From positions 1-36,175 of the forward strand of contig NZ_MRCD01000087.1 in the NCBI RefSeq assembly GCF_001904745.1: a DNA stretch of 36,175 bases, written 5' to 3'. The stretch is from Calothrix sp. HK-06. GTDB taxonomy: Bacteria; Cyanobacteriota; Cyanobacteriia; Cyanobacteriales; Nostocaceae. A program made the translations under genes and the position numbers. The number at the start of each line of letters is the position of its first letter. The first letter of the stretch is position 1. Below, piece by piece: positions 1 through 36,175 of this stretch. The notes under the pieces were generated by a model. The model worked only from the letters and a program-made list of their open reading frames with translations, was not told the DNA's origin and ran no database searches.

Positions 1-50
1 CCAAAAATCAAGTTATATCAGTAAAAACACTTAAAACTAGCCAACTACAA

Positions 51-1949
51 ATGAGTCTTGGTTGGGGCTTAATTCCTATTGCCGTAGTTGGCGGTTTAAT
101 AATTTTTGTACCGTTGTTTTTCGGTGGACTGGTAGTTATTGGTGAGCGGGAAGTAGGAATTGTTGTTAAAAAATTCGCTGTTTCTGGAAAAGGACTTCCT
201 CCTGGTCGGTTGATTGCTCTTAATGGTGAAGCTGGTTTGCAGGCAGACACTCTGGCACCTGGTTGGCATTGGGGTTACTTCCCTTGGCAATTTTCTGTGA
301 AAAAAGAAGCTGTTGTAGTCATACCACAAGGTGAAATTGCGCTTATAGTCGCCGCTGATGGTTCACAAGTACCACCTGAGAGAATCTTGGGTAAAATAGT
401 TGAATCTGATAACTTTCAAGACGCGCGTAAGTTTTTGCTGAATGGTGGAGAAAAAGGACGACAAATTGGTTTTCTCACTGCAGGTACTTACCGTATAAAT
501 ACTGCTTTGTTTAAAGTAATTACGGCGAGCAACGCAAGTCATCACGGGATGCGCGCGGAGCAGTTGCACATACATCAGATAGAAGCAGAAAAAGTTGGTA
601 TTGTTACAACTTTAGATGGTTCACCTATTCGGACAGGAGAAATAGCCGGACATACAATTCCTGGACACGATAACTTCCAAAACGGTCAGAGGTTTCTTGA
701 TGGTGGTGGACAAAGAGGTTTGCAAGAGCAGGTATTATTATCGGGTTCGTGGAATCTTAACCCCTGGCTTGTAAACGTTGAACAAGTACCAATGACCGAA
801 ATACCTATCGGTTATGTGGGAGTGGTTATTTCTTTCGTAGGTAAAGAACAAGAAGATGTTAGTGGCGCCTCGTTTACTCATGGTCAGTTAGTGAACCAAG
901 GACATAAAGGTGTATGGGTAGAGCCGTTATATCCTGGTAAACATCCTTTAAATACTAAAGTAATGAAAGTCGAGTTAGTGCCAACGACTAATATCGTCTT
1001 AAACTTTACTGATAGAATCATGGGTCAACATGGTTATGATAGTAAACTCACAGCATTGAAACTATTATCGTTTGACGGTTTTACCTTTGATTTAGAAATA
1101 TTCCAAATTATTCATATCGGCGCCAGTGATGCACCCAAAGTCATATCGCGCTTAGGTTCAATGCAAAACGTCATCGACCAAGTATTACGTCCAATAGTTG
1201 GAAACTATTTCCGTAACTCCGCTCAAGAGTACACAATTTTAGATTTTCTAATTGCCCGGAGCGAGCGTCAAGTCGAAGCATCAGAATACGTCAAATCAGC
1301 TTTACGTGCGTATGATGTTCAAGCAGTAGACTCTTTGATAGGTTTAATTACCCCACCACCAGAGTTAATGCATACACTTACCGACCGTAAAATTGCTGAA
1401 GAACAACGCAAAACTTACGAAGTTCAACAAATGGCGCAAACTCAGCGTCAGATGTTGGTAAGAGAAACATCATTAGCAGATATTCAAGACTCATTAGTTA
1501 CATCTGAAGAAGGAGTTAAAATTGCTCAATTAAAAGCTAATGCTAGAATTCAAGAAGCGACTGGTGAAGCAGAATCGATTAAATTAAAAGCCATAGCTGA
1601 AGCTGAAGGTATCCGCGCAACAGGTAACGCAAAAGCAGAAACATACCGTGCAGGTGTGGAAGCATTAGGTGAAAATGGTTACACCGCAATGCAAATGATG
1701 CAAATAGTGGGTGAAAGTAACGTCCGCTTAATACCCGATATATTAGTTGGTGGTAACAGTGGTGGTGGTGCCAATGGTTTAGTTGACGGTTTACTATCCA
1801 TGATTTTATGGAACCAAACCAGCACTAAACAAAACGGTAATACAAGCACCCAACCAATTTATCCTAGAGTGCCTGTGATGGCGCCGAAGAATGGTAACGG
1901 GAATGCTCATATACCTTTAAATCTTGATATTCCAACAGATAATCAATAA
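51..1949 (+). CDS. Flotillin-like SPFH (band 7) membrane protein
   Basis: This 632-residue protein starts with one hydrophobic segment (about residues 7-30) followed by GEREVGIVV, the usual entry into an SPFH domain. Residues 440-560 are a charged, Ala/Glu-rich coiled coil with repeated AEAEG and GEAES units, as in flotillins. Residues about 59-320 carry four related blocks built on a G..G.Q...L..G.W pattern, at about 59-104, 133-190, 220-264 and 284-320. The first three each contain a recognisable NGG/GGG or GLQ core. Flotillins form large rings that scaffold membrane microdomains, and a similar role here is inferred. The ATG at 51 has no clear Shine-Dalgarno sequence. A strong hairpin follows the stop codon. 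The protein is longer than typical bacterial flotillins because of the repeated N-terminal half. The SPFH call is firm and the cellular role is not. Confidence 0.88.
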   Translation: MSLGWGLIPIAVVGGLIIFVPLFFGGLVVIGEREVGIVVKKFAVSGKGLPPGRLIALNGEAGLQADTLAPGWHWGYFPWQFSVKKEAVVVIPQGEIALIVAADGSQVPPERILGKIVESDNFQDARKFLLNGGEKGRQIGFLTAGTYRINTALFKVITASNASHHGMRAEQLHIHQIEAEKVGIVTTLDGSPIRTGEIAGHTIPGHDNFQNGQRFLDGGGQRGLQEQVLLSGSWNLNPWLVNVEQVPMTEIPIGYVGVVISFVGKEQEDVSGASFTHGQLVNQGHKGVWVEPLYPGKHPLNTKVMKVELVPTTNIVLNFTDRIMGQHGYDSKLTALKLLSFDGFTFDLEIFQIIHIGASDAPKVISRLGSMQNVIDQVLRPIVGNYFRNSAQEYTILDFLIARSERQVEASEYVKSALRAYDVQAVDSLIGLITPPPELMHTLTDRKIAEEQRKTYEVQQMAQTQRQMLVRETSLADIQDSLVTSEEGVKIAQLKANARIQEATGEAESIKLKAIAEAEGIRATGNAKAETYRAGVEALGENGYTAMQMMQIVGESNVRLIPDILVGGNSGGGANGLVDGLLSMILWNQTSTKQNGNTSTQPIYPRVPVMAPKNGNGNAHIPLNLDIPTDNQ

Positions 1950-1950
1950 A

Positions 1951-1987
1951 AATCCCCCTGACCCCCCGTGAATTCGGGGGGATTTTA
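1951..1987 (+). terminator. Hairpin terminator after the flotillin-like gene
   Basis: The hairpin has a seven-pair stem, CCCCCCG (1962-1968) with CGGGGGG (1975-1981), and a six-base loop. It is followed by ATTTTAT, and an A-rich stretch precedes it, so it could work in both directions. It starts two bases after the stop codon. A similar C-tract/G-tract hairpin follows cysK at 13840-13869, including the shared lead-in ATCCCCCT. Both may belong to one repeat family. Confidence 0.75.
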
Positions 1988-2060
1988 TATTTTACATTTG
2001 TAGAAAAATTGGCGAAGATATTATTTAATTGCATAAAGTCTACAAAGAAAAGGAGTGTGA

Positions 2061-3785
2061 ATGTACGATTCTAATGTAGTACTGCCGATTTTTTTAGAAC
2101 CAGCGTACCGTTTATTTAAGCTAATTAGTTACGGTAAATATACACAAACTTTTTTCGCTGTTAATGAAGAAGAATATCCTTTTATACCTTGCGTCATTCA
2201 AAAAATATTATTACCACAATCAAGAAACTTTGAACATAAGTTACAAATATTACAACAGTTAAGCAAGTCTTCTCAAATCCCTAAGTTAATAGATTACCAC
2301 TGCGGCAACGATTGTATCTATTTAATATTTGAACATATTGAAGGTATAAATTTAAATACGTTACTCGCAGAACAAGGGACTTTAAGCGAAAATAAAATTT
2401 GGCAAATACTGACAGATATTTTAACTACTTTAAAATTAGTACATAGCCATAAATTAATTCATTGTGACATCAAGCCAGAAAATATTATATGTAGGAATGG
2501 CAGCCAAGATTTTGTTTTAGTTGATTTTGCTGCTTCTCAAGTAGCTGCTGCTTATTATCAAGCTAGTAACATTATTACAGGTAGTCCAGAATATACGGCG
2601 CCAGAGCTTGCTTTATCTAAACCAATATTTAGCAGTGACCTTTACAGCTTGGGTGTAACTTGTATTTATTTACTAACTCAAGTAAGACCTTTTGATTTAT
2701 ATGATACCGCGAATAATCAATGGGCATGGCGCCATTATTTACAAACACCTATTAGTGAGCGGTTGAGTAATATTCTTGATAAGCTGATTAACCAAGATAT
2801 AAATCAGCGTCCTGCGTCAGTTGATGAAGTATTAATGATGATGGGTATTTCAGCATATACTACGCATGAACGAAAAAATCAGGTGCCTGCGGAGCATAAA
2901 ACTATACATTCGACTTCAGAAGTAAACGCAGTTGCAGTTTGTTTGGATAAAAATATTATTGCGAGTACCCATAGTAACAAAGATGTATGTATATGGAATT
3001 TTAAAACACAACAATTATTACATACACTTCAAGGTCATAATAAACCAGTTACATCAGTAGCATTTAGTCCTGATGGTCAAATATTGGCAACAGGTAGCGA
3101 TGATAAAACAATCAAATTATGGAATCAAGATTATAAAGAAATTTATACCTTGGTAGAACATCAACACGTCGTCAAGTCAGTAGCATTTCATCCAAATGGA
3201 GAGATATTGGGTAGTGGAAGCTGGGATAAAACGATTAGACTTTGGGATGTGACTACAGGTAAAGAAGTTGCTGTGCTAACTGGACATAAGCTTCAAGTCA
3301 GTGCAGTCACATTTAGTGGTGATGGTAATTTAGCTAGTGCAAGCTTTGATAAAACAGTTCGCTTGTGGAAAAATGGCACCGATTATTTATCATATTCACT
3401 ATCTAATATATTATCGAGTCATACATGGGCGGTTACTGCCGTAGCATTTAATCCAGACGCGAAAATTTTAGCTACAGGTAGCGACGATAACACCATCAAA
3501 CTATGGAATGTAAGTACTGGTGAAGAATTCGCCACACTTACAGGACATTCTTGGTCAATTACAGCACTAGTATTTAATTCTGATGGAACTTTATTAGCAA
3601 GCGTAAGTAAAGATAAAACAGTTAAGCTCTGGCAAGTTAGCAACCAAGAAGAATTAACCACGCTTTCAGGTCATACAGATTCTGTTACGAGCGTTGCCAT
3701 TGCTAACTCTGACACACAAATTATTATTGCCAGTGGTAGCAAGGACAAAACGATTAAACTGTGGGAATTAGATATTTCCCATTAG
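2061..3785 (+). CDS. Ser/Thr protein kinase with WD40 propeller, degenerate kinase motifs
   Basis: The protein has 574 residues. Residues 10-265 form a Hanks-type kinase fold and residues about 286-574 carry seven WD40 repeats, enough for one beta-propeller. Repeats end in KLW/RLW and GH, for example DDKTIKLW. An AAAGGAG sequence lies just upstream of the ATG. The catalytic loop is HCDIKPEN (134-141), so the catalytic Asp and Asn are kept but the Arg of HRD is Cys. The Mg-binding motif is DFA (155-157) instead of DFG. The glycine loop reads SYGKYT, with two of three glycines lost. The alpha-C Glu position appears to be Lys (FEHK). The Lys of VAIK is either shifted or replaced (CVIQK). The APE motif is intact (180-182). 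The protein may therefore be weakly active or act mainly as a scaffold. Substrates are unknown. Confidence 0.9.
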   Translation: MYDSNVVLPIFLEPAYRLFKLISYGKYTQTFFAVNEEEYPFIPCVIQKILLPQSRNFEHKLQILQQLSKSSQIPKLIDYHCGNDCIYLIFEHIEGINLNTLLAEQGTLSENKIWQILTDILTTLKLVHSHKLIHCDIKPENIICRNGSQDFVLVDFAASQVAAAYYQASNIITGSPEYTAPELALSKPIFSSDLYSLGVTCIYLLTQVRPFDLYDTANNQWAWRHYLQTPISERLSNILDKLINQDINQRPASVDEVLMMMGISAYTTHERKNQVPAEHKTIHSTSEVNAVAVCLDKNIIASTHSNKDVCIWNFKTQQLLHTLQGHNKPVTSVAFSPDGQILATGSDDKTIKLWNQDYKEIYTLVEHQHVVKSVAFHPNGEILGSGSWDKTIRLWDVTTGKEVAVLTGHKLQVSAVTFSGDGNLASASFDKTVRLWKNGTDYLSYSLSNILSSHTWAVTAVAFNPDAKILATGSDDNTIKLWNVSTGEEFATLTGHSWSITALVFNSDGTLLASVSKDKTVKLWQVSNQEELTTLSGHTDSVTSVAIANSDTQIIIASGSKDKTIKLWELDISH

Positions 3786-3786
3786 A

Positions 3787-3816
3787 TGTAGAGACGCGAT
3801 AAATCGCGTCTCTACA
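3787..3816. repeat. Palindromic repeat between convergent genes (TGTAGAGACG family)
   Basis: A perfect 14-bp inverted repeat, TGTAGAGACGCGAT and its complement, is separated by AA. It starts two bases after the stop of the kinase-WD40 gene and ends 24 bp before the stop of the convergent PSRP-3 gene. Related copies lie at 15079-15108 and 35191-35220, also at gene 3' ends. The outer arms (GTAGAGAC/GTCTCTAC) are shared while the centre differs. It may end transcription from both sides, although no long T-run follows it. Confidence 0.8.
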
Positions 3817-3840
3817 AACGTTTCAAGAAACGCTGAAATA

Positions 3841-4140
3841 TCAAGCGCTACCAGTGAAGGTGACTTCAGGAAATTTCAACTGAGCTTCACCTATAGGTCG
3901 ATTTTTGCCTTCTTCTTGCCAGTAGTTAATTACTTCTGTAGCTTTGTTGAGCAACTCGACTCTATCTACATCTGTAATCCAGTGTTTGGACTCTAGTTCT
4001 TTTTTTAGTTCTTCCCAGGCATCATTTCTGGGCCAAAAGAAGTACTTTGTCAAGGGACTCGTGCCTTTGCCCACAATTTGGTCAACTGCTAGGGCTACAT
4101 TCTCATCTAACCAGAGAATTTTTAAGAGAAATTTGGACAA
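3841..4140 (-). CDS. ycf65: 30S ribosomal protein PSRP-3 (Ycf65, cS23)
   Basis: The protein has 99 residues. The stretches [21 protein letters not shown] and [14 protein letters not shown], and the end region with INYWQEE, match the PSRP-3/Ycf65 family, a small-subunit ribosomal protein shared by cyanobacteria and plastids. The start is a TTG at 4138-4140, directly after an in-frame TGA. A strong GGAGG Shine-Dalgarno sequence lies five bases upstream, which decides the start although the codon is unusual. The gene converges on the kinase-WD40 gene. The length is normal for the family. Confidence 0.9.
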
Positions 4141-4310
4141 TCACACCTCCGGGACGCATCCGGGCGAACTTTACAATCAATCAGACAGACGATTGCCTAT
4201 TTTAACTTAATAATCTACCACTTGAGCAAATCATCATAAAGAATTAGAACTCGCGTGGCTAAAAAATTAAGATAAAGTAGTTCAGGAACTTTTCTAGCTA
4301 CTCACACTCC

Positions 4311-5114
4311 ATGACTGAACAATCCCCAGTAAACGCTATTATTGTTTTCGATATCGATGGCGTTATCCGCGATGTTGGTGGTTCCTACCGTCGTGCCTTA
4401 GCTGATACTGTCGAGCATTTTACAGATTTCGCGTATCGTCCAACACCAGTAGATATTGATAAACTTAAATCGGAAGGCATTTGGAATAATGACTGGGAAG
4501 CTTCACAGGAGTTTATCTTTCGACACTTTGAGGCTCAAGGAAAACACCGTAATCAAGTCCAATTAGGCTATCAAGCGATAGTAGCATTTTTTCAATCACG
4601 TTATAGAGGTACAGACCCTAACAATTGGAATGGCTATATTTGTGATGAGCCATTGTTATTGCATCCTACATATTTAGAAGATTTAACGTCATCTGGTATT
4701 TTATGGGGATTTTTTAGCGGCGCCACTCGTGGTTCTGCAAATTATGTGTTAGAAAAACGCCTTGGTTTAAAAGCACCTGTACTATTAGCAATGGAAGACG
4801 CACCAGGTAAACCAGACCCTACAGGATTATTTGATACAGTTAGGCGCCTGGAAGCCGAACAAAATAATACGAGTAATACCGTTATATATGTGGGTGACAC
4901 GGTAGCTGATATGTATACTGTTATTAAAGCAAGAGAACTTGAACCACATCGCGAATTTATTGGTGTTGGCGTACTACCACCCCATGTCCAAAAAACACCC
5001 TCACGACGCGAAGCTTATGCAGAACTACTAATAAATGCAGGCGCCGAAGTTGTTTTTTGCAACGTCCAAGATTTAACCCCAACCCGCACAGCAGCTTTAC
5101 TTCTCAAAAATTAA
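4311..5114 (+). CDS. HAD-family hydrolase (TIGR01548-like)
   Basis: This 267-residue protein has all four haloacid dehalogenase motifs. Motif I is DIDGVIRD, with nucleophile Asp14 and Asp16. Motif II is in FFSGATRG, motif III is the Lys in APGKPDP, and motif IV is YVGDTVADM. The helical cap between motifs I and II makes it subfamily IA. The sequence resembles a conserved cyanobacterial and plant subfamily whose substrate I cannot name. Most members of this fold are phosphatases. It stands alone on the + strand, about 170 bp from PSRP-3, and no clear Shine-Dalgarno sequence precedes the ATG. Confidence 0.85.
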   Translation: MTEQSPVNAIIVFDIDGVIRDVGGSYRRALADTVEHFTDFAYRPTPVDIDKLKSEGIWNNDWEASQEFIFRHFEAQGKHRNQVQLGYQAIVAFFQSRYRGTDPNNWNGYICDEPLLLHPTYLEDLTSSGILWGFFSGATRGSANYVLEKRLGLKAPVLLAMEDAPGKPDPTGLFDTVRRLEAEQNNTSNTVIYVGDTVADMYTVIKARELEPHREFIGVGVLPPHVQKTPSRREAYAELLINAGAEVVFCNVQDLTPTRTAALLLKN

Positions 5115-5135
5115 ATGTAAACTCAAAATTGTGGA

Positions 5136-5153
5136 ACAGGCATCCCTGCCTGT
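5136..5153. repeat. Short hairpin repeat (TCCC/GGGA loop family), copy 1
   Basis: The perfect seven-pair stem ACAGGCA/TGCCTGT encloses a TCCC loop (GGGA on the other strand). It lies 21 bp after the HAD hydrolase stop, with GTGGA just before it. Related hairpins occur at 6763-6783 (imperfect), 14077-14096 and 31414-31431. The loop is constant, stem bases change in pairs, and the copies share flanking CCACAAGA-like sequence. Confidence 0.7.
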
Positions 5154-5185
5154 CCCAAACAAAAGATTCAAAATATTCAAAAATA

Positions 5186-5590
5186 TTAAATACTTAAACT
5201 ATCTAAAGAAAGATTATTTTCTCTACGGAAGTAAGAACTTGATTTAAAACCCATAATTTTACAAGACTCAGCACACTGACGGCAAATATTTGCACAATGT
5301 TGAAGTTTCACGTCATTGCCCATAGCTTCGCAAGCAATGGCAGTACTAATACACATTTCCGCACACAGTTGGCAAGTGCGACCCATAAATTCTGAACCAT
5401 CTACAATCAAATTGACGCACATCATGCACATCTCAGCGCAGTCACGCATCATACACATTAAGCTCATATTGATTGACTTATTGTCAACCGATTTGCAATA
5501 GTTGAGAGTTTCAATACAAGTGTCTTGGCATTCGACACATACTTGTTTACAAGCTTCGATTTCGGAAAGTACGTTATCTGTAATCATCAT
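5186..5590 (-). CDS. Cys-rich four-helix bundle copper-binding protein (DUF326), copy 1
   Basis: The protein has 134 residues from the ATG at 5590, with GGGG about eight bases upstream. An in-frame ATG further up adds 27 residues unlike the family. Seventeen cysteines are spaced mostly as CxxC and CxxxC along predicted helices, for example MRDCAEMCMMC and ANICRQCAESC. This is the pattern of DUF326 and the copper-storage Csp proteins, in which Cys lining the core of a four-helix bundle bind Cu(I). No signal peptide is seen, so the protein is probably cytosolic. A second, divergent copy lies at 14130-14495 with the same MRDCAE.CMMC core. Copper is the best-supported metal by family. Binding by this protein is inferred. 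Confidence 0.87.
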   Translation of the reverse strand: MMITDNVLSEIEACKQVCVECQDTCIETLNYCKSVDNKSINMSLMCMMRDCAEMCMMCVNLIVDGSEFMGRTCQLCAEMCISTAIACEAMGNDVKLQHCANICRQCAESCKIMGFKSSSYFRRENNLSLDSLSI

Positions 5591-5957
5591 GGCTTTATCC
5601 CCTGCACAAAACAAACTGTTCGTTGAATGGCTCATAATTAGTACGTTAAGACTTTGTATCTGAGAAATCAATAGGTCTTAAGGTTGCCAAATTTATAAAT
5701 TTATAAACCCTACTTGATAAGTAGGGATTTCCTAAATCTATAAAAATTGTAAAGAAGTTGTATATATCGTATATTCTAAGGAGACAGCCCTTGTAAATAA
5801 ACGATTATTGATTGTTGCTGTGATTATAAAATTATTAAATTCACCTCATTCAAGAATGTGAATGGGTATTTAAGCTTATCGACATATTTCTTAACATTAA
5901 GAAGCTACGGTTGCTAACTTTAGATTATTGTCATGAAATCTTGATATTTGCCTGATT
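5591..5957. other. Intergenic region between DUF326 copy 1 and the prohibitin-like gene
   Basis: This stretch of about 370 bp separates divergent genes and should hold both promoters. I see one clear structure, the 19-bp palindrome at 5708-5726. The rest is AT-rich, with several TATA-like stretches (for example 5690-5705) but no confident promoter pair and no RNA gene. Confidence 0.5.
5708..5726. promoter_or_regulatory. Palindrome upstream of DUF326 copy 1 (possible operator)
   Basis: The sequence is CCCTACTT-GAT-AAGTAGGG, a perfect eight-base inverted repeat with a three-base centre. It lies 118 bp upstream of the DUF326 start. A related arm pair, CCCTAGT and ACTGGGG, lies 104 bp upstream of the second DUF326 gene at 14599-14626. 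The spacing of the first copy resembles operators of MerR-type metal sensors (ACCCTA...TAGGGT), but no MerR gene is in the window. A hairpin attenuator or terminator is the main alternative. Confidence 0.4.
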
Positions 5958-6752
5958 ATGCATAATAAGAAGACTTTTAACAAAACAATTAGAATAATTT
6001 TGACTTTGGCGTTAGTAGGTATAATTTTCTTCCCCTTTGCTTTTGTTCAAGCTGGGGAGCGGGGAGTACTAATGTATTTTGGGCGAGTTGAAGATAAGAT
6101 TCTTCCAGAGGGTATTCATTTTATTATTCCCCTAATTAATACTGTTAAGAATTTGAGTGTCCGAGTTGAAAAGCAGGAGATATCCGCTGAAGCTTCTTCA
6201 AAGGATTTGCAGGAAGTGTATGCTGATGTGGCTTTGAATTGGCATATAGTACCAGAAGAGGTGAATATCATCTATCAACAGATAGGTGATGAAGTTCAAA
6301 TTATTGACAAAATTATTAATCCGGCAGTTGAAGAGGTGTTAAAGGCTGTAATGGCACAGTATACTGCTGAGGAAATAATTACTAAGCGTAGTGAGGTTAA
6401 AGCTGGTGTTGATGAGTTGTTAACTACACGACTAACTAGTTATCACATTAATGTTGATGATATTTCGCTTGTGCATGTTCATTTTTCTGATAGGTTTATG
6501 GATGCTGTTGAAGCGAAACAAGTTGCTGAACAAGATGCAAAGCGCGCGGACTATGTTGCACTTAAGGCTATTAAGGAAGCTGAAGCTAAAGTAAATTTGG
6601 CTAGGGGTGAAGCGGAATCACAAAGGTTGATAAAAGAAAATTTAACTCCTGATATTATACGTAAGCAAACTGTTGATAAGTGGGATGGTCAGTTGCCGAA
6701 GATTGTTAATGGTGGTGATTTAAAGTTTGATGTTGGTCAGTTTATGAAGTGA
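5958..6752 (+). CDS. Prohibitin-family SPFH protein
   Basis: This 264-residue protein has an N-terminal membrane anchor (about residues 10-30) followed by AGERGVLMYFGRVEDKILPEG, the typical prohibitin entry. The SPFH core includes SSKDLQEVYADVALNW. A coiled coil with AKRADYVALKAIKEAEAKV follows from about residue 185. Prohibitin-like proteins form membrane-associated rings and often protect or regulate membrane proteases. Such a role here is inferred. The ATG at 5958 has no obvious Shine-Dalgarno sequence. It is one of three SPFH genes in this window and resembles the one at 31949-32794 in size and domain order. Confidence 0.88.
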   Translation: MHNKKTFNKTIRIILTLALVGIIFFPFAFVQAGERGVLMYFGRVEDKILPEGIHFIIPLINTVKNLSVRVEKQEISAEASSKDLQEVYADVALNWHIVPEEVNIIYQQIGDEVQIIDKIINPAVEEVLKAVMAQYTAEEIITKRSEVKAGVDELLTTRLTSYHINVDDISLVHVHFSDRFMDAVEAKQVAEQDAKRADYVALKAIKEAEAKVNLARGEAESQRLIKENLTPDIIRKQTVDKWDGQLPKIVNGGDLKFDVGQFMK

Positions 6753-6762
6753 GGGGATGGGG

Positions 6763-6783
6763 GGCAGAAGAGGGATTGCCCGC
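6763..6783. repeat. Short hairpin repeat (GGGA family), degenerate copy
   Basis: GGGCA and TGCCC flank an AGAAGAGGGAT centre, followed by CGCTCCACAAGAG, which is also found after the copy at 31414-31431. The stem has only five pairs and the loop is expanded. The copy lies just after the prohibitin-like gene. Confidence 0.5.
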
Positions 6784-6810
6784 TCCACAAGAGAATTTAT
6801 TACACAGGAT

Positions 6811-7314
6811 TTATGGGGCTATTATAAGGCTGTATGTTAAGGCGCCTAAAACGAGTAAGGATATAAAGAAGTAAGTAAAGTCTCGTAGTTTTAGGAAGCT
6901 GAATAAAGAAATAATTACTCGGATGACTGGTATTGAAACTAGTACTAGTAAGCCAAGTTGAATTACGGCATCGCTGTAACCATCTGATACTGCTTTTACT
7001 ATACCTATTGGGGAACGTAATCTTTCTGGCTCTCCGTAAAAGAAGCGATATGTAATAGGTTCAGAGCCGTAATTTACCAAATAAATTATACCACCAAATA
7101 ATACTATTGCACTAGCTAGTAGAACACCATATTTTAGTAAGTTACTCAGCAAAGCTTCTAATTTTTGCTCGCTTTCTGGTTTCTCAATTCTAATGGCTTG
7201 TTGCTTTTCTAGTGCTGCGATGTCACTGTCTTGTTCTTCTGGTTGTAGCTGTAGTGTACTTACTTTTTCTGATGTTGACGAAAACCAGCTAGTATTTAAA
7301 TCTAAGTTATCCAT
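6811..7314 (-). CDS. DUF1634 membrane protein, partner of the TauE/SafE permease
   Basis: This 167-residue protein has a soluble, acidic N-terminus of about 58 residues and three predicted membrane segments (about 60-83, 115-137 and 145-165). The stretch with LGLLVLVSIPVIRVI followed by LRDFTYFF matches DUF1634. This family is commonly encoded beside TauE/SafE permeases and may be an accessory subunit. The ATG lies three bases after the stop of the permease gene (7318-8151), so the two are almost certainly one operon and translationally coupled. The N-terminal extension is longer than I expect for the family. Confidence 0.82.
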   Translation of the reverse strand: MDNLDLNTSWFSSTSEKVSTLQLQPEEQDSDIAALEKQQAIRIEKPESEQKLEALLSNLLKYGVLLASAIVLFGGIIYLVNYGSEPITYRFFYGEPERLRSPIGIVKAVSDGYSDAVIQLGLLVLVSIPVIRVIISLFSFLKLRDFTYFFISLLVLGALTYSLIIAP

Positions 7315-7317
7315 TTT

Positions 7318-8151
7318 TTACACCCCAACCAGACTGTTGTATACCATTTTTAATGCCATTGCTACTAATACAAAGCTAAAGACTATTCTTAAGACTTGAG
7401 TCTTTGCACCTACTAACACTCTGGCGCCTAAAAAAGCACCAGGTAAAACACCCAACATTACTGGCATTGATAATCCTGGGTCTATATATCCGCGCGCTAG
7501 GTAAACTCCCGCAGATGCTGCTGCGGTTACACCTATCATAAAATTACTTGTGGTTGTTGATACTTTGAAGGGAATACGCATTACTTGATCCATTGCCAAT
7601 ACTTTGAACGCACCCGAACCAATGCCAAGTAAACCAGAAGTTATACCTGCAACAAACATAACGCTAAAGCCACCCGTAACGGAGTTGACTTGATAGGACA
7701 TTAGCCCATCCGGTGTTGGGTAAGTTCCGTTAAGTTGAAGATATTCTGCGACTGGGTTAGATGACTCGTTTTCTGGATTTTCGAGTTTGGGTTGCTGTGA
7801 AAGATAAGCAGAGTAAAGTAAAACAACTGCCAATACAATCGTTAATGCTTTTACAGAGACAAAAGTAGCTATTAAAGCTCCTAATATGGCTCCAAACGTT
7901 GTGGCTACTTCCAGAAACATTCCTAATCTTAAATTAGTGTAGCCTTTTTTAATATATGTAGATGCGGCGCCTAATGATGTAGCAATGACTGACACGAGTG
8001 AGGCGCCGACAGCATAGCGAATATCAACTCCAAATACTGATGTTAGTAACGGAACAATTACAACTCCACCACCTAGTCCTGTTAAGGCACCAATCAAACC
8101 AGCAGTAAATGACCCAACCCAAACCAACAAAGAAAATTCCAGAATATTCAA
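7318..8151 (-). CDS. TauE/SafE (TSUP) family permease 1
   Basis: This 277-residue polytopic membrane protein has about eight hydrophobic segments. GALTGLGGGVVIVPLL near the N-terminus and GLLGIGSGAFKVLAM in the second half are the two repeated signature loops of the sulfite exporter TauE/SafE family. The start is TTG at 8149-8151 with a G-rich AAGGGGGAAAA sequence upstream, and it gives a complete first membrane segment. The gene leads a two-gene operon with the DUF1634 partner. Family members export sulfite or sulfonates or carry other sulfur compounds. The substrate here is not determined, but the cysteine and sulfate genes nearby fit. Confidence 0.87.
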   Translation of the reverse strand: MNILEFSLLVWVGSFTAGLIGALTGLGGGVVIVPLLTSVFGVDIRYAVGASLVSVIATSLGAASTYIKKGYTNLRLGMFLEVATTFGAILGALIATFVSVKALTIVLAVVLLYSAYLSQQPKLENPENESSNPVAEYLQLNGTYPTPDGLMSYQVNSVTGGFSVMFVAGITSGLLGIGSGAFKVLAMDQVMRIPFKVSTTTSNFMIGVTAAASAGVYLARGYIDPGLSMPVMLGVLPGAFLGARVLVGAKTQVLRIVFSFVLVAMALKMVYNSLVGV

Positions 8152-8246
8152 GTTTTCCCCCTTGATAATTAAACTTTATCTAAATATCAAATCTTGGAAA
8201 TTTTACTAATATCAGCGTCGAAAAATTAAATTTTATAATAAGCAAA

Positions 8247-8328
8247 GAAACCGGGTTCCTATGCATTCATTGTCGCAGACAAATCGTCGTTTCTATTACA
8301 ATATCTAAATCAATAAACCCGGTTTCTA
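8247..8328. repeat. MITE-like interspersed repeat, copy A
   Basis: The element is about 82 bp. It is bounded by AGAAACCGGGTT and AACCCGGTTTCT-type inverted ends and has the core GCATTCATTGTCGCAGACAA followed by ATCGTC. The core returns in inverted orientation at 14857-14940, where the ends are AAACCTGG/CCAGGTTT. The TTGTC-GCA-GACAA centre is itself a small hairpin. The copy lies in the promoter-side gap upstream of TSUP permease 1. No open reading frame is inside. Confidence 0.75.
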
Positions 8329-8405
8329 ATATATTTATTTGATAATTTAACACCTTTGCTATTGAGCAAAATGTTCTACATTAACATATTTTACCTTAAT
8401 CGCGT

Positions 8406-8453
8406 TAAAAAATGACAGAAACCAAACTACGTTCGTAAGTATGGCTTCTGTCA
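8406..8453 (-). terminator. Rho-independent terminator of the secreted-protein gene
   Basis: On the minus strand a stem of 12 positions, TGACAGAAGCCA with TGGTTTCTGTCA (one mismatch), is followed by six T residues. It lies 81 bp past the stop of the gene at 8534-9169. With the repeat at 8247-8328 it accounts for most of the 381-bp gap before the TSUP gene. Confidence 0.75.
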
Positions 8454-8533
8454 CAGCCATGATGATAATCCTTCAGTTAGACCTAGAAACTGAGTTTATA
8501 GCTCCAACGAAGGAAACTTATAAAACAGGTGCA

Positions 8534-9169
8534 TTAATCGTCAATTGGTGCATTTGGAACTTGTGTACTAATATCTGAAATAGATAAGTTAGGAATTGAC
8601 CAACTGTTCTCAACTGCTTGATCCCCTGCTTTTAATACTTTTGCTGGGCTAACATTTAATTCATATGCTCCAGTTTCAGGATTAGTGGATATAACTAATT
8701 TTGTTCCTGGTGTAATTTTAAGTGCTTCTGCTTCTGTTAACTCTTGTATTCCCAAACTTGTTGCATTTGCTAGTTTGGCGCCGCTTGGTAGATAAACACC
8801 ATCACAACTCCAATCATCATCTGTATATTGACCCTTTCCTAAATAGAAGAGGGTAGGTGCTTTTTTCCCTTTGTGAGCGTATATTGCTAAGGTGTTGCCT
8901 GTTTCGTTACGACATTGAGCGGGATGTGATGCTGTTTCAAGAATGTATTTTTGTAATTGCAATTGACCTATTTTTTGCTCAATTTCTGCTTGTGTGTATT
9001 CTGAATTCTCTTGAGGCGCCGTTTTAGCTTGTAGTAACTTATTCAGAGAATCTGTTACCTCAGTATATTCAGGAGTTTGAGTTAATTTGGCTTTGCTTGC
9101 CCAAGATGGTTGAGCAAATATAAAATTCATCAAAATGAGCAAAACTATCAAAACACTTTTTAATTTCAT
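8534..9169 (-). CDS. Secreted or periplasmic protein of unknown function
   Basis: The protein has 211 residues. The N-terminus is a clear Sec signal peptide: a Lys-containing start, a hydrophobic core (about residues 5-19), and a likely cleavage site after PSWA (residue 24). An AAGGGG sequence lies upstream of the ATG. The mature protein is hydrophilic, without membrane segments. It has only two cysteines (in AQCRNE and DWSCDGV), which could form a disulfide in the periplasm. I do not recognise a domain. It is followed by its own terminator and lies 74 bp from the CadD-type gene upstream on the same strand, so the two could be co-transcribed. Confidence 0.65.
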   Translation of the reverse strand: MKLKSVLIVLLILMNFIFAQPSWASKAKLTQTPEYTEVTDSLNKLLQAKTAPQENSEYTQAEIEQKIGQLQLQKYILETASHPAQCRNETGNTLAIYAHKGKKAPTLFYLGKGQYTDDDWSCDGVYLPSGAKLANATSLGIQELTEAEALKITPGTKLVISTNPETGAYELNVSPAKVLKAGDQAVENSWSIPNLSISDISTQVPNAPIDD

Positions 9170-9243
9170 ACATTCCCCTTAAAACTCTAAAACTTGATAT
9201 TTTCTAATGAATCGAGAGAGATATAATTATAGTAGTATCTATA

Positions 9244-9942
9244 TTAATTTTCCTCTATCTCTGGTGTTGATGTTTTTCTAACAATTCCCATTAAACAAAT
9301 ACTACTTGCCAGCAGAGCTAGTGGTGATAAAGCGTGACTTTCTAAAATAATATATACACCTAGCCCAACTAATACAAACGGTACAAGATGACTACCATAG
9401 TTAGTGAGAGTATTGGCAATAAATGCCTGCTTGGTCATTAGGTAGCTGGCATAGCACCAAACTCCGACCAATGAAAAGAATACAGCTAAAATTACTGGAA
9501 GTGAGTTTAATCCACTATTTGCAAATAACGGAACATAAATACTTATATTATCGCTGCCATTCGCAACAGTAATTGCTGCAACGCTATAAACTTGGGGAGA
9601 AAGAATACTACTCAAAAAAGATGATTGACATTCTTCTGAGTCGTTATTTTCTTCCTCGAAATCATTATTTTGCTTATTTAACCATTGATTTAAACCAATT
9701 GCGATTGGCGCCAGTCCTAATAGTCCAATCCAACGGTCAGGTAAAATTAATCCACCAAAAAAGCCAGGAATACTCACAAGAACTAAGAGCGTGAATCCTA
9801 GATATTGACCGATAACAATGTGCCCAAGACGAAAAGTAGAATTTACCTGTGAAAAAAACAATGTTAAAATCACTAAATCATCGAGATTTGTTGCGGTAAA
9901 TGCTGTGAATCCTGTAACAAATGATGCAGTTAATTCTTCCAT
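9244..9942 (-). CDS. CadD-type cadmium resistance transporter
   Basis: This 232-residue membrane protein has about six hydrophobic segments. The first contains TATNLDDLVILTLFF and the middle contains TVANGSDNISIYVPLF, the paired acidic signatures (NLDD and GSDN) of the cadmium resistance transporter family (CadD, Pfam Cad). An acidic linker around residues 92-104 (DFEEENNDSEE) separates the two halves and is cytoplasmic or periplasmic depending on topology. Family members confer cadmium resistance or move other cations. The ion here is not known. The gene diverges from a LysR regulator across 329 bp, so regulation by that protein is possible. Confidence 0.85.
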   Translation of the reverse strand: MEELTASFVTGFTAFTATNLDDLVILTLFFSQVNSTFRLGHIVIGQYLGFTLLVLVSIPGFFGGLILPDRWIGLLGLAPIAIGLNQWLNKQNNDFEEENNDSEECQSSFLSSILSPQVYSVAAITVANGSDNISIYVPLFANSGLNSLPVILAVFFSLVGVWCYASYLMTKQAFIANTLTNYGSHLVPFVLVGLGVYIILESHALSPLALLASSICLMGIVRKTSTPEIEEN

Positions 9943-10271
9943 ATTATTTTTCGCTATAGGTTGGGTGGAGGCTTTGCGTTCACGTAGTGTCCCGCAGGGA
10001 AACCCAACATCAAAAACATGGACAATTTCTTGGGTTCCGTTCCTCCACCCAAGCTACGAACTGCGGTACAATCTGATTTAATAAATTAATACGGTAAGTC
10101 AATCGATAAGCGTGAGTTTATCTTGTGTATCGAGCGACTTGTTTACCATCTCAACTTTTTGGCTATGGTTTAAATTTATCTCTCAAGAGTTTTAGGAGCA
10201 AATACTCTTTTTTTTTAAATCAATAAGCAGAAGTTATTGAATGAAGTTATTAACATAGTGGGGATGCGTAA
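9943..10271. other. Divergent intergenic region with a repeat; promoters of cadD-like and lysR-like genes
   Basis: The left part (9959-10054) is an inverted-end interspersed repeat, described separately. The right part (10055-10271) is AT-rich and should hold the LysR promoter and possibly its operator. I could not define a single convincing T-N11-A operator by eye. GGGGA at 10260-10264 lies seven bases before the LysR ATG and can serve as its ribosome binding site. Confidence 0.45.
9959..10054. repeat. Interspersed repeat with TTGGGTGGAGG inverted ends, copy 1
   Basis: GGTTGGGTGGAGG at the left and CCTCCACCCAA at the right form terminal inverted repeats about 96 bp apart. AAACCCAAC and TTGGGTTCCG form inner arms. 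The same arms recur at 17073-17144, 21241-21436 and, as a half copy, at 29411-29441. No coding capacity. Confidence 0.75.
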
Positions 10272-11195
10272 ATGGCAGGAATGACATTAGACCAACTGCG
10301 AATCTTTTTAGCAGTCGCGGAACATTTGCATTTTACTCGTGCAGCGGAAGCGCTCTACGTTACACAACCTGCGGTGAGTGCAGCAATCCAAAGTTTAGAA
10401 GAGGCATATGCTGTAAAACTTTTCCATAGAATTGGGCGCCATATAGAAATTACTGAAGCTGGAGAACTGCTACAGGTAGAAGCGCGCAAAATTTTAGACC
10501 AAGTAAATTTGACTGAGCGCGGTTTACGCGAATTGAACGGGTTACAGCGAGGCGAACTTAAACTGGGAGCAAGTCTAACGATAGGTAATTACTGGCTACC
10601 TGAGAAAATTAGTTTGTTCCAGAGTATATATCCGGGAATCTCAATTAGATGCATTTTAAATAATGCAGATACAATTAGCGCTGGTACTGCGGCAGGAGAG
10701 TTTGACTTGGCTTTGGTCGAAGGAGAAGTGCAACCGCAACATAAAAGCGCTTTAGAACAAGAAACTATTGGGACTGACAAACTACTTATTGTTGTTGGCA
10801 GACTACATCCTTGGTTTGAACATCCTGAAGTAAGTCTTCGAGAAATAACTCACACAGGTTGGATAATGCGCGAACCTGGTTCCGGAACTCAGCAATGGTT
10901 TGAATATGCACTCGTCAACTGGGGTATTGATTTTTCACAACTGAATATAATATCCGTTCTCAATAGTGGCGAAATGGTGAAAGCTGTCGTCGAAAGCGGT
11001 GTAGGCGCCGGAGCTATTTCTGAACTAATGGTGAAAAAAGAACTCAAGTTAGATACACTCCGTGCGGTTAGTATAATTGATAACCGCGATGGCCAATCTA
11101 AAGGCGCCGAAATTGTTCGACCTTTCCTAATGCTCAAGCACCGTCAGCGCTTTCAAAGCAAAATTTGTAAAGCATTTGAAAAAATTCTCGCTTAA
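10272..11195 (+). CDS. LysR-family transcriptional regulator
   Basis: The protein has 307 residues. Residues 1-62 are the winged-helix DNA-binding domain, with HFTRAAEALYVTQPAVSAAI as the helix-turn-helix. A linker helix leads into a periplasmic-binding-like effector domain (about 92-300) containing GELKLGASLTIGNYWLP. LysR proteins usually activate a divergent gene in response to a small ligand. The divergent neighbour is the CadD-type transporter, and downstream on the same strand lie a TSUP permease and cysK, so a sulfur-related effector is plausible, as for CysB or Cbl. This is inference only. A second ATG three codons in is an alternative start. Confidence 0.9.
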   Translation: MAGMTLDQLRIFLAVAEHLHFTRAAEALYVTQPAVSAAIQSLEEAYAVKLFHRIGRHIEITEAGELLQVEARKILDQVNLTERGLRELNGLQRGELKLGASLTIGNYWLPEKISLFQSIYPGISIRCILNNADTISAGTAAGEFDLALVEGEVQPQHKSALEQETIGTDKLLIVVGRLHPWFEHPEVSLREITHTGWIMREPGSGTQQWFEYALVNWGIDFSQLNIISVLNSGEMVKAVVESGVGAGAISELMVKKELKLDTLRAVSIIDNRDGQSKGAEIVRPFLMLKHRQRFQSKICKAFEKILA

Positions 11196-11446
11196 CCACA
11201 AATTTCTATGTCTAAAGGATTATATATGTATAAAATCAAACTAATAAAATTTGGGAGCTTAATTGAGTTTGTATAATCTAATGCTTGTACAGCGTAGTAT
11301 AAGTCCATAAAATGTATTCAAATACACTAGGAAAAAACAAGTTGTATCTAATACAACATTTTTCCTATCGGCTTTGTGTATTTACGAATAGATTTTTTTT
11401 GAGACTTGTATTAAACTACGATAAGACAATCGGAAATACGTATCAT

Positions 11447-11905
11447 ATGAAAAACACTCAAGGCGCTAACAGCGATTTCAGCCTAGATAAAGACATAGCA
11501 CAAACAGCCGTACTAGAAGCTGAAGATAACAGTACTAGCATTACCGCCATTTTGAAAAAGATTAGAGGCGGTTTTTTTCTGGTTATAGGGTACTTGCTTT
11601 CACCGTTGTCGTGGTGGAATGACTTATTTTTCAATATGCCGGTTGCTTACGGTTTTGGGTATTTGTGTAGTTTATTCGATGCTAGGTTGCTACTACCTTG
11701 TTCAATAGTAGGGTATTGGATTTCCAACGTTTTGGGAATTATGTTGATGCAAGCAGGGGTTATGGACGTATTTCAGAACCAACCAACTGAGCGCAATTTC
11801 AAAAAAGAGTTATTAACGGGTTTAGCTTCGTCAACTGTTTACACACTAATCATTGGCGCGCTATTTTATTTCAAGATTCTTGACGTACCAAACTTATTTC
11901 CGTAG
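11447..11905 (+). CDS. Small membrane protein of unknown function upstream of TSUP permease 2
   Basis: The protein has 152 residues. I chose the ATG at 11447 because the in-frame upstream extension to 11312 is unlike a normal N-terminus. The hydrophilic N-terminus (about 35 residues, acidic) is followed by three or four hydrophobic segments, including one with SPLSWWNDLFFNMPVAYGFG and a last one with ASSTVYTLIIGALFYF. I do not recognise the family. It lies 69 bp before a TSUP permease and in line with cysK, so a helper role in transport can be suggested but is unproven. A TATAAT at 11272-11277 could be part of a promoter. Confidence 0.6.
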   Translation: MKNTQGANSDFSLDKDIAQTAVLEAEDNSTSITAILKKIRGGFFLVIGYLLSPLSWWNDLFFNMPVAYGFGYLCSLFDARLLLPCSIVGYWISNVLGIMLMQAGVMDVFQNQPTERNFKKELLTGLASSTVYTLIIGALFYFKILDVPNLFP

Positions 11906-11974
11906 CTAACCAAGAGTGGAAAACCCTCTCTCACTTTCCCACTCTCCCACTCTCCCACCCTTCCCCTTTAACTC

Positions 11975-12763
11975 ATGGATTTAGTACTGTTACCCTTTCT
12001 TAGCTTTATTATCGGCATTACCGTAGGACTAACGGGAATTGGTGGAGCGTCACTTATTACTCCGATGCTGATTTTTGTTTTTCAAGTTCCACCTGCTGTT
12101 GCCGTAAGTTCTGATGTTGTCGCTGCGACTCTAATGAAGGTTGTTGGAGGTTTCAAACATTGGCAGCAAAAAACTCTCGATTGTAAGATTGTCAAGTGGT
12201 TGGCATTAGGAAGTGTTCCAGGCTCACTTTTTGGAGTAGGTATTTTATATTACCTAGAGCGAACAGGAATGAATCTAGATTCAATTATGCTTCGTATGAT
12301 TGGATTTATGATTCTGGTTGTGGCGATATTAGGATTCGGGCAATTATTACTAAAGTTATTTATACCTGAGTGGCAGGCGCCTGAATTACCTTATTTTGAC
12401 TTGAACACTCTAAAAGGAAAAATTCAGGCTCTAATTTTAGGGGCAGTTTTAGGGTGTATGGTAGGAATGACTAGTGTTTCATCTGGTTCACTGTTTGTAA
12501 TGGCACTAATTGGCTTCTTCCGTCTGAACCCTCAAAAGTTAGTTGGTACTGATTTAGCGCAAGCGGCGATTTTACTATCTTTTACTTCTTTTGGACATAT
12601 TCTTTTGGGAACAGTTGATTGGAATATTGTTTTACCAATTTGGTTAGGTACTGTTCCAGGAGTAATTATAGGTGCCAAACTTTGTCAGCTTATACCTCAA
12701 CAAGTCTTGAAATCTGTAATATACGTGATTTTAGGCATGGTCAGTTGGAAACTCGTTTACTAA
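11975..12763 (+). CDS. TauE/SafE (TSUP) family permease 2
   Basis: This 262-residue protein has about eight membrane segments. The N-terminal signature GITVGLTGIGGASLITPML and the second-half GCMVGMTSVSSGSLFVMAL are the paired TSUP loops. In the second loop the usual glycines are replaced by SVSSG, which differs from permease 1 (GLLGIGSG) and may point to another substrate. Sulfite or sulfonate export is usual for the family. The gene is followed after 85 bp by cysK and preceded by a small membrane protein on the same strand, a likely transcription unit. The sequence just before the ATG is C-rich, with no Shine-Dalgarno sequence. Confidence 0.87.
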   Translation: MDLVLLPFLSFIIGITVGLTGIGGASLITPMLIFVFQVPPAVAVSSDVVAATLMKVVGGFKHWQQKTLDCKIVKWLALGSVPGSLFGVGILYYLERTGMNLDSIMLRMIGFMILVVAILGFGQLLLKLFIPEWQAPELPYFDLNTLKGKIQALILGAVLGCMVGMTSVSSGSLFVMALIGFFRLNPQKLVGTDLAQAAILLSFTSFGHILLGTVDWNIVLPIWLGTVPGVIIGAKLCQLIPQQVLKSVIYVILGMVSWKLVY

Positions 12764-12848
12764 ATTATTTAAACAAACCCAATAATATCTATAGGTATAC
12801 CGTAATATGATAAATATCAGGTAAGTAAATCTGCTATTTAATAACGGT

Positions 12849-13838
12849 ATGCGAATCGCTAACAACGTTACAGAGTTAATTGGGAAAACACCTTTAGTGC
12901 GATTGAATCGGATTCCACAGTCAGAAGGGTGCCTAGCTGATATAGTAGTTAAGCTTGAAGGAATGAATCCAGCAGCTTCGGTAAAAGACCGTATCGGTGT
13001 AAGTATGGTTGAACAAGCTGAACTAGCAGGAGAAATTCAACCAGGAAAAACAATTTTAGTCGAACCGACTTCAGGTAACACAGGTATTGCTTTAGCGATG
13101 GTAGCTGCTGCTAAAGGATATAATTTGATTTTGACAATGCCTGAAACAATGAGTTTAGAAAGACGGGCAATGCTCAAAGCATACGGTGCCCAGTTGGAAC
13201 TAACTCCAGGCAGTGAAGGAATGAAGGGTGCTATTCGTAGAGCAGAGGAAATAGTTCGTATTGTACCAAATGCGTTCATGCTACAACAATTTGCAAATCC
13301 TGCTAACCCAAAAATTCATCGTGAAACTACTGCCGAAGAACTTTGGACAGATACAGATGGCAAGATAGATATTTTAATTGCCGGAGTTGGGACGGGTGGA
13401 ACAATTACAGGTGTAGCAGAAATAATCAAAGCTAGAAAACCTAGTTTTCAAGTAATTGCCGTTGAACCAGATTCTAGTTCAGTATTATCTGGTGGTAAAC
13501 CAGGAGCGCATAAAATTCAAGGAATAGGCGCCGGATTTATTCCCTCAGTGTTACGTTTAGAATTAATTGACGAAGTTATTCAAGTTAAAGACGAAGACGC
13601 GATTAACTTGAGTCGTCGTTTAGCTTCAGAAGAAGGTTTATTATCGGGTATTTCCACAGGCGCCGCACTATACGCAGCTATTCAAGTTGGTAAGCGTAAA
13701 GAAAATGCAGGACGTTTAATTGTATTAGTACAACCTAGTTTTGGTGAGCGTTATCTTAGCACTGTGTTGTTTAAAGATTTACCAGATGTAGAATTTGTCT
13801 CGCTGGATAAAGCGAAAGCGCAGACTGTTGGTGTTTGA
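12849..13838 (+). CDS. cysK: Cysteine synthase A (O-acetylserine sulfhydrylase)
   Basis: This 329-residue PLP enzyme makes cysteine from O-acetylserine and sulfide. The PLP lysine is Lys46 in NPAASVKDR. The substrate loop [11 protein letters not shown], the phosphate-binding [10 protein letters not shown], and SGISTGAA near residue 270 are all intact. [11 protein letters not shown] is near the C-terminus. The length and motifs are those of CysK, not CysM. It follows TSUP permease 2 and ends in a hairpin. In other bacteria CysK also binds regulators such as CymR, of interest because an Rrf2-family regulator lies 7 kb downstream. Many cyanobacteria carry several cysK paralogues, and this may be one of them. 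Confidence 0.94.
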
Positions 13839-13839
13839 T

Positions 13840-13869
13840 CCCCCTAACCCCCCGCTTTATGAGGGGGGC
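13840..13869 (+). terminator. Hairpin after cysK
   Basis: CCCCCC (13848-13853) and GGGGGG (13863-13868) enclose a nine-base loop, starting about ten bases after the cysK stop. It is followed by CTAAAAATAG, so the T-run of a classic terminator is missing on this strand. It resembles the hairpin at 1951-1987 in sequence and position. Confidence 0.5.
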
Positions 13870-14076
13870 TAAAAATAGATAATTTTTAACCATTAAATTT
13901 TATATTAGTTGAGATTCACTTATAGCCACAACACTTAACTTCTCTGTTTGGAATTACCAAAAAGATGCTAAAAACCGAATGACTTCAATTTAATTGCTTT
14001 TGTTTACAAAATCAAATACTTTTTATAATTAAGTTAATAAATTTATTTGATAATTATGCAAACCACACAAGATTTA

Positions 14077-14096
14077 AACAGGCAGGGATGCCTGTT
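14077..14096. repeat. Short hairpin repeat (GGGA loop family), copy 3
   Basis: AACAGGCA-GGGA-TGCCTGTT is a perfect eight-pair stem with the constant GGGA loop, followed by CTACAAGA. It lies 33 bp past the 3' end of DUF326 copy 2 (minus strand). The remainder of the 290-bp gap between cysK and this gene is AT-rich and I see nothing else in it. Confidence 0.7.
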
Positions 14097-14129
14097 CTAC
14101 AAGATCATATAAAATAATTGTGAATGAAT

Positions 14130-14495
14130 TTAATGGTGGGATAGAGTACTGATGACTTTGCAGTATTGGGCACACTTGCGGCAAGTGACAATAAACTCCA
14201 TTATTTTTTTATCATCGCTCCAATTTTCACAAGCTGCTACACACTTTTCGCATGTTTGGTAGCACAGCATACAAGTGCGTTGGACAAATTCTGAACTGCC
14301 CCTCATCATATTCGCGCACATCATGCATATCTCAGCACAATCGCGCATTGTACTCATTACACTTACGTCTATATACTTGCCACCTTTAGACATACAATAA
14401 GCCATGCTTTCTATACAAGCTTTTTGGCACTCTGTAATGGCATCAAGACAAGTCTGGATTTCGGTGGTCATTGATTCGGTTTTTAGCATCATCAT
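14130..14495 (-). CDS. Cys-rich four-helix bundle copper-binding protein (DUF326), copy 2
   Basis: The protein has 121 residues and 15 cysteines, in CxxC/CxxxC spacing: TECQKACIE, TMRDCAEICMMC, RTCMLCYQTCEKC and TCRKCAQYC. It is a paralogue of the protein at 5186-5590, with the same helical order and similar length, but its sequence has drifted. No signal peptide. An AGGAAG ribosome binding site lies ten bases upstream of the ATG at 14495. That site can pair with a CTTCCT 14 bases further upstream. Family knowledge points to Cu(I) binding or storage. The N-terminus may begin at any of the first three Met codons. Confidence 0.86.
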   Translation of the reverse strand: MMMLKTESMTTEIQTCLDAITECQKACIESMAYCMSKGGKYIDVSVMSTMRDCAEICMMCANMMRGSSEFVQRTCMLCYQTCEKCVAACENWSDDKKIMEFIVTCRKCAQYCKVISTLSHH

Positions 14496-14504
14496 GGGTA
14501 AATG

Positions 14505-14530
14505 CTTCCTGATTAGAAAATACTAGGAAG
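14505..14530 (-). promoter_or_regulatory. Possible ribosome-binding-site hairpin of DUF326 copy 2
   Basis: On the minus strand CTTCCT (14530-14525) can pair with AGGAAG (14510-14505), the likely Shine-Dalgarno sequence, across a 14-base loop. Six pairs are weak, so this is only a candidate for translational control. Confidence 0.25.
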
Positions 14531-14598
14531 TGACTCTTCTCCTTTGTATGATTTGTCAGCTATTTAGGTCAAGGGCTTAATTTTGATGTTACTGTAAA

Positions 14599-14634
14599 CC
14601 CTAGTTTCCCTATGCAGCGACTGGGGATTTTTTT
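14599..14634. promoter_or_regulatory. Hairpin upstream of DUF326 copy 2
   Basis: CCCTAGT and ACTGGGG pair (one G-T wobble) across a 14-base loop and are followed on the + strand by seven T residues. The position, 104 bp before the DUF326 start, and the arm sequence recall the palindrome upstream of copy 1 at 5708-5726. It may be a shared regulatory element or an antisense-direction terminator. Confidence 0.35.
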
Positions 14635-14856
14635 ATTACAATAAGTGTAGCGAGCTTTTCATCTGTAATATTTACATTGGAAGTAACTGCACTTTTACAA
14701 GTAAACAGATTTCTTTTATGTAAGTCAAAAAAATAGCAGCTTACTTAACTTACTGTAATCGCGTCAATTCAAGGCTACTCATTGTAATGTTATGATTTCA
14801 TAACATAGTTAAGTAAAGTTAAAATAATAGATTCAGGACTTACGCATGAAAACCTA

Positions 14857-14940
14857 GAAACCTGGTTTCTTCGTTGATAACATGTAATAAAAATGACGAT
14901 TTGTCTGCGACAATGAATGCGTAGAAACCAGGTTTATGCA
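14857..14940. repeat. MITE-like interspersed repeat, copy B
   Basis: This is an inverted copy of the element at 8247-8328. The shared core (GACGATTTGTCTGCGACAATG) spans about 14894-14919 and the ends are AAACCTGG/CCAGGTTT. The ends differ from copy A at matching positions on both sides, which keeps them complementary. It occupies the middle of the 626-bp gene-free stretch at 14496-15122. The rest of that stretch is AT-rich apart from the hairpins listed. Confidence 0.75.
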
Positions 14941-15078
14941 GCGTAAGTCATAAGATTATATTATCAATTTTTCTTAATATTATTATCAATAACATTTATA
15001 TTCATCAATCTCTACACCAGTTCGCACGTTGATTTGTAAAAAACATTCATCAAAATGTTTGCATTCTCGTAGAATATA

Positions 15079-15108
15079 CGTAGAGACGTTACATGTAAAG
15101 TCTCTACG
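15079..15108. repeat. Palindromic repeat (TGTAGAGACG family), copy 2
   Basis: CGTAGAGACGTTACA and its near-perfect complement (14 of 15 positions) abut without a loop. It lies 15 bp past the stop of the DUF202 gene. The centre TTACATGTAA is shared with the copy at 35191-35220 but not with 3787-3816. Confidence 0.8.
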
Positions 15109-15122
15109 GGGATGTTATGTAA

Positions 15123-15563
15123 TTATTCAACGACAAAAGTGTTTAAATTTTCGGCGGGAAAAGTAAAGAAGTAGTAGATAACTCCTAGTCCTAAAAGCAA
15201 AATTGTCATGCTAGAAAGAATTACCCACCTGTCACCAGGTTCATAAGTATCTGCGTCAATGTCTTTACGGACTGCGAGATAATGCTGAGTTGATAGCAAC
15301 ACAGTTAGCAAACCAACTACTGAGAATGCTAAACCTAGCTTCCAACCGTTACCAGGTGGTTGAGGTGTAAGTGGAGGATGTAAAAGACGCAAACGCACAA
15401 TTACAACACCAAATCCAATTAGTGATATAGCACTTCGCATCCACGCTAAGTAAGTGCGTTCGTTTGCTAGGTGTTCTCGCACTTTTTCAGAACTCTTGTT
15501 TTTAGTCTTATCTGGGTTAATTTTGTCTGGGTTGGTGTGATCTGGAATATTATCAAGCTTCAT
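15123..15563 (-). CDS. DUF202 (YidH-type) small membrane protein
   Basis: This 146-residue protein begins at the ATG at 15563. A TTG five codons upstream is possible but less likely. A hydrophilic Asn/Asp/Lys-rich N-terminus of about 30 residues is followed by HLANERTYLAWMRSAISLIGFG, the DUF202 signature, and three membrane segments (about 44-62, 78-98 and 114-134). The function of the family is unknown. The gene is single, with a palindromic repeat directly at its 3' end, and lies back to back with sbpA across 350 bp. Confidence 0.85.
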   Translation of the reverse strand: MKLDNIPDHTNPDKINPDKTKNKSSEKVREHLANERTYLAWMRSAISLIGFGVVIVRLRLLHPPLTPQPPGNGWKLGLAFSVVGLLTVLLSTQHYLAVRKDIDADTYEPGDRWVILSSMTILLLGLGVIYYFFTFPAENLNTFVVE

Positions 15564-15913
15564 ATTTATAAGTTGCAAATGCTTTTAAGAAGACTTTGAA
15601 AATGAATTTACAGGGCTGAACATACATCTAGGCTTACTCCGTTATTCGCCCTGTTTCTACATTCTCTCAGCCATTGCTACTAAAAGTTGATTAACTTTTG
15701 GGAGAATGAAAAAATATTCCGATTGAGGTACTTTTTGAGAGCAGGCACCACTAAAACCCTTACAAAATAAGCATTGTAATCAAAAGTACATTGATTTGAT
15801 ATATCTTATGTAGATTGCCTATTGCATTTTTGTGATCTTATGTGTAATCTATGACCATAGACAGATATTACAAATACTCTATCAGAAAAGAGTAGATTCA
15901 AGGAGTCATTTAA
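15564..15913. promoter_or_regulatory. Divergent promoter region of DUF202 gene and sbpA, with direct repeats
   Basis: ATCTTATGT occurs at 15803-15811 and again at 15835-15843, 32 bp apart, which is three helical turns. Both are followed by short AT-rich extensions (AGATT and GTAATC). Spaced repeats of this kind upstream of a regulated transporter gene suggest a paired binding site for a regulator such as the CysR-like protein at 20037. AAGGAG at 15899-15904 is the sbpA ribosome binding site. I see no small gene here. Confidence 0.4.
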
Positions 15914-17062
15914 ATGAATTTGTGGCGGCGCCAGCAAAATATATTACAAAACGTATCCAAATCCATAGCATCAGGGTTTAGATTCAGCAGCCTGAAAGGG
16001 TTCCTATCTTTATTCTTGGTAGGGGCATTTTTAAGTTTGGCAGTTGCTGCATGTTCAGGTGGTGGTAATGGTGGTGAAGCATCGGCGCCTTCTCCTGGTG
16101 GAGCAAGTCCGGTTGCAGCCAGCAACAAAGACGCGGAAATAACTTTAGTATCTTTCGCTGTAACTAAAGCTGCTCATGAAGCTATTATCCCTAAATTTGT
16201 AGAAAAATGGAAGAAAGAAAAAAATCAGAACATCACTTTTAAAACTAGCTATGGTGGTTCTGGCTCACAAACGCGCGCTGTAATTGATGGACTAGAAGCG
16301 GATATAGTTCACCTGGCGTTGGCAGGAGACACACAAAAAATTGAAAAAGCTGGGTTGATACAACCAGGATGGGAAAAAGAAGTTCCCAATAATGGAATTG
16401 TTTCTAAATCTGTAGGAGCAATTGCAACGCGTGCAGGTAATCCAAAAGGTATCAAAACATGGGCTGATTTAGCCAAAGACGGGGTAAAGGTAATTACAGC
16501 AGACCCTAAAACATCAGGAGTCGCGCGTTGGAATTTCCTGGCATTATGGAATTCTGTCATTAAAGCAGGTGGAGACGAGCAGAAAGCTACTGACTTCATT
16601 ACCCAAATTTACACGAAAAACGTGCAATTACTAGCAAAAGATGCTCGTGAAGCGACTGATGCGTTTTTCAAACAAGGGCAAGGTGATGCTTTAATCAACT
16701 ATGAAAATGAATTAATTCTTGCAAAACAGAAAGGAGAAAAAGTAGAAGCGATTATTCCTGATGTAAACATTTCTATCGACAACCCCATCGCAGTAGTAGA
16801 CAAAAACGTCGATAAACATGGAACTCGTGAAGTTGCAGAAGCATTTACCCAATATTTGTTTACACCAGAAGCACAGCAGGAATTTGCCAAAATAGGTTTC
16901 CGTCCTACAGATGAAACAGTCGCACAAACCAAAGAAGTCAAAGATAAATATCCCACCGTCAAAACCTTGGGTACAGTTCAAGACTTCGGTGGATGGAGCC
17001 AAGTTCAGACAAAATTCTTTGAAGACGGCGCCATCTTCGATAAAATTCAAGCAAAAAGGTAA
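15914..17062 (+). CDS. sbpA: Sulfate-binding lipoprotein of the sulfate ABC importer
   Basis: This 382-residue protein has a long signal region with a hydrophobic core (about 29-46) ending in a lipobox with Cys47 (AVAAC), then a Gly/Ser/Ala-rich linker. The mature domain matches the sulfate-binding family: SYGGSGSQTRAVIDGLEADIVHLALAGD, TSGVARWNF and GDALINYENE. It captures sulfate (or thiosulfate) in the periplasm and delivers it to CysT/CysW. AAGGAG lies nine bases upstream of the ATG. The permease gene follows after 102 bp holding a strong hairpin repeat. The signal peptide is preceded by an unusually long, basic N-terminus of 28 residues. Confidence 0.94.
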   Translation: MNLWRRQQNILQNVSKSIASGFRFSSLKGFLSLFLVGAFLSLAVAACSGGGNGGEASAPSPGGASPVAASNKDAEITLVSFAVTKAAHEAIIPKFVEKWKKEKNQNITFKTSYGGSGSQTRAVIDGLEADIVHLALAGDTQKIEKAGLIQPGWEKEVPNNGIVSKSVGAIATRAGNPKGIKTWADLAKDGVKVITADPKTSGVARWNFLALWNSVIKAGGDEQKATDFITQIYTKNVQLLAKDAREATDAFFKQGQGDALINYENELILAKQKGEKVEAIIPDVNISIDNPIAVVDKNVDKHGTREVAEAFTQYLFTPEAQQEFAKIGFRPTDETVAQTKEVKDKYPTVKTLGTVQDFGGWSQVQTKFFEDGAIFDKIQAKR

Positions 17063-17072
17063 ATAAAACATA

Positions 17073-17144
17073 GGTTGGGTGGAGGAACGGAACCCAACAC
17101 ATCCTCAAATAGCACGTTGGGTTCCGTAAAGCCTTCACCCAACC
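17073..17144. repeat. TTGGGT repeat forming a hairpin between sbpA and cysT
   Basis: The outer arms GGTTGGGTG/CACCCAACC and the perfect inner arms ACGGAACCCAAC/GTTGGGTTCCGT form a long interrupted hairpin, starting 11 bases after the sbpA stop and ending 20 bp before the cysT ATG. It belongs to the same family as 9959-10054. In the operon mRNA it could protect the 3' end of sbpA RNA or reduce read-through, giving more binding protein than permease. Confidence 0.75.
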
Positions 17145-17164
17145 AACAAATTAATTAAAATTTT

Positions 17165-18046
17165 ATGGCAGTTTCCTCTCCTCCTTCTTATCAGCGAGCA
17201 AATTCTAAAAAAGCACCAAACGGCAAGGGATTTATATCGCAGTTATCAAGAATACCAATAACGTGGGTGATAACAGCAGTGTATCTAGCTATAATGCTGT
17301 TCATTCCCATAATTGCTATGTTCCTAAAGGCAACTACCGTACCTCCTGAACAATTCTGGAAAATTGCCACAAGTCCAATTGCATTATCTGCTTATGATGT
17401 AACTTTTACAACATCTTTTGTAACTGCGATCATAAATGGAGTATTTGGAACTTTAATTGCTTGGGTACTAGTTCGCTATGAATTTCCATTCAAAAGAATT
17501 ATTGATGCTTCAGTAGATATACCGTTTGCCTTACCTACTGCTGTAGCAGGTTTAACTTTAGCTACAGTTTACAGCGATACTGGTTGGATTGGTTCGCTTT
17601 TTGCTCCATTGGGAATCAAAATATCTTTCACTCGTTTGGGGGTAGGGGTAGCAATGACGCTGATATCTTTACCGTTTGTAGTACGGACGGTACAACCAGT
17701 GCTGCAAGAAATGGAAAGCGAAGTTGAGCAAGCAGCTTGGTCATTAGGCGCCAGTGAGTTTGAAACTTTTTGGCGAGTTATTTTACCTCCTTTGTTTCCA
17801 GCAATTTTAACTGGAGTCGCTTTAGGTTTTGCGCGTGCAGTAGGAGAGTTTGGTTCAACGGTAATTATTGCTTCTAATACACCTTTTAAAGATTTGATTG
17901 CACCAGTACTAATTTTCCAACGCTTGGAACAGTACGACTATGCAGGTGCAACGGTTATTGGTGTAGTGCTGCTTGCTATATCATTAGTATTACTTATAGC
18001 AATTAATCTTTTACAATCTTGGGGAAGACGCTATGACCGGAAGTAG
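17165..18046 (+). CDS. cysT: Sulfate ABC transporter permease CysT (CysU)
   Basis: This 293-residue inner-membrane protein has about six to seven membrane segments. The cytoplasmic EAA loop is EQAAWSLGA at 188-196 followed by [16 protein letters not shown], the contact site for the ATPase. The segment [16 protein letters not shown] is typical of CysT. It pairs with CysW to form the channel. Its last 14 bases overlap the start of cysW, so the two are translationally coupled. The ATG at 17165 has no visible Shine-Dalgarno sequence, and a hairpin lies just upstream. Confidence 0.93.
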
Positions 18047-18872
18047 AAATCAATCGAAAAAAGGTGGCTTGGCACCTAAAATATTGATAGGGATAGCAAT
18101 ATTATATTTGACATTAATTCTATATATTCCAGCAGCTAACGTTTTTGTCCATGCTTTTGATAAAGGTATTGGACCGTTTTTATCTAACCTTACCAAGCCA
18201 GACTTTCTTCATGCTGCCTGGTTAACCGTATTGCTTGCACTAGTTTCTGTACCAGTAAATACTGTATTTGGATTATGTGCAGCTTGGGCACTAACTCGTA
18301 ACAATAACTTTCCTGGACGTGCATTTATTTTAAGTATTATTGACTTACCATTTTCGATTTCGCCAGTTGTTGCAGGATTAATGATTGTACTGCTTTATGG
18401 GCGTAATGGATGGTTAGGTGGATGGTTGAATGAGCATGATATTAAAATTGTGTTTGCGTTTCCAGCGATGGTGTTAGCAACAGCATTTGTAAGTATGCCT
18501 TTTGTCGCACGCGAAGTTATACCAGTATTAGAAGAATTAGGACACGACCAAGAAGAAGCTGCAAGTACACTAGGCGCCAAAGATTGGCAAATATTTTGGC
18601 GTGTTACATTACCTAATGTACGTTGGGGTTTGTTATATGGGTTACTATTAACCAATGCAAGGGCAATGGGAGAATTTGGCGCAGTCTCGGTAGTGTCAGG
18701 AAACATTGCAGGTAAAACTCAAAGTTTACCTTTATTTGTTGAAGACGCTTACAAACAGTATCAAACCGAAGCAGCTTATTCAGCAGCAGTCATTTTAGGA
18801 TTATTAGCTTTAGTTACTTTAATACTGAAGGATATTCTCGAAAAAAGAACTACTATTAAAGAAGTCGAGTAG
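18033..18872 (+). CDS. cysW: Sulfate ABC transporter permease CysW
   Basis: This 279-residue membrane protein is the partner of CysT. It has about six membrane segments and the EAA loop [21 protein letters not shown], ending in NVRWGLLYG. The region [17 protein letters not shown] is typical of CysW. The ATG at 18033 lies inside the end of cysT (14-bp overlap). The stop codon overlaps the AGGAG ribosome binding site of the next gene, a NIL-domain protein, so the operon continues. No cysA ATPase gene follows, so the ATP-binding subunit must be encoded elsewhere. Confidence 0.93.
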
Positions 18873-18883
18873 GAGTAATCAAA

Positions 18884-19165
18884 GTGGCAATTGATTCTAA
18901 TAATACTCTCAGTGTTCAGGCGCCGAAACGGATTCGTATTAGAATTCCCAGAGACTATCATCAAGAACCTGTAATTTCTAAATTAGTCTCCGACAATGGT
19001 TTAGTTGTTAATATTAGAGCAGCTATTCTCGGAGGAAATGCCGTTGGTGATGGTTGGTTCGATTTAGAATTACAAGGAACCAATGACCAAATAAATAACG
19101 GACTGTCTTATCTTCGCAGTTTAAATTTAGAAATTTGGGACGAAAATCAATCAGCTAGTTGGTAA
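18884..19165 (+). CDS. Single NIL-domain protein in the sulfate operon
   Basis: This 93-residue protein has one NIL domain (about 17-84). The domain contains PRDYHQEPVISKLVSDNGL, VVNIRAAIL and GWFDLELQG, a ferredoxin-like fold found at the end of MetN ATPases, where it binds methionine. The start is GTG at 18884 with AGGAG eight bases upstream, overlapping the cysW stop codon. Its place directly after the permeases suggests it senses a sulfur amino acid or regulates the importer, but no such role is shown. The next gene holds two further NIL domains similar to this one. Confidence 0.9.
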   Translation: MAIDSNNTLSVQAPKRIRIRIPRDYHQEPVISKLVSDNGLVVNIRAAILGGNAVGDGWFDLELQGTNDQINNGLSYLRSLNLEIWDENQSASW

Positions 19166-19198
19166 AAATTTACATTGTCATTAATCACGTATATGTAA

Positions 19199-19321
19199 AT
19201 TGTCATTCTGAGCAAAGCGTAAACGAAGTTTTCCCGAAGGGAAGAATCTATATATATCGATGATTATTTAGATGCTACCCTGCGGGGAAAGCTCCGCTTT
19301 ACACTGCGTTCAGCATGACAT
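19199..19321. repeat. Interspersed repeat with TGTCATTCTGAGC-type ends
   Basis: The sequence starts TTGTCATTCTGAGC and ends GTTCAGCATGACA, an imperfect inverted repeat. Inside, GCAAAGCG and CCGAAGGGAAGAATCT, and CCTGCGGGGAAAGCTCCGC, resemble fragments of common cyanobacterial intergenic repeats. It lies between the two NIL genes, so the second may not be co-translated with the first. Confidence 0.6.
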
Positions 19322-19361
19322 TTGTTTACATATTTGTTCTTTGTGTTTTTTGTGGTTTATT

Positions 19362-20036
19362 ATGGAAACACCAATTCAAACCCAAATCAGATTACCAGGA
19401 AAGTACCACAAACAACCTGTAATATCTAGATTAACATCACGTTATGGTTTAACAGTTAATATTACTGCTGCGTCTTTAATAAGTGGCGCCTATAGCGAAG
19501 GTTGGTTTAATATAGAACTATCGGGAAATCCTGAAAAATTGACTAATAGTCTATCATATTTACAAGTACTAGGTATAGATTTGTTGCAATTAGAAATTGC
19601 AAACCATCTTAAACCAAGTCAAATATCAAAAATATTAAAACATCCCAATAGTAATGAAGTAATTTTAAATAAACAACGACTTCAAACGCAAAGCAATATC
19701 ACGCAAAAATGGCATGAATATATATATATTACTAAATCTACTCAATCAACAAAAATAGTAAATCATAATACAATTAGATTAAAACTAAAGTTGGGTATTT
19801 TAAAAAGATACCAGCATAAGCCAATTATATCAGAGTTAGTTTCTAATTTTGGCTTGACAGTAAATATTGTGAGCGCGCTTTTAGCTGATGATATTTATGA
19901 TGATGGTTTGTTTGAATTGGAAATATGGGGAGAGTTACAGCAAGTTTATTCAAGTTTAAGACATTTAGAGCAGTTAGGTTTATCTTTGCTAGTTGATGCA
20001 AGTCCTGAGTCGAATAGTGAAGATATTATTTGTTGA
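19362..20036 (+). CDS. Double NIL-domain protein
   Basis: The protein has 224 residues from the ATG at 19362. An upstream in-frame ATG adds 30 Cys-rich residues encoded by the repeat and is less likely. It has two NIL domains. The first, about 6-78, contains PGKYHKQPVISRLTSRYGL. The second, about 135-210, contains KRYQHKPIISELVSNFGL, also with LTVNI and G.F..E. They are joined by a polar linker. Both resemble the single-NIL protein just upstream, so the gene probably arose by duplication. A tandem arrangement could give an intramolecular dimer. The stop abuts the stop of the convergent cysR-like gene with no gap. Confidence 0.82.
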   Translation: METPIQTQIRLPGKYHKQPVISRLTSRYGLTVNITAASLISGAYSEGWFNIELSGNPEKLTNSLSYLQVLGIDLLQLEIANHLKPSQISKILKHPNSNEVILNKQRLQTQSNITQKWHEYIYITKSTQSTKIVNHNTIRLKLKLGILKRYQHKPIISELVSNFGLTVNIVSALLADDIYDDGLFELEIWGELQQVYSSLRHLEQLGLSLLVDASPESNSEDIIC

Positions 20037-20618
20037 TTATATTTCATAGTGCCACATGTCTTGTACTTGTACTATTGTGAGATGTAAGGGTAAGCGCTGA
20101 ATTAAATTTTGCTCTTCTAATTGTGTCATAACGCGCGTTACGGTAACACGAGTTGTGCCAAGAATTTCTGCTATATCTTGATGTGTTAAACGTAAATCAA
20201 TTAATCTTCCTGTCTCGACTTCACGACCAAATTTTTGAGATAACCATATCAACAGCTTCATTACCATCATCTCTACTGTTTTGTAGCTGCGAATAATCAT
20301 TAGCTCTTTAGCTTGTTGAAGGTTTTCATATAATACATCCACAAATGGTTGCCAGTTTTCTATGGGAATAGCTACTGCTTCAACTTTTGTTATGCATTCA
20401 ATTTGATATGGTTCATTCGCAGAAAATGCATGACCGACTGTATCTCCTTTACCCCAAACACCTAAAGTCACAATTGTACCATCTTCCAACCATGTCACAG
20501 TTCGTACAACGCCGCTTTCTAATTTCCATAAAAAATCTGCTTCTTGCGGTAAAAAAGTTCGTTTCTCGAACTCTCGTAGGCGTACTAATACCGGGTTCCG
20601 CTTTGTCAAAGATTTCAT
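20037..20618 (-). CDS. cysR: CysR-like Crp/Fnr-family transcriptional regulator
   Basis: This 193-residue protein has a cNMP-binding-like N-terminal sensor domain (about 20-110) without the classic cAMP-contact residues. A long dimer helix follows, then a winged helix-turn-helix (about 140-180), RLTHQDIAEILGTTRVTVTRVM. It resembles CysR, the Crp-family regulator encoded within the sulfate-transport cluster of Synechococcus, and it also lies next to sulfate genes. It converges exactly on the double-NIL gene, the two stop codons abutting. It may control sbpA-cysTW under sulfur limitation. That control is inference. Other Crp members such as NtcA share the fold. Confidence 0.82.
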   Translation of the reverse strand: MKSLTKRNPVLVRLREFEKRTFLPQEADFLWKLESGVVRTVTWLEDGTIVTLGVWGKGDTVGHAFSANEPYQIECITKVEAVAIPIENWQPFVDVLYENLQQAKELMIIRSYKTVEMMVMKLLIWLSQKFGREVETGRLIDLRLTHQDIAEILGTTRVTVTRVMTQLEEQNLIQRLPLHLTIVQVQDMWHYEI

Positions 20619-20805
20619 ATTCAGGATGCCGTTAAACGATTATCATCAATTTTACCCTAAAATACTATAAATCTATCAATTTGCAGTAGATTTATTTTTA
20701 AAGTTGGATGTTACACATTTTTTTTAGGATAATGGGTATAAGACACTTAATCCTTATCGGATAACCGTATTATATTAATATGGAACACTTAGTAAACAGA
20801 CTTTT

Positions 20806-21240
20806 GTGGAATTATCTTCTAGAGTTGAGTACGCATTACTAGCATTAATAGAGCTAGCAGACTGCTACAGTATCGAAAAATCTCTAAAAATTAGTGAAAT
20901 AGCTGCTCGTCACTCTTTGCCAGAGCGATATTTAGAACAAATTCTTTCAACTTTGCGTCGTGAGGGAATTGTCAAAAGCGTGCGTGGGGCAAAAGGGGGT
21001 TATATATTAGTCAAAGAACCCAGACAGATATATGTACAAGAAGTAATCGCAGTTATAGATGGTGAAAGAAAACCGAGTGAAGGAGAATCTACGAGTTTAG
21101 CTCCCGAAAAAATCGTAATCAATGAAATATGGTTACAAGCAAACGAAACGATAAAAGCTTTTTTCCAGAAATACACCATACAGGATTTATGTCAACAGCG
21201 AGATACCTTACGACAAGAAAACACAATGTATTATATTTAG
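20806..21240 (+). CDS. Rrf2-family transcriptional regulator without IscR cysteines
   Basis: The protein has 144 residues and starts with GTG at 20806. The winged helix includes MELSSRVEYALLALIELA and PERYLEQILSTLRREGIV, with the RGAKGGYIL wing, all typical of Rrf2. The loop that holds three iron-sulfur Cys ligands in IscR (about residues 88-105 here) reads GERKPSEGEST and contains no cysteine. Only two cysteines exist, Cys20 and one near residue 133. The protein is thus closer in design to CymR, the cysteine-metabolism repressor of Firmicutes that works with CysK. The sulfur-gene neighbourhood makes a similar task plausible. Confidence 0.88.
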   Translation: MELSSRVEYALLALIELADCYSIEKSLKISEIAARHSLPERYLEQILSTLRREGIVKSVRGAKGGYILVKEPRQIYVQEVIAVIDGERKPSEGESTSLAPEKIVINEIWLQANETIKAFFQKYTIQDLCQQRDTLRQENTMYYI

Positions 21241-21436
21241 TAGGTTGGATGGAGGAACGAAACCCAACAATTTTAACTACTGGTTCCAAACCAACTTTCT
21301 TATCTCTGTGAAGTCTGTGTCTCTGTGGTAAAAATCTTTACTACTAAAATTAATAACATGAACTACTACCTACTATAATCGCGAGTTGGGTTACGCAAAG
21401 CCTACCCTGCTGGAAAACTCCGTTTACACCCAACCT
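21241..21436. repeat. TTGGGT interspersed repeat, expanded copy between rrf2 gene and debranching enzyme
   Basis: Left arm TAGGTTGGATGGAGG and right arm ACACCCAACCTA lie about 195 bp apart, with inner AAACCCAAC and GTTGGGTTACG. This fills the whole gap between two convergent genes. The centre contains TCTCTGTGAAG and TCTCTGTGG copies, unrelated to the other members, so a second repeat may have inserted. Confidence 0.65.
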
Positions 21437-23414
21437 ACGAAGTTATTAGCCATAGTCGTAAAACTTCTGCAACTGTCCAAGCTTGGGCAATACATCCACG
21501 GGGAGTAAAAGGCGCCTCACCGTCAAAGATTTCGCTTAAACTACCAATACCATGATTACAAACATGATTTGCCATAGGTTCTAAAAATTCGCGAGCAGCT
21601 GTACGGTTTCCATACACGCGCAAGTGTGCTGATATAAATGTACCTAGCAACCATCCCCAGGTTGTACCTTGGTGATATGCATTATCTCTTTGATACTGAT
21701 TCCCTCTATAATTTTCCTGATAATGAGTATCATCGGGATTTAAGGAACGTAAACCGTAAGAAGTTAGTAATTGGCGCCCGCAAATATCTACAATAGAACG
21801 TTGTTGGGGTTGTGAAAGTAAAGGTTCAGGTAAGGAAACAGCAAAAAGTTGGTTTGGACGTAGTGTTATATCATCACCGTTAGGTGTATCCAAAACATCA
21901 TAACAATAGTTTTTTTCAGAATTCCAAAAGCGGGCAAATCGTAATTGAGTACGGTCTGCCATTGCTGTATATTCTTGATGTGGTTTATTAATGCGACGTG
22001 CAAACAAAGCCATTGTTCGTAAAGCATTGTACCAAAGTGCGTTTATTTCAATTGGCTTACCAATACGTGGTGTAATTACCTCGTTATTAACTTTTGCATC
22101 CATCCATGTTAACTGTGTCCCTTCTTCACCTGCATACAATAACCCATCCGCAGCATCAAGATGAATATTATATCGAGTTCCGCGACAATGCCAGTCAATA
22201 ATATCTGCAAGGGCGCCAAAAAGTTCTTCTATCAAACCGTCATCTTCGGTATCTTTATGATAAGCACGCAATGCGTCAAAATACCATAAGGTTGCATCAA
22301 CAGTATTATATTCAGGTACTTCACCCGCATCGGGGAAGCGGTTAGGTAACATTCCTTTACTTATATATTTAGCAAAAGTACGCAGAATTAAGCGAGCAAT
22401 TTCTGGTTTTCCTGTAGCGAGCGTGAGTCCTGGTAGACTTATCATGGTATCGCGTCCCCAATCGCCAAACCAAGGATAACCCGCAATTATACTTTTACCA
22501 TACGGTTCATCAGGCGCCGGACGTTCGACTATAAATTGATCCGCTGCAAGTACTAATTGTTTTATCCAAGCTGGGGAGTCTTTAAACAAACCAGAGTTAT
22601 GATTTTTCCAGAGTCCTAGTAATTTATTCTCGTTTTGGCGCCGTGATTTTAAAGCAGCTTCACCATCGTATTGCTTTAAATCTTCTGTATTAGCAATAAA
22701 CGTGATTGATTCGCCTTTTTCTAAAGTAACTTGAAACGTTGCCGCATGAAGATGGTCTTCTTTATCATTCAATCCTCGATAACGTTCCACCGCTAAATCA
22801 AAACCATAATACCAATTATGAACTGGTGATACATTACCACGGTCAGTTAACAAATAAAGCGGCGCCGCATCAGGATATGCCAGTACACGAACTCCCCCTG
22901 ATATTTCCTCAACAGTCATTTGCCAATCATTGCCTTGCGTATCACTATGATAATCACGATAATTAACCATCGCTTTGAAAGTTAATTTTAACGGTTGAGT
23001 TGCGCGACGCAAATGGTATTGAATATACGTAGTGTTTTCTCCTTGCTGCATCCAAACACGCTTGGACAATAGCCCATCAGCAATAGCATACTCCCACGTT
23101 GGAATAGTACCCTCAAGACTAAAGCGTTCAATATGACGAAAACCCTGTGGACTTACAGTACCATCTGCCCAACGGTTAGCGTGTAATGGGTAAGTATGGT
23201 CATCATATACAGCAGTCTCATCAAGCTTCGTAAGCAATAAAGTTCGACCGAGTGGAGGTTTGAGTGCTGCAACTAGTAACCCGTGATAACGACGAGTTAA
23301 TAAACCTGCTACCGTTCCCGAAGCATAACCACCAATACCATTAGTAACTAGCCATTCCCTTGTTTCTGCGGTTTCAAGATTACCACAGATTTCTCGCCCG
23401 AAATTAACACACAT
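21435..23414 (-). CDS. Glycogen debranching-type amylo-alpha-1,6-glucosidase (GH133-like)
   Basis: The protein has 659 residues. The N-terminal domain (about 1-255) starts with REWLVTNGIGGYASGTVAGLLTRRYHGLLVAA, the bacterial debranching-enzyme N-terminal family. The C-terminal half is the (alpha/alpha)6 barrel, with GYPWFGDWGRDTMISLPGL, NRFPDAGEVPEYNTVDATLW and GTTWGWLLG, where the catalytic acids of the amylo-alpha-1,6-glucosidase family lie. It would remove alpha-1,6 branch stubs from glycogen in the cytosol. It is complete and stands alone. A small palindrome (GTGAACC-AC-GGTTCAC) lies upstream at 23540-23555. Family assignment is firm. Specificity was not tested. Confidence 0.9.
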   Translation of the reverse strand: MCVNFGREICGNLETAETREWLVTNGIGGYASGTVAGLLTRRYHGLLVAALKPPLGRTLLLTKLDETAVYDDHTYPLHANRWADGTVSPQGFRHIERFSLEGTIPTWEYAIADGLLSKRVWMQQGENTTYIQYHLRRATQPLKLTFKAMVNYRDYHSDTQGNDWQMTVEEISGGVRVLAYPDAAPLYLLTDRGNVSPVHNWYYGFDLAVERYRGLNDKEDHLHAATFQVTLEKGESITFIANTEDLKQYDGEAALKSRRQNENKLLGLWKNHNSGLFKDSPAWIKQLVLAADQFIVERPAPDEPYGKSIIAGYPWFGDWGRDTMISLPGLTLATGKPEIARLILRTFAKYISKGMLPNRFPDAGEVPEYNTVDATLWYFDALRAYHKDTEDDGLIEELFGALADIIDWHCRGTRYNIHLDAADGLLYAGEEGTQLTWMDAKVNNEVITPRIGKPIEINALWYNALRTMALFARRINKPHQEYTAMADRTQLRFARFWNSEKNYCYDVLDTPNGDDITLRPNQLFAVSLPEPLLSQPQQRSIVDICGRQLLTSYGLRSLNPDDTHYQENYRGNQYQRDNAYHQGTTWGWLLGTFISAHLRVYGNRTAAREFLEPMANHVCNHGIGSLSEIFDGEAPFTPRGCIAQAWTVAEVLRLWLITS

Positions 23415-23571
23415 CTTTATTTGAGCTATGGAACACTTATATATAAGTTACCCTAAGAAGATAAAGCAACGGCGCCAAAATTATTACATGTAATTTCAGA
23501 TACAGGATTAAACAAATAATTACGGATTAAAGTTCTTCTGTGAACCACGGTTCACATCTTAATTGAACCAA

Positions 23572-23600
23572 AAACCCGACTTATTAGATAAGTCGGGTTT
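23572..23600 (-). terminator. Rho-independent terminator of msrB
   Basis: A perfect 13-pair stem, AAACCCGACTTAT with ATAAGTCGGGTTT, has a three-base loop. On the minus strand it ends in GGGTTTTTGG, ten bases past the msrB stop codon. The A/T ends make it usable in both directions. Confidence 0.85.
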
Positions 23601-23609
23601 GTTTGTTAA

Positions 23610-24032
23610 TTAGGCTTTTGTAGCTGGTTCAAAGTTTAATGAGACACCATTCATACAATAACGTTGACCAGTAGGTTTTGGCCCATCGCCAAACACATGT
23701 CCTAAATGCCCACCGCAACGACTGCAATGTACTTCAACTCGCGTCATAAATAATGACTTATCGACAGTAGTCGCAATAGCACCTTCTATTGGGCTAAAGA
23801 AACTGGGCCATCCAGTACCGCTGTTAAACTTTGTATCAGACGTGAACAAAGCTTGCCCACATCCGGCACAATAATAAGTCCCTTCCCCGTACTCTTTGTC
23901 AAGTGGACTAGTTCCAGCCCTTTCAGTACCGTGTTTTCTTAACACACGGTATTGTTCTGGTGTCAATATACTTTGCCATTCCCCATCTGTCTTTACAATT
24001 TCGTATTGTTCTTGATTCTTAGAAGCTGTCAT
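23610..24032 (-). CDS. msrB: Peptide-methionine (R)-S-oxide reductase
   Basis: The protein has 140 residues from the ATG at 24032, which has GGAGAGGG upstream. The in-frame extension to 24125 has no homology-like features. It reduces methionine-R-sulfoxide in proteins. The two zinc-binding CxxC pairs are CAGC and CSRC. GTGWPSFF and GGHLGHVFGDGP are family signatures, and the catalytic Cys is in RYCMNGVSLNF. It is complete and of normal length, with its own terminator. The thiol repair function fits the sulfur-rich neighbourhood but the gene is universal. Confidence 0.95.
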   Translation of the reverse strand: MTASKNQEQYEIVKTDGEWQSILTPEQYRVLRKHGTERAGTSPLDKEYGEGTYYCAGCGQALFTSDTKFNSGTGWPSFFSPIEGAIATTVDKSLFMTRVEVHCSRCGGHLGHVFGDGPKPTGQRYCMNGVSLNFEPATKA

Positions 24033-24404
24033 ACGTTCCCTCTCCAATGCTACCAGTGCAATATCCAAGCGGCGCCTAAGTTTCGCAACCTGGAGTATGT
24101 ACCATATCTTTATATATCTTAACAATACTTGTAGAATACGTTATGAAGATAGCCGTTATTAATATATACAGATAACCGATAGCTATATTAAACAGAGCTA
24201 TGATAATTGAATAAAAGCCTAAGAAAATGGCATCATGATAAACAAACAACAGATTACGGTTCAGATTCCATCAGATGCTGCCAATGCTGAATTTATAAAT
24301 TAAATATATCTGTTAAATATCTACATACATATAACTGGTTATGACAAATAAAACAAATAAAAAAGACATGACATAATTCATCCGTTATAGGAGTGATACC
24401 GTTG
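24033..24404. other. Gene-free stretch between msrB and the histidine kinases
   Basis: These 372 bp include a GGCGCC at 24071. The rest is AT-rich. I note a small inverted repeat AGCTAT...ATAGCT around 24179-24201 and a palindrome ATAAC-TG-GTTAT at 24331-24342. Neither has a T-run that would make a clear terminator for the kinase operon. No gene or RNA is recognisable. Confidence 0.45.
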
Positions 24405-26561
24405 CTAATTATATACTGGTAATGTGAACCAAAAAGTGGCGCCTGCATTTGGAGTACTATTAACACCTATTTCACCACCATGTGCTTGAATAATTTGTTT
24501 ACATAAATATAGTCCCAGTCCTAATGAAAGCGAGTTGCGTGCGTTCGTCCCACGAAAATATAGGTCAAATAGATGTTCGCTTTGTTGTTGCGTTAACCCA
24601 ACTCCGTTATCGGAAACTGTGCAGAAAATTTTATTATTGTCTTTAATAGTGGCGTTAAGTATTATATTCAAACCGGGAGGGTTATGTTTGACGGCGTTGG
24701 CGATTATATTAGAGAATACTCGCCATAGTTGTGTTGCATCTCCGTTAACTTGGGGTAAGTCTGATTCAATTAAGTTTATAAGGGTTGCTTCATTTTGTGT
24801 AAGCATTGGTTGTAAGTCGGCAACTGCATCTTCTACGACTTTGTTTAAATGTATTGGTTGTAATTGTAGTGCTATACCTTGGACTTCACTTATATGTGCT
24901 TCCATTAATGAGTTAATTAAATTTAACTGACGTTCACTACTTTGCAGCATTCTTTCAATTATTGCACCAGGCACTATAACCGACGATGATTCTTGTTTAT
25001 CCGCTAGTAAATTTCTCAGTACCATTAATGTCCCTAATACTGGGTTACGTAAGTCATGGGAAACTGCGTGAATGAATACTCTTAGTGCTTCTTCAGTGCG
25101 TTTTCTCTCGCTAATATCTAATATTACCCCTACTATACCACCCAAGATGCCATCTGCTTTAGCAAATGTTGCTTTGTAAAATATTACACTGTGCTTTTTG
25201 TTATCAGCATAGATTATAGAACTTTCATAAGTTTGAACTCCATGTTTTTCTAGTAGCTTAATATCTGCTTGATAATATTCTTCTGCGAGTTCTTTCGGTG
25301 CGATTTCATACACTTTTTTACCAATAATGCTTGCTCTGCTTAACCCTATTGATGTTTCAAAAGATTTGTTGCATCCTACATATAGTCCTTGGGCATTTTG
25401 ATAATATACTGGCGCCGGAATTGTGTCGATGAGAACTTGTAGAAAATCAAATTGCTCTTGGAGTGCTTCTTCTGCACGTTTACGTTTGGTTATATCTTCT
25501 ATAATTCCTTCGTAATATAGTATATGGCCTTGGGCATCGCGAACGGCATATGCTTTTTCGGAAATCCAAACAATGTTATTTGAAGAATTATGATGTCGGT
25601 AAATTTGAGATTCAAATTCGGAGACGTTACCATACTTCTCGACTAGATTAATAAATTCGATACGTCGATTTGGATTGACATAAAGCTGCTTGCCAATGTC
25701 TGTATAATAATCAATAACTTCTTCGGATGTTGAAAAACCTAAAATGTGAGCAAGTGCGGGGTTTGCTGTGATATAACGTCCATCAACCGTACTTTGGAAA
25801 ATACCCTCGACTGCGTTCTCAAAGATACTGCGGTATTTATTTTCGGCTATTTTCAGTTTATTATTGGTTTTCTCAAGCTGTTTACGTGCGTTAAATTCAC
25901 GTGATTGTAGTCTGTCGTATAAATAAACGCTAAAGTTACATATAGCACAGAACCAAAATATATATAAAAGAAATGTCACATTATATATAGGTTGCTGACC
26001 TGCTGTTGGTGTTGGCACTTTAAAACCGAGACTCAGATTTACACCGAAGTAATAAATTAATAATACGACTTGGGAGGCAAGATGCAGTGTCCAGCGTACT
26101 GGCATAAAAGCTGCTTGACCAAGAAACAGCAGTGACCAAGTAACAATATCAGGTATGGCAAATCCTTTGATAGTGCTAAATATTTGCTGTCCAAGACTTA
26201 TCGACCAAGATGAAGCTAAAAATAGTACTCCTGGGTGACGGCGCCCAAATGAAGTTCGATGCACTATTAATGAGATAATAATACTAGATAGCATGGCGCC
26301 GTCTAAGAGAAACGTGTGACGCATTAGTTGCTGTGGAATGTTGGCAAGTTCTCTTAAAGGAAAAAATAAGTTGTAAATATCGCGAACGACAAAACTTAGA
26401 ACACAAAAAAGTGCTAACCATAACCATAACTGTAAACGCTGCCACAAAAAGTGACGGCGCCAAGTTTCATATTTAACAGTTAAAATATCGGTTTTGGGTA
26501 GAATGTATGTAGAAACAGCTTGTCTCCATCTCCGTTGTACGGTTCTAAGTACGTCAACCAT
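24405..26561 (-). CDS. Membrane PAS sensor histidine kinase (intact kinase core)
   Basis: The protein has 718 residues from the ATG at 26561. A TTG three codons earlier is less likely. The N-terminal 45-220 region has six membrane segments. It is followed by PAS domains at about 245-370 and 375-490, then HisKA with His502 in HAVSHDLRNP, then the ATPase domain. The N-box is NIIANAVKHN (about 618-627), the G1 box is DNGVG (651-655), and the G2 box is GLGLYLC (681-687), all intact. The start overlaps the end of the upstream kinase gene by eight bases (ATGGTTGA). The C-terminal 217 residues are paralogous to that protein. No response regulator is next to it. The signal is unknown. The pair probably acts together. 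Confidence 0.9.
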   Translation of the reverse strand: MVDVLRTVQRRWRQAVSTYILPKTDILTVKYETWRRHFLWQRLQLWLWLALFCVLSFVVRDIYNLFFPLRELANIPQQLMRHTFLLDGAMLSSIIISLIVHRTSFGRRHPGVLFLASSWSISLGQQIFSTIKGFAIPDIVTWSLLFLGQAAFMPVRWTLHLASQVVLLIYYFGVNLSLGFKVPTPTAGQQPIYNVTFLLYIFWFCAICNFSVYLYDRLQSREFNARKQLEKTNNKLKIAENKYRSIFENAVEGIFQSTVDGRYITANPALAHILGFSTSEEVIDYYTDIGKQLYVNPNRRIEFINLVEKYGNVSEFESQIYRHHNSSNNIVWISEKAYAVRDAQGHILYYEGIIEDITKRKRAEEALQEQFDFLQVLIDTIPAPVYYQNAQGLYVGCNKSFETSIGLSRASIIGKKVYEIAPKELAEEYYQADIKLLEKHGVQTYESSIIYADNKKHSVIFYKATFAKADGILGGIVGVILDISERKRTEEALRVFIHAVSHDLRNPVLGTLMVLRNLLADKQESSSVIVPGAIIERMLQSSERQLNLINSLMEAHISEVQGIALQLQPIHLNKVVEDAVADLQPMLTQNEATLINLIESDLPQVNGDATQLWRVFSNIIANAVKHNPPGLNIILNATIKDNNKIFCTVSDNGVGLTQQQSEHLFDLYFRGTNARNSLSLGLGLYLCKQIIQAHGGEIGVNSTPNAGATFWFTLPVYN

Positions 26562-28647
26562 TATGTTCAATAGGTAATGTGAACCAATAAGTTAATCCTT
26601 GCTTGCGATTAGAATTTACACCAATATCACCACCGTGTGCTTTAATAATTTGCCGACACATATACAATTTCAAACACAGACTCGTTGATAAACGGTTTTG
26701 TGGGTCACGCACGTGTAAATCAAAGAAGCTATCGCACTCCGATTTGTTCATCCCTACACCCGAGTCTTGAATTATGCATCGAATTTTATCTCCATCCATC
26801 TTAGCTTTTATACTAAAATTTAGTCCGGGTGGATTATTTTGGCAACTATACGTTAATAAAGATACAAATACTTTACGTAATAATTCTTGGTCAGCTTTAA
26901 CTAGAATAGCATTTTTACGGTCTAAGTTTTTTAAGTGTGTACTTAGTTGTGCTTGATAACGAGTCAGTAATGAGGTTGAGTCTTGGAGTATTGCTTCAAT
27001 CAATGTAGTAAAATTTACCATCTCTTGATGCATTATCATATCTTTTGCATCACTAGAATTGATTTCTAGTAAAGAATTAATCATTCCTAGCTGTCGTTCA
27101 TTACCTTGAATCATGCGTTCAATTATAGAGCTAGGAATTTCTCTATCTGCTTTAAGCAAGTTATTAAGTACCATTAAATTGCCCATTACAGAAGTACGTA
27201 AATCATGAGACACTGTATCTAATACAACGTCTTTGATACGACTTAGCTCTTGAATTTCCTGGACTTTTTGCTGTAATTGAACAGTCCTTTCCTCAACTTG
27301 CCCTTCTAGGTTAAAGTTAAGCTGTGCAAGTTCTTGATACAGCTTTGCTTGTTGGATAGCAATTGCTAACTGTTCAGATATTTGCTGAAGTAAATCTATT
27401 TCTACTGGTTGCCAATAACGAGGACTAGAACATTGATTTGCAATTAATACACCAAATAATTCATCACCCAGAATAAGTGGCACAGCCAAAGTTGCCTGCG
27501 TATGAAATGCCTGATATAATGCTTTCAGACTTGGAGATGCTTCAATTTTTGTAATATCTTCAATAACGCGAACGTTATTAATTAATAATGAAGTTTTTAG
27601 CTCGTTAAATAAACACTCATCAGAATTATTGTCTTTCCAGTCTAAAACTGCTGGATAGCAGGGATTTACTGACTCAGCTAAAACTTTGCATTGTGCATTG
27701 TTCTCATTTTTATTTTCATGCAACGCAATAAATACTCGGTCAGCTTGAAGAAATTTCCTCACCTCGGTGACAGTTGTTTGTAAAATTTCATCAAGATGAA
27801 GGGACTTGCGAATTCTTCCCAAGGTTTCTGCTAGCAAGCGATTACGCGATACACTCATATGTAATTGCGTTTCTGCTTGCTTACGTTCGGTTATATCCCT
27901 GACGATTGCTAAAATTTCTTCATGTCCACTAACTACTAAGCGTGCTTCATAATCGCGTAAACCTATCGGTGTAAGTAATTTATACTCACAAGTTTGCACG
28001 CTTCTTGATGCTAAAGCTTTATGAATTGCAGCATAACTACTGTTGGCAACATCCTGTGGTAATAAATCCCATAGGTTTTTACCAATAATTTGCTCACGGG
28101 GAATGGTAATGTTTGCCCCTTCTCCTTTAAAGTCTATATACTCACCATTTGCATTTATTCTAAAAATCAAATCAGGGATAGCATTTAAAATCGCTTTATA
28201 TCGTGCTTCACTGACACGCAAATTTTCCTCCGCTAATTTGCGAATTGTAATATCCATAACCAGACCTTCCCAATAAATATCCCCGTTTGCTTGTTTACTT
28301 GGGTGAGAAGTAACTTGTATCCACTTATTTTTGTTGCTTGCGGTAACAATTCGACCTTCCCAATGCAAAGGAGACAGAGTATTGCTTGATACTAAAAATG
28401 ATTCTGTAAAAGTCTGAACATCCTCTGGATGAATAAGATTAAGCAAAACCAAAAAGTTAGCTTGCACAATTTCTGGTTTTAATTCAAATAGCTCTTGACA
28501 ACCCGAACTCATGTATGTCGCAAAGTTCGAGTTATCAGGACGTTGAATACACGTGAAAATTACCCCAGGCAAACTAGCTGTAATTTTCTCTAGTAATGAT
28601 AATCCATTAATGCGAGGGTACATTTGCACTTTTGCAGTTTCATTCAC
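26554..28647 (-). CDS. PAS-PAS-GAF histidine kinase with degenerate ATP-binding site
   Basis: The protein has 697 residues, with GTG at 28647 preceded by AAGG. An in-frame ATG is eight codons in. PAS domains lie at about 20-140 and 145-260 and a GAF domain at about 275-440. A coiled coil follows, then HisKA with His481 in DTVSHDLRTS, and a C-terminal ATPase-like domain. The N-box is replaced: where the sister kinase has NIIANAVKHN this has SLLTYSCQNN. The G2 motif GLGLYLC is CLKLYMC. The G1 motif DSGVG (628-632) is kept. ATP binding is thus doubtful. The His is kept, so it could be a phosphoacceptor or partner in a heterodimer with the downstream kinase. It is soluble, with no membrane segment. 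Confidence 0.9.
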   Translation of the reverse strand: MNETAKVQMYPRINGLSLLEKITASLPGVIFTCIQRPDNSNFATYMSSGCQELFELKPEIVQANFLVLLNLIHPEDVQTFTESFLVSSNTLSPLHWEGRIVTASNKNKWIQVTSHPSKQANGDIYWEGLVMDITIRKLAEENLRVSEARYKAILNAIPDLIFRINANGEYIDFKGEGANITIPREQIIGKNLWDLLPQDVANSSYAAIHKALASRSVQTCEYKLLTPIGLRDYEARLVVSGHEEILAIVRDITERKQAETQLHMSVSRNRLLAETLGRIRKSLHLDEILQTTVTEVRKFLQADRVFIALHENKNENNAQCKVLAESVNPCYPAVLDWKDNNSDECLFNELKTSLLINNVRVIEDITKIEASPSLKALYQAFHTQATLAVPLILGDELFGVLIANQCSSPRYWQPVEIDLLQQISEQLAIAIQQAKLYQELAQLNFNLEGQVEERTVQLQQKVQEIQELSRIKDVVLDTVSHDLRTSVMGNLMVLNNLLKADREIPSSIIERMIQGNERQLGMINSLLEINSSDAKDMIMHQEMVNFTTLIEAILQDSTSLLTRYQAQLSTHLKNLDRKNAILVKADQELLRKVFVSLLTYSCQNNPPGLNFSIKAKMDGDKIRCIIQDSGVGMNKSECDSFFDLHVRDPQNRLSTSLCLKLYMCRQIIKAHGGDIGVNSNRKQGLTYWFTLPIEHNG

Positions 28648-29120
28648 TCTGTGAACCTTATCTATATAAAGAGGTTAGGGACTAGGAAAACGAATAAAGG
28701 CGCCTGAGTACAGGTTTATTATAAAAGAACCCTATTATGAATATCCCTTATTTATCTGCTCATAACACAAATCATTAATCTCTTTTCACATTTACTCATC
28801 ACTACTGTCCTTAGCTCTCACCCCTATTACTTAGATTAAATTCTAATCAGGGCAAATGTATTCACCCAAATGGATGAACCACTAGTAGGAATCAAGAGAA
28901 ATTGTTAAATACTTGGAAACACACTATTTAAATTTAATGACAAATTACCAAAACCTGGGAGTAAAACTGTTTCAGTCGTTAACGAAATTTGTTTATTACG
29001 GTAATTATACTTACCTTGAGCATCTCGATATGGTTGACTGTAGCGTTCGAGTTCGTATGTTACTAAATTAAAAACAGAGACGCAGAAAATATCAACTACC
29101 TAAAGCTTATGACGTGAACC
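28648..29120. other. Gene-free stretch upstream of the histidine kinase pair
   Basis: About 470 bp without a recognisable gene. It should hold the kinase operon promoter near its left end. It contains one GGCGCC (28699). I see nothing in it that I can name, and no open reading frame with family features. Confidence 0.5.
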
Positions 29121-29324
29121 ATTTAATTTAATAAGTTAGTAGTTCGTGTCAGAAGTTTTGGGGTGTTGGTTTGCAACGGATGTAACGGATGTAACGGATG
29201 ATTTATTTGCTACAAACTTGCGTCCAGTTATTTAAAATTACTTCTCCGTTACATCCGTTCATCATCCGTTGCCAATTTTCCTACTCCCCAAAACTAATGA
29301 CATGAAATACTAGTTTATTTAAAT
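29121..29324. repeat. 204-bp imperfect hairpin (MITE-like) with 9-bp tandem repeats
   Basis: Left and right ends are imperfect inverted repeats of about 75-80 bases. Matching stretches include GTGTCA/TGACAT, AGTTTTGGGG/CCCCAAAACT, and CAACGGATG with TAACGGATG copies. The left arm holds three consecutive 9-mers (CAACGGATG, TAACGGATG, TAACGGATG) at 29174-29200. The right arm has the same heptamer in reverse orientation. The unpaired centre (about 29203-29250) is AT-rich. There is no coding sequence. I could not find a convincing target-site duplication. Confidence 0.65.
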
Positions 29325-29410
29325 TACTGGGGTTTATTTACGCGAATCCCCCAGTAAAACATGATTTTAACTTTAGGTTTAGGTGCCACATGAGATTTTC
29401 TGCGCGAATG

Positions 29411-29441
29411 TTGGGTGGAGGAGCGGAACCCAACCTACGAG
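29411..29441. repeat. TTGGGT repeat, half copy after the ABC-F gene
   Basis: GTTGGGTGGAGG-AGCGGAACCCAACCTACG matches one side of the elements at 9959-10054 and 17073-17144. GTTGGGT and ACCCAAC pair. It lies directly at the 3' end of the ABC-F gene (minus strand) and could serve as part of its terminator. Confidence 0.65.
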
Positions 29442-29442
29442 T

Positions 29443-31371
29443 TTATGATTCGATTTCAGCTAGCTCCATCCAGCGTTCTGTGGCTTTGTCGATTGCGCGT
29501 TTAATTTCTTCTACTTGGTCGTATAATTTTTGAACTTGGGTGTAGTTTCCTGCTGGTGCGTTACCCATTGCTTTTTCGACTTCGGCTTTTTCGGTTTCTA
29601 ATTTCGCTATTTTTCCTTCGAGTTCGTCAAATTCTCGTTTTTCCCATGTTGATAGTCTACGCTTTTTGGGTGTTTCTGATGGCGCCGATGTTTTTACTTC
29701 TTTTGCTTCTACTGAGGTGCTTTTAGGTTTTTCTTTGACTTCCGATGTTTGTTGTGCTTCCTCTTGTGCTTTATAGTCGAGGTATACTGAGTAGTTACCT
29801 GGGTATTGACGAATATTTCCACCTTCTTCTAAGGCAAAAATTGTGTCTACTGTACGGTCAAGAAAATAACGGTCGTGGGATACTACGATTACACTGCCTG
29901 TAAAGTCTTCTAGGTATTCTTCTAATATTGCTAGTGTTTGTACGTCTAAATCATTCGTCGGTTCGTCTAATATTAATACGTTTGGTGCGCTAATTAATAT
30001 ACGCAGCAAAAATAGGCGCCTTTTTTCTCCTCCTGATAGTTTGCTTATTGGTGCATATTGTTGATTTCCTGGGAATAAGAATCGTTCTAACATCTGGGAA
30101 GCACTAATTTGAGTTCCATCAGATATTTTGATGAATTCTCCTTCTTCTTTGATGTAGTCAATTACACGCTGCGAATCGTTGAGTGCAGCTAGTAAGTCAT
30201 CGGAATGTTGGTCGAAATACCCTATATGTATTGTGGTGCCAATATCGACTTTACCCGAATCAGGTTGTACTTTTCCGGTGATAATATTCATTAAAGTGGA
30301 TTTGCCGGCGCCGTTTCCACCAATTATACCTATACGGTCTTCAGGACTAAATTCGTAGGTAAAGTCTTTAATTAGTGTTCGCTCGTTATATGCTTTAGAA
30401 ACATGCTCTAACTCAATAACTTTTTTACCGATGCGTCTACTAACGGTAGATATTTCAACTTTGCCAATTCCTTGCTTAAATTCGGTTTCGCGCATTGCTT
30501 CGACACGTTGAATACGCGCTTTTTGTTTTGTACTGCGTGCTTTGGGTCCACGCTTTAACCATTCTAACTCGCGCCGTAATACACCCTGAAATTTACGTTG
30601 TGTACTTGCAGAAGATTCTTCAGCAGCAGCTTTTTTTTCTAGGTAATACGAATAATTACCTGAATAAGTATAAATATCACCTCTGTCAATTTCAATAATT
30701 CGATTTGTGACTTTATCTAGAAAATATCTATCGTGAGTAATTAATAATAAGGCGCCACGATATCGATTTAAATAACTTTGTAACCATTCTACCGAAAGTG
30801 CATCTAAATGGTTAGTCGGCTCGTCCATTAATAATAAATCTGGTTCGGCAAGTAAAGCTGTTGCTAAAGCTATTCGCTTACGATAACCTCCAGATAATGT
30901 ACCAACTTTTACATTAAAGTCAGTGATACCTAATTTAGTCAAAATAATTTTAGCATTTGTCTCTAATTCCCAGGCGCCTGTTGTGTCCATTCGTTGCATA
31001 ACGCTAGATAAACGCGACATCAACTGACTATCTTCTGGATAATGCGCTAACTTTTCTGAGATTTCTTCGTACTCACGTACTAAAGTCATTTGCTCACCAC
31101 TGTCAGCAAAAACCTGCTCGATAACAGTACGACTTTCATCAACATCGGGTTGCTGTGGTAAGTATATAACTTTGGCGCCGGAATTCGTTATGATTTGTCC
31201 AGCATCGATTGGCTCGATACCAGCTATCATTTTTAATAACGTTGATTTTCCCGAACCATTTGTACCAATTAAACCAACTTTATCGTTTGCATCAACGCTA
31301 AAACTAGCTTCTTTTAAGATTTCTTTAATGCCAAAATCTTTTTTAACCGACTGTAATATAACAAGACTCAT
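29443..31371 (-). CDS. ABC-F ATPase (Uup-like)
   Basis: The protein has 642 residues from the ATG at 31371. An extension to 31452 would run through a repeat and is unlikely. It has two ATPase cassettes and no membrane segment. The first Walker A is GTNGSGKST (about 36-44), the signature LSGGYRKRIALA, and Walker B LLLMDEPTNHLD. The second has GGNGAGKST, LSGGEKRRLFLL and LILDEPTNDLD. The interdomain linker is rich in charged residues (ELEWLKRGPKARSTKQKAR). The C-terminal 60 residues are a coiled coil after a Lys/Pro/Ser-rich linker, as in Uup. ABC-F proteins act on ribosomes. Uup-type members are linked to ribosome assembly and DNA stability. Exact role unproven. Confidence 0.92.
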   Translation of the reverse strand: MSLVILQSVKKDFGIKEILKEASFSVDANDKVGLIGTNGSGKSTLLKMIAGIEPIDAGQIITNSGAKVIYLPQQPDVDESRTVIEQVFADSGEQMTLVREYEEISEKLAHYPEDSQLMSRLSSVMQRMDTTGAWELETNAKIILTKLGITDFNVKVGTLSGGYRKRIALATALLAEPDLLLMDEPTNHLDALSVEWLQSYLNRYRGALLLITHDRYFLDKVTNRIIEIDRGDIYTYSGNYSYYLEKKAAAEESSASTQRKFQGVLRRELEWLKRGPKARSTKQKARIQRVEAMRETEFKQGIGKVEISTVSRRIGKKVIELEHVSKAYNERTLIKDFTYEFSPEDRIGIIGGNGAGKSTLMNIITGKVQPDSGKVDIGTTIHIGYFDQHSDDLLAALNDSQRVIDYIKEEGEFIKISDGTQISASQMLERFLFPGNQQYAPISKLSGGEKRRLFLLRILISAPNVLILDEPTNDLDVQTLAILEEYLEDFTGSVIVVSHDRYFLDRTVDTIFALEEGGNIRQYPGNYSVYLDYKAQEEAQQTSEVKEKPKSTSVEAKEVKTSAPSETPKKRRLSTWEKREFDELEGKIAKLETEKAEVEKAMGNAPAGNYTQVQKLYDQVEEIKRAIDKATERWMELAEIES

Positions 31372-31413
31372 AACTGATAAATATTGGGCAATTGGCAATT
31401 TTTTAGATGTTGG

Positions 31414-31431
31414 GCGGGCAGGGATGCCCGC
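31414..31431. repeat. Short hairpin repeat (GGGA loop family), copy 4
   Basis: GCGGGCA-GGGA-TGCCCGC is a perfect seven-pair stem. It is followed by TCCACAAGAGAGGCTCCACAAG, a duplicated tail unit. Compared with the copy at 14077-14096, stem bases ACA/TGT have become GCG/CGC in a compensating way. It lies between the ABC-F start and the DUF1824 gene. Confidence 0.7.
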
Positions 31432-31460
31432 TCCACAAGAGAGGCTCCACAAGATTAAGA

Positions 31461-31877
31461 TTAATCAAATAGGTCTAGGGGTAAGTGACCATACATTTCG
31501 TTAATTCCACTTTGGGTGTGGGACTGGCACGATACTAAAACGCCGCGATGGTGCCCTGAATATGAATCAAGGTAACACAAACCATTTTTGCCGTTTAATT
31601 TGATGTAAACAGGTCCCTCAATAATAGGCAAATTGCTAGGTGGCTCATAGCCGAATGCCAAGGAGTAACCTTTCATCGCCGCCAAACCTTCTTCGGCTGT
31701 ATCGGCACAAATACCTAAGATTTGATAATCTGAAAGTCTAGCAAAAGCTAGTATTGCTTTACGGACTAAAGCTTTTTCAGAACTCTTAACTATCGGAGCA
31801 ATATCGACGCAATTGAATTTGTTTAGGATTTTTTTTGCGTCTTGAAGTGTGAGATTGGTTTGGTTTTGACTTGTCAT
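31461..31877 (-). CDS. DUF1824 protein
   Basis: The protein has 138 residues and AGG upstream of the ATG. The sequence NLTLQDAKKILNKF near the start, SDYQILGICADTAEEGLAAMKGYSLAFGYE in the middle, and GPVYIKLNGKNGLCYLDSYSGHHRGVLVSCQS towards the end match the DUF1824 family, small cyanobacterial and plastid-lineage proteins of unknown function. It is soluble with no signal peptide. The gene stands between the SPFH gene and the ABC-F gene on the same strand, 71 bp after the former. Confidence 0.8.
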   Translation of the reverse strand: MTSQNQTNLTLQDAKKILNKFNCVDIAPIVKSSEKALVRKAILAFARLSDYQILGICADTAEEGLAAMKGYSLAFGYEPPSNLPIIEGPVYIKLNGKNGLCYLDSYSGHHRGVLVSCQSHTQSGINEMYGHLPLDLFD

Positions 31878-31948
31878 ATACCTGCTGGTTACTAGTTGTG
31901 TGCTGTGTTGGTCAGATAGCGCGTTACTCTTTGTGTTTTATTTCAACT

Positions 31949-32794
31949 TTAAGGTGATTGGATGTTACCTACATTAAATAGAAATGGCACACTGCTAGTT
32001 TTATCGTTCCCCATAACAAGAACTTTTGGCATTTGGGCGCCACCAGTTTTCCATGCTTCAATTGCCTCCTTTTGTAACACTAACTGTCCTCCTTGAGCTT
32101 TTAATGTTTCAGCTAAAAGTCTTTGAGCTTCGGCTTTACCTTTGGCACGATTAATTTCTGCTTGAGCTTCTTGTTCTGCTTCTCTAGCTATATATACCGC
32201 TCGCTGTGCCCGCTGTTCGGCAATTTGCTTCTCTTCTACCGCTCTTGCGAATTCAGGAGAGAATGTTAAGTCTACGACGCTGGTGTCTAAGACAATTATT
32301 CCATATTTATCTAATCGTTGGCTTAATGCTAAATCAAAGTCATCCTTAAGTTCAGTTCGCCGGGTGATAGCTTCTTCTACTGTCCTGCGTGCTGCTGCTA
32401 TTTTAAATGATTCCTGAGTTTGTGGTGCAATAATCTTTGCTACTATGTTTTCTAAAGTACCCTGAGTTCTACGTATTTGTACTACTTCTGAGGAATCTAT
32501 TTGAAAGTTAATCGCAAATCTTGCGGACAGCGTTTGCAAATCCTTTGTTGAACTTTCGGCAGGCACTTCAAATTTTTGCACCGTCAAATCATATATATCT
32601 ATCACTGAAATAAAAGGTGGTTTAACGTGAATTCCCTCCAGTAATGCTCCATCTGTAGCTTTACCTAATATACTAATCACCCCTGCTTGCCCAGGATTTA
32701 TTATGATAAAGGAATTTAAACTCAACAGTACAATTATACCTAGTACTATACCTAATGCAGCGCTTTGCCAACTGGCAGATTGCGTATTTTTCAA
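31949..32794 (-). CDS. Prohibitin-family SPFH protein 2
   Basis: This 281-residue protein has one membrane anchor (about 11-33), then INPGQAGVISILGKATDGALLEGIH, the prohibitin entry. The SPFH core includes STKDLQTLSARFAINFQ. A coiled coil follows from about residue 190 (EKQIAEQRAQRAVYIAREAEQEAQAEINRA). The C-terminus holds GGAQMPKVLVMG, as in prohibitins. The start is TTG at 32794. It is decided by a near-perfect AAAGGAGGAG ribosome binding site six bases upstream. It diverges from an ABC exporter gene across 90 bp. It resembles the protein at 5958-6752 in plan but is not identical. Confidence 0.88.
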   Translation of the reverse strand: MKNTQSASWQSAALGIVLGIIVLLSLNSFIIINPGQAGVISILGKATDGALLEGIHVKPPFISVIDIYDLTVQKFEVPAESSTKDLQTLSARFAINFQIDSSEVVQIRRTQGTLENIVAKIIAPQTQESFKIAAARRTVEEAITRRTELKDDFDLALSQRLDKYGIIVLDTSVVDLTFSPEFARAVEEKQIAEQRAQRAVYIAREAEQEAQAEINRAKGKAEAQRLLAETLKAQGGQLVLQKEAIEAWKTGGAQMPKVLVMGNDKTSSVPFLFNVGNIQSP

Positions 32795-32825
32795 CTCTCC
32801 TCCTTTTATTTACGTTCTCTATATT

Positions 32826-32850
32826 CGTTTGCGTTCTATTAAAACAAACG
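32826..32850. promoter_or_regulatory. Small inverted repeat in a divergent promoter region
   Basis: CGTTTG and CAAACG are separated by 13 bases between the divergent SPFH and ABC exporter genes. It could be an operator shared by both. Six-base arms are weak evidence. Confidence 0.25.
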
Positions 32851-32884
32851 TAGTAAAATATAATTCACACTTCAAAAAATAGCT

Positions 32885-34693
32885 GTGGTTACGCTATCAA
32901 AAGATTTTAGGGCATCTAACACTAGCACTGGTTCAGTACATCCACTCCAGCGCTTGTCAAGTTACGGTATTCATTATCGCAAACAAATCTGGCAAGCAGC
33001 CATTTGTTCGGTTTTAAACAAAGTTTTCGATTTGGCGCCACCTGTACTAATTGGTACGGCAGTTGATGTGGTGGTCAAAAAGCAAGATTCAGTCATCGCA
33101 CGTCTGGGAATTACCGATATATTCGGACAATTCCTTATTCTAGCGTTTTTTACGGTGATTGTCTGGGTATTAGAGTCGGTGTTTGAGTACGCATACAAAC
33201 GACTGTGGCGAAATTTATCGCAGCAAATTCAGCATAATTTACGTCTTGACGCTTACAACCATCTGCAAGAATTAGAGCTAGCTTACTTTGAAGAACGTAG
33301 TACCGGTGGATTAATGTCTATTTTGAGTGACGACGTTAACCAGTTGGAAAGGTTTTTAGATGGTGGAGCAAGTGATATTATTCAAGTTGTCGCGACAGTT
33401 TTAATTATTGGTACTGGTTTCTTGATTGTTGCTCCAAGTGTCGCATGGTTGGCTATGTTGCCAATTCCGTTTATAATTTGGGGATCTTTTGCTTTCAGAA
33501 AATTATTAGAATTGCGTTACGCTGATGTTCGCTCAAAAGTTGGATTTTTGAACTCACGCTTATCCAATAATATCAGTGGTATTACCACAATCAAAAGTTT
33601 TACTGCTGAAGAATACGAAAGCGCACGTGTTGCCGCAGACAGCGAAGCTTACAAAAAAAGTAATGCTCAAGCAATTAAACTATCAGCAGCATTTGTGCCA
33701 TTAATTAGAATGCTGATTTTAGCTGGATTCACCGTTTTATTGATATTTGGAGGAATGGCAGCTGTAAATGGGAAAATCTCAGTTGGTGTTTATAGCATTT
33801 TAGTTTTTATTACTCAGCTTTTACTTTGGCCCCTAACCCGTCTTGGTGAAACTTTTGATTTATATCAACGGGCAATGGCATCAACTGACCGCATTATGGA
33901 TTTATTAGATACTCCCATCACGATTTATACAGGAGATACACGCATATCTCCCGAAAAGGTCAGGGGAGAAGTCGAGTTAAACAATATTACTTTCGCTTAC
34001 AAAGATAGATTCCCAATTATCAACAATGTCTCATTACATATACCCGCAGGAAAAACAATTGCTATTGTCGGTTCTACAGGTTCAGGTAAAAGCACTTTAG
34101 TAAAGTTATTACTACGACTTTATGAAATACAGTCTGGAATAATTACCCTTGATGGTATCAATATTGAGCAATTGAATATTCGTGACTTGCGTTCGTGTAT
34201 TGGTTTAGTTAGCCAAGACGTATTTTTATTTCATGGGACAGTTGCCGAAAATATTGCCTACGGAACATTTAATGCGACTGATAGAGAAATAAAAATGGCA
34301 GCAACAGTCGCAGAAGCACATGAGTTTATTGTTAACTTGCCCGAAGGATATGAAACAATAGTTGGTGAACGCGGACAAAAGTTATCTGGAGGACAAAGAC
34401 AACGCATTGCTATTGCACGTGCTATTCTCAAAGACCCTCCAATTCTTATTCTCGATGAAGCAACTTCTGCTGTAGATAACGAAACCGAAGCTGCCATCCA
34501 AATGTCACTCGAACGAATTACGGCAAACAGAACTACAATCGCCATCGCGCACCGTCTTTCTACTATCCGCAACGCTGATAAAATTTATGTGATGGAACAT
34601 GGACAATTTATTGAATCGGGAACTCACGAGCAGCTATTAGAAAAACAAGGAGTATACGCAAAACTATGGCGTGTCCAAAGTGGTTTAAAATAA
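32885..34693 (+). CDS. ABC exporter, fused membrane and ATPase domains (MsbA-like)
   Basis: The protein has 602 residues and GTG at 32885, the only usual start codon after the in-frame stop at 32861. Residues about 25-330 are a six-helix exporter domain containing AYFEERSTGGLMSILSDDVNQLERFLD, a typical coupling-helix region. Residues about 358-602 are the ATPase: Walker A GSTGSGKST, Q-loop LVSQDVFLF, signature LSGGQRQRIAIARA, Walker B LILDEATSAVD, and the H-loop IAHRLSTIRNADKI. It works as a homodimer or heterodimer exporting lipids, peptides or drugs. The substrate is unknown. No Shine-Dalgarno sequence is visible upstream. Confidence 0.92.
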   Translation: MVTLSKDFRASNTSTGSVHPLQRLSSYGIHYRKQIWQAAICSVLNKVFDLAPPVLIGTAVDVVVKKQDSVIARLGITDIFGQFLILAFFTVIVWVLESVFEYAYKRLWRNLSQQIQHNLRLDAYNHLQELELAYFEERSTGGLMSILSDDVNQLERFLDGGASDIIQVVATVLIIGTGFLIVAPSVAWLAMLPIPFIIWGSFAFRKLLELRYADVRSKVGFLNSRLSNNISGITTIKSFTAEEYESARVAADSEAYKKSNAQAIKLSAAFVPLIRMLILAGFTVLLIFGGMAAVNGKISVGVYSILVFITQLLLWPLTRLGETFDLYQRAMASTDRIMDLLDTPITIYTGDTRISPEKVRGEVELNNITFAYKDRFPIINNVSLHIPAGKTIAIVGSTGSGKSTLVKLLLRLYEIQSGIITLDGINIEQLNIRDLRSCIGLVSQDVFLFHGTVAENIAYGTFNATDREIKMAATVAEAHEFIVNLPEGYETIVGERGQKLSGGQRQRIAIARAILKDPPILILDEATSAVDNETEAAIQMSLERITANRTTIAIAHRLSTIRNADKIYVMEHGQFIESGTHEQLLEKQGVYAKLWRVQSGLK

Positions 34694-34759
34694 TGGGCGG
34701 CGCCAATATGAAAGCCAATCTTTAAAAGTTACCTTGCAAAAATAGTCAGGAGCTAAATT

Positions 34760-35185
34760 ATGTTTACTACGTCATCTCAACCTTCATCACCAGAAAACGA
34801 ATGGCGCCATCGGTTAGACAAATTCGTCAAAGACCATAAAATAGAGTTAGCAGCTTTATCGTGGGCACTATGGTTAGAAAACGGTAACAGTCAGGGAACC
34901 ATAGGTATAGATTTACAGCCAACACCACACTTTGTATACTGTCCCCCGACAGCAGTTGAAAGCTTAAACGACAGAGTAGAGAATCGTCTTCAGGAAATTT
35001 TAGGACTTATTAAGCACCATAAACCTGAAGTAGAAGTTTTGATGATAGGTATTGGTAAAGACCAAGTTAAACTTATTTATTTTGAACCAGAAACGGCGCC
35101 ACCTCAAAGTTATGAGCAACTAGGCAAAAATGTTGATACACTCATAGAAGAATTAGAAACAAAACTCGGTGCCTCTTTATCTTGA
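34760..35185 (+). CDS. Probable CcmS-like beta-carboxysome assembly chaperone
   Basis: The protein has 141 residues; the preceding GTCAGGAGC provides AGGAG about ten bases upstream of the ATG. The sequence NEWRHRLDKFVKDHKIELAALS, ALWLENGNSQGTIGIDL, PTPHFVYCPPTAVESLN and EVLMIGIGKDQVKLIYFEPE resembles the small cyanobacterial family I know as CcmS, a helper for the carboxysome shell protein CcmK1. I recognise this from memory, so it needs a search. It is soluble, with no signal peptide, and the Pro/Ala-rich C-terminal 30 residues form a helix. It follows the ABC exporter by 66 bp on the same strand and converges on a kinase gene, with a palindrome between. Confidence 0.6.
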   Translation: MFTTSSQPSSPENEWRHRLDKFVKDHKIELAALSWALWLENGNSQGTIGIDLQPTPHFVYCPPTAVESLNDRVENRLQEILGLIKHHKPEVEVLMIGIGKDQVKLIYFEPETAPPQSYEQLGKNVDTLIEELETKLGASLS

Positions 35186-35190
35186 TGTTA

Positions 35191-35220
35191 CGTAAAGATG
35201 TTACATGTAACGTCTCTACC
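35191..35220. repeat. Palindromic repeat (TGTAGAGACG family), copy 3
   Basis: CGTAAAGATGTTACA and TGTAACGTCTCTACC pair at 12 of 15 positions. The centre TTACATGTAA is shared with the copy at 15079-15108. The repeat supplies the stop codon of the convergent kinase gene (CTA at 35216-35218) and starts five bases after the CcmS-like stop. Confidence 0.75.
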
Positions 35221-36175
35221 TTCCACGTAACCAGTCTTTAATTTCCTGCGCTATCCATAAACATTCTTGGGCACTTAGTCCAATACCAAACGAAAATCGT
35301 TTATATTCGGTTTGAATAGTAATCATTTCCTTTTCTTGATGACTTTCAAGCTGAAGGTTATCTTCTTTGCCTAAACGAATAATACTTTGAAATACGTCTC
35401 TGATATCTCTAACCTTGCCACTTTTTATACTGCGACGAAACGTAAATATCCATAATTCTATACTAAAATTATCTTCATTGAAACATATTTTGTGATTACC
35501 AAAGTCTGAAATTATGAACTGGTCTATGACCGCTAGCCAAATTAAAAGGAGGGGAACAGTAATTCCAAGTGCTGGTAAAATTCCTGTCATTAGTCCTATT
35601 CCTGATATTGGAAAAAAGCCTAGTCCCAATGCTGCGATTATTAAATATTTAACTGTTAAAGCGATGACTCTAATATTATCTATTCGCTTTCTAGGAAGAA
35701 CTATGTTTAATTTATTAAAAGTTTTGTTGATTTTGACTAAACTATAATTAGGTTTGCGAAAGGGTTGGAAAATATTGCTCGCTGCTTTGTTACTCAAACT
35801 ATTAGACTCAAGTGCTTTTAATGCTTCTGTGGCATTACTCAAACGTCTTTCTACTGATGGCTCTAAAACGTGTTCAATCCAAGCTAGAAAATTATCATTT
35901 ATATTAACTTTATCGTGAAATTGTATTTTTAAATCGCGAACAGGCAAATCAGCAGGAGGTATACCTGTTAATAAATGAATAATAGTTGCACCTAGTCCAT
36001 ATAAGTCAGAAGCAGGTACAGCTTTGCCTCCAAACTGTTCCATTGGTGCATAACCATATGTTCCTACAACAGTAAAAGTAACACCCTCTTTAGCTGCTTT
36101 ATCTTGAACGGCGCCAAAATCAACTAAATAAACCTCTTTATCTTCTCCTAAAATTAAATTACTCGGCTTAATATC
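35216..36175 (-). CDS. Ser/Thr protein kinase, 5' end cut by the window edge
   Basis: At least 319 residues are visible. The reading frame is open to the window edge, entering at DIKPSNL of the catalytic loop. LVDFGAVQ is the Mg-binding motif (intact DFG), followed by GTYGYAPMEQFGG, the activation segment typical of cyanobacterial Hanks kinases. After the kinase domain are two or three hydrophobic segments (about residues 165-220 of the visible part) and a C-terminal region of about 100 residues with no recognised domain, rich in RRSIKSGKVRD-type basic stretches. An ATG inside the frame at 36043 would exclude the catalytic loop and is not the true start. The substrate is unknown. Confidence 0.88.
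   Translation of the reverse strand, partial: DIKPSNLILGEDKEVYLVDFGAVQDKAAKEGVTFTVVGTYGYAPMEQFGGKAVPASDLYGLGATIIHLLTGIPPADLPVRDLKIQFHDKVNINDNFLAWIEHVLEPSVERRLSNATEALKALESNSLSNKAASNIFQPFRKPNYSLVKINKTFNKLNIVLPRKRIDNIRVIALTVKYLIIAALGLGFFPISGIGLMTGILPALGITVPLLLIWLAVIDQFIISDFGNHKICFNEDNFSIELWIFTFRRSIKSGKVRDIRDVFQSIIRLGKEDNLQLESHQEKEMITIQTEYKRFSFGIGLSAQECLWIAQEIKDWLRGR

Follow-up and report, generated by a model that had tools for sequence, protein, structure and literature searches.

By abundance, GGCGCC is an alternate highly iterated palindrome (HIP) of Calothrix sp. HK-06 and its genus (Calothrix PCC 7103/Dulcicalothrix), that is, an over-represented GC-rich palindrome occurring about 1,000–2,000 times per Mb. 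Along with this over-representation and its genus-wide range, we observed a methylase gene carrying a target-recognition signature, the lack of the restriction gene that adjoins it in most relatives, and mutations centred on the third base of the word. Our preferred reading, with a probability of about 0.5, is that GGCGCC serves as a target for a solitary GRCGYC methylase, with which a methylation-linked repair or fixation bias is associated.

The window (the whole stretch of 36,175 nucleotides analysed; GC 37.8%) contains 54 copies of the word, the number given in an earlier note on this DNA, which had put the expectation at roughly two. The order-1 Markov expectation is 2.54, and 100 dinucleotide shuffles yielded a mean of 2.92 and a maximum of 7. 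GGCGCC is also the top over-represented palindromic hexamer of the window. The sites are as follows.

First bases 864, 1119, 1880, 2597, 2728, 4719, 4843, 5040, 6841, 7423, 7966, 8002, 8777, 9015, 9707, 10435, 11004, 11103, 12376, 13527, 13659, 15927, 16084, 17027, 17747, 18573, 18919, 19485, 21511, 21773, 22212, 22513, 22637, 22861, 23471, 24071, 24438, 25411, 26240, 26295, 26456, 28699, 29681, 30015, 30307, 30751, 30973, 31174, 32036, 33034, 34699, 34803, 35095 and 36110 (span 864..36115), unstranded: the 54 GGCGCC sites
18919..18924, unstranded: GGCGCC not in the main ORFs
23471..23476, unstranded: GGCGCC not in the main ORFs
28699..28704, unstranded: GGCGCC not in the main ORFs
34699..34704, unstranded: GGCGCC not in the main ORFs
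36110..36115, unstranded: GGCGCC not in the main ORFs, close to the contig end

The word occupies all three reading frames as well as intergenic DNA, as the earlier note had it: 25 of the 54 sites read GGC-GCC (Gly-Ala, the commonest frame), 13 and 11 fall in the other two frames, and five, including those at 23471, 28699 and 34699, lie outside ORFs, where about nine would be expected under uniform placement (of 36 ORFs with 100 aa or more, 31 were used to assign frames, five overlapping ones being excluded). The sequence flanking the window sites has no clear consensus. Spacing approximates random scatter (gap coefficient of variation 0.98), with pairs closer than 100 bp being rarer, and the evenness expected if words were capped at one per kb is absent. 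We found no evidence for the suggestion that the word acts as a strand-exchange signal; its gaps are near-random, and a palindrome is without orientation.

Across the 9.99-Mb genome, GGCGCC occurs 15,449 times and its reversed word, CCGCGG, 6 times; in 347 kb, GGCGCC reaches 22.8 times its order-1 expectation. The seven sequenced species of the genus, which diverge by about 4–21%, all carry the word at 1,150–1,711 copies per Mb, versus 1–8 copies of the reversed word per genome. HIP1 (GCGATCGC) is not over-represented and stands near chance level in the genome (88 copies versus 66 of its reversed word), with 31–163 copies per genome across the seven congeners (reversed word, 37–75). Its absence from the window is by itself little informative because only 0.13 copies are expected there. 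Those HIP1 copies that the genome does contain cluster in islands, probably foreign, in which GGCGCC is scarce (0.28 per kb). Counts in the genome and in relatives thus uphold the claim that GGCGCC is found in place of HIP1, the former lying far above expectation and the latter being low. What did not hold is the supposition that GGCGCC is undescribed in this role, as it has already been reported as the alternate HIP of the congener Calothrix PCC 7103 and of D253 (Elhai 2015, PMC4390886).

The wider genome comparison, from which G008 (three short contigs only) was left out, yielded some side observations. The HIP1-rich genome G170 was considered as another GGCGCC case and rejected, its 42 copies in 60 kb comparing with 24 expected at 51% GC. 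G116 has 1,075 copies per Mb, yet about 500 per Mb of the reversed word, and G194 has 400 and 126 per Mb, respectively.

All seven congeners encode a GRCGYC-type (BsaHI/HindV) m5C methyltransferase, the target being assigned by homology. The DNA_methylase family (PF00145) was matched in the genus, and relatives of the enzyme are annotated as HindV or adjoin a HindVP-family endonuclease gene. The signature R(-12), G/A(-10), TI or TV, NRP is present in 31/31 among the sequences listed; in the part of the literature used here, this signature is described for GRCGYC methylases, and M.BsaHI methylates the central C of GRCGYC (PMC2413257). The idea that GGCGCC is a methyltransferase target has therefore gained ground: judging from the enzyme's occurrence throughout the genus, its signature and the third-base mutation pattern described below, a cognate methyltransferase is likely. 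The other targets of the methylase (GACGTC, GACGCC and GGCGTC) are depleted, not enriched. Separately, another methylase gene occurs beside recO in all seven genomes (L014:7034–8146), and the identification of a methylase fragment (G000:C178) as a lost CGATCG methylase failed.

The presence of the methylase alone was rejected as a predictor of GGCGCC abundance. Outside the genus, 69 genomes of the family were compared, and those with a strong methylase match (29) have lower GGCGCC densities (median 0.96 versus 4.49 per Mb; p = 0.016), so that presence alone predicts avoidance. The neighbouring restriction gene separates genomes better. A HindVP-type gene adjoins the methylase in 22 of the 28 orthologue loci outside the genus, with a median of 0.85 GGCGCC per Mb in the corresponding genomes versus 26.4 per Mb in the six without it (p = 0.02). 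Since these six reach at most 70 per Mb, losing the neighbouring nuclease is not enough. Near the methylase in the genus loci, no HindVP-type restriction gene was found (about 2.5 Mb searched; at least about 1.4 kb per side); the nuclease may have been lost in the genus rather than relocated.

In aligned congeners, C-to-T loss of GGCGCC is concentrated at position 3, which corresponds to the base modified by M.BsaHI; this mutation pattern suggests that the third base is methylated. A first parsimony pass over one region returned 11 gains, 8 of them from GGTGCC/GGCACC, and 20 losses; as carriers for the most part failed to group together in the tree, a likelihood model was used instead. At C3/G4, the modelled gain is 22.0 (14.9–30.0) versus 0.79 in controls, a homogeneous estimate that carries the caveat that loss differs between lineages (uneven tip losses had inflated the first gain estimate), and the modelled loss is 1.69 versus 0.99. 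Restricted to third codon positions, the gain is 30.0 versus 1.18, so that GGTGCC/GGCACC turns into GGCGCC at about 25 times the rate of the matched controls. Outer bases at third codon positions display a gain of 15.1 (3.3–36.6) versus 0.69 and a loss of 0.42 versus 2.92; at codon positions 1 and 2, the outer bases are lost at the control rate (0.15 versus 0.14). A control-rate gain is still rejected when loss may vary by clade (2ΔlnL of 15.3 overall, and 16.6 and 8.8 at third positions); at sites other than third codon positions, the clade model yields no significant excess of gains. Unambiguous tip gains are few, 3/36 versus 381/14,565 in controls (binomial P = 0.07; P = 0.007 for the five short branches alone). 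Fits for GACGCC/GGCGTC by codon position (3–9 mixed sites) were degenerate and given no weight, and the figures for intergenic sites rest on too few of them to judge.

Under our preferred reading, the solitary GRCGYC-type m5C methyltransferase most likely methylates the third base on both strands (GG-mC-GCC), and would do so in vivo. GGCGCC is almost missing from relatives in which the methylase adjoins a HindVP-type restriction gene, and the genus, in which no such gene was found alongside the methylase, seems to have lost the partner nuclease. A methylation-linked mismatch-repair or fixation bias would favour changes creating GGCGCC and, at the outer bases, suppress those destroying it, with C-to-T change at the methylated base going on at the ordinary rate or higher; repair bias, not selection, would then drive accumulation of the word. 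As a more tentative scenario, the solitary methylase may, after loss of the nuclease, have joined methylation-directed mismatch repair that rewrites synonymous positions into GGCGCC, so that a word ranking among the most avoided in the family became the commonest palindromic hexamer of the genus.

Selection on the word itself is possible, if rather doubtful. GGCGCC would then be a repair, recombination or chromosome-upkeep signal, as argued for HIP1, with methylation only making the third base mutable. Outer-base loss about 7 times under control at third codon positions, raised gains and retention of the word throughout a whole genus would all fit, as would its retention in pairwise comparisons with PCC 7103, which in five of the six pairs exceeds that of hexamers matched for composition (for instance 51/74 versus 48/84 with G390), although with G000 it falls under the control (47/60 versus 49/56). 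However, under a single selection coefficient, a loss lowered 7-fold should come with a gain raised about 3-fold, versus the roughly 20-fold estimated (lower bound about 5-fold), a discrepancy that sites of mixed strength could nonetheless accommodate, and loss at C3 is not reduced. It is improbable that GGCGCC is a relic, accumulated in an ancestor and now only decaying by C-to-T change at the methylated base. The clear tip changes are mostly losses (113 versus 3 gains over seven tips) and GGTGCC/GGCACC are in excess in the genome (1.57), but opportunities for gain were few (36 versus more than 2,700 for loss), control-rate gain is rejected and all seven species have kept the word at high density. 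Very-short-patch repair, in which a Vsr-type T:G mismatch nuclease converts GGTGCC into GGCGCC, would account for T-to-C at the methylated position being the strongest gain signal, an effect known for Vsr at dcm sites. We rejected it as very unlikely: a search by family for the classical Vsr endonuclease gene (PF03852) found none in 80 genomes, including all seven congeners (the control search matched 5 of 14 well-known genomes), and gains also appear raised at outer bases. Finally, explanations by codon usage, by base composition or by an artefact of assembly can be dismissed despite the prevalence of the Gly-Ala frame, as the earlier note had argued for codon use, given the shuffles and Markov counts, the sites in other frames and outside ORFs, the rarity of the reversed word and the same excess in seven independent assemblies.

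The purpose of HIP words is a long-standing question, and a genus of seven species in which the old word was replaced makes repair bias, selection and relic testable base by base. Here, an alternate HIP lasted through a genus radiation, and the published case for selection on HIP1, built on its being the only such word to persist, is the weaker for it. If the more tentative scenario above is true, any HIP word would be the footprint left by the methylase that happens to mark strands for repair in the cyanobacterium concerned.

Among known systems, E. coli Dcm/Vsr is similar in that an m5C methylase goes together with a T-to-C bias by which the enzyme's own site is enriched; here no Vsr gene was found, and the bias may also reach unmethylated bases. 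HIP1 is likewise a genome-wide, methylase-linked GC-rich palindrome present at about one or two copies per kb, and differs in the word. The M.BsaHI, M.HgiDI and HindV group, so far as its description was drawn on here (PMC2413257), resembles the genus methylase in size, in the signature around the TL motif and in its HindVP-type relation, and differs in that no restriction gene was found alongside the latter. The Calothrix system of Elhai 2015 (PMC4390886) shares the word, the genus, the GRCGYC methylase(s), a depletion of GATC and of the remaining GRCGYC words, and the near absence of HIP1. The neighbour-gene and gain/loss evidence comes from the present analysis and was not found in the part of that paper used here, where alternate HIPs are called sporadic and not distributed in clades. 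New, then, are the methylase without an adjoining restriction gene, the C-to-T loss at position 3, the raised gain at third codon positions and the genus-wide range: with GGCGCC abundant in seven of seven species, this alternate HIP is a clade trait.

GGCGCC occurs 54 times in the window, against 2.92 copies expected from dinucleotide shuffles and 2.54 under an order-1 Markov model, and the over-representation claimed in the earlier note holds across the whole genome of Calothrix sp. HK-06 (9,990,453 bases in 243 contigs), where the count that the note proposed gives 15,449 copies vs 6 of the reversed word CCGCGG. The sites lie, as had been noticed, in all three frames and outside genes: 25 read Gly-Ala, 24 are read in one of the remaining two frames, and 5 fall outside the 31 main ORFs. 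HIP1 (GCGATCGC), the common cyanobacterial octamer palindrome, is indeed absent from the window (0 copies; 0.13 expected), and genome-wide its 88 copies compare with 66 of its reversed word. Within 347 kb of this genome, GGCGCC stands at 22.8 times its order-1 expectation and the other GRCGYC words stay avoided (GACGTC at 0.07 and GACGCC/GGCGTC at 0.29 of expectation); the sole one-step neighbour of GGCGCC in excess is GGTGCC/GGCACC, the C-to-T product at the third base (1.57 times). Spacing is almost random (gap coefficient of variation of 0.98 for 2,970 sites in 1.85 Mb), pairs less than 50 bp apart are fewer than expected (94 vs 203), and the sites are not as regular as they would be if their density were capped near one per kb.

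Other palindromes in the same 347 kb, which include the window, are very strongly avoided (GATC at 0.12 times and GGCC at 0.16 times the expected count; zero copies of CCATGG, CCCGGG, CCGCGG, CGTACG, GAGCTC, GTCGAC, GTGCAC and TTCGAA), and the next most over-represented palindromic hexamers are CGCGCG (6.1 times) and GCGCGC (3.3 times). The window also carries, at 14834-14952, a dispersed repeat of ~119 bp that resembles a small, non-coding mobile element, with at least dozens of near-identical matches in this genome and Calothrix sp. FI2-JRJ7 and fewer copies in other congeners among the matches listed.

The genome is a congener of Calothrix PCC 7103: a window protein is 96–97% identical in Calothrix sp. 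FI2-JRJ7, Calothrix sp. PCC 7716, Dulcicalothrix desertica PCC 7102 and Calothrix sp. PCC 7103, and the next-best match, Calothrix elsteri CCALA 953, shows 76% protein identity and has 14 HIP1 and 0 GGCGCC in 11 kb. Counting in relatives, another check suggested beforehand, found all seven species examined in the genus rich in GGCGCC (7,475–20,380 copies per genome; reversed word 1–8), with 31–163 copies of HIP1. Most of the window's family outside the genus shows the reverse: 43 of 69 sampled genomes have fewer than 20 copies, and the maximum is 530. Among 388 sampled genomes of the order, the top counts belong to the two sampled congeners and to G059, a genome of another family; the next highest density is that of G116 (2.2 Mb), in which the reversed word is high as well.

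The few HIP1 copies lie in clusters. Islands of at least three copies were found in 10 of 13 stretches picked for such clusters, in HK-06, PCC 7102 and PCC 7103; one example is:

Stretch L029, 4330-14616: HIP1-rich, GATC-rich, GGCGCC-poor island.

Together the islands span 52.7 kb and hold, per kb, 0.97 HIP1, 0.28 GGCGCC and 4.4 GATC, vs 0.07, 0.96 and 1.6 in the remainder of the same stretches; GGCGCC density is 1.6 per kb in the 1.85 Mb analysed for spacing. Being HIP1-rich and GGCGCC-poor, the islands suggest DNA from HIP1-bearing cyanobacteria, and acquired DNA would gain GGCGCC only with residence in these genomes.

All seven genus genomes share two m5C methylase clusters: one of ~370 aa, adjoining recO in HK-06, and P0001, of ~317 aa, of which several genomes have more than one copy. 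Relatives on plasmids (55–57% identical to P0001) include one annotated HindV and one adjoining a HindVP-family endonuclease. BsaHI, HgiDI and HindV are placed in one GRCGYC group, and the central C is the base methylated by M.BsaHI (PMC2413257). All 31 sequences inspected carry the group signature given there: 12 proteins from the genus, the C-terminal piece of the HK-06 gene, 1 protein from a plasmid, and 17 out of 28 orthologues fetched outside the genus; judged by this signature, P0001, found in 7 of 7 genus genomes, is a good candidate for the cognate methyltransferase that the earlier note proposed to look for. In HK-06 its gene neighbours a RuBisCO-like gene and is interrupted where contigs C29 and C207 end, the two pieces showing 93% and 97% identity to P0001. 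A restriction gene, in some cases a fragment, adjoins the methylase at 22 of the 28 orthologue loci outside the genus (21 when the plasmid query is used), and median GGCGCC is 0.85 per Mb with that gene vs 26.4 in the 6 without it (p = 0.02); no HindVP-type gene was found near the methylase at the genus loci searched (~2.5 Mb counting overlaps). Nuclease loss therefore goes with relief from GGCGCC avoidance, but alone does not yield hoarding.

Other methylase genes were seen as well. A phage-like contig of HK-06 (C60, 1-16827), with a DnaB helicase and a DpdA-like protein, encodes a methylase of its own, with 83% identity to P0001, and a partial second one, and its word counts resemble the host's (GGCGCC 16, GATC 1). 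The minus strand of stretch L012 encodes, at 3052-5028, a protein of 658 aa whose N-terminal half contains an m5C methylase domain; it is present in 5 of 7 congeners and adjoins a 435-aa protein without Pfam or NCBIfam match.

Gain and loss were estimated as two-state likelihood rates from three syntenic regions of the seven species, aligned to PCC 7103, on a fixed tree set from pairwise identities and with no recombination term. Gain from GGTGCC/GGCACC was 22.0 (CI 14.9–30.0) vs 0.79 where that change occurs in another context, and the reverse loss 1.69 (1.35–2.01) vs 0.99; when the remaining eight neighbour types were pooled, gain was not significantly raised and loss lay under the context control. 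Codon-position-matched rates rest on coding sites, intergenic ones being too few. At third positions, gain at the third and fourth bases (C3/G4) was 30.0 (20.1–44.7) vs 1.18 and loss 3.99 (3.0–5.5) vs 3.30, and at the outer bases gain was 15.1 (3.3–36.6) vs 0.69 and loss 0.42 vs 2.92. At positions 1 and 2, C3/G4 gain was 6.5 (0.4–20) vs 0.10 and loss 0.44 vs 0.14, outer-base loss equalling its control (0.15 vs 0.14). Mutation to T thus hits the third base far more readily than the outer bases, a pattern that 5mC at this base would be expected to produce, and at synonymous sites making the word seems to be favoured, for C3/G4 and outer bases alike.

Tip losses were uneven: 6.1% in HK-06, 4.6% in FI2-JRJ7, 6.3% in PCC 7103, 2.9% in PCC 7716 and 1.2% in PCC 7102; on the two longest branches they were 3.5 and 5.3%, vs 5.9 and 13.8% for controls. 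With clade-specific loss, gain was 12.4 and the control value was rejected (2dlnL 15.3), as at third positions for C3/G4 (29.5; 2dlnL 16.6) and outer bases (13.1; 2dlnL 8.8); the excess away from third positions was not significant in this model. Unambiguous tip gains numbered 3/36 vs 381/14,565 in controls (binomial P 0.07, or 0.007 when just the five short branches are counted), and Fitch-step homoplasy was not above controls (22 of 145 mixed positions with at least two changes vs 143 of 949).

Selection on GGCGCC with one coefficient fits less well, though not decisively so, than a methylation-linked repair bias that would favour creation and retention of the word, because gain is raised and outer synonymous loss lowered while C-to-T change at the putatively methylated base is undiminished. 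Such a bias would be of the kind proposed by Elhai (2015), in which methylated-GC-directed mismatch repair makes alternate HIP words (PMC4390886). Vsr was found in 0 of 80 genomes searched.

G059 (3.8 Mb) has 9,489 GGCGCC and 2,450 reversed words, and is the only one of five sampled genomes of its genus with a strong match to the P0001-type methylase (54% identity). HIP1 occurs once in 41 kb of it vs 57 times in 60 kb of a congener. Its enriched words include CGGCGCCG and GGCGCTGG (stretches L276–L278) and, because GGCGCTGG is among them, the target of its methylase may differ. A state resembling GGCGCC hoarding may thus have arisen once more, outside the PCC 7103 genus.

The earlier note knew of no description of GGCGCC in such a role, but there is one: Elhai (2015) names it as an alternate HIP of Calothrix PCC 7103, seen also in 19 kb of Calothrix D253, and reports that this case comes with two methylases of GRCGYC specificity and a CGATCG methylase that is truncated, and that GATC is depleted here more deeply than anywhere else in the set (PMC4390886). 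Searches of the open-licence literature listed no further paper on GGCGCC in this role. In that account the exceptional HIPs are argued to be sporadic and to form no clades (PMC4390886); with all seven species high in GGCGCC, hoarding of the word is not sporadic here but a stable property of the genus of PCC 7103.
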